Positions 1-64,000 of a stretch of 64,000 nt of DNA are shown here, one piece after another. Positions within the stretch are counted from its first letter, which is position 1, and every line of letters begins with the position of its first letter. Source of the DNA: Deuterostichococcus epilithicus. Taxonomy: Eukaryota; Chlorophyta; Trebouxiophyceae; Prasiolales; Stichococcaceae. The stretch spans positions 930,001 to 994,000 of the forward strand of contig JAVTLE010000023.1 in assembly GCA_033439295.1 (NCBI GenBank), in the 5' to 3' direction. The translations under genes and the position numbers were made by a program. The notes under the pieces are model-generated. The model was given only the letters and a program-made list of their open reading frames with translations. It was not told where the DNA came from and did no database searches.

Positions 1-164
1 TTTGTCTCACCCGGGCCTGTGTCCAACCCGCACCCGCGTCCAAGCCCACGAGATGCCGGCAGCAGTGCATGCACATCTTGTCTTTGGTCGGCTTTGGCGA
101 TGGTGTATTGTTCTAGTGGCGACTCTCAGGATGATGCGCAAAGCGCGTAGGAAAGTGTGCAGAA

Positions 165-699
165 ATGGCATCGGCCACATGCTGCGCGATATCGAAAGTC
201 AAGAGCCTGCACTGCAACGGTGCAGGCGCGTCGAAGGAGGCCATCGCGGCCATCCCGACGGTAATGCTGCCTGCGGGCGGCGCCGGCGCAGGCGACGGCG
301 CGGACCCCCGCTGCTCCATCTGCCTGGCGGACTACGAGGCGGGGACGACGCTGCGCAAGCTGCCCTGCGGCCACCAGTTCCACAGGTCCGTGCACAAGGC
401 AGCATGATCATTTACCGTGTTGACTTGTCTTGTATATGTATGTGTACATGTAGATGTGCATTTGCGCCTTTGTGTTGAGTCGCTGAGCGGGCAGATCTGT
501 TGCATGCTCACAATGTAGTTCGTTACACTGCGAGCGAGAATTTGACCTTTGACAGCCGTGTTGCACCTCAGAGCATAGTTCAACCGACTTGCCAGAGACA
601 TTCGCAAGCTTCTTGCGCAGGGACTGCCTGGACACGTGGCTGGCGCAGAAGGCAACCTGCCCCATCTGCCAGGCGCATGCCAGCGGCGGCGGCTGCTGA
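165..699 (+). CDS. RING-H2 (ATL-like) E3 ubiquitin ligase, 5' part uncertain
   Basis: Two exons can be joined: one ending at 385 (donor GTCCG) and 621-699 (acceptor GCGCAG, stop TGA 697-699). Joined, they give a complete C3H2C3 RING: CSICLADY, then CGHQFH, then DCLDTWL and CPIC. This is the zinc-binding fold by which RING-H2 ligases recruit E2 enzymes. A segment just before it, SKEAIAAIPTV, resembles the conserved stretch preceding the RING in plant ATL proteins. The frame is open from an ATG at 165, but an acceptor-like CAG ends at 225, so the true exon may start at 226 and the N-terminus, usually holding a membrane segment in ATL proteins, may lie to the left of the window. The substrate cannot be inferred. 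The RING call is firm; the start is not. Confidence 0.75.
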
Positions 700-1394
700 G
701 GCGCATGTGCCTGCTAGCGTAGCCAGTCTGCCGCCGATGGCTGTTTAGGCGGGTGACGCCGACACAGCCAGGCGGCTCGGCTGCGGCACAGCTTGGGAGC
801 CGAGGGTGGCGGCTTTCTTGCGAGATGGCTCGCATCTCAGTAAACCTTTGCAAGCCGATCAGTGGCTGCGCATGCACGTCCGAATCCTGCGACATCCAAT
901 GCGCAGACAAGCAGTGTCATATCAGGAGCGCAGAGAAGTGTATCAGCGACAAAAGGTATCATCAGGAGGTATAAGCACGCCGGTGCCGCGTAGGGACCGC
1001 GGTGCCTCTGTGGCAGAGTATTGGAACGCAGAGGAGCAGAGCGCTCAGCAGCACAACTGTGTCAGGCTTTCAGCGCCTGGCCCTGCAATGGACTGCTTGT
1101 GCGGTTTCGTGTCTAGGTAGTATCTGCATACACAAAGCTCTAGCACAGGCAGGAACCACCAACTGAAGGTGGTCACGCATCACACAGCTCAGAACCGCTT
1201 GCGTTGTCTCGTGTTTGTACGACGATGCATCCGGTTGCTCACGAGCAGCTGTGCTGACGTGGCTGTGCAGCCATATCAGAGCGTCATCACTGCTACCATT
1301 GTGTGACTCTCCTCCTCTGGTTACTGTCCGCACCTCAACGTAAATACACGTCTGGACATTCGTTGTATCACGACGCTATCGCGTGTTGTCGAAG
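700..1394. other. intergenic, RING gene 3' side / ACX promoter
   Basis: This stretch lies between two plus-strand genes and should hold the RING gene 3'UTR and the acyl-CoA oxidase promoter and 5'UTR. I see no conserved protein, RNA gene or clear repeat in it. Confidence 0.5.
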
Positions 1395-4300
1395 ATGACA
1401 GATGTGCCTGGCGAAACCGTGTCGGATGACAAGCTTAAGCAGCTGGTGGACGCCAGCTCCGATGCCGTACTCGGCAACATGCATGTCGAGCCGGTCGATG
1501 ACATGCGGGCAGAGCGGGAACGGGCGTCCATCGATTCTGAGGCCTTAGCAGTCTACATGAATGGGGGAGCCAAGAAACTCGAGCGCAAGTGCGTACTGGT
1601 GTTTCGTATGCGCAACTGATTGCATTCGACCACCCAAGTCATTGCGATCTGTCTGGCTCGCATCAGCAAAGCAGAGGACGTTGTCTCAGCATGCACCGAC
1701 TGCTGCGCTCAAATCGCTGCATCAGCCCGCCACAAACGTGAGTGCTCCATGACGTGCTATCGCAGGCGGGAGATGGCGGAGCTCGTGGCAACGAAGCCTT
1801 GGGGCGACAAGCGGCGGCGATACTTTTTGTCGCGGACGGAGGAGTATGTTGGGGCGCTGCGCGCGTCGCTCGGCATCTGGTAAGCGGCCGGCGCTGTGTA
1901 GAGGCATAGTCAAAACACATACACTCTTTTTTAAACTATGAAGCCCCACCGCATCATGCTCAGGAAGCGCATCGACTTCCTTTCCAGCTCGCTCGACCTC
2001 GACACCGCGTCTCTAACCTGTCTCTAATCCAGCCACGTTGCTGTGCCCCAGCAGGCGATGCTCAAATCTCGCATGCAAGTGTCGTGTCTACATTTGCAGG
2101 GACCTGATGCAGGAGCAGAACCTGAGCGTGCAGGACGGCATGATGATGCGGTCGCTGCTTAACTTCCCCGGCGGCCTGGAGCTGCACATCGGGGTGTGCA
2201 CGAGCTGCTGTGGCACCCTGCCCGTCATCTGCTTTATGTAGCCCAGTGACCGCATGCAGCGTATGGTTACAGCCGACTACCAGTGCATGGCCAGGCCGCC
2301 GGAGGGCGCTCCTGTATTCGCGCCTTCACCGCTGGCTGCGAGCCATGGGCACCCATGCCGCCTGCCGACCGCCATCCGTCTCCCGCATGTGCGACGCCTG
2401 TTGCACTGGATGACGAACTGCCAAGTCCTGGTCGCTACAGATGTGGATCCCGACGCTGATGGGGCAGGCGACCGAGGAGCAGCAGCAGCGCTGGCTGCCA
2501 CCCTCCCAGAGCCTGGAGGTGTGTGCCACAGCTGTTAGCAACCAATGGAATCACCAGTTTTTCCAACTTTCCCCTGGACTGTAATGGCCCACGAACCCAA
2601 CAAGCCGCCATCCGTACGCTCCTCCGCCTCCCTCCACCGCTCCGCCGCACGTCAGCGCTCGTATCGTGCTCTGCCAGTCTCCTGACCAATGACGTCCTGT
2701 CTGTAATTCTGCCTGCTAGCCCTCCCTGATGCATTCTGACATGTCGCCCCGCAGATCATAGGGACGTACGCACAGACGGAGCTGGGGCATGGCACATTTG
2801 TGCGGGGCCTGGAAACCACGGCGACGTATGACCCGGACAGCCAGCAGTTTGTGATCCACTCGCCAACGCTGTCCAGCACCAAATGGTGGCCAGGCGGTGC
2901 GTGTTCTTCCGCCACGGATGTGTGTTTCCTGCCAGTGTCACTCGACAGCAGCATATGGACCACTCTCTCACGCTGTCCAGTACCAAGTGGTCACTCGGCG
3001 GTGCATTTCTGAATGTCACAGAAGTACTTTCCGGATGGTCACACGCCTGTAGACACGGCTGCATTCCGTGCCTGCACTGTATGGCACCAGTGGGCCCAGC
3101 GGTGGGTCTTGCTCCGCATTCTCATTTGCGAAAAGAGTCCTCGGGGTACTGTTCGTTGGCCTGGTCCAATGGCAGGCTCCTCTGGTTACAGACCTCGGCA
3201 CAGTTTGGTGGACGAAGTGAGGCTGCGCCAGCGGGGCCAAGATAGACCCTGCAGACGATGCAGCGGCCAATTGCAACAGAAGTCAACCTGCTGCAAGCTG
3301 GCAGGAGGGTTGCGAGGATGACTGCGGTCCGATCGAAAGGCAGGAACCGTTCACTCATCTTTCCCGACCCGACGCTGCAGGCCTGGGCAAGACGGCGACG
3401 CACGTGGTCGCCATGGCGCGCCTGTTCGTCAAGGGCAAGGTGATGTTTGCCTGTGATCAAGGACTCTTCGTCACCCTTGCTCATCTTGGCGTTGTCACGA
3501 GAGGCACACTGTGCGTGACTCCTTCATGTTCGTCTTGTTTTTCATCTACATTCCGTACACCGATGCATCAGTCACCGCATCAACACCTCCGGGCTCGTGA
3601 CTGCTGCGTGGCTGGACTCGTGGATTGAGTGCTCTGACCAGAACCACTGATGCACTGTGTGTGCTCGCGGCAGGACTATGGGCCGCACGCGTTCATCGTG
3701 CAGATCCGGTCGCTGGCGGCGCACCGGCCGCTGCCGGGAATCACCGTTGGCGACATCGGCCCCAAGTTCGGTGAGAGTTACTCCCAGAAAGTGACGCCAC
3801 AACAGCAGGCCGAAGTCTCACGACCACCTCGAAGGCCACTGATAACATCGCCAGATGTGTCCCTTCGCTTTGCACGGCATCACATCCTTGGCTCAGCAAA
3901 TATGTCCAACCTCTTGCCGGGTAATGATTGGGTCGCCAAAACCCTGACTGCAGGCTACAATGGCGTCGACAATGGCTTCCTGCGCTTCGACTACGTCTGC
4001 ATACGTGCGCCTTTTGCAGCACCATTCCTCGTGCAACCCCTACCTGCCTTTCGCATTTCTGATTGCCTGGCTGCCGTGTCCCCCTCCGCAGAGCTATGTG
4101 TTGCTCGGTGGGATACCCACTGAGTCGCCCCAAATTTCAGTTGTTGAGGGTTTTGGAAACATTGGCAGCTCGTGGCCACCTGTAAGCATCCCTACTCTGC
4201 TGCTTTCCCTGAAATCCTCAACCCTGCTGCAGCGCGGGACAACATGCTGATGCGCTTCGCCAAGGTTACGCCGGAGGGGCGCTACATTCCGCCGCCACCC

Positions 4301-7300
4301 GCAAACTCCAAGGCCTCCTTTTCCACCATGATCTACGTGCGCGCAACCATCGTGGAGGAGGCCGGCGAGTACCTCGCTCGGGCCGTCACCATTGCGGTGC
4401 GGTCGGCGCCTGTTTGATAGTATTGAGTCTTTAATCTGATGTAATTTGATTTGGATCATGATCATATATAGGCCACAGGGGCTGCTGCGGCGGGGGTTCC
4501 GAGAGCAACATCATGCGCAGTATCGGTCGGAGGCACAGCGATCTGTCTTGGCCGCACTGCCTGAAGCCATCTGCTCTGCAGGCGCATTGCTTGCTCATTA
4601 CACGTCATGTGCGATCGCACATCTGGCAGGATGCAGGCTGGGCGTCGCTCCGGCACACACAGCGGCTCTGAGTCGCCACTGCTTTTCTCTCTACCGCTGT
4701 ATGCTAAAGGTGTCTTAACCCTGAAGAAGCCCTGGCCTATGCAGACAAGGTACGCGGCGGCGGCAATTGGCGCCGTGGTCTGGCGTGCATGGGACGCAGG
4801 TGCTGGACTACCAAACCAAAAACAGATTCTGGATTCCTTCAAACTAGCACCAAGCTTTTTCTCCATGTAGCCATCAAACTTATATTGTATTGCCCGCGCA
4901 GACCAGGTGCACGGCGGCAGTGCTCCCCCGGGCGGGCGTGCGCAAGACATAGGTGCCAAACTACCAGGTCACTATTTTCTGTATCATTTCTCTTCACAAT
5001 TTCATAAACCCTGCCCTGCAGACGCGGTACACGGCGGTACGGCGGCAAACGGCGCCGCGCGCGGGCGTGCGCGAGACGCAGGTGCTAGATTACCAGAATG
5101 TGTCCGCTGAGCTGCTGCCGCTTGTCGCGGCCGCATACGCCCTCAAGTTCATGGGCCAGGCGCGTTTAGGGTGTAGGGTTTTCCCCTTCTGCCTGTGGAA
5201 ATGGCCCTGAAATGCGACACCAAGCGGCTGCGCAAACCCATCGCTTTTTCGGACTGCTGCTGTTATTTTTCCCTGCACCAATGCGCTGCTGCCGCCGCCA
5301 CTTCTGCTGATGCTGCTGCTGCTGCTGCTGCCGCCGCTGCAATTGCCGCCAAGATGCTGGGTGCCAATTGCACAGAGTGCTGCGGAAAGAAGCGGCGGCT
5401 AACATTCGTGTTCCTGTATGCTGGGCCAGGCGGGCATGGCTGACTACCGGCGCTTTGAGGAGGGCCGTGACGCCGGGGACTTCTCCATGCTCCCGGAGCT
5501 GCACGCTTCGCTGTCCGCTTTGAAGGTGCAACAAAATCGTATATTTTATTTATATATATGTTTTTCGACATAAATTTCGTCTGTATATGTTCTTTGCGCC
5601 CAGCAACTGACTGGGCGCAGATTCACAGACAGGCTGCTGCTGCAGCTTCCGTCCATGTGCTGCGTGCCTCCCCGTCTCGGCGTTGTGCGTGCGGGCGCTG
5701 CGGCATGCCTTGGCCACGTGTACTGGCAGTCCCTTAGCCACCAGCTGGTTGCTCTAGTCCAGGGCTGCTGTGAGCGACATGCGTCCAGAGTGTGATTTCG
5801 CACATGACCTTGCCCGGTTGTCGGTGAGACGCTGCACGTCTGCCCTCAGGCGCTGTGCACCTGGATCACGTGCGAGGGCATCGAAAAGTGCCGCTTGGCG
5901 TGCGGCGGCCATGGCTACAGCCTGCTGTCGGGGTTGCCAAGCATCTACGCCAGCTATGTGCAGGTATGGCAGACCCTGGAGGTGCTCTGACCAGCCAGCA
6001 GAAGGCACCACTGAACCGATGTGCTGCATCAGCGGTTGACGCGACGCGCGGCAGTGCCGTCTGACAGGCGAGCAGGGACCCGGCATATGGCCACCCTGCA
6101 GTTGATTGCAATGGCTGGATCACCTTCCGGCAACCTGGGCTTCTTCCGAATGCCTGCAGAACGCAACCTGGGAAGGGGACAACAATGTACTGTGCCTGCA
6201 GGTACAGTCACGTCTTGCTGCTGCATCCCTGCCCATCTCCACCCCTGATCGCAGCTGCACGCTTGCCCATTGTTCCGCTGAAGCGCACCGGCAGGCGTGC
6301 TGCAGGTCTGGTTGTGGCTGTCGGCTGCATGCCTCATCTCCTCCATTCTCGGGTGCCCACTGTCACGAAAAACACTCCGTCAAACGACCTGCGCTGAACA
6401 TCCGGCTCACATGGTGCGTGAAATCACACGGTGCTTGAAAACACATGGTTCTCAGAACCCACAAACCTGTGAAACCCCGCAGACAGCGCGGTACCTCGTC
6501 AAGACGCTGCTGTCGGCGTCAAAGGGGGCGGCGCCAGCCGGCGGCGCGGCCTACCTGGGCGACGCGGCCGCCGAGGCGAAGCGCCGCAGCGGCGTCGCCT
6601 CGCCGGCCGACTGGCTGCAGCCGGAGGCCCAGCTGGCAGCGCTCAGGTGACCAGCCTCCGACATGCACCATGCCTTCGATGCGCTGGGCGCATGAGGCTT
6701 CGTGCTCCACGGTCGGCGTGGGCGCCTCTGCCACGGTCGTGAGACGGTTGCGGCGTTCGTAGCACTTGACGAGGCAGTGGGTACATCTGGAGCTGCAAGG
6801 CCACGGTTCTGACACTTATGAGGACCAGGCTCAATGCCGCAACCGCAGGGTCGGGGTATCTGGTTGGCGCGGGAGGTGGCGCATACATGAGTCGACACGG
6901 GCAGATGCAGTTGCAGAGACTGGTGCAGCTGCGGAGACTGATGCAGCTGCGTTGGGGTGAGCACAAGCATTGCAAACTGCAGGCACCGGGCGTCGCGCCT
7001 GGCACGCGAAGCGGCGCAGACTCTGATTGAGGCCGGCGGCGGCAAACCCGCCTTCGAGGGCGCTGCCTGGAACGGCTGCACCGCCGACCTCATCCGCACC
7101 GCCAAGGCGCACGCGTACCTGGTGCTGCACGACACCTTTTACGCCCACGTGCGGGGCCTGCAGCAGAAGGTGCGGAGCGAGATGCAGCTAGGTCTACCCT
7201 GAAACACAGCGCAACACAGCAGGCGTTCAGCGAAGTTTCCCCGCTCCCAGCTGGTGATGCGTGTTGACAGATGCATCTGCTTGTCGGGGCTCCCTGCCGC

Positions 7301-8317
7301 AGTGCGCAAGTGCAATGTGTCCCACTGCATCTGGGGTATTTGTAGCCGCTCGTGTCAGACCTGTCCCTGCCGCACACTTTGGTCTTCGCACACTACAGGG
7401 CGACCTGCCGGGCGGCACGGCGGCGACGCTGCTGCAGCTGGCGCAGCTGTACGGCCTGACAACCATCGAGCGCCAGCTCGGCGACTTTCTGGAGGATGGC
7501 TACTTGTCTGGTGAGGAAAAAAGGAAGAATTCATCCCAGATTCAAAAATGCATGCACACACGACCCAACTCCCCGCAGTTGATGTCCAGCGGAGGCACTT
7601 TGGGGTTGCGGGGCATTTCAGGGACGGCGGCAGCCTTTCAGAATGGCACCAGATGTCCGGCTAACCATCAGGGGTTCGCGACCAATTTACTCTGTTATCG
7701 AGTGCCCCACCTGTCTGCCCGCTCCTGACTGCACAGAGGGCAGGCCAAGGCGGCGTGGGTGGCGCAAGCTAGCGCCGCGCGACAGTCTGGCCAACCATGT
7801 TCAACATCAGGGCGGCCCCCATCTGGTTGCCAAGATGCCTTTTCAACGAACAGACATCATGCCTGCATGCAGAGGTCCAGGCCAAGGCGGCGCGGGCGGC
7901 ACAGTACCAGCTGCTGCGGGACATCCGGCCCAACGCCGTGGCGCTGGTTGATGGCTTCGGGTTCCAGGACTACGTCCTGAACAGCGCGCTGGGCCGTAAG
8001 GATGGTGACGTCTACAGGTGCCCTGAAGACCGTTCTGCCCTCGCCCATGCCCGGTCAGCTTGTCTCCAGGGAGTGTGACATGCCTTCCCAACTCGCAAAA
8101 TGGGTCCCGCGCTCCCGTGCGGGCAGCTGCGGCTAGGGTTGTCATTTGCCCCTGCAGCACGTTTCACAGACACATGGACGCGTCACCCAACCCAATTCCG
8201 TTGCACTGCAGGGCGCTGCTGGAGATGGCACAGGACTCACCGCTCAATGACACGCAGGAAGGTCCCGCGTGGGCCGAGGTGCTGCAGCCGCAGCTCACTG
8301 CGCGCGCCAAGATGTAA
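1395..8317 (+). CDS. peroxisomal acyl-CoA oxidase (ACX), 19 exons, 713 aa
   Basis: Oxidises acyl-CoA to trans-2-enoyl-CoA with FAD, passing electrons to O2 to give H2O2: the first step of peroxisomal beta-oxidation. Exons: 1395-1588, 1766-1879, 1964-2008, 2100-2193, 2441-2518, 2755-2896, 3381-3439, 3674-3770, 3954-4004, 4233-4396, 5022-5159, 5430-5525, 5850-5963, 6160-6201, 6483-6646, 6983-7169, 7399-7510, 7873-8017, 8212-8317; every phase closes. Family landmarks in order: [20 protein letters not shown] (substrate/FAD region), [32 protein letters not shown], and TWEGDN with the probable catalytic Glu near residue 467. The C-terminal region carries [11 protein letters not shown]. The protein ends ARAKM; AKM fits a plant-type PTS1 peroxisomal signal. 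Length matches plant ACX1-type enzymes (about 665-690 aa). The exon 3 donor (GTCTCT) and the GC donor of exon 11 are unusual. Confidence 0.95.
2952..3010 (+). repeat. decayed copy of the ACX exon 6 / donor boundary
   Basis: About 104 bp downstream of the end of exon 6 (2850-2908), the intron repeats the exon end plus donor. ACGCTGTCCAGYACCAARTG is shared, as is GGCGGTGC around the donor. The real boundary is the upstream copy, because it keeps WWPGG in frame with the next exon. Confidence 0.75.
4742..4975 (+). repeat. two decayed tandem copies of ACX exon 11
   Basis: Intron 10 holds two copies of the start of exon 11, at about 4742-4812 and 4901-4975, each preceded by a CAG acceptor. The functional exon starts at 5022. 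The copies recall TRYTAVRRQ and the later ETQVLDYQ coding stretch. The first has lost the reading frame, while the second reads TRCTAAVLP and reaches a TAG. They are therefore pseudo-exons and not mutually exclusive alternatives. Spacing between units is about 120-160 bp. Confidence 0.8.
7731..7775 (+). repeat. decayed copy of the ACX exon 18 start
   Basis: The block CAGGCCAAGGCGGCGTGGGT in intron 17 mirrors CAGGCCAAGGCGGCGCGGGC at the start of exon 18 (7873 on), about 140 bp upstream of it. It is preceded by an acceptor-like CACAG. Confidence 0.65.
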
Positions 8318-8899
8318 TTGCTTGCGGCATGTGCACTGGATCGGACGACTGGTCTGCCCTTCGTAGGGTTTTCCCAACTGCAAATGCGTCGGTGGATCGC
8401 AGGCCCCGCGGGGCATTGTAGCGCCGATATTAGGTGAGGGCGCTCAACATGCACCTTGCGATGACAGCGGCATAGGCTAGGGGGTTTCATCTTGTTGACC
8501 TGCACTGCAGTTGACGGTACGTATCAGGAGGTTCATTTTTGCGGTCGCACGGATATAGGGTTGCCATGAACATCCGGATTGGGCGGTCACATTGACGCAC
8601 GCTGTTGCGGCGAACTTGCGGCAAGATGTTTAGGAGGAATAGTCACGTTCGGTCTGCATGTGCATCTCGTGGAGTCTCGGGAAACTCATTGTGAATGGGT
8701 GGCGAAGCGGTCCTTACATGGACGCATGCTGAGCTCGCTTGTGCCCTGAAATGACCCTGACATTAGAAGGACCCTGACTCGTGAGATCAGGTCATCAGGG
8801 GACGAAGTGCTGGCGGGGCGGTGATTCAAGCAGCTGCATGCCCGGTTCAGTGCGTTGCGTTGCGGCAGGCCCACTGTCTTAAGATTGATCCGAGGTCCG
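8318..8899. other. intergenic, ACX 3'UTR / FN3K upstream
   Basis: Between two plus-strand genes. I see no protein-coding exon, RNA gene or repeat that I can support. It should contain the ACX 3'UTR and the promoter of the fructosamine kinase. Confidence 0.5.
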
Positions 8900-11800
8900 A
8901 TGCAGATCGTTACATGTCACGTGCACTCGGTGCTGCCACACACTCGACGCAGGCCATTGAATGTCGATGTCCAGCCCTTCAGATCGGTGGGAAGGCTTCT
9001 GAATCATCAGGCTCGTCGCATCAGGCGACAGCTGTGCACAAGGCGATCCTGCATGACGACATCAGCAGCGTGAGTGCGTGCAAGCACGATCCATATTCTT
9101 TCCGCGGCATGCACCGCCTCCCGCATGTTGCCGTGCGCATGCGCGGCGTCACCTGCTGAATCGCACGCATGATGCGGTGATCACTCACAGATCGAGGGAC
9201 GCGATCGCGGAGTTCATCGAGAACGAGATTCCGGATGCGGGCAAAGTTAAGGGCAGGACCGGCATGGGGTCCAGCGGCTGGGCGGCTTCAAGCCGGTATG
9301 ACACCGACAGCGGCCGGTCCTTCTTCGTAAAGCAGGCACGTTTGAACACGTCCCTTAGTGCTTTTGCAACGGCTGAAACACCTACCCCATGTAGAATTGC
9401 CCATGCACGGCAGCGCATCATCCGCGTGCTGTGGCACTGCGCGCATCCTCTCGGTAGCTCAGCATGACAGAACGATGCTACTGCCGCAGGCGCGGGGACG
9501 TGACGACGGCATGTTCAAGGGCGAGGCGCTCGGGCTGCGCGCAATGTATGGTGCGGCTGCCGCGCTGCGCCTCTCATTATGGCAGCCAAGCTGCATTCCG
9601 AGGACCTCTGCGCACGCTTGACCATTACCACGCATCGCGCGTCTGCAGTCGCGCCGTGGCAGGCTGTTCTGCCGTCGGCCGCGACATCAGAAACCGCAAT
9701 GCATCGCATCCCTCAACAGAGCAGGCACCTCTAGTCGCTGGCCGCAGACACGCACACAGTGAGGGTGCCAAAGGTGTACCACTATGGAGCGCTGTCGTCC
9801 GTGCCTGGAGGTGAACCATCTCACCCACCCTCGTTCCGCACAGCAGCTGTCCCAGTCAGACGGCATCGTGTGAGCGTCAACACTGGTCCCGAACCGCTGG
9901 CAGAGAATGCGGCCACCAGAGGCAAGCGGTCAGAGTCAGTTCACGCCTGAACCGTCTGAGCATGCCTACATTTTGCAGACAACGACCGCTGATTGTTGCA
10001 ATGCCTTTCAGAGCGCTGCACACGTTCACAAGCATCCTGCTGCCCTGTTTCGACCAGCGCTGCATGCTCAGACAGGCGGCGCGCTCGGCGGCGACGGCAC
10101 CTTCATCATTATGGAGCACCTCAACTTCAGCCGTGGCGGCGACCAGGCGGCACTGGGCGAGCAAATTGCCCGCATGCACCTGGCTCAGCCGCAGGTATAT
10201 CATTATTATTATTATTAATATTAATCATCATCATCGTCATTGTTAGTATCATTATTACTATTATTGTTATCTATTGGTTCTACCTCATCAATGGCAAAAG
10301 TACTTCCTCCGCCACCTCCTGCCCGCAAGTGCTGTGCCGCATCCGCAGTGCTGCATCTGTAACCTGCAACCATGTGCACGCCACGGCTCTCCTCCCCGTG
10401 CCTGGAGCTGTGCCGCTAGGTGGCCCGCCCTGGTGTACGGTGCTCACACCCTGACGCTCCGAGTGCCCTGATGCTCTGCGACCCGCATCGCTTCTGGCTC
10501 AGCGGGAGTGTCGTCGCCGCAGGACCCAGCGGCAGCACAAGGCCGGTTCGGCTTCCCAGTGGACAACACAATAGGTGCAAACATACTCATGCGCTGTTTC
10601 CTTATGAGAAACACCTGCGTGCGGGGACAGGCACATAAAGCGCACTGTCTGTTGAGGTCAGATCCTGCTCAAGTGTGGCATCTCCGAACTGGCAGTGCGC
10701 AACGAAAGGCAAGCGTCCGAGCGCACCTTGGCTGGCTTCAGACTACGGGCCGTGCCGCAGGCGGCACGCCGCAGGCGAACGGCTGGATGGACGACTGGGT
10801 AGCGTTCTTCCGGGAGCGGCGGCTGCAGCCGCAGCTGCGCATGGCGGGCGACGGCGAGATGTCCCGCCTCGGCGATGTGCTGTGCCGCAACCTGGACTCC
10901 CTCTTCGAGGGCATTGAGGCGAGCTGTTTTGGGTTTAGGGCTCAGGGCTGGCGTTGTTCACCCAGTTCCCTGCTGTGCTTGCTGGACTGTGCTGGGCTGG
11001 GACGCATGGCCACAACCATCACTGGGCAGGCCCGCCCTGTTGGATGCGGTGTCGTGTGATGCCCACCCGCGGCGGGAGTGTGGGCGCGGGCTCAGGGCGT
11101 AACCCCGGCTCAACTCCTGGCTGGCTGCTGGGTGCCTCGACCTCCACTGCTCGAATCTTTAGGTCGTCTTCTCATTCAATTTCTCATTCACTCCTGGCCG
11201 TGCAGGTGAAGCCGAGCGTGCTGCACGGCGACCTGTGGAGCGGCAACATCGCGTCGGCGGACGGGCAGCCGGCCATCTTTGATCCTGCTGTGTACTACGG
11301 TCACCACGAGGTGCTTGACAGACAGGGACGCTTATTCTGCTGCCTGGCACGCCTGTGCCACACCAGGGCGGGGCGGCGTGCACTGCGGCTGGGCCGGGAT
11401 GCTGTCACCCTTGTGGTATGCGCCCGTCCTGCTGCGGGGCTGTGGGCCCCGAGGTGACGAGGCACTTCGAGCGCACCGGTCGCCCCCTGGCCTCGCATCG
11501 TGCACATGGCATTCGACACGCGCCCGGCAGCCCCACCGTGCAGCATTGTAGTGTCTCCAGTCAGGGGCATCCTCGCCGCTGACGGCTTGCGGTCCTGCTG
11601 CGGCGCGGCGCAGGCCGAGTTCGGCATGAGCTGGTGCGCCGGCTTCAGCGGCGCCTTCTGGTCAGCTTACCACGACCTCATCCCGGCGGCCCCAGGTGAC
11701 ACCAGGTTCTGCAACCCAGCGAGGCGCGTGCTGGCAGCTGCCAGGCGCCTGCGGATGCATCTAGAGAGTCTGAGGGCACCGGACTCGTAGCGGCGGGTGA

Positions 11801-12080
11801 TGCACCACCCAAAGCAGAGGCGGCAACAGCATCACCATGGGTCGGACCGCTCCACTGCGAAAATATTTCAGTTTTGAGTGCAGCCGCATTAGTCGGCCTG
11901 CACAATCATGGGAGGAGCCTCTGTCCATGGCAAGCGCATTTCCACCGGATTGCAGGCTTTGAGGAGCGCGCAAAGCTCTACCGCTTCTACCACCTGTGCA
12001 ACCATTATGTGCTCTTTGGTGGCGGCTACCGGGGCAGCGCCATGTCAGAGCTGACCAGCCTGACGTGCAACATGAAATGA
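8900..12080 (+). CDS. fructosamine/ketosamine-3-kinase (FN3K family), 10 exons
   Basis: Phosphorylates fructosamine or ribulosamine adducts on proteins, a deglycation repair step. Exons: 8900-9069, 9191-9335, 9490-9550, 9760-9810, 10076-10194, 10523-10574, 10761-10918, 11206-11310, 11614-11695, 11956-12080; all phases close. Family landmarks: FFVKQ (ATP-binding Lys), MFKGEALGLRAMY, TFIIMEHLNF, FGFPVDNTIG, then the catalytic loop HGDLWSGN, the metal site IFDPAVYYGH and FGMSWCAGF. From the ATG at 9053 the protein is 304 aa, the usual core length. The in-frame ATG at 8900 adds 51 residues, rich in Arg and nearly free of acidic residues, which would fit a plastid or mitochondrial transit peptide; land-plant FN3K is plastidial. 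Two introns use GC donors (after 9335 and 10918). Confidence 0.93.
10196..10275. repeat. AT-rich trinucleotide microsatellite in FN3K intron 5
   Basis: A run of ATT/ATC units (TATTATTATTATTAATATTA, then CATCATCATCGTCATTG) follows the donor of intron 5 directly. It is the lowest-GC stretch in this gene and is probably polymorphic in length. Confidence 0.7.
11427..11460 (+). repeat. possible decayed copy of the FN3K exon 9 acceptor
   Basis: GTCCTGCTGCGG followed by a GGCC..CGAGG block repeats the sequence around the exon 9 acceptor at about 11591-11625, roughly 165 bp upstream of it. Similarity is short, so this is a weaker example than the others. Confidence 0.4.
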
Positions 12081-12563
12081 TGAGAGGGAGGGTCAGGAAC
12101 GGCGCAAAATCTCAATGAGTCTGGCATCTGAGGGACTGTTGAAAGCGTGTCAGGTCGGCCAATTCAGACCTGCGCCCTCCTCAACAATTGATGACGCCAG
12201 AAGAGGAACTTGGATGCACATCCAGAGGAGTTTCCTCCTCTGGATGCATAATGCGTGGCTGCGGGTTTTCACACCAGAACTCTTGTTCACTCCTTTAAAG
12301 GTGTCCATTCACACAAGCTGGTACGGTGTATACAATGTAACAATAATAATTGACTGTGCGGCATAAATGCAGCAGCATCACTCCCCAACGTCAATCCCTA
12401 AATACGCTACACATGGTCATTTCACCGGCTTCAATATGAAATCGCTTCATTAGTTAATTTCTGACTTCGAGCCACAGCCTGCGCTGTGACTCCGTTAACC
12501 TCATAACTCTGTGAAATTGTGAAACATGCCACGCACACTCCTCTGCACACAGCGCCCGCGGCA
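12081..12563. other. convergent 3' region, FN3K and F-box gene
   Basis: Tail-to-tail region, less GC-rich than the genes on either side. It should hold both 3'UTRs. I see no coding exon. Confidence 0.5.
12336..12340 (+). promoter_or_regulatory. candidate polyadenylation signal TGTAA for FN3K
   Basis: TGTAA, the usual poly(A) signal of chlorophyte algae, lies about 256 bases after the FN3K stop codon in a locally AT-rich stretch. Assignment is by position only. Confidence 0.4.
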
Positions 12564-14079
12564 TCACGCACACACCTCCCGGCACCGCTCCCCCGTCTGG
12601 TGCAGCTGCCTCAGCACGCCGTGTGCGCCACCGATTTTTTTGGCGACAGCCCGCACAGCGAGCAACTTGGCGTGCTGCTGCGCCGCCGCCAGAAGCTTCA
12701 CCGCTCTGTCCAGATGTGCCAAACGCGATCGCAGTCGCGACCCCCTGCTGTCGGCGCCCTGAATATCGGCTTCCAATGTGCTGAGCTCGTCCTGCAGGCC
12801 ACGCATTTCCCGTGGTGTTTACTGCCCTTGACGTGAGCAGCCTGACGCCTCAATGCCCCGACTGACCTGTCGTGAGAGATGCGCATTAGCAGGCAGAGTT
12901 CCGTGCATGTCACCATGCGCAACAGATCTGAATTGTTTTGCTATTCGCTCGCACCTTACAAGACTGCTGCAGCTCTGACCAGGCTTCCATGTCGCGTCTC
13001 AGACACGACAGTGCCGCAGAATTGCGCTGCCGTGTGACGCCCGCCTGCAGCGCGGCCTGGCAGCAGCAACGTGCGAGCTGTCGTTTGAGCAGCTTGAGGA
13101 TGCACCCTTGCAGCTGCATGTTGCGCTGCGGATCATCTCTGGAACTGCGGCTGGCTTTCCTGTGTGCATACGGCAGGCAAGGCCACACGTACCCTTTTCC
13201 GCTGAAGGGTGCTTTCTGTCAGCTGCAGTTTGTCGTCGGCGACAAGGTAGGCGTTTCGCAGCGCGCCCGCCGCCTTGCAATGTGTCTGCAGGTCGTGCAC
13301 GAGCCTGCAACGACAGTGAGGAGGGTTCAGGCGCCGCACGCCCGGGCCAGCAAGGTGCCGCTTGCGCCAGCCACATTGACGTGCTGGAAAGTCGAGCACT
13401 GCGGTTGCGAGCGTTGTTTCCAATTTGCAACAGGCTGTCGGGTCGTCAATGCACACTCCTCAGTGCACCGCCGCCTGAAACATTCTGGACGCGCCTTCTT
13501 CGTTGCTCTCGTGTACCATGCTCCCTGCAGCTGAGGTACAGCAGTCGGGCGTCGCCGGCGACCGATGCGGTGCCCTCCGCCGCGTTGTGGCGCGCGACCG
13601 CCACCGCCGCGGCGTCGAAATCGCGCAGCAGCGGCGCCTCAAACAGGAATGGCGACCGTCGCACCAGTTGTGCCAACGGCTTGCAGGCCTGTGCTGCGCC
13701 GCAGATGTCCCTCACCTGGGCACCAAAGTGCAACAAGAATCTAAGACACGGCAAGTGGCGACCGCAGCCCAGACTATGCTGACGCCCGGGACCAGTTGTA
13801 CCGATCTGAGATGGAAGGGCCAGCCCATCAGTTACGATAGACGGACCTGCGGTCGCAACTTGGCGCAGCGAGACCCACCTCGCCGAGCTGCGAGAGGATG
13901 AGGAGCAGCAGGTCGTCGCCTAGGGCCAGCATGGAGCCCGGACTCTGCGGTGCACGACACTCGTCCGCCTGCAGCTTGCGGCGCTCTGCAGCAGCAGAGA
14001 CTTCGGCAGGGTGCGCGTCGTGCGACGCCCGCCTGCGTCTTGCTGTGCGCCCAGCATAGCAGACGGGCAGCGCGTCCAT
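12564..14079 (-). CDS. F-box protein with helical C-terminal region, 5 exons, 339 aa
   Basis: Exons on the minus strand: 14079-13879, 13715-13517, 13398-13189, 13136-12955, 12791-12564; phases close and the stop is TGA. The F-box spans the first splice: GDDLLLLILSQLGE, then VRDICGAAQACKPLAQLVRR, the pattern that binds SKP1 in SCF ubiquitin ligases. The rest is helical, with coiled-coil-like stretches such as LVHDLQTHCKAAGALRNAYL and LDRAVKLLAAAQQHAKLLAV. No kelch, LRR or WD repeat is visible, so the substrate is unknown. The basic, Ala-rich N-terminus (about 50 residues before the box) is poorly constrained; an internal Met just before the F-box could be an alternative start. Family assignment rests on the F-box alone. 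Confidence 0.7.
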
Positions 14080-15205
14080 GTCCTCCTCCTCTGACCTAGC
14101 TAGGCGTGCCAGGACTGTCCATTAGTAACATTATCACGGTCCGCGGCCGGCAGTACAGCATCTGCAATGGGGTCGAGCTCATGTGCGAGCTGGTGGTGAA
14201 TGAACGCCGATCGGCGATCGGCCGGCGAGCTTCGCACACTACCTGGAGCCAGCGAGCGCCACGTAAGGCAGAAAATCTCTTCCGGCTTGAGCAATCTTCG
14301 TACAGTTTCTCATGTACCGGGGAACCTGCCTGTATGAAGATGGGTTCGGGTACTAGGTACCTTTCTTCTTCAGTACTTATGCCCTGGACACGATGTCAAT
14401 TGCAAGCAGATGCAACTGTCGGCGGGCGCCATTCGGCACCACTGGTGCACCGGTTGACCCCATCTTCCCCATCTCAAACAGACACACAAGACTGCCTGAG
14501 TAAAAAGGGTAGCGAGAGTGGTCATCGTAGAGCAGGCATCAGTAGGCCTGAAACTCCATCGTTGGGATGATGCAGCTGTTCAAATACATGCACGGCGCAC
14601 TCTGTTGGTGGCGCGGCAGCGCACCTGTGGTGTATTTGTGCCATGCAACAGCGTTCAACCGTCAAGGCACACCCTGGTTTACAAAGCACAAGCAGCATGT
14701 CGCTTGGCGCAGTCGAAAGCCAGATACTGAAAGCAGCAGAACCGGGAGGGCCGCCGACACACAGACCATGTGTGCATCGGCTCCTGCTGGCCCGCGCAAA
14801 CGTTCAACTGCGGATCAGGCAGACCCAGAAATCTGGGTGCCAGCTCGTGCACGCATCTTCCTATGGTGTTGATGACTATCGAGCGCCCCCTGCTCACCAT
14901 GCCCCTATGGAGAAATGTCATACTGCAGCCGCACCCGCTCGCTCCAAGCAGCGTTGCGGCCCTTCTGTAGCGGTGATTCGGAAGACAAGTAGCGCTCTCG
15001 GCCGCAGCACGCAGTGGGCTTCCGGGGGCTCGGAAGCCTTCGCAGTAGCCTAGCTGCTTAGCGAAAGCAGCTGCCGAAGCAGGAAAAGGGTCATGAGCAG
15101 CCGGCACAGCCTGCGCCTCCCTCATCAACGAGCAGACGCCGCCGAGTGAGGGGCACACGATGCAGGGCACGACACCCCGGCTAAGTGCACTGCGCGTTGG
15201 AGCTA
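14080..15205. other. intergenic, F-box promoter / FNDC3-like 3'UTR
   Basis: Both flanking genes are on the minus strand. The region should hold the long 3'UTR of the FNDC3-like gene and the F-box promoter. A TGTAA on the minus strand near 14692-14696 could be the poly(A) signal of the FNDC3-like gene. Open frames here, including one of over 200 codons on the minus strand, show no recognisable domain. Confidence 0.45.
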
Positions 15206-18200
15206 TCAGTAGGCGCGAGAGTGGCTGCCGGCAGGCCCGCGCAGCGGTTGCGGTTCGCCCGGCGGCCCAGAGTTCTGCGTCCAGGCCATCATGAACACCC
15301 AGAACATGAACACGCCGCCAAACACCACGACGAGAAGGCGCGCGTTGGCGTTCCACTGCCGCCGCAGCCACTTGCCCCACGGCATCGAGGCGACCACCGG
15401 CGGCGGCGCTTTTGTCAGCCGGGGCACCTCGAGGCCTGCGGCGCAGCCTTCAGGGTTTAGGGCTTCGGCCATCACAGTGTTGCCGGGGCATCGGCCTGCG
15501 ATCCATCAGCACGGAAATGCAGACGCGGAATCCCCCTTGCATTCTTGCCCCAGCTGCAAAAGTAGTCTTGATCGCGACCTTGTCCGGCCAGGACGCGACG
15601 CAGACAGCCGGATGCATTTGCAGACCCCTGAGCCCAGCTCACCCTTGGCGCCGCGCTTGCGGATGCGCGTCTCGCCGCTGGTGATGCCGGCTGTCCTGCT
15701 ATCGCCGCCGCCGCTGCTGGCGGCGGCGGCAGGCAGCTGCTGTGGGGCTGTGGCCAGCGCACGGCCGACGGTCGCCGGCGGCGGTGCCGGCAGCTGCACG
15801 GACGCCGCATCGCTCCAGGTGCCGTGGCCTGCGCCGCCGGCGCCGACGCTCCGCACCCGCACCTGCGGCGGTTTGAGGACGAAATGCGTGACAGAATTCA
15901 ATGCTGCAACAAGCCATGCTGCTTGAAAAGACGGCCGCAGGCCTGACCCGCATGCCCCGCGCAGCGCAAGCTTCGAGCAACGGGTGCCCAACGTCGCTGC
16001 CGCCGCACACAGATCCCCCCGCCCAGGGTTGTGGCTTGCGATGCGGCAGCTGTGGCGGGGCAATTCATCCTCTCCTCACCTGGTAGGCCCAGCCGGGCTC
16101 CGCGCCGTGCAGGATGCACTCGTGCACCCGCCCGGCGCACGTCTGCTTCAGCAGCGCGCCGCCGGTCATTGGCGCAGCTTCCACCTCGTAGGAAGCGCAC
16201 GCGGCGGTCGCCTCTGAGGCCGCCGCCGGGCGCCAGGCTGCCGCGATGGCGGCGCTGCCGCTGTGGTGCCTGGGTGAAGGACGGGGAGCAGCCCCGATGT
16301 GAGTGGAGGCTTGCGGAACCACAAGGTGCGACTCCCGAGTGCACCGCTGCCATCGATCATGAGCGCACTGCGCCTGCTGGCGCACGAAAGCAGGCACGCA
16401 CAATTGTGCAGTCCACACCAGCGCCTGACTTTGCAGGCCGTGCTTCCATCGGCAGGGTCCCGAACTGCAGGGTGTGCGGGATATTTCGGATCTGCAAGTG
16501 TGTCCACACACACACACATGCGCGAAGATGCATGCCTGGCAGAGGCGGCGGCGCAATCTGCTGCTGCTGGCCTCGCTGAGACGCCCGTCGGCGGCGGCGG
16601 CGGCGGCTTGGCGGTGGTCACCGCCACGGCCGCCGTGTGGGCGCTGCTGCCAACGGCGTTGCGGGCGCACAGCCTGCGGTGCAGCGCAATGCGGGGCTGA
16701 TGAGATGCGCGCCACGGGGCTGGATGATATTGAGACGCCTGCCCACCACCCGAGAACCCTCACGCGCATGCATCTAGTCGACCCCTGGGATGCTGCAGCC
16801 CAGACCGGAGCACCCCTTCCAACCTCTGCTTCTGCCCACACACCCGTGTACCTGGTCCCAGGGAGCGTGCAGCACCGGCTGGCCGGGCGGTCAAGGGGGT
16901 TCAGGGTGTGGCAGAGCCCTGGAGTGGCGGCGCACCTGAACAGGTAGCGGCTGCCGGCGTCGAGGCCGCCTACGCGGCACTGCGTCGCTGCGCCGCTGTA
17001 CACCTCGGCCCATGCGCCGCCGAGCCCGTCCGCGGGAATGGCCTCGAGGCTGCAGCAGCTATGAACATGTGAGGGGCAATTTTAAGACAGGCAATAGACC
17101 AATCGCCGCTGTGCCTGTCGTGGAAACCGCCTCCAGGCTGCGGCAGTTGATCATGCGACACCAAATGCAGGATGAGAGCCGGCCGCCGGCGCTGGGATTG
17201 GTGGCAAGCCAGCAACCCAGCCGCCGCGCAGCCGCCGCAACTGCCCACTCCATTTTGCGCCCATGTCACCTTGGGCACGATGCCAGCGATAGCCTTGCCA
17301 CGCTGACAGGTGCTTGACAGCAGATCGTATGAAACAGGTTGCGTTCCGGAAACGTGATGGGAGATGGTACATGGAATATAAAGTTGATTGGTGGGCATCG
17401 CACCTGTACATGAGGATTGCCGCGCCATTCTCCTCTGTGGGTGCCTCCCACTTGGCACGCGCCGATGTGGCTGTCACCTGCGAGCCGCCGGTTACGCTTC
17501 ACCGCCACCGGTCCTTGGTGGCGGAGCAGTAGTGGCAGAGCTCGCAAAGTGTGGCGAGTGGAACAGGTCCTTGGTGGCGGATCATTGGTGGCAGAGCTCG
17601 CAAAGTGTGGCGAGGGAAACAGTCTGCATCGTGCTAGCGGTGCGTCACAGACATTGGGGCTGAGCGTGGGGGCAATTGGTAAAGATCCTGCCATCACAGG
17701 GTCGAATACCATCAGAGTGCGCCCGCTGACGACGCGAGCACTGAATGGTCGCGCCAGCAACTGCACCCGAATGCGTGTACGTCTTCGTGTGTCGCTCGCT
17801 TTAAGCCAGAGAATCTAGAAACAATCATGATGAAGTAACGTGTCATCTCTTGTAGAAGCTCGCTCGCCTGGCTGAAGGACGGGGCTGGAGGCGGCTCGGG
17901 CGCCGCCGGGGCAGTCTGCGCTGCCACTGTGTCGCAGAAGGGGCCCATGCCGCGGGCGTTGGCGGCACGGGCACGCAGCAGGTACACGCGGCCGTGGCGG
18001 AGGCCGGACACCTGCTTTCGCGGGCCACACTCAGCTCTGTGGGATCAGCGCACGTTGCAAATGCAATCTCACACCGCATGTCGGGTTGGCGCCCTCAGCT
18101 ACGCCCCCCGNGGGGGGCGAGGGGCAGTGCATCGAAGGCACCGCAACGGCATGGGCTTCAGGGTGGCCGTCTGCAAGCGTGGCACCTTGTTCCCTTCAAC

Positions 18201-21200
18201 CCTGGAACCCTTTCTTCCCCCTGCCACACATTTGCTCTTGGGCGGCCGTCCGGACCCTGGCCCAATGCTCGTGCGCACCCGGCAGGACGCCTGCGGGCCG
18301 CTGTGCGTCAGCTGCCAGGCCGCCTCGTGGTGCCGCCCGCGCGGCGGCTGTAGCGCATACTCCAGCTGGTACCCTGACACCGCCGCTCCTGCATGTCGAG
18401 GGCGTCAATTCGAGACGGGATGTTCTCGCTCGCGGAGCCACAAGCCAGGCCGGGCAGGACGGCAGGAGAACGGAGCCAGCCCTGTAGTCGGGCAGCGTGG
18501 CGTCACCACGATGCCCCGTGGAAGATTGGGGAACCCACAGGTCACAGGCGCGAAATGGCAAAGGCTCAGCGTGCATGGCGACATGCACATGCCGGCCAGC
18601 CAGTCGCCACCCTGACTCATGCACATACGGCGAGCGCACGGCATTGGTGGCGGGTGGGGTGTGCAGGCTGCTGCACTGGCAGGCTATTCGCGAGCTGCAG
18701 AGTGGCCTGCCGACAGTGAGCAACTGCACGGTCCACACCATCCCCACAGTCTCAAGAGCACTCATCGTGCTCTTGCCTGAAACCGCCGGTGTGATGCATG
18801 CACATTGAGGAGCACTGCTTCTAGGCCAGGTTCTCATGCCGCTGAAGTGACCGCCTGTCAGAGCAGGTACATCAATTCGCCGGCATTGACTCTCTGACCT
18901 CCGTCTGTGTATAGTCGGGGTCCAGATGAGTGCCCCCACCTGGCGAAGCAACCAGTCGGCTGTGCAGCGGACTCGCGAGCGCTTCATCAATCGCATCTGA
19001 CATGTCAGGCATAGTGACGACCCACCGTTGTCGGCCGCGGGCGGCTGCCAGGCCACGTCCAGGCAGCCTGCTGCAGGCGCGACGGCAGCCAGCCCCCGCG
19101 GGGGCGAAGGCGCCACGGCGGCGGTGGCGAGCACTGCAGCGCCACTCCACTCACCGCCGCCGGCGTCCGAAGAGGCGCGCACTCGGAAGGCGTACTGCGT
19201 GTGCGGCTGCAGGCCCCGCACCTGGGGGAAAGAGAATTGACAGGACATCAAGCGGCAGGTTGGTTGCAGGTCGCGCAACTGGGTATAGAGGAACCGGGTT
19301 GCGGGACAGGCTTTGTGTCAGGCGGCGCAGCGTCACACTCCGCTGCTGGCGGCTGAGGCAGTAGTCGGACCGCGGAGCGATGGCATGGCAGCAGACATTG
19401 GGGCAGGCACGTCTGCTGCCGTCTCAGCACGAGGCCTCACTAGGAGGGAAGGGTCGACGGATCACGGGCAGACGATTGTGGCTGCCTGCCTTTGGCTTCC
19501 TGCCGTGAAACACAAGCATTGAGATGGGTCTTCAGGGGGCTGCACCTTTGCGCAGGAATTCTTCCCCTCGTACACAGTGTCCCAGCACATGGCTTTCGAC
19601 ATGTGCGGCGGCGGCGACGACAGCAGTGGCGGCGTCGGCGCCGCGCTGCTGCCGGGGAGCTGCGCTGCGGTACTGACCTCGTGACCGTAGCCGTTCTGGC
19701 CCCTCCCGTTCTGCTGCAATCCGGTCGAATCTCAGCCGATGCACCTTTGTGGAGGCTCATATGGGGCATTGAACACGCTCGAAACGGCAGTACAGACAGC
19801 AGACATTTCTTCAGCCTGCTTGTGCAACTCCAATCATACTGGCTGGCAAACATGCCCAAATCTAGGTCCATGCACCTACAAGGCGCAGTGCTTGCCTTGG
19901 AGGTGAACACAGCTCCAGGCACTACCATCCAGGGCCTCACCTCTGTGCGCTCGTGCTTTGCCGCCGCAAGAAAGGCCGCCGCGAGGCAGGCCTGCAGCGA
20001 AAAACCAGTGACGGGGCAGCCGCGTGCAGGCGGGGGGTGCCATCGCAGCTTTAAAGCGTCGCCGGAGGATTTGCCGTCCAAATGTGGCGGCGGCGGCGCC
20101 AGCGGTGGCGCCGCCTCGGTGGCTGCGACCACTGCAGCACAGCAGCCATGTTGTCACGAGACACAATGAATCGATCACACGATTCGACCACTCGGCTCGA
20201 GGGCAGCTCTCGAGACGCGGCCGTCGCCGCGAGCACTGCAGCAGCGCAAAGGCGCGATTTGTGAAAATTCGATATACCACAGGAACCGAACAGGCAACTT
20301 GAGCCACCAGCGGGGGTGCCGCCTCCATCACAACAGCCACTACAGCAGAGCAGTGGTTGCCTGTTTAGCCCTTTCAAAACCATATGTATGCATCATTAAC
20401 ACTCGATCACTGCGGTGCAAGGGCTGCTTCCCAGACGCTTTGGGGGTTTCTATCCCATGAACCTCTGACAAGCCATGCACGGGACTGTTGGCCCAGTAGC
20501 GTCTGGAGAGTCTCACATGACTGAGTAGGGGACTCTGGAATAGCAGCGCTGCCATTCCCAACCCGGGTGCATCATTCGTAGGCCCCACGAGTTGCTGGGC
20601 CGCGAGGCGTTGAGGGAGTTGATCGCACAATTGCTGGCTGCGGGTGCCATGGCAGAAACTTTCAAAATCTCAGAAGGTCTCGAGACACTCAAGAAATTCC
20701 TCACATGACTGGCTGGGCGGCGATGAGCCGAAGGAGTTGATTGCGTAGGCGCGGATTTCATATTCGGTGCCGGGTGACAGACCCTCCAGTGCAGCAGACG
20801 CCTCCTCGCCGGCAGCGGCCGTGGCAAAGCCCTGCGGGGGCGGCGGCGGCAGAGTGCTCGACGATGTCGCGAACAGGGAATAGTATGCATGCCAGCAATG
20901 GGACAGCCATTGTCACAGAAGTCGCTTTGTTTGTTCGACAGGCCAGGGCTGGGGGGAATGCAGCGCTTGTACGGTGCAGCTGGTACATCGTGTTGCGTCG
21001 AGCCAGCTGCTGCAGTGCCGGCCTGGCAGTGTGCAGGCAAGGCTCACGTCTGCACTCGAATGAAGGGTAGGTCAATCCAACAGGCTGCCATGCAATCAAG
21101 ACCCTAAGTACACCTACCAGACCGGGCGGCTGCAGTGGGCGTATCTCCAGTCGGTAGCTGATGACCATCGCGCCGCCGTCAAAGCCCGGCGGCTGCCACC

Positions 21201-24200
21201 GCACGTTCAGCGCCTCCCGGGACCTGAACCGCAGCACCAGCACGTTGGTGTCAACGATCCTGTGCTTGGTCCGTGCGCCACGACCTTGCGGACATGCAAG
21301 CATGCAAGTGGCTCCGTTTCTAGAGCACGCCACACTGCAGCCCGTCAAATTCGGCTGAGGCTGGCCTTCTGTAAGACCACTGTGCCACCATGCAACCAGC
21401 TGCACGCGGCTGGTGGTTCGGAAAGCAGGCTCTGCACCGCCGCCGTGCCATCGTGTGCTGGCCTGTAACATGACGCCCTGCTGCCCAGCGCGCCGGGGTG
21501 GTTTGGGAGATGTGGCACACCGGGAGGCGGCTTCCAGGGCTGTGGGGGGATCCGGCGCCGTTGGCGAGGTGGCAAGGTCGACAGGGAAGGAGGCGTCGCC
21601 ACGCCCCGCGGCATTGTGGGCAGTAACGCGGGCCCGGTAGGTGCAGCCCGCCCGCAGGTCGCGCACCGTGCACGCCGTGCTGTCGCCCTGTGTGCAACAA
21701 AGGAGAGTTCCACCGACTGCGCAGTCCACAATGTTGGGGAGCGCGAGGTCTGGCATGCGAGTTAGCATCAATGCAGGCACCCAGCCAGCCAGCATGCGCC
21801 AGATGATTTGGTGTTCTTGAACAAGTCCACTACGAGATAAGCAGCCTCTTCGTCATCTGCAATCTTGGATCGGTCTCACCACAGACAAGCAGCCTCTTCA
21901 TTGTCTGCAGCTGCTGGTTGAGCAGCGACTCGAGTGCTGTGACACATCCGAGCCGCAATGCCGGCGGCTGTGCGCTTACCTCCTGGACGGCTTGCCATTC
22001 GGCGCTGAGGCCACCGTGCTGAGCCGCCTTGCCCTTCGCCTGCAGCTCCAGGGTGTACCTGCAGCATCAGGGTTCAGGGTTCAGGTTTAGGGTAACGTAT
22101 AATCCTGCATCCCTGGACCGTCCCCGCCTCAACGGACTGGGATGCACATACGTGCATGGCTCACTGCACGGTTGCCCGCCACTGCCTGGCCTGCTGACAG
22201 CGCCCTCGTGCAGTGTGCCTGAGCAGGCGTCTGCCTGAGGCTTGACTGTCCCAAGACCTGCGGCAGGTAAAATTAACAGGCGAGCATTGCCGGCCGCAGC
22301 CTTCCAGAAGCAGCTGGCGCATGCTCGGGTGCACCATGAGACACACAGGACTGCAACACATGCCAGGCTGAGGTGCACCCCAGCCTGGCACGAGTGCAGC
22401 ATCTTGTGTGTCCGACAAGCCGAACATTGACACGGCCCATTGAAGCACAGACTGCACTCGTCATCTGGCTGCTGCTCTGTGCTCTGACCCGGAGGCGCCC
22501 TCACCAGGTCACGGGGCTGCCGCCATCATTGTCGGGCGGGCCCCAGGCCAGCATCGCGGTGCTCTGACTGGCGCCGCGCACCGAGGGCGGCGCCGGCGCA
22601 TGCGGCGGCGTCGCGGCCGTCATCGCCTCCAGCGGTGCGCTCTTGTTCCCCGTGCCCGCCTGTTGCACCGGAAGAATTTTAGAACCAAACAACGAAATGG
22701 GTGCGGTTGTGTTCCGGCTCATGCTGTCGGGGCTACTCACAATACCAGCCATGACTGCAGTCCGAAGGCTCAGGCACCAAGTCCTTGAAGCTGTTGGTAG
22801 CCTGTCGGAGGCACGGACACACTTGCAGTCCCTGCCACCCTCCTACCTGTCGGGGCAAGCCTCAGCTGCGATGCCAGACTGCAAGTTCTCTGCAAGGAGT
22901 GCGCACCTCGTTCATGGCGCACACACGGAAGCGGTACACGCGCCCGCTCTGCGCCACAGGGAAGCAGCATGCACCATTCACCCACACAGTAACCAGCCTC
23001 AGGGCAGCAGCTCGTGTCAGCATTGCGATGCAGCTGCCCTTTCAGCGCTGCTTCCCCAGCGGCATTGCCCCGCGCCCAGACTATGGCCTTCCTGGGAGGT
23101 CAGCAGCGACCAGATCGACATCACTCTCCAGGCCCGCAGCAAGCAGTCACCTGACTGTGTCAGAAAAGGGACGGGGACAGTCCACAGGGCGGCACCGCAG
23201 CACGAGGCTGTTCCACCTAGTACAGCTTGTCTTGACAGACTGACACAGGACAGGGCGGAGCCTCACCACAAAGCCATCCTCTTAGTCGGTACTGCCTGTC
23301 GGGCCCAGTCTGTCGCAATCAGAGTGTTCAACAACGTTTGTAATTCGTAATTCACCCGACACGAGATGCTTCTGACGGACAGACGCATCCCCCGAGGGGC
23401 AGGCTGGCATTGCACCACGAGGCAGCCAGCTTGGTGCAGCCTGTCCGGGCCGCAATAACCCACCACGAACATTCGTTAAAAGGTGTGTTCATACTCACCA
23501 CGAGCCCGTCCGCCTCGTACAGCCTGTCAGGGCCGTAGTACTCCACCACGAAGTCGCCGCCGAGGCCGTCGTCCCGTTCCAGGCGGTATGCGCTGATGGG
23601 GTCGCCATTGCAGGCGGGCTCCTGCGGTGCAGAAACGTTGCCTCGATCAGCTCGATCGGACCATATGCCTGGCAGCAAATACGTCTCAAGTTGCCACCGG
23701 TGCCAGCATCCCGCTCCAGCCGGCACACACTGGTCGGGTTGCCATCACAGGCGGGCTCCTGCACTTCACGGAGCAGAGAGGTTTGGGGGTCCAACAGCTC
23801 GATAGGCTCGCTGCTGCACTCTGGCTCCTACGGCGCACAGGCAGTAGGTTGCTCAGCCCTGTGTCCAACTGGGAGTCAAGCATGGCCACCTTGGAAAATG
23901 CCATGGAGGCGTGATCCGGCCGGTGCCTGCGGCATGCTAGACTCTAGTTCAAGCCACAGTCCGAGCAGAGGGACCATGGAGGCTTCGTGGAGGAGTGGCC
24001 CTGATTGCTCAGTGCAAGGCGCTGAGCGGGTGCTGTGTACCTGCAGTGCGGCGCAGGCCTGCAGTCTAGAAACTGGACTTGGTCCAGCTTATCATCAGCA
24101 ACAGACCTTCTAGCGCACGGCCACGGCGCTCGTTATGGCCTCAGGGACCTTCAGCCCTTCTGAATCCTAACAGGCCCAGATTGTGGTATGAGAAATATTG

Positions 24201-26566
24201 TCATGCGAGAGGCGCCGCACCTCCCAGTGCACGGCGATGGAGGTTGTCGTGGACTCCAGGATGGTCAAGCCGTGTGGCGGGTCGGGCACGCTCGCCGCTG
24301 TGAAGAACGCCACGGGCTTGCTCCACTCCGACTCGCCTACCTCGTTGAAGGCCTGCGTCATGTAGGCGTACTTTTCTCGGTATTTTGATGGATATACTTG
24401 CTCGACTCCGACTCAACTATGGTTTTCCAGGCCGGCGCCGCCATGCATGTACTCGTTTCAACCAAATCGAGAGACGGTGCAGCAGCGGCAGCTTGCTGTC
24501 GGTGTGTCGTTCAGGCACTTGGAGCACAACTTCGCAGGGTGAGCGTCGCCCACCCTCGCATCGCACGCCGATCAGACGCTCAAGGAGAGGCCACCATGTG
24601 CGAGCCGCCGCTGCCTGAACAGCGGGTCACGCGCCCAAGACCTCATGCGACTGCAGCACGAGCAGGATAGAGCAGGACTGAAAGGCGGTGCAGGACACCC
24701 CCGTCCCCCGTCTGCCAATGCGGCACACCTTGAATTTGACGGCAACCTTGGTGCCTGGCTTCAGCGACGCCAGCTTGCAGCTGTTGTCCGGCCCATCGCA
24801 CAGCGTCTCCCACTCCTGCCAAAGAGTTTGTTGCGCATGTTGGTGCTCTCTGCTGGGGTCTCCGTGATTCGAGGCGGGTTATGAATTACGAGCCAACATT
24901 AAGCAGCGTCGCTGCAATAAAGCGATGCTTTCAGAACCAGCGATGCTGTGCAGCGCATTGGAACTCCGGCATGTGCCGGTACGTGGCCCGTCGGCCAGAC
25001 TGGCGGGGTCGGTGACGCGGCATAGGACCTCAAATGCTGAGTGGCTGTGCCTCAGGAAGTCTGCACATCAAGCAACGTGCACGCACCGCGGCGGGCGCAT
25101 TCACAGCGCTGCTGCCGGGCCGCATGCCGAGCGCCAGGTAGCGCGTGATGCCCCGGCCGCCAGTTTCCTCCGGCTCCGGCCACTTGAACTGTGAGCGAAA
25201 GGAGACAGGGTTTCCCTATCTGGTAGGCAGCGCTTCTTTCTGTCAGGTTGAGAAAGGCGTGGCATGGCGAGTGAGCAGGTTGCCAGCCTCGTCTGTGCCA
25301 GCTGCCAGTCCCTCTTGCATTGCACGTACCCAGCCCAGCACGCCAACGTGCGGCAGCGGCCGGCCCTGCAGCAGCCCCTGCCCAGCGGTGCTGCTGCAGT
25401 CTAGCCACATGCGTCCCACCGCGCAGGTAGCAGCTCCAGATCCTGAAAGCTGCACGGCCCGGGAAGCACCTTGAGGAAGTTGCGGGCGCGGCCCACGAGG
25501 CGTGCGGGCGGCGGCTGCTCCGGCGCAGTCGGCTGCGTGGCAAACGTGACCGCCGGCGAATACGGCTGCGGCGGGATGTTGCCGAAGAATGGGGACGGCT
25601 GCGGCGCCACCGCGACCCGGAAGGCGTAGGGCCGTCCCGGCCGCAGGCTCGCCACCTGCGCATTGCACGCCGCGGTCGGAGGACCATGCCACAGCTGCAG
25701 GATGTGTGCAGAGCATTTGTACTGCAGAGGGTACGCAGGTGCGCCGCTTGAGGATGCGCCCAGCCTGGATTGGCCATGCAGCAGTCCCGCCTCGATCACA
25801 TGTGAGCATGCCTGCATGTCTGAGATGGTGTGACGATTAAGGGACACAACTCGTGGGTACCTCAGTGGACGCAGCGGCGCCCTGGTATGCTGGAACCCAA
25901 GCATCGTCCTGCAGCGGCAGCTCCTCGCCGTTCTTCTTGCACAAGACCTGCACCCCAGGTGCCGTCGCCGCTGAGGAGACATGCTTTAAGCTTCGCAAGT
26001 CGATGCCATGTAAAGCAGCTGCCTTGTCTGACATTTGCCAACATTTCACCATGTGCCAAAAGCATGGGCTGCGCAAACGCAGAGGATAGACAAGGGGAAG
26101 TCGCAGTGTCGCCTGATGACAGAGAGTGCAAGGCACTTGGCGGGACAGCCAAGCAACGCCGGAGCATCACCTGCTGCATCTGCAGTGTGTAGGTGATGGC
26201 GCACGGCGGCAGCTTGACACCTTCTGGCACCGTCCCGACGACGCCGGTCTGCCGCTGCGCCTCCCACAGCAGGCTGATCGACCGCGTGGACGCTGCATCC
26301 AAGATGGGTTTGGTAGCGTGCGAAAACAGCGGCACCGGCGGAGAAGGAGGTTCCAACGGCTCCTCTACATCGCCCTGTGCTGCCACCAGGAGGCTGGCGC
26401 CGGATCTGGCTGTGTTTGTCATACTGTCGTGCATCGCTGGCACAGGGGCCTCTGCCTTGGGCGATGCTGGTGCTTCAGCACCAATACCGGCTGAACCTCC
26501 TGCAGTCCTGGGCGCACTGGGAGACGCAAACATCCTGTCGTAGCGAAAGGCCTTGATTTCCGACAT
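15206..26566 (-). CDS. FNDC3-like protein: nine fibronectin III modules plus C-terminal anchor, 24 exons, 1173 aa
   Basis: Exons (high to low): 26566-26171, 25947-25861, 25694-25470, 25188-25087, 24815-24729, 24352-24221, 23621-23499, 22948-22907, 22659-22505, 22058-21980, 21687-21521, 21223-21118, 20831-20705, 20131-19941, 19659-19546, 19221-19026, 18373-18291, 18011-17868, 17477-17404, 17049-16936, 16673-16536, 16269-16080, 15862-15643, 15435-15206. All phases close. I count nine FN3 modules by their core motifs, e.g. RPYAFRVAVA, AFNEVGESEWS, YRFRVCAMNEAGTG, YRARVTAHNAAGRG, YEIRAYAINSFGSS, YAFRVRASSDAGGG, YLLRARAANARGMG and YLFRLCARNAVGSS. The C-terminus has one hydrophobic helix, LLVVVFGGVFMFWVFMMAW, followed by a short tail, so the protein is probably tail-anchored with its FN3 array in the cytosol. 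Nine modules, a terminal anchor and total size all match animal FNDC3A/B. Three introns have GC donors (after 18291, 17868, 16536). The molecular role is not established. Confidence 0.85.
17510..17615. repeat. 56-bp tandem duplication in an FNDC3-like intron
   Basis: Two copies of a roughly 56-bp unit beginning GTCCTTGGTGGCGGA and containing GGCAGAGCTCGCAAAGTGTG lie at 17511-17557 and 17567-17614, between exons 17404-17477 and 17868-18011. They match almost perfectly, so the duplication is recent. It does not copy a recognisable exon edge. Confidence 0.8.
20290..20345 (-). repeat. decayed copy of an FNDC3-like exon start
   Basis: On the minus strand GAGGCGGCACCCCCGCTGGT repeats the start of the exon at 20131-19941 (GAGGCGGCGCCACCGCTGGC), about 200 bp upstream in transcript order. 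Confidence 0.6.
20575..20660 (-). repeat. decayed copy of an FNDC3-like exon end
   Basis: On the minus strand the stretch reading CAINSLNASRPSNSWG mirrors the end of the FN3 exon 20831-20705 (YAINSFGSSPPSQS) and lies about 100 bp inside the following intron. Confidence 0.65.
23195..23475 (-). repeat. array of decayed copies of an FNDC3-like exon end
   Basis: After the FN3 exon 23621-23499, which ends YYGPDRLYEADGLV followed by GTGAGT, the intron repeats that end at least three more times (about 23475-23405, 23310-23265, 23245-23195, minus strand). The nearest copy reads FVVGYCGPDRLHQAGCLVV; the others are increasingly degraded. Only the first copy splices in phase to SGRVYRFRV. Confidence 0.7.
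23625..23765 (-). repeat. decayed full-length copy of the same FNDC3-like exon
   Basis: Immediately upstream in the transcript, an acceptor followed by EPACDGNPTSVCRLERDAGT copies the functional exon start EPACNGDPISAYRLERDDGL. The later part no longer matches and the copy has lost the YYGPDRLY segment, so it is a pseudo-exon in tandem with the real one. Confidence 0.75.
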
Positions 26567-27498
26567 GATCGGGTTGGATCAAGTACGTGTTCTTATGCAC
26601 TGAACCCGGCTACATCCAACTTGTTCACAGCTCCTTGAAACGAGACATTTCCCAACATCGAAGAGGGATCGTAACGCATCGACGAGCAAGGCGATACTGC
26701 TGCCGCGCGTCCTCCGAGACCTCCTGAGCTCGTTTCGTCGTTTGATCAGTCAACCCCTGAGGCTGCAGGAAGCTGAGGATGAAACAAATGCCGCAGGTCA
26801 AGTACCTGAATGGATTTAGCTCGCCAGACCCACTTCTGCCCGTGCTTACCGCATCACTTCACCTGCCACGAGCTCTTTGTTGCTAGACGCAACGCCGGCA
26901 GCGTGTCGCAGGCGCAGTGCTGGTGCCCCGGTTGCCCATAGCGTCCACCTTCGGACAGCAACCTCAGTGTAGCTTGGATTGGGGGTTCACGCTGCACCTG
27001 CAATCGAATTTTTGCTGCTCGTGAAAGCGTCACCGTAGTGCAGGGAGCTTGCAGCAGAAATAACGGGCTTTCCGGCCGCATACTGCGGCAGCCGGCAGCA
27101 CAGCGGCTCCAGCCAAGCGCACAAGGACCTTCGATCGGCAATTGCAATCGATACATTGGCTTAATACAACCCACAGCAGGCGCCATGCTGCTGGGAAGAG
27201 GCGGACTCCCGACTTGCCCGCGGCCGATGCAGCACGCCGCATCGCCATGCTGCGCCTCAGCCCGCAGCATGCACTCAGTCTGGCGCGAAAGCAGCGGCAG
27301 TGGCCTTGCAGTACCTGCGTCGCAACGACATGCACTCACAGGCCAACACCTCGGCATGCGGTGAGCAGTTGCTTGCTTTTCATCTCAGGGAAAGTTGCTG
27401 AAAAATCCACTCGCCTGTGGTTTAACGCATGAACACCTTGGAGTGCCGCCAGACTCTCGCAGCTCGGCTCTTGACCGCCGTGTGCTTCCGGCAGCCCC
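26567..27498. other. divergent intergenic region (FNDC3-like / large unknown gene)
   Basis: About 930 bp between two divergently transcribed genes, presumably carrying both promoters. Open frames of up to about 100 codons show no domain or homology that I recognise. I see no distinct promoter motif. Confidence 0.5.
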
Positions 27499-28741
27499 AT
27501 GCCATGCCGCCAGAGGAGGCTGCATCTGCTAGCGCCTGTGGCGGCGATAGGGGCAGCGGAGGAGTCAGAACGACCCGTCAAGCCGGCGTACAACAAGTAC
27601 AGGTGTGAAAAAGATTCGGGACAGATGATCTGGCAGCAGCTCTGTTGCCTTTGGTGACGCTGCCGTGCTGCAGTGGCGGCTTTCGCACGAACACAGCATT
27701 GCATGCGCTCCGCTGCAGCTGCACCGGCTTGCCCCTGTCTCGGGCACAGGCCTTGCGCACTTGCAAGGCCGCAAGGAATATGCTAGTGGGTGCGAGCAAG
27801 CCGCAGTCAATGCACCATGCAGGAGCCGTGCTGACATCGAAAAGAGCTACCTGCGGCAGTGGCAAGCGGTCACAGCGCGGGGCAACGAGGGCCAGGTGTG
27901 ACCTTCCATGCGCAAGCATCGTGTGCTCTGCCGAGCAGACACCATGTTCACAGTGCATCGTCCCCACAATCGCCTTCCCAGTGTCCTGCCTGAGACCTCT
28001 AAGCCTCCTCAGCAAGCCTTCGAATCGATGGCGACTGGTTGATGGCGCGTCTCAATGCCCTGCAGGAGCGCATGACGGTCTTCTCGGCGATCGCCTACCT
28101 GCCGCTGTGGGCCAAGTACACGCTTCTGCCCGACTTTGTGCGCTTCCTGTGGTGGCTGGTCTGGGTGCGGATCTGTGCGGTCGCGCACCTCTTCCATCGG
28201 GGCGCCGTCAAGCAGGGTGCGTCACGACTGCGAACATCTAAACCACCCAAACGCCGCTCAGCTTTGGCAGCAGAGCAGCAGCACACTGCTCCCAGGTTGC
28301 ACTGCTGCCATCGCTGCGCGATCAAGCAGGGTGTGTTGCAGCTCCTTGCTGACATGTTGGTGAGAGCCAGTTGAATTGGTTGAACATCGCTGTGCTGCCC
28401 AGATCCCATTTTGCATTGCTTGCTTGACGGCGCAGCTGTTGCCAGAGACAACTGCGCTACCGGCATGTTGGGCCCGTCTCCCCGCTGCCACATCATGCCC
28501 CGACGTCATGCAGCCGTCAAGCCACTGCACAGTGGGGCCATGCATCCTCTGGTTCCCCCATGATTGTGTGAAAATCTTTGTGTACTGTCTTGGGCATGCA
28601 TTTGCAGGCGCCAAGCTGGATGCGTGGCTGGCGGGCCGTGGCGGCCTGCGCCACGCCTTCTCGCGGGCTGTCGTTCTGCGCCGGTACCACCATAAAATGG
28701 GCGCCTGGGAAAACCTGCGATATCGGTGGCACCTGGCGCGG
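27499..28741 (+). CDS. unrecognised protein, N-terminal block (4 exons) of a large helical protein
   Basis: Exons 27499-27602, 27674-27789, 28013-28216, 28608-28741 join in phase. They read from an ATG through ERPVKPAYNKY, then NMLVASLRIDGDWLMARLN, and a strongly hydrophobic stretch around FVRFLWWLVWVRICAVAHLF, ending LRYRWHLAR. The hydrophobic part could be one or two membrane or buried helices. I do not recognise the family. The last exon can end at CGG|GTGTGC (28741, phase 0) or run to 28762 (phase 2); only the second fits the next well-supported exon at 30399. So either this is the start of the gene that continues to 41671 with a long or unresolved intron, or it is a separate small gene. 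Confidence 0.45.
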
Positions 28742-30398
28742 GTGTGCAGAGCTTCTGACGCTCTGTCATGACCTCTTGAGACGACTCCGTATTCCCTTTG
28801 CAGTGCCATCTCACAGCACCAGCACGCACCAACGTGCAAAAATGCACTGGACTTGGTTGTGGACTGAGAGCGCCTGGTCCTTCCGATGCTTGCAGGGGCA
28901 GCAGGATGTCAGCAAGGAGCCGGCAGCACTTCCGGAGGCCGCCTGAGTACTGGTGACAGAGGGTTAGCTGGCGTCTGGCGGATGCGCGGTTGATCGCGGT
29001 AGACGGGCAAAGCAATTGAAGAGGTTGCGATGTTAGGACTAGGGCGCAACATGGAGGATCGGGTTGCCACTGTGCTGTCGTTCTGATGGCCCCCTCTGTG
29101 CTTGGCAGGAGTATTTACACACTTTTGTGCAGCTGGAGGACACCTACTGCAACTCGTTCCTCCTCTGCGCACAATAGGATGCATGTGTGTCTCTCCTATG
29201 ATATATCAACAAGATTGGCGAGCTTCACCCAAAACAACTCACCGCCGGTGGATCTTGACGCGGGGGTGGGCTCTGGAGATGATGCATTGATATGTATGTT
29301 CGGGGGCACCCTTCCCGAAGACGATCAGTTGTGAAGTTGCGTGTTCCCATAATATTGGAGACTGGGTTGGAACTTGCCATAAGAGGCCTGGCTCGCTCGC
29401 TCTGCGAACAAGGCTCCGTGTCGTTGTCGATCATGTCGATGGGTGGTTTGCGGTGCCGGGGAGGAGATAGGCTTGCATGTTCGATCTTTGCGGCGAACAC
29501 GCTGTGATTTCCGTCAATAAGGAGTTGCCGGTACTGCCTAATGGGAAAGTGCTGAGCTGGTGGTCCTCGGATCAGATAGTTGATCTACGGCCCAGCCTGC
29601 GCAACCCTGCAGAGAGCCTTGATCGTATTGACAGGAGTCTGTTTTCTACGGTGGCTTGAGCAGTCTTTTGGAATATGCCGGGAAAACCGGTGACACCCGC
29701 CCCTGGTGCGCGGAAGAACCACATGCTTACATTTGAGTAGTGGGGCGGCCATGCAGCTGACCGCACAACCTGGTCAATTTGCTGTGCTGATGCAGCAGGC
29801 TGAATTTTGAGCGCCATTTAGCAGCTTACTTGATATATGTCTTACTGCAACGTAAATGCTGCAGGCGTGGCCAGGCCCGTTGGCCCCAGCGGCTGGCAGG
29901 CGCAGAATTACCAGGCGGGCGGGTACGCTGTATTTGTCCGGAATGACTTACAGGCGGCTCCAGGCGGAGGTGAGGCTCTGTCACCTGTGCCAGACCCCAG
30001 CCTGGCTGGTCCTGCGGCATGATGCTGTATGCCGCAATCACATTCAACGTGTCTGCATGAACATCCCGAGTCGTCTAGGCCACATGATGCTGTCTGCCGC
30101 GAGCACATCCAAAGATTCTTCTGCATAAACAGGGTTTGCCGGGCAGCTGACATCGCTGCAGGCAGGCAACCCCGCGCACACACCGAATGGCAAATCCATG
30201 GCAGTATCACCCGCCATCCTGAAAGGGTGAGGAGCTGGGCCGCCCAACAGACAGCAGATCGAAGCTATCCAACCTGCTGCATCTTAAGCTGCCTTTGTGC
30301 CGCTGCATTGGGCTCCAAACAGACAAGCTGCTGCTGCAGATCAGAGCCTCTACAACGGTCAACTGCATGTGTGCATTGACTGCTTGCATGTCATGCAG
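28742..30398. other. unresolved stretch between the two blocks of the large unknown gene
   Basis: At 1.65 kb this is far longer than typical introns here. A candidate exon at 29865-29969 is open in two frames (one reading RRAGTLYLSGMTYRRLQAE, the other QAQNYQAGGYAVFVRNDLQ), but neither leaves in the phase needed at 30399. I could not settle whether this is one long intron, holds small exons, or separates two genes. Confidence 0.4.
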
Positions 30399-33300
30399 GC
30401 ACCAATTGCTGGTGGAGTCAATCTTCAGCATGTCTGGCAGCGCCCCCCTGCCGTTCACACCGCTGTGGCACGATTCCACCTCTCTGCGGCGGCTGCAGAC
30501 CGATGACAGGTTCGTGGCGCTCGCGACGCATGGGAGACTTGTTGAGGCGCTACAACTGCTCCACGGTCTCAGTCTTGTAGCTTGCGAAAGTTTGGTGCTT
30601 TATGTAGTCATCTGCCCGCGCCTTGCAATGCATGGCGGCAGGCGCTTGCCACGCTGCGCTGCGCCATCTGGCGGCAGCCACACAAATCACACCTGGCTCG
30701 ACGTCGTGGACACACCGCTTTCGCTTTGCTGTCTTGATGCCTGCTGGGTGCGTACTGTGCATACCACAGGGCCGTGAACACTTCGTGACGCGACAACGAA
30801 TTTGTTGTTGCAGGCTGGGTCGGATGATGCGCGGCACGAGCGGCGTGGCTGACCGTGAGGAGCTCTTCAACCAGGTCCAGGCCATGCTGCAGACGCGGTG
30901 AGGCCTTGTGACCGTCGGCATGTCGAAAGTGAAAGTGACTGCGACCACTCGTAAAGATCTGATTTACCGACCAGGTTGTCCAGCACATGAGCACTCGGAC
31001 ATGTTTTGCAATGGCGCCGGTCTGTCATGTGGGCGCCAGCACTGCTGCGACCTGCTGGCTTCCGAGCAGCTCACTTTCAGTCAACATTGTCAACAGCTGC
31101 ACTCGCTGAGGACCCCAACATATGAGTCCCTGACGTACTCATCCCAGTGGTCTGCTGTGCTGGTTGGCAGGACAATGGCGGCGCCCGCGGCGCTGCGAAC
31201 TGAGGCGCAAGCGCGCTTCCGGGCGGCGCTCTTTGCCTCAACGCCGCTCTGGGACGTTGCAGCATGCGCTTCGAGATCCGCCCGAGCCGCCAGCCAGCAG
31301 CAGGCCGATGCAGGCGGCGGCGGCGGGGATGGCACAGACGGCGATGCGGGGGTGCTGTGGGATCCACTCGGCTCCTGCATCGTCGACCTCTCGGCGCCCG
31401 CTCAACTGCAGGGTGGGCTGCCGGCACGCCGACCAACTGCTCGTTCGCCTGGCGGGATACTTGCAGGGAGCATGCTTGCAGTTAGACAAGCGTGTGGCAT
31501 ATCTCAGGCTTGCTTCGCGCTCCCCACTGCTCTCTGGCACAAGGACCGCTCCAGGCAAGGTTGCACGCAACCAGTCAGAGCCGTCATGGGCATGTCGTGT
31601 TCCAGGGGGGCAGCTGCTGGGCGGAGCAGCAGCGTCGCGGCTGGTCAGTACGACGGTCGACGGCAGCTGGGTGACGGTGTGCCTCAAAACAGCAGACAGC
31701 GTGAAGGAGGTGCGGACCTCACTGCCTCAGGGATTGAATTTGGTTTCGTGGCACACACACCACACGAGTACGAGTAGGCTGCTCGGGAGCCTGATCGCCT
31801 GGCAGCTTGCGCCTGCTGTCAGCCAGCATGACGTTGTTTGACAGACCTACACAGACCGAGAGCAGGCGGATCTCGCTGGCTGCAGGTGTCCATGCAGTTC
31901 AACGACAGACTGCTGCCGGCGGCGGATGCCGCCCGCGCATTGGGGGTGCACGCCGACGCCGCCACCGCCGCAGGTTGTTTTTTCTATGAATTAAACAAAG
32001 CCATCGCGATGCAGCCTCAGCTGGTTCCGCCCCTCTTGATGCCGAGCCACCGTCATTCTCGACCCTTTGCAACATACAACCATTGCAAAATGCCACCCAT
32101 TTGCAGCTGTCAGACTTTCTGCAGCTGAGGATCGAGGGGCACATGCAAGAACCATCCGACCTTGGCGCGAGACCCGGCAGATGTGCACTGCAGGCGAGCA
32201 GTCGGCGCCGGGCGCGTGGCTCAGCCTGGACCCCAAAGACAACGGGCTGTCGGGGCTGGTGGCTGCGCCGCTGCACGGCACAGAACTTGCGGCGGCCGCT
32301 GCAGAGGTGTGCGCCTGGCTGTGGGGCGCCCTGCGCGGCTTCGACTACCTGCCTGCGGACGGGCAGTCAGAAGGTTGGTACCCAGTTGAGCTGTGGAAAG
32401 AAATCCAGGCAATGCAGGCTAGGGCACATTCCTCGAGCCGCAGTCCCGCCTGCGGTTCCCGGGAACCCCTCCTCGGATCCCTCGGGCCCAGCTCCGCACA
32501 GCATTGGCCAGTGCCACAACTCTCGATGCATCGCGGCGGTTGTGCCCCAAATAACGCTGCAGGTAGGTGTGACGGCTGCCAAGTTCTTCAATAAAAGCGT
32601 CGCCCATTGGTCCAGCTGAGCGCGCTGCTCTCGGCAAGCCGGCAAACGACATGCAACATCGCGTTTGCGCCGGGACAAGCTGCACCAGGAGCTCACGCTG
32701 TGTTTTCGGCTCCATTGAGCGTGCTGCGCACTGACTTGCCACAATGCGTGCAAGGAGCGTGCAAGGCGGTGGCCGTTGTGCATGGCAGTCTCGGCCTCTT
32801 GAGCACGCCGCGCAGTGATGACCTGCCACACGTCCACACCTGCAGGCGGCACACCCATCAGGCTGGCGCCGCCCTACGCGAGCCCGCTCGCGGAGCACCA
32901 GCGCCTGGTGGCGACTGACGTGCCCTACCGCAACGCCTTCCTGAGCGTGGCCAAGGTGCGCCGCAGGCCTCGAGGACTTTGTCGGAGCATTTCACGAGAG
33001 ACTTTGAGTTATCTGACCGGGACATGCGCCGGACCTCTTGGCTGCAAAATGCAGGCGAGGGCTCTGTCCTCATGCCACGAAGACCTTTGAATGGGCGAAG
33101 GTCGACTGGAGCCTCAGGAGTGGCAGCTGTGGTATCCACGGTTAACGACCCCCACTCCAGCACCCGCCTGTTACAAGCTGCAGGCATGCATTCGGGGCAG
33201 GGAGCCTCTGCTATGACATATCTCGACCTGGTCAAGCGCGCTGACTGGAGAGGAAAAGCAGACAGTAAGGGTAACGCCGGGTTGGATGTGCATCTGCAGG

Positions 33301-36300
33301 TGGAGTGCCACTTCACGGTCGAAACCGATGCCGCGATGGCGATCCGCCTGCGCAGGGACCGGGTGAATGTGCGGGCAGCGGCCGCTGGTGACCTCGCCAC
33401 GCTGACGGCACAAATTTTCCCAAGTGAGACGGCGATAGATGCCCTGTGTGGTAGATGCTCTATGCATGCAGGCAGTCTCGGCTGGCAAGACATCGTGCCA
33501 TGCCCGCCGCATGAAACAGCCGCGCTGCAGGCCTGCCAGGTTGCATCCCTGGTTTCCCCTGCGTGGAGTGTGCATAGAATCGGCTGCCGTGCTCCAGCGG
33601 CAACAGGCGCCTCTTTTCCACAGAGCTGGCACGGTCAAGCCCGTCGTGACTGCTGATGTGGCTGTGTCGTTTCTTCAACCTCGCCGCAGGCACTGCCATG
33701 CCGCCGAGGCTGGCGTTGCCTCTCACGGGTCACGGACTGGCTCGGCGCAAGTCAATCCGGGCAAGTGTTTCGAGACGACATAGCACCCTTGACTGGACCT
33801 TTGCGCAGGCTGCGCCATCCCACCACAGCCGGCGTCCCGCTCCACGGTCACGCACAGACTGCGGCGCGGACGAGCCGTTCCCGACTCTCAGACCCGGCCT
33901 GCGATTCCAGAAAAACCTTTTTCCGCAGGCAGCGCCATCCCGCTGCAGCTGGCGTTCCGCCTGGCGGTCACGGACTGGCTGGGCGAGGTGCACCACATGG
34001 GGGGCGCTGCGGCGGCGGCGCACCAGCTCTTCAAACCTTATGCGGCGGCCGCGGCGGCGCTGGCGGACCTGTCGCGCTTTGAGGACGAGTGCCCAGCGCT
34101 GCAGACGCTGGCAGAGGCCGCAAAGGTGAGTCTCAAGCTCACCAAAAGAGTCCTGCAATCTTTTTGCACAGGTGACGCCCTGGTGGAGTGCGATGTGCCA
34201 GGACGGCCATGCGCTGTGATTCTGCCAGTAAAGGGTGATGCAGAGTCTGATGGAGGCTGAGGCATCTTGATGAATTTTGCGACCGGCTTGAATGCCTCCT
34301 GGCGCTACAGCCAGAAGACGGCATCCAGTGCTGCCGCAGGGCAGCCCTTGCAGCTTGCAGCACTTGCCTGAAGGGGTGGCCACGTAATAGCGCCGTCGTT
34401 GTGGCGCCTGCATCAACGTCTTGCAAGTGGCGAGGGTTACACAGCACCTTCACGCGGCTCATGCTCATGCAGGTGGTGGGGTTTGTCAGAGCCCTGACCG
34501 GGCTCACAGCACCCGACGAGGAGCTGCCCATAGCAGAGTGCGCGCCTCTCGCCACGACTGCCGCAGCTGTCTGGAGCCAATCAGCCCCCACGATCAGAAC
34601 ACTGCCGACTGCGTGCGGCAGCCGTCGCCACGAGACGCCATGCGTCGGCGCCTTTCGACTCTCCTCCCCTGGCCGCGACAACCATCACCGCCTGTGGCGT
34701 GTCATTGCAGCCCACGTGATGTGGCCGTGTGATCATGTGCAGCGTGGCATCCTTCTCGAGGGCGCTGCCAGGCGCCAGGGTGGTGCACCTGCCCTCGGCA
34801 CTACGGACTCTGTGGCAGCAGGCGAGGCCCTGACCGACTGCTCGGCCTGTCGTCGCGCAGAGGACACAGGGCGCGCCTGCTGCTTGTGGGAGTCTCGTCA
34901 CACTGCGCTGTTCAAATTGGAGGTTGCAGTGCGACATCAGGTGTCGCGAGAGGGCAGGCTTGGTCCGCACAGGAGACTGCAGCGCTGTTCGAAGCCAGTG
35001 CCGGCGTCTCACAGAAGGCATGAAACTCGCAGGAGGCGCTGCTGAGGTCCAAGCTGCTGCCGGGCCACAAGCTGCAGGTGGCGGGCCAGGTCATGCAGAG
35101 CTACGACTTGCTGGGTGAGACCTGCAGAACTTTGCGTCGGCACGCAACCGGCAACACCTCGGCAGCGGCTGCTTGCGGCTGTTGCCGCAGTGCGATGCCT
35201 GGTTTGAGCTGACGCATCCATCAGGAATCTATCGCCCACCTGTAGTTAAGATGGACAGCTCATCATCCTTGGCTCTCACTACTACGCCCTCCAGAGTGGC
35301 ATGAGAAAAGCACCCTCGTCAATGACCCAACACCTGTGCTGCGTGCAGCGACGCGCGAAGCGAAGATGGGCCGCCCTGCGGCGGCGACGCAGCTGATGCT
35401 GGCGGCGCTGCACTGCGCCGTGCACGTGCTGATGGCGGTCTCCATGGCGGGTGCGCAAATTCCTCTGCGGTACAAGACTATTGTCACTGATTGGCAACTG
35501 CTTGTCCCTGGTTGTCACTGATTATAATTGGACCCAGGCCATTATCAGGTCGTCCGCCTGACGCAGTCCTGGCCACGCCATGGTTCACTCTTGAGACCCT
35601 GGGCTGGCAGTCCAATTTGCATGAGCTGTGGTGGCAGCCGGCATGATGGAAGCAGCACATGTGCCCAGCGGTGCTGTGGCGGCGCCTGACCAGGGATTAG
35701 CAGGGTCACGCCGTCCACGGCAGCTGGTAGGACCACCTCATCGGCGTCCATTCGACGCCGGCCTGCATGCTCAGCTGCCACCGTGTGGCGATATCCATTA
35801 CCTATTCCCCCGCCATGACCTCCAATACGGCACCTGTTATGGGTTGCGCCGCCATTGTACTCCCTACTTGTCAAGAAAGACACCTGCTCGCACGTGTGCA
35901 CGGGACAGGCTACTATTTGATTATTTTATATGTACAGTTGTTTGTTCATTCACTTCCCCAGGCGCCACGCGCCTGCCTGCCACTTGCATGTCGACATCGC
36001 ATCCTTGCTGCTCAAGCCGCCTGCATGATTCTCCAATGCCCTAACACGTGTGCAGGCGGCAGGCTGCCGGACCCCTACCTCCAGATGCCCCGCGCCTGCC
36101 TGCTGCTGGCGCGTCATGCACTGCTGGATGCTCAGTTCACAGCAGAGGCGCTTGCCATGGTCGCCGGCTGCGCAGCAGACGGTGGGCGCCGCCGATGTCG
36201 ACTGCTGTGTATCCGCCTGTGCTCATCCGCCATGCGCCTCATCGCCGGCCCCGGGCGGTTGCATGCCCGTTGGGTGTGGGTGTGAGGCACACGGCGGTAT

Positions 36301-39300
36301 GTGGGCGATGCTGCAACGCATGATGGGAAGCCGCTGCGCGGCGCTGCCAGCTGCGGGTAGCGCAACGGCTGTCTTGCTGGGCAAGCCTTTGTTTCATGAG
36401 GTGCAATGAAGACGCAGCTCATCATGCTTCGCTGGTAGCACCAGCCGGGTTGGTGGTGCTCTGAGTCTCAGCGAAACACGCGACTCAGTGTTTTCACAGC
36501 TCATGATGCGCCGGGTGGTCAAGGCGGCTCCATGGGGCGTTTGCTGCAGCCCCTACGGGAGACCAGTTGGCGAACTGAACCGCACTGCTGCTGCAGGCAC
36601 ACCCTCGGGCTGCCAGAAACGCCGCCGTCTGCGCCAAGTAGACACAGTATTGACATGAATCATCAAATGCAGTGCCGGCGGGAGCCAAGCCGGAGGATTA
36701 TGCCGCGCTGCTGCTGGCCCGGGCGGCGCATCAGGCGCTGGCTGCAGCTGACTCGGAGCTGCTGGGCCAGGTCTGCGCCACATTCGGCCATCTACTTTCC
36801 ATGAACGTGCTGACGAGCAACTGCGGCATATCGACTGCGGCACCCCGCAGTGGTGCTATGCCATGCCCTCGCCAGGGATCTGGGCTGCTTTGCTCGACCG
36901 GCTCGGCCACGCAACCCGCCACGCATGTCTGCCGAACGGTGCATGCGACCACTGACGGTGCACCATGGGCCACCCTGTTCGGAACCAGGCGATGCAACAC
37001 CTGTCACTTTTGAGCAGGTGTATGCGGCCTTTGGCGCGCTGCTGCGGCAGGCAGGACGGGCGGCGCTCGACAGGGCACGTGCACAACCAGACGCGCCGGC
37101 GCACCGTGAGTCGTTTAGAGTTTCTGTAGTATCTTATGTAAAGAAAGGAGGAGGAGATGTGACGATCTCCCGGCTGCTCATCGAGCATTTCCGCACACTG
37201 CTCCTCGCAGCAGGCCTTGTGCTCAGTGCCGCTTGAATGGCCTTGCAGCAGATACAAACAGCGTCGACCTCGTTGCTGGCGAGCACCCCTCTGCCACATG
37301 GCGCCATGTGGCAGGGTTTGTTGCAGCATGCTCGTGCGCACATGTCACCTGCGCCCGCCGCTGGCGCTCCTGTTTGTGCCCCTCCGTGCCTCCGCAGCGC
37401 CGTGGGCGGAGGCGATGCCCCGCTGATGGATGCCGGAGGTGGGCCGTGCTGACTCTCTTCCGTTTCTGCCTCAGCAGCGCCGCACGCCGACGGCGATGCC
37501 GCATTGGGATCCCCGAAGTGGCGCGGCGCTCCGGATGCTGCCGCCCGCCCCCCGCCGGCAATGCGTCTTCAGGTCTACACATGTTGTCTCCTCCAACTGC
37601 AGCGCCGCAGGCGGTGGCGATGCCGCGGTGGGCGCCCGAAGTGGACTGGCGCTCCTGGTCGCCCGAGGACCTGCGGTGCATGGACCCCACGGAGGTCGAG
37701 GCCCAGCTGACCCTGGAGCTGCAGCACCTCAATGCGCACGAGGTGCGACGATCGAGTGACACCTGTCCCATGAAACAGGGATCACGCGCTGTGAGACGAC
37801 CGCAGCCAGACCGGATGTCTCAAGCATGCGTCGCGGCTGCATCGTCAGATGAAAGATGCAACCCCCTGCTTTGCCCGCTGGAGATGCCGCTGCATGCCCG
37901 CGGGCCCCCTGGATGCGGTGCGCCCACCCTGGACCATGAGACGGCTCATGTTGTGTGGTGCTTGGCAGGTGGCGATGAATGAGTCGATACGGAAGGGCGC
38001 CTGGGCCAAGAACTGGCAGCGCTACGAGAAAGATGACCAGGTGCGCCCCGTTTCACAGATATCTGCCTCTCCTTTTGTTGTGAGTTGTTTCGTTTGATCG
38101 GTTCGTTGACAAGCAGGTAAGGCAGGACTGCTCATCTCTGAGAACAGACTGTCTGTCTGACAAGCGAGGCGGCCGCAATGCTCAGGCGCCGGTTTCTGCC
38201 GCCGGCTTCGTGCATGCTTTCAAGACAGGCAGTCCCGCCAATGCATCGTGTCAAGTCGGGGGGCACTGGCTCAAAGTCCACCCAGCCCTCTCTGCAGGCC
38301 TGGCCACGCCACAGGCCCTCAGGCGCATGCTCAACAACAACTAAACCAAATGTGTGTGCAAGGTGCAAGCTTTGTGCGCCGCACGGATCGTCGAAATATT
38401 GCTGGTTGTGCCTGCGCACATCTGGGAACGGCGCACATGCCGCTGACCGCAGCTTGCCCCGTAAGTCGACTGAAACTGTCAAGGCTCATGTACGGCGCAG
38501 ATCTCGGCCATACTGCTGTACCCGGCGCACGTGCTGGAGCGCTACCCGCTGCAGGACATGCTGGGAGACACCCGAGTCCTCCCAGCCATAAGCAGGTGAA
38601 TTTTGTGTATGATCATCTGTGTGATTAAATGATGATCGTTTGTAAACTTTCCGTGGTGTTCTCACAGCCTGACTCAGCAGAACACACGAATCGTCTTGGG
38701 AGCCACCACCGGCGACCGCTGCATTAGTAGGGCTTGCATTGAAAGCATGATGTCTGCTCGAAGCCTTGGCACATGCACGTGATGACAGCATGGTAGCTGA
38801 GAGGGGAGGCGTGTGCCGCAAGAGGCGTGCCGACAAGCCTTGCATTTGCACATGCCGCAGCGGCGGCAGTGCTGAGGAGGCGACAAGATCTGACCGCAGA
38901 CAAACGACCCATAGTCGGATGCCTTGCACTGCAGGGCAACGGAGCTGGCGGCGTTCGAGACGCTGCTGCACAAGCTGAACACGACGCGGCCGCCACAGGA
39001 CGACAAAACGCACGACACAACCTGCAGTGAGCACTTCTTCTGAGCAGCAGACATCTGCTGCACAACATGCACGCCTGCAGCAGACATGCCATCACATCGT
39101 CGCTACTGACTGCTCCTGCCTCCACGTATGGTGCTTCTGTCCAAAGTCGCATCGTGCGCGCTCACCATGTTTGCAAGTCCGCCGTGCACAATGACGCGCA
39201 TGTTGCATGCGGCATGCCAGCTCGGGCGCTTCGACCTCTGACAGGTGCGCCGCTGCCTGAGGCGATCGCCTCGACACAGTCTGCCGCACAGGAATGTGAA

Positions 39301-41671
39301 TCAGAAGGTCCATGGAGCCGCCGCCTCGGACTGATGCCGTTTGAAACCTCTCCTGCAGGCGAGGAGTTTGCCACGCGGCTGGCGCTGGTGCATGCTGACC
39401 TTGTGGTGGCCGCCCAGGTAAGATCGAACAAATGCCGAGTCGACGTAACTGATCAATCTGGTTGATACGATCATGGATGCGCCAGGTGCCTGCCGCATGC
39501 AAGGCCTGTGCGTGCGGGCGCATGCAGCGCCGTCTTTGCCTGTCCCGAGCCTGCGGCCGGCGGCCGGGTGCTGGCGCCTCTGAGGCTGGCTTTCCCGCCC
39601 GCAGCTGGCGGTGGCAAGCGGGGACCCGGGCTTTGCGGCTGCGCAGCTGCCGCGCCTGTACACCACGCTGTCCCTGGTGAGCTGCTGCAGCCAAGCCATT
39701 CACTCTGGCACGACCGGGCGACTCCATCGTTCCGGTGGGCCAGCGCAGCCAGCCACAATGCAGGCTCCTGCCGGAGGCAGGTCAGCGCGGCAGCCGGGCG
39801 GCGCCGCACACGGGGCATGCGCATGCTGCTGCTTGCCCCCGTGGTCGCCCCAGAGCACACAGGCGGCGTTATACGCAACAACGCTGCTGAGCGCCAGCTG
39901 ACATTCTCAACACATGTCTGGCATGATGAAGGCTTGCTGCCTCAAGCTATCTGCGTCATTGCCACACGTCAGCTGGGCAGAGGCCCACGCCTGTGCGCCA
40001 CTTGTTTGCCTACTGCAGTGCTAGGATCGCCTAGCCTTGGCCTGCCCAATTCTGCCGTTCAGCTGCCACTCAGACACTTAAATGCTTGCATGACCCCGCC
40101 AGGAGCGCCCCGGTCGTCTCGCAGACTGCAGTGCTCGGGGTGGACCTGGGCAACGTTCTCAAGACACTTTTGACAATTTAACAATAAATCCAGGGTCAAA
40201 ATAGTCAATCGATGCAGGTGCACCGTTTATTCGCCAAGCTGCAATGCTGGGCGCGGCAGCTGGACGTCTGGCGGAGCATGGACCATGACGACGCCGACGC
40301 CAGGTCTGACTGTCTCTCCGAAAAGTGCTCACGAAAGGGAATGAGAGCCTCAGGGCGCTTTCAGGCCGCTGGTGCCCATGGCGCAGACCCAAGCGATACC
40401 CTGAGCCCAGACCCCTGCTACCAGGTCTGTGCTCAGGGTATGGTTGGTTCCTGTCATGCGGATCGCAGACGCCCATGGATGCTCGAGCCCGCCATGCAGT
40501 GCGCCGTGCCGCACACATGCGCCGGGGTCCTACTGCCTTCCGGCATGACGTCTCACTGCCAACACGCCTTCCGCCGCATGCTGCGGCTGGCGGCGGCGCC
40601 AGGCGATGTGCTCGGATGCGCAGAGGAGCCGCCCAACGGACTTGGTGCCGTATGTCTGCACGAGTGGTGACGCCCTGTCGAAACCTGAACCCGAAACCAT
40701 GCTGTCCGCAGCGTGGACATGGAGATGCTGCGGCAGCTGTGGGGCCTGGCGCGACAGTGCATGCCCGTTATCCCACGGCAGGTGCGCACGCGCCTATATT
40801 AAATATACTCTCAAGATTGCCATTTTAAAGCACGCGCCTGTCGACTGGCGGCTCTGATGCACGATGTTATGCTCTGTTCACTGCTACGTGTTCTGTCATA
40901 TACGCAGGGACTGAGGTTGATTCGCTTGTGAACTCAGCATCCAGCAGCCAAAGACAGCTTCCGCTCTGCGTGACCACACTGCTGTCCACCTGGCAGGTCG
41001 AGGGTCTGTTTGGCGCCCTGGTCGGGCGCACCATCGAGGCCTGTCTGCGCGCCGACTCGCTGTCAGCGGTGCAGGCCATCACCCGGTGCGACTCCTGATC
41101 CCTCTTCCTGCAGAGGAACTCGTCTTCCTGCAGAGACATTCTTCGTCTTCTATGGTGGATATAAATGGAACGGTGTTGGCGGTGTCTCCATGCACTGTCT
41201 GGCTGCAATGCCAGCACATGCCTAAGATCCGAATTGGCCGCAGGCGGAGTTGAGGAGAAGGCACAATGAACATGGTTTCGACATTCATCTGCGTGCAGGG
41301 ACGCAAGCCGCATCTGTGCCCATGCGGGACTCACAGCTGAAGCCGGCGAGCAGCCGCCGGCAGCGGCATTGTGGTGGAAGGACGTCCGTGACAGGTTTGT
41401 GCGAATAGCTGCCCTTTCGGCTCCAGAACACCAGCCAGCACGGTGCTGGCAAAGTCCTCCTGCATGTCACAGTTGTGGTGCATACTGCTTTGCATAGAGG
41501 AAGCCCGAAGCACGATCTGGAGGTGCTGCCGCCTGGGGAGACTGCCGGTGCATGATACGGCTGAGGAGCGCCTGGGAAGTGGCGGAGCTAACAACTGATG
41601 TGCGACACTGCAGAGCACTCATGGACACTCTGCGGGCGCTGCGGCGCCAGATCCGGGACTATTTTGCTTAA
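30399..41671 (+). CDS. large alpha-helical protein of unrecognised family, about 25 exons
   Basis: Exons: 30399-30509, 30814-30897, 31171-31412, 31606-31709, 31886-31973, 32194-32373, 32846-32955, 33300-33423, 33929-34125, 34473-34537, 35033-35114, 35349-35450, 36056-36181, 36673-36770, 37018-37105, 37603-37742, 37969-38040, 38501-38595, 38935-39026, 39359-39417, 39605-39676, 40218-40303, 40712-40781, 40997-41085, 41614-41671 (TAA). All phases close except at 34537/35033, where an exon or boundary is missed. The result is about 880 aa, almost wholly helical with no enzyme motif. Sample segments: EELFNQVQAMLQTR, VTDWLGEVHHMGG, LQVAGQVMQSYDLL, MLAALHCAVHVLM, FETLLHKLNTTRPP, IRDYFA at the C-terminus. 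It looks like a scaffold or tethering-type protein; I do not assign a family. Confidence 0.65.
33683..33880 (+). repeat. two decayed tandem copies of an exon start in the large unknown gene
   Basis: The functional exon (33929 on, CCGCAG then AGCGCCATCCCGCTGCAGCT) is preceded by two degraded versions with their own CAG acceptors at about 33683-33760 and 33802-33880. Spacing is a regular 120 bp or so, giving three tandem units. All three keep recognisable GCCATSCC, GGCGT and GGTCAC blocks. Only the last leads into VTDWLGEVHH in phase. Confidence 0.8.
34967..35015 (+). repeat. decayed copy of the exon at 35033
   Basis: CACAG followed by GAGACTGCAGCGCTGTTCGA, with a later GTGCCGG, mirrors CGCAG plus GAGGCGCTGCTGAGGTCCAA and CTGCCGG of the functional exon about 62 bp downstream. 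It could read ETAALFEASAGVSQ but ends at a TGA soon after. Confidence 0.5.
35955..36000 (+). repeat. decayed copy of part of the exon at 36056
   Basis: CCACGCGCCTGCCTGCCACT, preceded by CCCCAG, repeats CCCCGCGCCTGCCTGCTGCT inside the functional exon about 120 bp downstream. Confidence 0.6.
37325..37550 (+). repeat. two to three decayed tandem copies of an exon start
   Basis: The functional exon start at 37603 (CAG then CGCCGCAGGCGGTGGCGATG, followed by CGCCCGAAGTGG and GGCGCTCC) is preceded by copies at about 37472-37550 (CGCCGCACGCCGACGGCGAT, CCCCGAAGTGGCG) and 37393-37445 (CGCCGTGGGCGGAGGCGATG). A more degraded block near 37325-37385 retains GGCGCTCCTG. Spacing is about 80-130 bp. Confidence 0.75.
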
Positions 41672-42555
41672 GCGAAGGACTCCGAATCGTGTTGCCGCTG
41701 AACGGAGCTGTGCTGATGAACGGCTCTTGTTGAGTTGTAGTCACAAATAGGTTACGAACGTTGAAAGTGCATACGGCATTGTTTGTCTACCATCACTGAC
41801 TAGGCACATCATGGCGTGCACAATAAAGCACGGCAGGGATCTTATTCAGCTATACCTATGATCTGAAAGCAAATGAATCTCAACACAAAATGACGGCATT
41901 GGAGCAAGAGACACTCCGAGACACCCGTTAGCCCGTGATCGCCCCCGATCATAGCGCGTATACAGACCTTTGCGCTCACTCACTCCACCCCTGGCTCAGG
42001 CACGAACGCCCCAGCCCTCGGACCCAAACCAAACATGAACAATCCACAGCGGCGGCAAACTTTCACTTTGGATCTCGGCAGTCGGCCTGCCCATCGCTGC
42101 TCAGAAACAGCGCGTGATGTAATCAGTCAGCGGGTTGCGCCAAGAACGTTCGAATATCCACACTAGCAGCCGTCTGCCCCTCTGTGCACAAGTGTGTGCA
42201 GTCTGCCGCCACAGCCCGCATTGCCCGCTGATGGCAGAATGAGGCCTCCACCCATCCGCCTTGCTGTCCGTAGCGCCATCCTTGTTGCACGAACAGCCTG
42301 TTTGTGCAGCAACAATCTGTGCCGGACAAGCGGCCTCAGTGGCCGCTTGTCAATCTGTTCAACATGCTTGCGGCACCCGCCTCTGAAGTTGTTGACGGGC
42401 GGCTGATTGTTGGGCGGCCCGCATCTCGGAGAAGTTTGTTGCATCTCGAATTTGGTGGCGGGCGGCTGAAGCAGGTGACCGTGCAGGTACCACGGACCAG
42501 ATGTGTTGGTGGCCTCCTCTTCAGAAACATGTCGCCTCGGGCCCTGCTGCCGGCC
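41672..42555. other. convergent 3' region, large unknown gene and BAR gene
   Basis: Tail-to-tail region holding both 3'UTRs. AATAAA occurs near 41821 and a plus-strand TGTAA at 42118-42122. The right part holds decayed copies of the BAR gene 3' end. No other coding sequence seen. Confidence 0.5.
42370..42490 (-). repeat. decayed copies of the terminal BAR-gene exon
   Basis: On the minus strand the last coding stretch of the BAR gene (42604-42556, YLPGYLRQPSGNKF then TGA) is followed by two degraded copies at about 42490-42440 (GGTACCTGCACGGTCACCTG, AGCCGCCCGCCACCAAATTC) and 42420-42370 (CAGCCGCCCGTCAACAACTT). These copies lie beyond the stop codon, so the process is not restricted to introns. 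Confidence 0.65.
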
Positions 42556-45500
42556 TCAGAACTTGTTGCCAGACGGCTGGCGCAGGTAGCCGGGCAGATA
42601 CCGCCGTGGGGGCTGCTGCTGCGCGTACTCGCGTGAGCTATCGGTGTCGGCGCTCGACGCCTGCGGGCGTCGAAGATAAAAACGTGGCAAGGAGTAGGTT
42701 TCGCAAGAAAGACGTCTCGCATAAACAAAAAGGAATCGGGTGCCGGGCCGGCAGATGGTTCACACCCAAAAGCCGGCAGGCACCGCATGAGGTAGGGTGT
42801 CCATAATGACACTGGAGATCAGTGCACCCTTAACGGTGCTCCGACATGATCTACCCGCACCGCATCACAGCATGGCATACCCGCACTGGCTAAATCTTGA
42901 ACTCTAAACCCTAAACCCTGGAGTCCGCACCGGGGAGCCCGGGGATCCTGGCACCTCGATGACAGATGCCTCGCTCGGCGACCGGTTGTGGCCACCTGCG
43001 CAAGCAGACGGCACTTTGAGGTCGTGCGGCCCGACGCTTCTCAGTCGGTTCTCACGCTTGGATAGTCGATCAGCATTCGCACGGACGCTCGCACGGCACA
43101 GGCGAGCTGGTTGCTGCTGCAGGCAGACTTGGAACTCTGCATGCCCATCTGATAGCACAGTCTACCATAAAAGTACAGCTTTAGAAGAAGCACGAGGGAG
43201 GCAGCCTGCCGTGGCTCTCCGTCAAACTCGGCTTGAGACGATGCGGCGCAGGTCGCCCTCACAACACCAAACTGCTGCAACAGCAACTGGCGTCTTGCTC
43301 TGCCAGCCACTGGCGGCCTGGCACGCGACTAGCTCTGCTGCGAGCGGCCAGAGCGAAGGCGCAGGTGCGGAGGCCATGCACACCACGAAAGTGACGGCGA
43401 CAGCGATGTCTCACCTGGCGCCGACGCCGGGCTGAGGCCGCCGCCATTCTGGTCGCCGCGCGGTGCCGCCAGGTACCCGTCACTGGGGTTGCGCGTGTAG
43501 CCCTGCGATGGTTCACCACCGCCGCCGCGCGCGGGCAGCCTTGCCGGCAGCTGCGACGGCGAGCAGAAGCAGGCGCGTCAGCGCCGCAGCGACTGCATCC
43601 TCGACAGCCAGCCTCGCTGCCGGAGGCGTCCCTCGCCGTGCAGCAGCAGTGCTGGGAGCTACATGTGACGCAAGCGCCCGCAGAAGGATATGACTGGGCA
43701 GAGTGCTCCGGCCTCGGGATCCAGCAGCAAAACACACACAGAAGTCTGCCGACGTGCACAGCCGCTGCGGTGCCCAGGCGGGCGCGGCGGTGCAGGGTCC
43801 CGACCTTTGCAGGGCGCATGTATCCTCCCGCATAGGCGCCGTAGGCGCTGTCGCCGTCGCTTCCGCCGCCGCTCGGCACGCCGGGCGGGGGCGCCGAGTC
43901 CGCCCACACCATCCCGGCGCCGGCTGGCAGGTCGCCCTGCAGCAGGGTTTGCAACAGCACTGTCGCGGGGGACGCGCCAGGGCGGCACGCTTGCAAGGCG
44001 GACGCTCGCGGAACCCTGAGCAAGCATCTCGGCGCAGGTGTGCAAGCACTGTCCACACACCCGCCTCAGCAGCAATCCGGCTGTGCAGCACCAACCTTTG
44101 CTTTTCTATGGAGCAGCTGTTTGAAGTTTTGAGCACGAGGTGCATGCCACAAACGACTTGCTGCTTCTTCAGCCACAAGAGACGCCGTAAGGTGCCTCGC
44201 GGCCGCGTCCCAGTGGCTCGGCCGGGCTCACCTGCGGCTCCGCGACGGCGCCGCCCGCCGACCGCGAGTGCCCATGGCTGGGCGTCAGGGGCGCCTGCGA
44301 AACCTGCTGCTGCGGGTACTTCTGCTGCTGCGGCGCCGCGCCGGGCGGCGAGTACTGCGACGAGTACGCCGCCGCTGCCGACCTCACCGCCTGCTGCTGC
44401 AGTGGCAGGTCCGCCGCGGTGGCCGCCGCTGGGGGGAAGCTCGGCGGAGGCGCCGACGCCGCGCCCCCGCCGATGGGGCTGCCCGCGGCGCCCCTGCCGC
44501 CGTTGAACGAGCCGCCGAGGCTGGACGAAAAGGAGCTGTCAGCGCTGCCGCCGGCGGCGGCGAGGGGCGGGCCCCCAGCCCAGGACGGCTTGGCCGCCCC
44601 GGGCGCCAGGCGCGGCAGCGGCGAGGGGCGCGCCTGCGGCGGCGGCCGCGGCGCCGGCTGCGCCGGCCGCGGCTGCGGCGGCGTCGCTATGCCCGGCTGC
44701 AGTTGGCATATGGCAATGCGCGCTCGGTCAGCAATGAGGAGGAACACGGAGAGGTTCAGGAAGCTCAGCATCCGGCCCATCGACACGAGATCATTCAGAC
44801 AGCATGTTCACCCGCGCCAGAACCCTCGACAAGATGCTGGGGACAGCACATCAACTGTGCTGCGCCCGCAGCAACGTGTTGCAGGTGCTGCCGCAGGCAC
44901 ACACACCCTCACAAGCGAGCCTCGTCCCAGCCATGTTTATGGAAAATGCCCCACACCCCGAGGAAGTTCTCACCGGCGCCGCGCCAGGCCGGCCCGCATA
45001 CTGCAGCGACAGCGCCGCAAACGCCGCCGACAGCGCCCCGGTGGCGGCCGCCACCTGCCCCATCGCCTGGCGTGAATCCCGCGCCAGCGCCGTCGCGGTG
45101 CGGTGCGTCGACTCCTCCAGCTCCAGGTACGCGTTCCACCTCTCTGTGTGTGTTGGGATGAGGGTTCAGGGATGACTCTGGTGTTGACCATCCGAGGAGC
45201 AGGGTCTAACGTCGCGTGTGCGGTGCGTCGGCTCCCCCAGCTCGAGCCAGGCGGTGCACTGCTGTGCATGGTTGGGGCTTGCAGGTGTTGATGTTCGCCG
45301 TGCATGGGCCTAGGCCGCTGCTGACTGCTATGCGCCGGACGTTGACTCTGCAGCGCAGCGCTTGCAACCGCTCCGTGCATCAACAATGCATCGACAGCCT
45401 GAGAAGGCTCTGCTGCTGTTGCCGCCGACCGCTTGGTGTGTGCCTGCAGGACCTGCCCCACCTGCCAGCACGAGCGCCCCATTTCTCGCATTGCACATCG

Positions 45501-46871
45501 GATGCCAGTGTCGGATGCAGGGGGCGAGGGGGACTACCAAAACTGCGCACCTTGCCGCTGGACCTCCTTCTCCTGGATGCCCGCGTCCATGGCGGCTGCC
45601 GCCGCAGGGCCCTTCTTGCCAGAAATCTTCTGCTGGTAGCCCTATGCAGGGAGGCAGCGACTTGCATCCGAAGTCGCTTGAAGACAACTTCTCCAGACGT
45701 GCACGGATCAGACTGGCAGTCCGCACAGAATCCAGTGCAAATCGCATACCGATGGGCAGTGAGCACTCTGTAATCACAACAATAGATAGGGACACTTATC
45801 ATTATGTACCTGCGCCTTGACGAGCTCAGCGCACGCCGTCTCGTAGTGCTTCCTGCTGCCCTCCAGCGGCGTCATCGCCGCCTGCAGCGTCAAAGCACAG
45901 GAACTGACGCGTGGGGCCTGCTGATCCCGTCACCATGGTTTCGAGGTAGACCTGCTCAAGCTTAGTGAGTGCTGCACCGCTGCCGCCATTGCAGCATTCG
46001 AAAACACTGACACACGTGGATTTGTTGTAGGCCCACGAAAGGGACACCCTTACCTTGAGCTGCCCATATCGCTTGTGCCAGGCATCTATAGGCTGGAAGG
46101 TCTCCTGCTGCAGCTTCGCATTGAGCTCCTGCAGGTTGCGACATGATGCGGCAGGGTCAGGGCGCGACTGAGACTGTGTCAACTTGCTTGGCCCCAGAGT
46201 AATACAATCAAGCCCGTGAAAAGATGTCCGACGGCTGCGCGCATGACACCACAACTCTGCCTGCACCATGCAGCCGACGCCAGTTCCCACCCAAAACGAG
46301 CTGACGGAGGTGCAACAGGTGGTTCCCAGCACACGAGCAGTGAACGGCGCGCCTTGATGATCTCGGCGCTCGGCAGCGGGATAGGGGAACTGCCCGGCAC
46401 GGGCTGCTTGGCGACCTCCTCGGGCAGGTGCGCGTCATTGGCGCCCAGCGTCGTGTGGTTCCACACCTGCCACAGGAGGGTGGGAAGTTGAGAGTCGAGA
46501 GACGTGACGCGGGCGCACGACAGGCACATGAAGACCCGTGACACGTGCGTCGCAGGAGCCAAGAGTCATGCCGCGCAGTGGCCACAACAATCTGCCTGGC
46601 CACAATGCCGGTGTCGCACCCGCGGGAAGGTGTGCAGAGTGACGTCCAGCACGCCCGCCAGCTCTGCCACAGAGCACAAAACGCTCAATGACATGACTGT
46701 TTTCTCTGCACTTCCAAAGATACCTGGTGCTCGCAAGCAGCAGCAGAGTTTCAGGGGGTAACTGGTGGAAGCCGGCTTACGTGCTGTACTGGCTAGAAAG
46801 CCCTTCAGCTGCGCTTCCGCCTTGACCAGCTGCCGTTTCCAGGTCTGCAGTTCTGTATACGTCTGCGCCAT
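42556..46871 (-). CDS. BAR-domain protein with Pro/Gly/Ala-rich tail, 12 exons, 497 aa
   Basis: Exons (high to low): 46871-46781, 46663-46620, 46466-46335, 46128-46054, 45881-45810, 45629-45551, 45143-44974, 44696-44232, 43936-43805, 43502-43415, 42995-42955, 42660-42556 (TGA); phases close. Residues 1 to about 221 form a long helical module: YTELQTWKRQLVKAEAQLKG, VWNHTTLGANDAHL, FQPIDAWHKRYGQLK, AAMTPLEGSRKHYETACAEL, then WNAYLELEESTHRTATALAR. The order of a small folded turn, PLE..RKHYE and long helices is the pattern of BAR domains, which dimerise and bind curved membranes. The tail is low-complexity and likely disordered, with repeated Tyr-Gly and Gln motifs and a basic end, YLPGYLRQPSGNKF. 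Reading through the 42955 donor instead gives an alternative end at a TAG (42904-42906) formed by telomere-like sequence. The BAR subfamily is not resolved. Confidence 0.75.
42898..42918. repeat. interstitial telomere-like repeat (CCCTAAA)2
   Basis: CTCTAAACCCTAAACCCTGG on the plus strand is two units of the plant telomere repeat. It lies in the last intron of the BAR gene, close to the donor, in TTTAGGG orientation relative to the transcript. Confidence 0.8.
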
Positions 46872-47811
46872 CCGCTTCCCGGGTTCGGTGGTGGAGGCTG
46901 TAAAGAAAGGGGTCGCTGCGATGAGATGTGTCTAGTTTTGTGCTGCAAATATCGGCATGCTCCTTGTCATGAGAAGCATGCTTGCGCATGCATTGCAGAA
47001 CCACCATCACCTGCTTTGAAGACTCCCATCTTCCCACGCTGCACCTCAGTAGTAGATTTCACGAGTGGGCGAAACGCTTGCGACGAAGCGGCACTGCTTC
47101 CGATGCTACAACAGCTGTTAATGAACGTAGGACAGATAGACGATGTTTTGCTGGAGAAGCGGAGATGGATTTCGCTCATTTGCCCATGTCAGACACAGCA
47201 TGCAAGCACACTCCCGTGAGCGATTGCACATCGGCGGCCAGCTGGCGGCCGCCAGAAGATTTGTTGGTTTGTCCCTTCTCCTCCTTTCCCCAATTGTGTC
47301 ACCGTACAAGGTGCTTCCTGAGCACCCGAGATCTTCATGCCTTTTCGCTTCATCTTTGGGCTTCGGGTCTCACCTAGACAGGATATGCGCGTTGATGGGC
47401 AACGACCTGGAAATGCCTGTGGTGCGGATGACTCGCCCCGGCTTCGGCGGCGGAGGCTGGCGGACTCTGCCGAGGGGAATGGCTTCTTGTTCAACAAATC
47501 CTCCTGTGGCGTTTACCTTCCTGTGCTTTTTTTGACGTGACTTGAAGCTACTATTGTGGACGCTGACAAACCCAGGCGCATCAACTTTTCTTCAGAACCT
47601 GCCGCCGTCACCTAACCCTTGGTCAACCTGCCGCCGCTGCTGGCGAAACAGGAACAAGAGGGCACTAAACGTCAAACCGCGACGTGATTGCCGTATGTCA
47701 GGTCCTGGTCTAGTCCTTACCATGGTGGCCGCAAGGAAATCACGACACAGTCAAGGGCGGGCATGCACTCGCACGCGACTCACTGTCCCCTCCCTACTGT
47801 TCGCTCGTCGC
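46872..47811. other. intergenic, BAR promoter / GT8 gene 3'UTR
   Basis: Between two minus-strand genes. Open frames up to about 130 codons on the plus strand have no recognisable domain. No repeat or RNA gene seen. Confidence 0.45.
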
Positions 47812-50800
47812 TCACTCAGTCCGGCGGCACGCCTCTAGGTTCTGCACCCAGGGCTTGACGTCCCCCACAAAGTGCCGGATGACTGGCGTCTGCCCGCCGC
47901 GGGTGACGTTGCGCCCGCCGATAGTGGACATGTGCACAGTGTTAACCTGCGCGAACAAGAACACCGCATGGCATTGGACACGTGCACTCACCATCATGGA
48001 AGTATAGCATGCCGACCACAGGTGGGCCCTTGCATACATCAGCTCCATCAAAAGTTCAAAGCAAGCTTCGCCTGCGGCACAGGGACAACAATGCACCAGA
48101 GAATTGAACTCCTGCGGCAGCGTCATCCTGCAGATGGGCAAACAAGCAGGTTGCGGAACGTACCTCACAGCAACACAGCCACTCCATGATGTGATGCTGC
48201 AAGTAATGCTCGAAGAGAATGGCGCAATTTGCCCTTTCAACTACCGTCCAAGACCCAAATTTGCCCACCTGGAGTGCTTGAAGTACCTGCGCATGGCATG
48301 GTCAGGCGTAAAAGCCACTATAATGGTACACACGAACCCACACCATCAAGCAGCAGCCAGTTGACGTGCCGCTGCCCGAACCGCTGCTACCAACACCTCA
48401 GCGGCATGTAAAGCGGGCCTGCTTGGGTCTTTCGAATCCGCACCAGTCCAGAAAGGTCTGCTCCGCACTGTGGAAGGGGAACTGCAGCATGGGGTTGCTG
48501 AGCGCTAGCTGCTGCATATGCGTTGCGACGGTCGCGCAGGGCCGGAAGAACAGCACCCCCCCTTGCGCCTGCCCCATGGAGCTGTACCTGCCCAAAAGAG
48601 GAACGGCAGGCGGATGGTCAGACAGAGGGTCGGAAGGGCTGCCACTGATAGGACGCATGTCGCCAGCTCAATGCAAGCGCTCGGCACAGCAAAAGGTGAT
48701 GCGGCACCGCGGGCTATTGCTGGCGCCTGCCACGGGGCTGAGCTGGTGAGCACCAGTCCTCACGAGGGGCGCCTGCTGAATGCCAACCAAGCGGCTCTTC
48801 AGTGCCTTCAGACATGGCAAGTCAGCCGGCAATGAGCTGCACTCACTTGGGCCAAGCGGGCACTCGGTCAGCATCGAGCACCGTCGCGAAGTCCGTTGGC
48901 AGGTCGAACACCCAAGAGATGTCCTTGTCCTGCGGTGGCACAGAGCAGCCTGTGTCGACACTCTTTCGAAGGATCAGAGCCGCATATGAAGCGCGGCGCC
49001 TGCAGCACCGGCAGTTCCCGGCGGCGCAGGGCAGCGCGTTCGGACCAGCTGCCGACTGGCGCTTTGTGCACACACACGTAGCAGCCACGTTGCCGGAGAT
49101 GTGTGCAGGATCTTCCCGCAGGGTCCGCACCACCATCATGTCGCTATCGAGCATAAGCACCGCGTCCCACTGTAAAAGCTGCCAGCCACGAATCTTTATC
49201 CAGTTCAGACTGAACCTGCAGGCACAACTGTCAGGATTTGGGGTGTTTTGGTGTATAGGGTTCTGAGTTCTGCCTCGATCCAGGACGCAGTCGGTCTCGC
49301 AGGTCTTTGCAGCGAGGTTCGTATTCTTGACGAGGTGTCCTGACGTGCCTTACCGAGACAGCATGACGGGGGCCGGCACTCATGCGATCTGCGCCAATCA
49401 ATGCAGATGGGGAGCCGCACCATGGACTCAACAGCCGCAACGTAGGCTCTATCTACGGCGCGTAGGCTTTCCGCACCGCTGCAGGACATTGTTGCGGAAC
49501 TGGAACTCCGGGACGACCTGTAGCTGCGCGATGTCCCGCACGGCTGCCAGCGTCTCCGGCCGCAGATCGCCGTCCACCGTCAGCACCACCAGCGGCAGTC
49601 CCGGGTTGGTCCGGTTCAGCGAGCATGCCAGCGCCTGCAAGTAACCACGATCACGCAGTTCGACTTCGGAGCATGCGGCCATTTGACTTTCAAACGGCTG
49701 CACAGTGCAGGAAGTTGATGTGGCCAGCACACGGGATGTCACAGAGCACCGCTGCACGCTGCTGCACTCCTCCGAGCCCGGACGCACTTCACGGCCACGC
49801 GGGGGTTGCAGTCGCCTCGGGACACATTATGCGGAAGGCAGCCAAGATGCCATGCAGGCACCGGTCAGGATGTGCGAGGAGAGTTTGAGGAAGCGCCTGC
49901 GTTAGCCCGAGGTAGAGATCTGTTCGCAGCATGGTCACAACGGCGTTGCGGCTGGGCCGGCTGTGCGGCGGCAGGCAGCTGAGCCCCTGGCAGCAGCGGG
50001 GCATTGAGTCATGCGGCTCCAGCCGGCCCCGGTAGTACGGGTCCAACCTGGCAGGATGTAGGAAGGAGCAGTCGCAGTGTGAGCAGGGCGGGATGTTGCG
50101 GCAGGTTCTGTCGTCCTGAGCAGCACGGCGGCGCCGCATGCAATGGCGAAGGCCACTACCATCACGAATTTGATGCAGGTATCAGGTGCTCAAAAGTTGG
50201 TGAAGCTGACAGTAGTGTGACATGGCACAAATGTGCAAGGAAGTAGGACACAGGTCAACTGCGTCAGGGCTGCCGCCCACCAGAGTATCGTGCTGGCGGC
50301 TACCCTGCCGAAGTGACGCGTGAGGTGGCTGTCGTTGCCGCGCTGCAAATCCCAGACTGTGCGGCCCGCGACCGCAGCCACGAGCAGCAGCACGGCACAC
50401 GCGGCAGCGGCCCAGCTTGTGAGGCTGAGGTTGCACCTGCGACCAGCAGAGCAAGTTCGGCATTGAAGAAGTTGCGATCCCATTAAGAGGGTTTCCATCG
50501 AGCTCCCAGATCGATGCACTGTAATATATGACCAGCGCCAGTTGTTTCGCGTCCGCATGTGTCATGGCAGGCGGATAGTTCTCATCAGGCGTGCGCCAAA
50601 GACGTTTGCCGCATGAATCAGTCCAGATGCTCAGCATCGCCCGCAGATCTGATCGATCTAGGACACGACTATATAGTTTCAGCCCCAGTCGTCGTCAGGC
50701 ACTTGCAATCGACAGGATGGAGGTGAGCACCTGCGTCGGGAGCTGCACCAGGGCTTGTCCCCAGCCTCGGCAGCATCTCGCTGCGACTCCAGGTCATCTG

Positions 50801-50897
50801 AAAGACTTGCAGACTTTGAACGGCGAAGATGATGCTGGCATAGGTCTGTGAGGTGCTGGCTGCATTCAGACGGCAGGTGCACCAAAGCGCCTCTCAT
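47812..50897 (-). CDS. GT8-type glycosyltransferase, type II membrane protein, paralog A, 9 exons
   Basis: Exons (high to low): 50897-50749, 50436-50281, 50047-49897, 49634-49477, 49215-49131, 48929-48847, 48587-48444, 48286-48269, 48127-47812; 419 aa if the last exon is unspliced. A short cytosolic segment is followed by a signal anchor (AAAACAVLLLVAAVAG), a Cys-containing stalk (PYYRGR, RCCQGLSCLP), then the GT-A fold: VVTMLRTDLYL, LPLVVLTVDGDL, the metal-binding DxD in VLMLDSDMMV, LPTDFATVLDAD, GQAQGGVLFFRP and HFVGDVKPW, the GT8 active-site motif. The architecture suggests a Golgi-lumen enzyme using a nucleotide sugar; the acceptor is unknown. The last exon carries about 30 extra residues relative to paralog B and contains a GTGAGT that could define a 45-nt in-frame intron. 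The third intron has a GC donor. Confidence 0.85.
48269..48286 (-). other. 18-nt microexon of GT8 paralog A
   Basis: GTACTTCAAGCACTCCAG flanked by CAG and GTGGGC. Together with the neighbouring phases it encodes YFKHSR. The same 18-nt exon exists in paralog B (52216-52233), so it predates the duplication. Confidence 0.75.
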
Positions 50898-51767
50898 CGG
50901 TGGTCTCTCCGACACCTTGCCAATGGCGATAGAGCGCCCAGGGCAGTATCGATCGATCAAGTGAGATCTAGATGCTTGAATCAGGGTCTGTGGCGGTCCG
51001 GCGGTTTGCAGTGTGGTGGCACGGGGTGCTATGATCGCGGCTGCTACAGGAGTCAGCGGTGCAAGCCGATACGGGATGCCACAGGACAAATGCAAGAGCT
51101 CTGGAACAGTCTAAGACCCACACGCGGCATGCGGCCACCTTCTGCCGACACATGGCGTTTTGTCAGCCTATTGCACATGGATCTGCATTGTGCAGAAGCC
51201 ACACCAGTTTCTGGGTCGTGCCAAGTCGGACATATATTACCTTTTTCAAAACCTGGCAAACACAGAAAAACCAGAAAAATCCAGAAAAAAGAGGAGAAAA
51301 CCCAAAAAACCGAGAAAATTCGGAGAAAAAATCGATAAAAACATCCTTTTTGTAATGAAGAAAATCGATGAGAACAATCTATGGATTTTTCATGGAAGAA
51401 AAATCGATGTTTCTTGTAGATGTTGCGATGTTTTCCCTAACAGCTGTTCACGGCCATTGCGAATTGAGAGCTAGGAAAAAAGGCTGCATCTGCGGCCTTG
51501 CACGAAATCGAAACCATCCGCCTGAAAGTAACGCTGAATGTGCCACGGCTCGCTGGAATAATTTAACAGACTGATTCTCACGCCCCAGCTGAGGAGCTTC
51601 TGCGGTCTGAAGCCTTCGATTCACCGACCTACTTGAAACACACGCATCCACGAAAGCGGCCGTCATGTATCCCCAGAATCATGTTCACTTCGTCTCAGTT
51701 GCCGCATGCGCGTGCCATCTGCAGCGGGTTCACCAAATCATGCCATGCCGCAGGGCCACAGGCTGCG
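50898..51767. other. intergenic between the tandem GT8 genes, with an A-rich island
   Basis: Promoter of paralog A and 3'UTR of paralog B. The stretch 51241-51430 is very rich in A on the plus strand, in sharp contrast to the GC-rich surroundings. It also holds several ATCGAT sites. An open frame across it (51160-51474, Lys-rich) has base composition unlike any gene here and I do not call it coding. Confidence 0.55.
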
Positions 51768-54457
51768 TCACCCAGCCTGCCGGCTGGTGCACAGCCGCAA
51801 GTTTTCGGCCCACGGCTTGTCCGGGCCGCTGAAGTGGCGGATGACGGGCACCTGCGACCAGGACACGCTACAGAGTCTCTGTTGCGCTCATATCACAATG
51901 CTGCCCGGGCCTTTGCAACAGCGCACAAGGACTTCGTGCATGCACAACAGCTAGCTCACCGCGCCGCCGTGCGTGACATTGCGGCCATTGACAGGAGCGG
52001 TGTGCGCCGGTCCCACCAGCGCATTGTACTCTTGCGGCAGCGTCCACCTGCAGCGCAGGTGAATGAAATTTCGAGGCCTGTCAACGGAGAGGCGGCGGCT
52101 CTGCACGGTGCAGGAGCCCCGCATTGAGCATCATCAAGTTGCAGCAGAGGAACATGCCACTGGGCATGATGTATGCTCCGGTTTGCACACAAGCTTCCTC
52201 ATCGCCGAGACACACCTGGTGTACTTGAAGTACCTGCAAAGTAAATGAATAGTCAAAATCCGACAATTATTCTCAATTACAGTACCAGCAGATGCGCAGA
52301 CGTCAGCAACAATTGGCTGGCGCGGCCACCGGAAGGCAGGCAGCAGCTGCAAGGTGCACGCGCAAGGCGGCCCGAGCACTGGCAGGCGCACGGCAGGAAG
52401 GATGGGAGCTGACCAGTCCAAAAACGTCTGCTCCGCGTCGTGGTAGCGGTACTGCAGGTAATAGTTGTCCTGCGGAAAGGACCGTAGCAAAGATTTATTT
52501 CGTCCCACTCATACCAATCAACGTTGTGCTGTCCTGTCAACCGCACTGCTCACAACCTCACGGGATGTGGCTTCCTGCAACCCAAAGCACACGGCCGGAA
52601 TTGCAACAAGATGGTACCTGTGCCAGGTCCATCATGTGCTGCGCCACGGCCTGGCAGGGCCTGAAGAAGAGGAACCCACCCTGGCCCATGCCCATGGGGC
52701 TGAACCTGCAGGCGGCACCCAGAGCCACATCGTCATCATCAAAGTCATCATCCCCAGCTGTCGCCGCGGCTCCAGCCACTCGCATGATGCAGCGAGCAAC
52801 GAGGCGTGATGCTTCTGAGCGGCAGCACTGTGCATAGCACGCAGCAGGGCAGCACCAGAGGGACACGGTCGACGAAACAAAGGCGCACTTGGGCAGCGCG
52901 CGGAGCTTGTCCGTGTCAAGCACCTGTAACAGCAAGACACAACGTGTTGTGACAGCCTGCACACAGGTTATGCCTGCAGCACGAATGCATAACAGGCGCA
53001 AGAGACATTTGGGTCTTATGATGGTTGACGTCCACACCGTGGCAAAGTCTGTCGGCAGGCTGAAGATCCAGCGGATGTCAGAGTCCTGCAGCGTGTCGAC
53101 AGCATCATCACCCTCTGAAGGCTCCTGCCGCATATGTTCATCACGGACATGCACGCATGCAAACGGACCTACATGCGTAAAGCTGACGATATTTATAAAG
53201 CTAGATGACTCACCACCATCATGTCGCTGTCGAGCATGAGCACTGCGTCCCATTCAAAAAGTTGCCACCCCCGCAACTTCGCCCAGTTCAGGCTGAACCT
53301 GCGGACCAGGGAAGCAGCCGACAGGTCACAGCAGCGGCTTCAGCATGCACCCAGGCCGTGCCTGTTGATACGCAGAGCAAACATATACATCCTGTGGTTG
53401 TGGGTCCGACCAGCAGCTCGCAACTGGCGCAACTTGCGGTGGTCATGCGGCGGTGGCAGAGCAGGCGACTAAAGGCACCCTGTATCAAAGGAACCCACAC
53501 CGACCTGGGCGAGTTGTGGTTTGGGATGTAGAACTCCTCGACGAAGCGCAACTGCGCGATCTCCTGCACCGCCGCCAGCGTGTCTGTCTGCAGGTCGCCC
53601 ACGACGCTGAGCACGACCAGCGGCAGGCCCGGATTGGACGCCCGCAGCGAGCACGCCAGCGCCTTGAGCATCATCAGAGGAAACCCATGAGGACAAGCTT
53701 GAGGCGCCATGCAGGGGTCATGGTGACCGTTGAGGATATTATGCAGCCGTCAGAGTGTTTTTACAGCGCTTCTGGGGGCTGCCATCGAATTGCCAGCAGC
53801 CACGCTGCTGACAAGTCCTTGCCTGCAGCGGGGTGGGAAATGTCTGCCGCACATATTGCTGTTCATCTTCGGCAGCTTTGATATCTGCGCTCGAAAAACC
53901 GCACCTGCGTCAGGCCGAGGTACTGGTCTGTGCGCAGCAGCGTGACGACAGCGTGGCGATTGGCGGCGGCGCCCGCTGGCGGCAGGCACGCCGCCCCGTG
54001 GCAGCAGCGCGGTGACGGGTCGCTAACCTCCTGTCGCCCTCGGTAGTAGGGTGTGAAGTATAAGTAGAGGCTGAAGCCCACGCGGCCCGCGTACCAGGCC
54101 AGGGCGCTGCCGGGGGCGGACCAGGCCATGCGGCAGCCCGTGACGGCGGCCAGCAGCAGCAGGGCCAGGGCGATCAAGTGCCGGTGCCTGCAATGCACGG
54201 ATCCGGCGTCAGGCACGGAAGGGTCAAATTTGCGCAAGCGACGCCCGATGCAAGGCAAGGGAGAATTGGGCAAGGGTGGGTGAAGCGTCTCACCGTCTGC
54301 AGAAGCTCGGCTGCGGGTCCTGCAGGGCCTCTACCTCACCTATCTCCACTGAGAAGGAGGCCTCCGATGGCTGTCTGGAGCACCGGCGAAAGCAGTGCTG
54401 GAAGGTGCTGGCCGCCTCGTGATCGTCTTGCGGCAGGCAACTGAAACCATGTTTCAT
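51768..54457 (-). CDS. GT8-type glycosyltransferase, type II membrane protein, paralog B, 11 exons, 368 aa
   Basis: Exons (high to low): 54457-54294, 54187-53905, 53662-53505, 53298-53214, 53085-53038, 52923-52889, 52705-52618, 52469-52414, 52233-52216, 52047-51960, 51851-51768 (TGA); phases close. The N-terminus begins MKHGFSCLPQDDHEAASTFQ; the signal anchor is LIALALLLLAAVTGC. The stalk shares PYYRGR and a CC..AACLP cysteine cluster with paralog A. The catalytic part has VVTLLRTDQYL, LPLVVLSVVGDLQTDTLAAV, DSD in VLMLDSDMMV (about residues 225-227), LPTDFATVLDTD, GMGQGGFLFFRP, DAEQTFLDW and HFSGPDKPW. It is tandem to and co-oriented with paralog A, with equal coding lengths in several homologous segments, so the pair arose by local gene duplication. 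It has introns inside segments that are single exons in A. Confidence 0.88.
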
Positions 54458-55397
54458 GCTTCTCAACAATCAAACAGAAAACGCCGAGTCCGAAGCGTGG
54501 CTGTGTCGCTGCCTTGCGCTCTATATGCCGAATACGGGTGCCCGCCACTAGGGAGCCTGATCGACACCGGATCACACTCCTCGCGATCGTTCAGTCACGC
54601 AGGTGAGTGTGCTGTTGTGTTTCCAGCTCACTGCCGAGGCCCGGTCAGCTTTGACAAGTCGGATCCCGAGGAATGGCCGCAGCCTGTCAAGTCTCCGGCT
54701 GTACGCCGCAGCACCGCTGCACTACCCAAGGACTGCTAAGCGGCGATTCTGATGCTGCTCGGATGGGCTGGCTAAAGTCAACCTTTGCTTGTCATGCGCC
54801 ACGCGACGGTGTCGGACAGCCGAGGTGCTCACAGACCGAGACGCAGAGAAAGCTGGGACCAGATGGCCGGGTCGAAAGGCAAGCAGGCGGTCGCCCAGCC
54901 TGATCCGCTGTGCCAATGGGCGCCTCGCAACCTAAAGGTCTGCGAGGTAGCGAAGTCGGTCTGGCATATGCGCAGAAGCCACCATGTCGTACGGGATTGA
55001 TAGTCCCACGGCACGCGCGCTGCCAGTGTAGGTGTCAGACAATATATGGCATCGCAGGAAGCAAGAAGTAGTACCTACACCCCATTCCTCCGTTAAAAGT
55101 TATTAAAATGTGTGGACGTCAGTTGCATGCCAGGTATTATGTAGAAGGCAACGAGCCGCCGCAGCAACAATTTCCAGGCTAGCCTAGCGCTGCTGTCAGA
55201 GGCCCAGGCACTGACGTGCCACTACAGACTGTGCCGCCGCCGCTGTGGAGTTAAGAACGTCACAGCCAACGAGGGTATTGGCAGGGCTGATCGGAGCAGC
55301 GTGCTTGCTGAGCGTGCGGAATCCCCCCTGAACACTCACATGCAGCAGCGTCAAGTCAGCCCTGCTTTCCAAGAGGCCAGGAGAAGCACGTGGTTCA
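54458..55397. other. intergenic, GT8-B promoter / CSTF2 3'UTR
   Basis: Between two minus-strand genes. I see no supported exon, RNA gene or repeat. Confidence 0.45.
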
Positions 55398-58383
55398 TCA
55401 GAAACCGCCTCCTTGCTGCCGCTGCAGCGCACGCAAACAAGCAGCCGTCAGCTGCTGAATCACGATGCACAGCAGGTCGCATGCGTCATGCAACTCGCGC
55501 GAGTGCCGGGTGTGAATGCTCATTGTCAGCCCGAAACCCACGAGGCAGCAACAACTACCAAGGCAGCGCGCTCACCATCTGCTGCTGCAGTGCAATGACT
55601 TGCGCCTTCTGCTGCGGCGGCAGCAGCTCGATCTGCGCCGCCGTGAGGTTCATGACCTGCGCCAGCAGCGCTGCAGGGCAGCAGCGAGCGCGATGTCGGC
55701 TGGGAGGCACTGTGTCGTGTCACGTCGGCCTCAGGAGGCGGCAGAGACCCAGCGCGTCGTTGCAGGCACGGCACCTAGACGCACAGGCGCGCCACAACAT
55801 TCCCAAGACCCCAGCGTGTCGGCGAGGCACAGCTTCGCCAAAGGGCTCACCCTTCTGCTGTTCCGAGTCGAGCTGCTGCGCCGGAGCCGCCTGCGGCGGT
55901 GGCGGCTGCTGCTGGGGCGGCGGCGCCACCTCCTGCTGCTGCGGCGGCTGCTGCGCCTGCTGCGAAGGCGAGTAGGGGGCGCCGCCGCCCTGGTAGTGCT
56001 GCGCCCGCGGGTCGCCAATGCCGCCGCCCAGTGAGTTCGGCTGTGGGGCGTCCATCATGTGGGGCTGTTGCTGCCGCGGGTCGCCGGGCCCACCGGCGTA
56101 TGGCTGCTGCTGGGGGGCCTGCTGCTGCGGCGCGGGCGCCCCGAAGTCTGACTGGCCGTAGGTGTCTGGACCAACGCCACCGTATGGCCCGCCCTGTTGC
56201 TGCAGCCCGTAATCCGGCTGCCCATACTGCTGCTGCAAAGTGCCAATTTCACGACTGGTGAGCTGGCTCGCAAGTGACAGCGCCACAAGTTCGCGCATCC
56301 CAGCCGTCACCTCCTAAACTCTGGTCATGTGCTCGTTTGGCAAAGAATTCATCGTAGAATTTGAGGATGGACAAAGGCCACCCTCAAGCACGGCTGTTTG
56401 GTTTGAAGGTTCTCACCTGGTCATAATTTGGCGGCCCGCCGTAGCCGCCCTGCTGCGATGGCGGCGCCTGCGACGCATACGGCTGCTGATGCTGGTGCAC
56501 TACAGGGGGTCCGCCACCGACGCCGCCGTATGGCACTCCCGCCTGCTGCCCCTGGTACATGGGCTGCGGCTGCGGCTGGTATGCCGGCGGCGGTGCCTGA
56601 TCATACTGCAGTGGCCCGCCGCCGCCGCCGCCGTTCATGTGCGCGGCCTCTGCTGCAGAAGCCGGCGCCGGCACCATCCCCAGCATAATCTGGGCCTGCG
56701 TCGCGGGGTCACACATGCAGGCTGTCGGAACCGTGCACATGCTTGCTGAATGTTGCGGAGGCGTACTGGTGTCCTGCTTGACCAACTAGGTTGCAATTGC
56801 AGCGAGCCTTGGTCCGCTTGTGGACCGCCTGCAAGGTGCATGCTGTGCCTGTGACTGCCTGGCCTGGGGCAGGCTGGACGGGTGGCACCTAAGCAACGAG
56901 CGGCGTCTGACCGTCGCACCTGAAACAGGGCCTTTGTCAGCTGCGGGTTCTGCACCATGATCTGCTTGGCCTGGCCGGGGTTCTGCTGTATCAAGCCCTT
57001 CATCTGGCCCATGATCTCGTACAGCTGCGCCCGCGACATGCCGGCCAGCGTGGAGGTTATCTTGTCGGCGCCGCCGGGCGCCGGTGGCGGCCCGTCGATG
57101 AGCGTCGCCATCGTGCCCGCCGCCCGCTGCGCGCTGTCGAGCCCCACCGCCTGTGGCACAGATTCCAAACCCTAAATATGCAATTGGAAGCAAACTCTCA
57201 TCGGTCGTGAGACCCCTGCACATGCCCTTGCCGCGACTGCCTGGTGGACAGGCTTCATGGCGCATTTTGACTGCATCAGCACGTCCAACAGAAGCAATTG
57301 CACGTGAGACCAACAGGAAAGCAGTGTGCAGCTAGAAACAGTGGACAGGTTTCACTGCTACTCACCCCCTGTGGCCTTGCGGGTCCCGCCCTCGGAGCGC
57401 GCGACCCATCACCTGCAACACGTTTGCACACTGTAGAGCACGCATGACACATCATGGCTGATCGCCGCTTCCACAAGGCCCATTAGGCAGCACTGACCAA
57501 CACGAAAAGTGGCGCCGGCGCTGTCTGTATCATTTCGACGGAAAACCCGAGCAGCAAAACGGCATCTACGCCAACCCCGTCACTGAAACCTCCACATTCT
57601 ATGGAACATTGTGAACGAAGGTGGAATCAAGTGTCATAATGATGCGCACCTCCGGGCGGTCCTCGCTCCTTATCCTCAGCGAAGTCCACATGGATGCGGC
57701 GGCCGTTGATCTCGTGGCCGTTCAGGTTGCGCTGTGCGCTCGCCTGAGCAGCATTCAGATCACAGTGCTGAGGTCAAGGAGCCACAGCAGACGAGACAGA
57801 TGAAGCTGCACCTGAGGTCGCTTCAGTGTGACCGCCAGCCATGCTCACCGCTGTTGGGATGTCGTAGTACTCGCAAAAGCCGAAGCCCTTCGGTTTGCCC
57901 GTCTCGCGGTCCGTGACCACTCTGCGTTGAAAGCGGCAATCGACTAAGAGGCGATGTGTGTGAACGGACAACCATAATGCGCATGTGCAGAGCAGGTGTC
58001 GAAGGGGCGCGCCGCTATGGATCCGAAGCGGGTTACGCGGATGTTTGAAATGTGAAGAGATCGTGACAACAGAATTTGCCAATAGACGGCGTCAGCTTGA
58101 CGAACTTGAAGCAGTAACAGTGGATAGAATGTGCGCTGTGGACGGCGGAATTGCACCTGAACGTCTTGATGGGCCCCACCTCCGCGAACAGCTCCCTCAG
58201 CTGCGGCTCTGTGATGTCCCATGGCAGATTGCCAACTGCGATGCAAGGCAGTCGCGTGTCAACTTATAGTCTCGCGCCACGGGGATCATACCAACACATT
58301 GTCAGGCCTGTGTGCTGCAACGCACTGAAGCAGGTGCGCGTCGGCGGGCGTGGCCCCCTGTCCCTGCCACCCTTGTCTCCCAT
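55398..58383 (-). CDS. CSTF2: cleavage stimulation factor subunit 2 (CstF64), 10 exons, 447 aa
   Basis: Exons (high to low): 58383-58371, 58262-58157, 57921-57849, 57743-57650, 57412-57366, 57150-56920, 56695-56417, 56232-55851, 55670-55576, 55421-55398; phases close. The first two exons join as [20 protein letters not shown]. The RRM has RNP2 (IAVGNL) and RNP1 (KGFGFCEY) and binds the GU-rich element downstream of poly(A) sites. The hinge, [20 protein letters not shown] then QLTKALFQ, is the CSTF3/symplekin-binding domain. A long Gln/Pro/Gly-rich linker follows. The C-terminal helical bundle, [20 protein letters not shown], binds Pcf11. This order is diagnostic of CstF64. The 13-nt first exon and the 24-nt last exon (ending RQQGGGF) are the least certain parts. 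The gene is divergent from the BSD gene. Confidence 0.93.
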
Positions 58384-58841
58384 CGCAGACCGTCGAGTGT
58401 CTAACGGTCGAATGTGGCGCCGGGCTGCAGGTGATGCGGCCAAGTAAAAGTGCCCGCAAAGCCGTCAAAGCTGCAGAGGCGTGTCTGGATGGAAGTGTGC
58501 AGACGAGTCGATGCAAGAGAGGCGACAGCTTGCAGCTGACCTAAGCGACAAATGGCCCTGCTGCACCTCGGCATTTCGCCATTTGCCGTTTCGAAGCAGA
58601 CCGCCGGGAAACCGACACTGACTGCCTTCGCTGGTAGTCTCACGTCTGCACTGGTCAGTGCTGAGGCATCGAGCATGTGCACGAGCTCGCAGGTCTGCAG
58701 CAGACGCTTGTTGCATCTTAACCGAACCACAGCGACGGCAGGTGTGTTGGGCGCGGGGGCCGACGCTGTGCAACTCGTCAAGCGCTCAGGACTCAGCCCC
58801 TCTGGTCGTCTCGGCAGTTTCCGACAGTTGCAAGCGACCCC
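58384..58841. promoter_or_regulatory. bidirectional promoter region (CSTF2 / BSD gene)
   Basis: Head-to-head start codons are 458 bp apart, so both promoters and 5'UTRs must share this interval. I see no coding exon and no clear TATA element. Confidence 0.5.
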
Positions 58842-61800
58842 ATGTCGGGCTGGGACTACTGGCGCGGCACGCTGGAGGCCGCCAGCGCGCAGGCGCAGGC
58901 GGCTGCCTCGCAGGCGTCAAAGTTCGCAGAGGTCGTGTCAGCGCAGGTGCACCTGTGCGTCCAACAACCTGCTATAAACCCACCTGTGCATTCGGCCTCC
59001 CGTGACGCTGCACAGAAGCAAAACTGCGACTCAGCGACAACATCTCAACGACTGCGGTTAAATCATGTGCCTGGATGGGTGTCGCAAGCCGCGCACCGCT
59101 GCGGCAACCTGCTCTCTGCCTCGCCCTGTGACACTGCGCCACCACTCGTGCAGCATGCGCCGCAAGTCTCGGAGCAGCCTGAAGTCACCGAGAGAAGATG
59201 TGTCATGTATGTGCCATGCACGGCGCAGGTGTCGGAGCAGTCGAAGCACATCGCGGCGCAGGCGTCTACATACTCTGCCGTAGCGGCGCAACGGGCCACT
59301 GATGCCAAGGCGCAGCTGGCGGGCATGCAACTGCCCGAGGCGCTGGCAAACCTGCAATTGCCAGCGGACAGCGGCGGCGAGACGCCGGCTGCCGAGGAGC
59401 TGGCCGCATATGGTATTGATGACGACTTCTGCGGCTTCGTACGGGGCCTCACCTACTCCACGTTCAGGCGAGGGCAGGGTTAAGCAGAGCAGGGCTGAGG
59501 GTATGCCAGCGCACGTCCCATCTCGTGCATTCAACCGTCCATATTCCTGGACGGCACTGCAGGTGTGGGCGCTTGCACAAGGTGGTCATTGGGTCCTGCA
59601 GGATTGACAGGCAGGCAGACATGCAAGACTGACTTTCACTGCCCCTGCTTGTGACAGGGACTTCCTGCCCCTGCTTTTGACAGGGACTTCCCGCAAGAGG
59701 AGCTGGAGAGGCTCGTGGCGGCACAGGCGGATGCCGGCGCTGGCGCCAGCAGCCAGGCGGCTGGCGACGGTGGGGAAGGCAGCAGCAGCGCGCCGCTCAA
59801 TCCCTGGCAGGTGGTGCATCGTCTGCCCCCGCATCGTCGAATTAGACAAGTAGACAAGGCTTCATGTTTCCCGCCGAGCACCATCTGCAAGGCCTCACAT
59901 ATCTAAATGCATTCGCCTGCACCTGAAACATATTGGCCCCAGCTCCTGAGGATCATGCGAGCTCTGCAACAGGCCTTAGAGGTGGCGCCGTGACCCGTTG
60001 GACCAGCTGCTTGCACTGCTACACTTGGCCAGTTGCCGCCATGCAGGCGAAGCGTGCCGCGCTGGTGTGCCGCATGGTCAAACCTGCTGCCGGCTGCACC
60101 AAAACTCGTTTCTTCTTGCCGCGCAGGCGAAACATGCGATGCTGGTGTGCCTTGCGGTCCGGGAGATGAACGAGCTGCGCTTTGTGCTGGTGCCCAAGCG
60201 GCTGCGCGATGAGGAGTTCTGGGCAATCTACTTTGCGCTCACGCGGGGGCGGCTGCCGCCGGAGGCCTTTGACGTGTTGCTACAGACGCCGCCCGAGGGC
60301 GAGCCCTCGAGACCGGAGGTGGGGCCAAGGAGTGTTCCGTTTGCTGCAATCGGATTGCGGTGTCCAGGTCATATTCAGGAGCCGACACCGCTTGCTTGGC
60401 GCTCCAGGCCATTAAGCTGCACCCTTGTAGCCTGGCGAATGCCTATTGATGTCCGGAGAAGGCTTGGCGGGTAGCATGCTGCAGCACCACCGTGATTCCA
60501 ACAACCTGGCGGCCCTGGCACGCATGCAGCAGCCAGAGGCGTCGTTCCTCAAGTAGGGCGCGATTGAGCCGGCGACCGGAAGTGGCACTTGCGACAGCAG
60601 TGGCACTCCGGCAGGGTGAGCGGCTTTTCTTCATGCAAACACACAGGAGCCAAAGGCGCCGCTCTTCAAGGCGGACATGATCAAGCCGGCGGCGGCGCCG
60701 CCGGAAGGCGAGGACCCCGGCGGCAAGGGCCAGACGTGGCTGCGGAATCTGGTGTGCGGCTTCGACATGGAGATACCCGCGGAGCGGCTGCAGCATGAGA
60801 CCATCGGTGCGGTGTCCCTGCGGTTCTTTTCTGCACCCCTTTTCCTCAAACCTCAGAAACTCCCAAGGGCCAGACATGGAGACACCATGGAGACACCCGC
60901 GGAGCGGCTGCAGCAGAAGACGATTGGTGCGGTCGTCACTGCAGGAATTTCAGGGACCAGTGGGAGACATTACACCTACATCTTCGTGATATGAGAATCT
61001 CCATGTGAAGCGGCTGCAGCAAAGGAGACCATCGGTCGGGCTCAGATGTTTTACTTCGCATACCCTGCGGGGCCATACTGCCGGTTTGGGATGGGTCGAT
61101 GAGGCTGGGGGCTGTGCAAGACGGTGTATGACATCGCCAACTCGCGGCAGGTCGATTACGCGTAAACAGCAATCGCAACGCAGTTGTTGCCTCGGGACAC
61201 GACTATACGCAATGCCCGCCAGGTGCAAGCCTCACCAATTGCATCATGTTCCCCCTGCTGCGCCTCATGTCTCTGCTTTCTCTGTTCCGCAGTGCTGGGC
61301 GCGCTGCAGACCAAATTCGCACAGCTGTCGGAGAGCGCCAAAAGCATCCAAATCCCGGAGCAGATGCGCCAAAACATATCCGCCAACCTGGGCAATGTCC
61401 GCGAGTTCGTGGGGGACTTTGTGCCGTCGGCCCGCGGCGGCGGTGCGGCCGCCAACGGCAGCGCCTCTGCCGGCAGCAGCACGACGGCAGGCGCAGAGCC
61501 AGGTGCGGCGGCGGCGGGGCCTACAGCGGCGGCGGAGGGGCCAGCCAGCGCCTTCACGGCGCCGGCGCCGCAGGCGGTTCGTGGCAATGGCGGCGGCAAC
61601 GGCGCGCATGTGGCGTCGGTGGCGGGCGCGGCTGGCGACACCATCAGTACGACGCAGCATGGGTGGGTGTGTGACTGTGTTCAAATCGGCATCCCTAAGT
61701 TTTCACTGCAGCCCTCGACCGCCGCAGCTTGCACAGGCAGGAGGCAGGAGCTTGTGCACGAGTAATCATGCAGGGAGTCTCTCACACATACGAGAGCGTA

Positions 61801-62981
61801 TTTCAACGATTGTGTGCTGCCTGCAGGCGCGAGGGCGGCGCTGATGCCTTGCAAGCGGCCTCGCCACGGGCGAGCGCTGACGGCAGCGCGGGGTCCGCGC
61901 AGCTGGACGCAGACCCGGACCTCGAAGCCTACCTCAAGGTTTGAACGCTTCAGAAGCCCCGCAGAGCAGCCTGCGCATCCGCACCTGGCTCGTCTGTACA
62001 TGGGTGCAGTGTCCGGCGGCGCTTGGCTGAAACAACTCGTCCCCCTGCGCTTGCCTTGTTCCTTACAGGACCGAGTGGCCCTTGCGGGGAAACAGCACGA
62101 TAACACGACAGAAGCTTGCTGAGCGACAGAAGCTCGGCAGGGGTGGCGCAGTGGTCCGGCTGTCGTGTTGCCACTCACGATTGCAGGAGATGGGGGGCAG
62201 CTGCGGGGGCGATGACGAGATGCTGCCTCCTCGACAGCGGGCCGGCCCAGCAGCGAGCCCTGACAGAGATGGCATCGAATGCTCGTCACCGCAATGCAGG
62301 AGATGGGGGCCAGCGACGGGGGCGGCGATGGCGGTGCCGCCTCGGAGGCAGGCCCTGCGGCGAGTCTGACAGAGATGGTATCGAATGCTCGTCACCGCAA
62401 TGCAGGAGATGGGGGCCAGCGACGGGGGCGGCGATGGCGGTGCCGCCTCGGAGGCGGGCTCCGCGGCGAGCCTCGACGACGGCGAGTTCGACAAGTACCT
62501 GGCAGAGCTCAGCCAGAGCGGCGGTGGCGGGGACGGCGACGGCGGGAGCGAAGCAGGTGAGCAACTGATCGAGAACAGCCAAAGTCCGCTGTGTGCAAGG
62601 CACTGTGGCCGCTCTGGACGCTTAGGCGGGCGGTCGCCCCAATGGCCGCGGTGCAGTTGCCGAGGTGCTGGACTGGTGCTTGAGCTTCCCCGCTGGCTTT
62701 GCAGAGACAGGGTTTCACAGGGTTTGCATGTGACGCAGGCAGTTGGCTTCATCACCTGCTTCCGTCGCTTGCGGTGGTTGTGGACAGTGATCGGTTCCCA
62801 GCCATGTCGATTCCCGGTCCACGGTGACTCTGCGCACCTGGTTGTATGTGTCACAGGTAGCGGAGAGGAGGTGGAACTGGACCTCGAGGAATACATGAAC
62901 GCCATTGCCTCGGGAGACGATGCGGCATCGGACGGCGGCGGCGATGACGTTGTAGCAGAGGAGCACACGCCAGCATCGTAG
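58842..62981 (+). CDS. BSD-domain protein, 9 exons, 526 aa
   Basis: Exons: 58842-58946, 59229-59467, 59684-59810, 60127-60318, 60647-60806, 61293-61662, 61827-61938, 62406-62556, 62857-62981 (TAG); phases close. An amphipathic Ala/Gln-rich N-terminus (MSGWDYWRGTLEAASAQAQA) precedes DDDFCGFVRGLTYSTFRDFP and the BSD core, MNELRFVLVPKRLRDEEFWA followed by IYFALT, with the paired aromatic residues (FW, YF) typical of the domain. This layout is that of the plant BSD-domain proteins rather than TFIIH p62. The C-terminal half is acidic and Gly/Ala-rich with short helices such as LEAYLK, DDGEFDKYLAELS and ELDLEEYMN. The function of this subfamily is not established. Intron 2 has a GC donor, and four exon edges have decayed tandem copies next to them. 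Confidence 0.85.
59641..59691 (+). repeat. 26-bp tandem duplication of a BSD-gene acceptor and exon start
   Basis: GCCCCTGCTTKTGACAGGGA plus CTTCC occurs twice in a row (59641-59665 and 59667-59691). Both contain GACAG|GGACTTCC. The second is in phase with STFRDFPQEE. Using the first would insert 26 nt and shift the frame. Confidence 0.85.
60042..60100 (+). repeat. decayed copy of the BSD-domain exon start
   Basis: GCAGGCGAAGCGTGCCGCGC followed by TGGTGTGCCGCATGGTC mirrors GCAGGCGAAACATGCGATGC and TGGTGTGCCTTGCGGTC of the functional exon about 80 bp downstream. Confidence 0.7.
60528..60585 (+). repeat. decayed copy of the exon at 60647
   Basis: AGCCAGAGGCGTCGTTCCTC then AAGTAGGGCG and GAGCCGGCGACC repeats AGCCAAAGGCGCCGCTCTTC, AAGGCGGACA and AAGCCGGCGGCG of the functional exon, about 117 bp upstream. 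It contains a TAG in the exon frame. Confidence 0.75.
60876..61050 (+). repeat. two decayed copies of a BSD-gene exon end and donor
   Basis: The exon end CCCGCGGAGCGGCTGCAGCA plus ATCGGTGCGGT (up to donor 60807) recurs at about 60895-60935 (ACCCGCGGAGCGGCTGCAGC, ATTGGTGCGGT) and again, more degraded, at about 61000-61045 (GAAGCGGCTGCAGCA, ACCATCGGTCGGG). Spacing is about 105-110 bp. Confidence 0.8.
62187..62405 (+). repeat. two tandem copies of the BSD-gene exon 8 start (recent)
   Basis: The exon 8 start (62406, GAGATGGGGGCCAGCGACGG) is preceded by an almost identical copy at 62300-62405 (106-bp unit) and a more divergent one at 62187-62299. Each unit carries the acceptor, about 70 bp of exon and the linker ending CGTCACCGCAATGCAG. 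The copies diverge in the exon after GCGGCGAG: only the last continues to LDDGEFDKYL. Confidence 0.9.
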
Positions 62982-63559
62982 ACTCGAATGCACTGCTGGA
63001 GCACCTCAGCTGTGAGCCCTGTATTAGGATCCCAGCTGGTTTTCAGCGGCCTGTGTTTTGCACCCTGCTGTACACTACCTCCAGAGAGACAGTCGCTCGT
63101 TGCAAGGTGTGAAACGGCTGAGGCATGCAGAACAGTTCACTCAGCATGTTTTCTCAGCCGCTGCTCTCGAACAGCATGGAGAAGCTGCCAGACAATCGCA
63201 ATGTCAAGCATGGAAATTGACAGAATCACTACTCAGCCCTGTCGACACTGTGTGCTCACTGACGGCAATATAGGTATCTGAGAAAGAAGATATGATGTGA
63301 CGCCCACCGAACAGGTGCGTCCAACTCAAAGGGCACGCCAGAGCGGCCTGAGGCATGTGCAGACATCTTGTGGCATGTCTGCTTTCCGTCTGATGGCAAC
63401 GCTGCCATTCACGCTCTCTGATTTCTCTGTTCGCCTCCGGCGCCTGTACCCACTGGTTCCTTGCAGCGCAATGCGCCAGCGGTGCCCAGGCCCATGGCTC
63501 CGGAAATGTCAAAATGAATACCGCCGACTCGCCAGGTCCAGCTCTCACCACCGCTGCCC
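62982..63559. other. convergent 3' region, BSD gene and mitochondrial carrier
   Basis: Tail-to-tail region holding both 3'UTRs. No exon, RNA gene or repeat that I can support. Confidence 0.5.
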
Positions 63560-64000
63560 TCACACCGCCTTGACGGCTTCCGCCGCCGCATCCGCCGCTG
63601 CGTGCCGCGCCTCCAGCGTCTCGATGGACGTGTCTCGCACATAGTTCAGCAAAAATGCCGCCCCAACTGTGCGCGCCGCTCGCGGGGTGATGCCAGACCA
63701 CAGGGCCCGCCAGCCGCCGCCCTGCTCCATGAGGTACCTGGAAAAAACAAATGAGACACTTGTATGAAAATTTGGAGGGCATATCCCTCTCGCAGTTGCT
63801 GTTCCAGGCTGCTTCTGGGACGGCAGTCTGGATGGGCTGGCGCTGCTCGAGCCTTCCCGAGTGCACCTCGCCAGGGCTGGGCGGTGTCTGTCGTGACGCC
63901 CGCTTGGAGCCATTGCTTGGTTCGCCATGCCAGAGAACCCTGACTGCTTGCAGTTGTAGGCAGTCACGAAGGAGGTACCTGGCGGTGGACAGTGCGGAGG
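63560..64000 (-). CDS. mitochondrial carrier family protein, 3' end only
   Basis: The last exon, 63737-63560 (TGA), and the end of the previous exon (63979 to the window edge) join in phase as ALSTARYLMEQGGGWRALWS. After the splice comes GGWRALWSGITPRAARTVGA and a final helix with FLLNYVRD. The pattern G.ALW.G..PR..R....F....Y is the last part of the solute carrier family 25 repeat: the short matrix helix and sixth membrane helix. Two thirds or more of the gene lie beyond the right edge, so the substrate cannot be called. Donor and next exon start share CAGGTACCTC. Confidence 0.75.
   Translation of the reverse strand, partial: PPHCPPPGTSFVTAYNCKQSGFSGMANQAMAPSGRHDRHRPALARCTREGSSSASPSRLPSQKQPGTATARGICPPNFHTSVSFVFSRYLMEQGGGWRALWSGITPRAARTVGAAFLLNYVRDTSIETLEARHAAADAAAEAVKAV

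What the first reader, a model, noticed from the sequence alone, without database searches (positions are those of the whole stretch)
2850..62470. Window-wide habit: exon edges duplicated in tandem, with decayed copies next to functional splice sites
In at least six genes (acyl-CoA oxidase, FNDC3-like, large unknown gene, BAR, BSD, probably FN3K) the stretch beside a functional exon edge repeats that edge with its splice site one to four times, at about 26-160 bp spacing and in all stages of decay. The copies are specific to the adjacent exon, so they are not a dispersed transposon. This looks like a continuing local duplication process that generates pseudo-exons, candidate alternative splice sites and new introns. 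I know of no standard feature name for it.
Basis: partly seen in the sequence, partly recalled or inferred. Interest (0 to 1): 0.85.

Follow-up and report, generated by a model that had tools for sequence, protein, structure and literature searches.

The report
Tandem duplications straddling exon edges
In this stretch of what looks like a green-alga genome, pieces of about 110 bases that straddle exon-intron boundaries were repeatedly duplicated side by side, leaving decayed extra splice sites inside introns; the process looks like ordinary small tandem duplication, but it is frequent and unusually uniform in size here.

Summary
Same-strand repeats at 10-330 bp spacing number 28 where about 0.3 are expected; inverted ones show no excess. 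Exon ends match their own adjacent intron at 10 of 251 edges (score 18 or more), against 0 of 2510 comparisons with distant introns and 0 of 1255 with shuffles. I place 26 decayed copies at 20 splice edges (15 acceptors, 5 donors) in five genes: acyl-CoA oxidase, FN3-repeat, large unknown, BAR-like, BSD. Fructosamine kinase is not supported; six other gene models have none at that score.

Best explanation: small genomic tandem duplication, tolerated because splicing removes the extra copy. The copies look dead: differences fall 19/21/27% on codon positions 1/2/3, against 21/16/40% between coding paralogues. One array crosses a stop codon and four pairs lie outside modelled exons, so splice sites are not required. 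Whether edges are favoured beyond survivorship is unresolved (16:4; p 0.002-0.19).

Unexplained: 19 of 20 first-order spacings are 80-137 bp. Most copies keep a splice dinucleotide (19 of 22, not significantly more than control), so alternative use is possible but untested. No RNA, relative or whole genome was available.

The parts
2842..2900 (+). ACOX exon 2755-2896, functional donor edge
   Evidence: protein aligned to solved ACOX1 7q84 through TKWWPGG
2946..3010 (+). Decayed copy of the 2896 donor edge, GT kept, spacing 104
4745..4813 (+). Decayed copy of ACOX acceptor edge 5022, AG kept (gene finder called it an exon)
   Evidence: without it the protein aligns to ACOX1 without interruption through TRYTAVRRQ
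4902..4967 (+). Second decayed copy of ACOX acceptor edge 5022, AG kept, spacing 120
7723..7795 (+). Decayed copy of ACOX acceptor edge 7873, junction about 7737, AG kept, spacing 136
17099..17158 (-). Decayed copy of FN3-gene acceptor edge 17049, spacing 89
20204..20248 (-). Decayed copy 1 of FN3-gene acceptor edge 20131, spacing 104
   Evidence: the edge at 20131 is my correction of the gene model
20307..20353 (-). Decayed copy 2 of FN3-gene acceptor edge 20131, spacing 208
20586..20626 (-). Decayed copy of FN3-gene donor edge 20705, GT lost, spacing 118
23413..23469 (-). Decayed copy of FN3-gene donor edge 23499, GT kept, spacing 83
23688..23762 (-). Decayed copy of FN3-gene acceptor edge 23621, AG kept, spacing 137; both edges of this exon have a copy
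24105..24162 (-). Decayed copy of FN3-gene donor edge 24221, GT kept, spacing 114 (weak, score 18)
24397..24437 (-). Decayed copy of FN3-gene acceptor edge 24352, AG lost, spacing 80 (score 19.7)
33684..33747 (+). Decayed copy 2 of large-gene acceptor edge 33929, AG kept, spacing 239
33800..33861 (+). Decayed copy 1 of large-gene acceptor edge 33929, AG kept, spacing 120
35953..36014 (+). Decayed copy of the start region of large-gene exon 36056-36181, spacing 122; the alignment does not reach the acceptor itself
36545..36593 (+). Decayed copy of large-gene acceptor edge 36673, AG kept, spacing 123 (weak, score 19)
37382..37547 (+). Two decayed copies (about 37382-37442 and 37474-37547) of large-gene acceptor edge 37611; the gene finder called parts of them mini-exons
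42376..42491 (-). Two decayed copies of the stop-codon end of the BAR-like gene (42559-42602) in its 3' flank, spacings 174 and 111: not a splice edge
45210..45277 (-). Decayed copy of BAR-like gene acceptor edge 45143, spacing 120
59639..59668 (+). 26-bp tandem copy of BSD-gene acceptor edge 59684, AG kept
60002..60071 (+). Decayed copy of BSD-gene acceptor edge 60127, junction 60047, AG kept, spacing 80
60518..60574 (+). Decayed copy of BSD-gene acceptor edge 60647, AG kept, spacing 117
60886..60942 (+). Copy 1 of BSD-gene donor edge 60806, GT kept, spacing 120
60990..61039 (+). Copy 2 of BSD-gene donor edge 60806, GT kept, junction about 61034; ends approximate
   Evidence: sequence
62182..62257 (+). 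Older copy of BSD-gene acceptor edge 62406, AG kept
62260..62365 (+). Youngest unit: 106-bp duplication covering intron end, acceptor and exon start
   Evidence: 67/71 exon side, 29/30 intron side

Best explanation
Small genomic tandem duplications, most with a unit of 80-137 bp, arise in this gene-rich DNA. When a unit straddles an exon edge, one edge stays in use and splicing discards the other with the intron, so the mutation does little harm. The discarded copy then mutates freely while the used copy is held by selection, which keeps the pair recognisable for longer than an intron-only pair. Shown: local direct geometry, mostly non-coding evolution of the copies, homology through the splice junction in the youngest unit and on average in others, and the same process at a stop codon and outside modelled exons. 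Inferred: origin by fill-in repair of staggered breaks or by slippage, and harmlessness through splicing. The first two rivals could hold in addition.
For: Direct repeats only, with a tight distance limit. The youngest unit, 62260-62367 vs 62366-62473, is one block through intron, AG and exon. Intron-side remainders of 19 pairs score above shuffles on average (mean z 1.2; 6 of 19 at p below 0.03), though in a few pairs (7873, 5022, 36056) that remainder includes the splice site and exon bases. Codon-position differences 71/371, 77/365, 99/365 against 20/97, 16/97, 39/97 for three GT8 paralogue exons. Duplication across the BAR stop codon; pairs outside modelled exons at 17507, 21815, 28185, 30018. 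Two-copy arrays step 104/104, 120/119, 106/113, 120/108 and 120/157, as repeated tandem growth would. Which ACOX copy is in use follows from alignment to ACOX1. Small tandem duplications by repair of staggered breaks are documented (PMC5730883, PMC8355091; passages seen).
Against: With the splice site skipped, intron-side homology is weaker than a simple simulation of the same ages predicts: mean z 1.8 in 16 pairs (about 1.0 without the 62406 pair, by hand) against 2.6-4.7 expected; hidden indels that move the assumed unit limits explain part, as at 60806. A uniform process with slow intron decay predicts about one edge locus per non-exon locus; 16:4 was counted. The same simulations predict about a quarter as many whole-exon duplications as edge ones, about four here, and I identified none clearly. 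Unit length is much narrower than two assumed size models give.
Confidence: 0.8

Rival explanations
1. Duplication is targeted to exon edges, for example by nicks or RNA-DNA hybrids linked to transcription or splicing at the junction.
For: 16 exon-edge loci (15 splice, 1 stop) against 4 non-exon loci at scan score 20 or more (my hand count, arrays counted once); p 0.0018-0.028 under the three slower-decay settings.
Against: p is 0.06 and 0.19 under the two fastest-decay settings, and one search is consistent with fast intron decay. The four non-exon pairs are 79-90% identical over their trimmed matches (by hand), that is about 0.05-0.12 substitutions per site per copy; only 2 of 22 edge copies are that young, so among young events edges are not in excess. 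The stop-codon case has no splice site.
Confidence: 0.12
2. The copies are retained because they serve as alternative splice sites or alternative exon starts.
For: Splice dinucleotide kept in 19 of 22 copies; 14 of 16 acceptor copies score above the 5th percentile of modelled acceptors, and in 8 of 22 pairs (two of them ties at one decimal) the copy scores as well as or better than the used site.
Against: Retention does not differ significantly from AG/GT inside the same alignments (70 of 100; Fisher p 0.18), and local alignment favours kept ends. Only 6 of 16 acceptor and 2 of 6 donor copies exceed the 95th percentile of random intronic AG or GT sites. The two copies of 37611 and the copies of 17049 and 36056 were not in these counts; in the 37611 alignments the used AG is not kept. 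No coding constraint; 5 of 22 copies hold an in-frame stop and 15 of 22 an indel that is not a multiple of three in the aligned part, intron side included.
Confidence: 0.08
3. Chance similarity, splice-site consensus or low-complexity sequence.
For: At scan score 18 or more, 4.4 of 91 windows are expected by chance, so single weak pairs may be false.
Against: Exon-only queries with distant-intron and shuffle controls; masking.
Confidence: 0.01
4. Assembly error or collapsed haplotypes.
For: The 62260 unit (95% identical) and the 26-bp unit at 59639 (93%) are young enough for this to matter.
Against: Graded divergence of the other copies.
Confidence: 0.02

Closest known systems
Small tandem duplications from repair of staggered breaks (PMC5730883, PMC8355091, which cite earlier rice and Arabidopsis work)
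   Same: Same-strand, head-to-tail, tens to about a hundred bases, no dispersed element
   Different: Here they are fossils seen through their decay, and the unit length is tightly grouped at 80-137 bp; no repair factor can be tested from sequence
Internal gene duplication and intron gain by tandem duplication (Rogers model; Gao and Lynch 2009, seen here only as cited; potato RdRp case, PMC4974935)
   Same: Tandem duplication inside genes that interacts with splice sites
   Different: Those cases duplicate exon sequence and make a new intron, or multiply whole introns; here an existing edge is copied, the copy lies in the existing intron and no new intron is shown
Introners (PMC9860276; search listing and start of abstract only)
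   Same: Repeated sequence associated with introns
   Different: As described there, an element that inserts copies of itself into many genes; these copies match the neighbouring exon

Membership tests
Small tandem duplication | Direct, same-strand copies close together | tested here: met
   direct excess only; 28 of the 29 masked repeats found at offsets 10-970 at score 18 or more lie within 330 bp
Small tandem duplication | Copies contiguous over the full unit | tested here: inconclusive
   Met for the 62260 and 17507 units; older units keep only partial intron-side homology
Small tandem duplication | Origin by break repair or slippage | not testable with these tools
   Needs mutation-accumulation lines or repair mutants
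Intron gain by tandem duplication (AGGT model) | New intron bounded by the duplicated AGGT | not tested
   No orthologue was available; the curated copies lie inside introns of my corrected gene models
Introner or other dispersed transposon | Same sequence present at many unrelated loci | tested here: not met
   Tested in this window only; distant matches are the GT8 gene pair, GC-rich or simple tracts, and a few weak matches (E 0.006 to 7e-5) elsewhere, some on opposite strands; none is a family; 0 of 2510 distant-intron comparisons at score 18
Tandem (mutually exclusive) exon duplication | Copies under coding constraint | tested here: not met
   codon-position pattern of the 22 copies pooled is unlike that of three paralogous exons; single copies were not tested apart

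The most novel reading that the evidence does not exclude
This lineage has a duplication process with a preferred unit of about 110 bp that falls preferentially on exon-intron junctions, so that introns grow by accumulating spare, largely intact splice sites of their own exon, some of which are used.
Probability: 0.12. Interest if true: 0.8.

Novelty: new variant of a known kind. Interest (0 to 1): 0.45.

Why it matters
If it holds genome-wide, such a genome is a natural fossil series of one mutation type: each copy dates itself against a conserved exon, so rate, unit size and splice-site fate can be measured. It would also give a direct test of where spare splice sites and intron length come from, and it is a trap for gene finders: mine called at least four copies exons (4745, 37398, 37478, 62300).

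Tried and rejected
Spacing in multiples of three (7 of 20): no signal. Selection for kept splice dinucleotides: not significant. Acceptor bias (15 of 20, two-sided p 0.04): suggestive only, after hand curation. Transposon origin: no dispersed family in the window. RNA families at gathering score and tRNAs: none. Literature: in the listings (20 of 482 papers shown, 10 of 13, 10 of 11, 12 of 27, all hits in the rest) no title or abstract start describes repeated exon-edge duplication in a green alga; only open-licence papers are held. Passages of PMC3446292 (Coccomyxa) and PMC12636532 (Auxenochlorella) shown do not mention it; I had half-recalled such a remark for Coccomyxa and did not find it. 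FN3K claim rejected.
Full report
Setting. The window is about 61% GC, with about a quarter of its bases coding in my splice-aware self-trained models (152 introns in models of 60 aa or more, median 228 bp, donors like AG|GTGCG, acceptors like TGCAG|G). That it is a green alga is my inference from these traits and was not tested. No tRNA or Rfam match at gathering score was found.

Is it there? Yes. At offsets 10-330 there are 28 masked repeats of score 18 or more, where far offsets predict about 0.26. Inverted repeats show no excess. At score 18 or more the counts are 10 of 251, 0 of 2510 and 0 of 1255. Introns outside 80-1200 bp (12 of 152) and edges with under 25 exon bases (29 of 280) were left out of that test. 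A gapped scan found 35 clusters at score 18 or more, built from 91 windows of which 4.4 are expected by chance.

What is duplicated. I aligned 22 copies at 17 hand-chosen splice edges and four more at three edges: 15 acceptors and 5 donors in all. On the exon side 854 of 1101 aligned bases agree. Five edges and one have two copies. In ACOX the copies at 4745 and 4902 were called exons by my gene finder; with them left out the protein aligns without interruption to solved ACOX1 through TRYTAVRRQ, so 5022 is the edge in use. The same alignment covers TKWWPGG at the 2896 donor. Elsewhere the 'used' copy is inferred from reading frame and gene model only.

Dead or alive? Differences between copy and exon fall on codon positions as 71 of 371, 77 of 365 and 99 of 365. 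Three GT8 paralogue exons, a coding control, give 20, 16 and 39 of 97 each. Pooled, the copies therefore evolve mostly as non-coding DNA; the mild third-position excess (p 0.011) is what silent change in the exon would add. Splice dinucleotides are kept in 19 of 22 copies, not significantly more than AG/GT inside the aligned exons (70 of 100, p 0.18), and local alignment favours kept ends. Copies average 5.3 bits of splice score against 7.9 for the used sites; 14 of 16 acceptor copies lie above the 5th percentile of modelled acceptors, but only 6 of 16 acceptor and 2 of 6 donor copies exceed the 95th percentile of random intronic sites. Some decoys are thus still plausible splice sites, and only RNA can say whether they are used.

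Is it tandem duplication of DNA? The 62260 unit is continuous through intron, acceptor and exon for 106 bp. In 19 pairs the remainder on the intron side is on average more alike than shuffles (mean z 1.2; 6 of 19 at p below 0.03); in a few of these the remainder contains the splice site and exon bases. A stricter version that skips the splice site gave mean z 1.8 in 16 pairs, or about 1.0 without the 62406 pair (by hand), where simulation predicts 2.6-4.7. Part of this shortfall is mis-set unit limits: at 60806 a further matching stretch upstream suggests a deletion in the copy, so the unit is longer than its 120-bp offset (my reading). I read this as tandem duplication followed by fast intron decay, but the shortfall is a result against the simplest version.

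Are edges targeted? Uniformly placed duplications with these unit lengths and ages should give about as many detectable non-exon loci as edge loci. At scan score 20 or more I count 15 splice-edge loci plus one stop-codon locus against four non-exon loci (hand count, arrays counted once; two intron-only pairs at 19.3 and 19.8 and five edge loci of the 20 fall below that score). The probability of 16 or more of 20 is 0.0018, 0.0070, 0.028, 0.061 and 0.19 as assumed intron decay gets faster. The same runs predict about a quarter as many whole-exon duplications as edge ones, and I identified none clearly; selection could remove these. By trimmed identity the four non-exon pairs are young (79-90%, by hand), and only 2 of 22 edge copies are as young, so young events show no edge excess. 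This is not decisive either way. The stop-codon array and the four non-exon pairs show that a splice site is not required; 28185 lies between gene models and could be an unrecognised exon.

Unit length. Of the 20 first-order spacings (assembled by hand), 19 lie between 80 and 137 bp (mean 111, SD 17 without the 26-bp case). Flat or 1/U size distributions over 20-330 bp put 19.5% or 26% of detected edge events in the 80-139 range. The histogram of all masked repeats shows the same peak: 10 of 28 at 110-129 bp. The non-exon pair at 28185 (114) and the stop-codon copy at 42445 (110) share the size, while the other three non-exon pairs are 48-65 bp. I have no explanation; paired nicks at a fixed reach would fit but is speculation.

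Known or new? Tandem duplication is reviewed as a genuine intron-gain route (PMC3443670, passages) with a plant case (PMC4974935, passages), and small duplications arise by fill-in repair of staggered breaks (PMC5730883, PMC8355091, passages). I recall Gao and Lynch 2009 and Hellsten 2011 as the closest sources; neither is held. The listings of my searches (some capped) showed no description of this pattern in a green alga. I therefore rate it a new variant of a known kind: ordinary mutation, with a density and unit size that look unusual, in 64 kb only and without another genome measured the same way.

Noticed in passing
47815-50304 and 51771-54319: Two tandem GT8 glycosyltransferase genes on the minus strand; their matches fall on exons, and neither has exon-edge copies.
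   Followed up: partly
17507-17622: A 56-bp duplication, 90% identical, wholly inside an intron of the FN3 gene.
   Followed up: partly
28185-28336: A 114-bp-spaced repeat between gene models, same size class as the exon-edge units.
   Followed up: no
37291-37314 and 22340-22412: A perfect 24-base palindrome and an imperfect palindrome of about 73 bases.
   Followed up: no
55997-56629: Internal repeats at offsets 69 and 180, both multiples of three, in the glutamine-rich coding part of CSTF2.
   Followed up: no
41018-41087 and 53551-53620: A 70-base match on opposite strands, 70% identical (E 7e-5), between distant places; a similar weaker one links 7398-7449 with 53549-53600.
   Followed up: no
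62452-62472: The exon just after the young 106-bp array is about three-quarters identical to the start of the unit, so the young duplication may have used an older short repeat.
   Followed up: no
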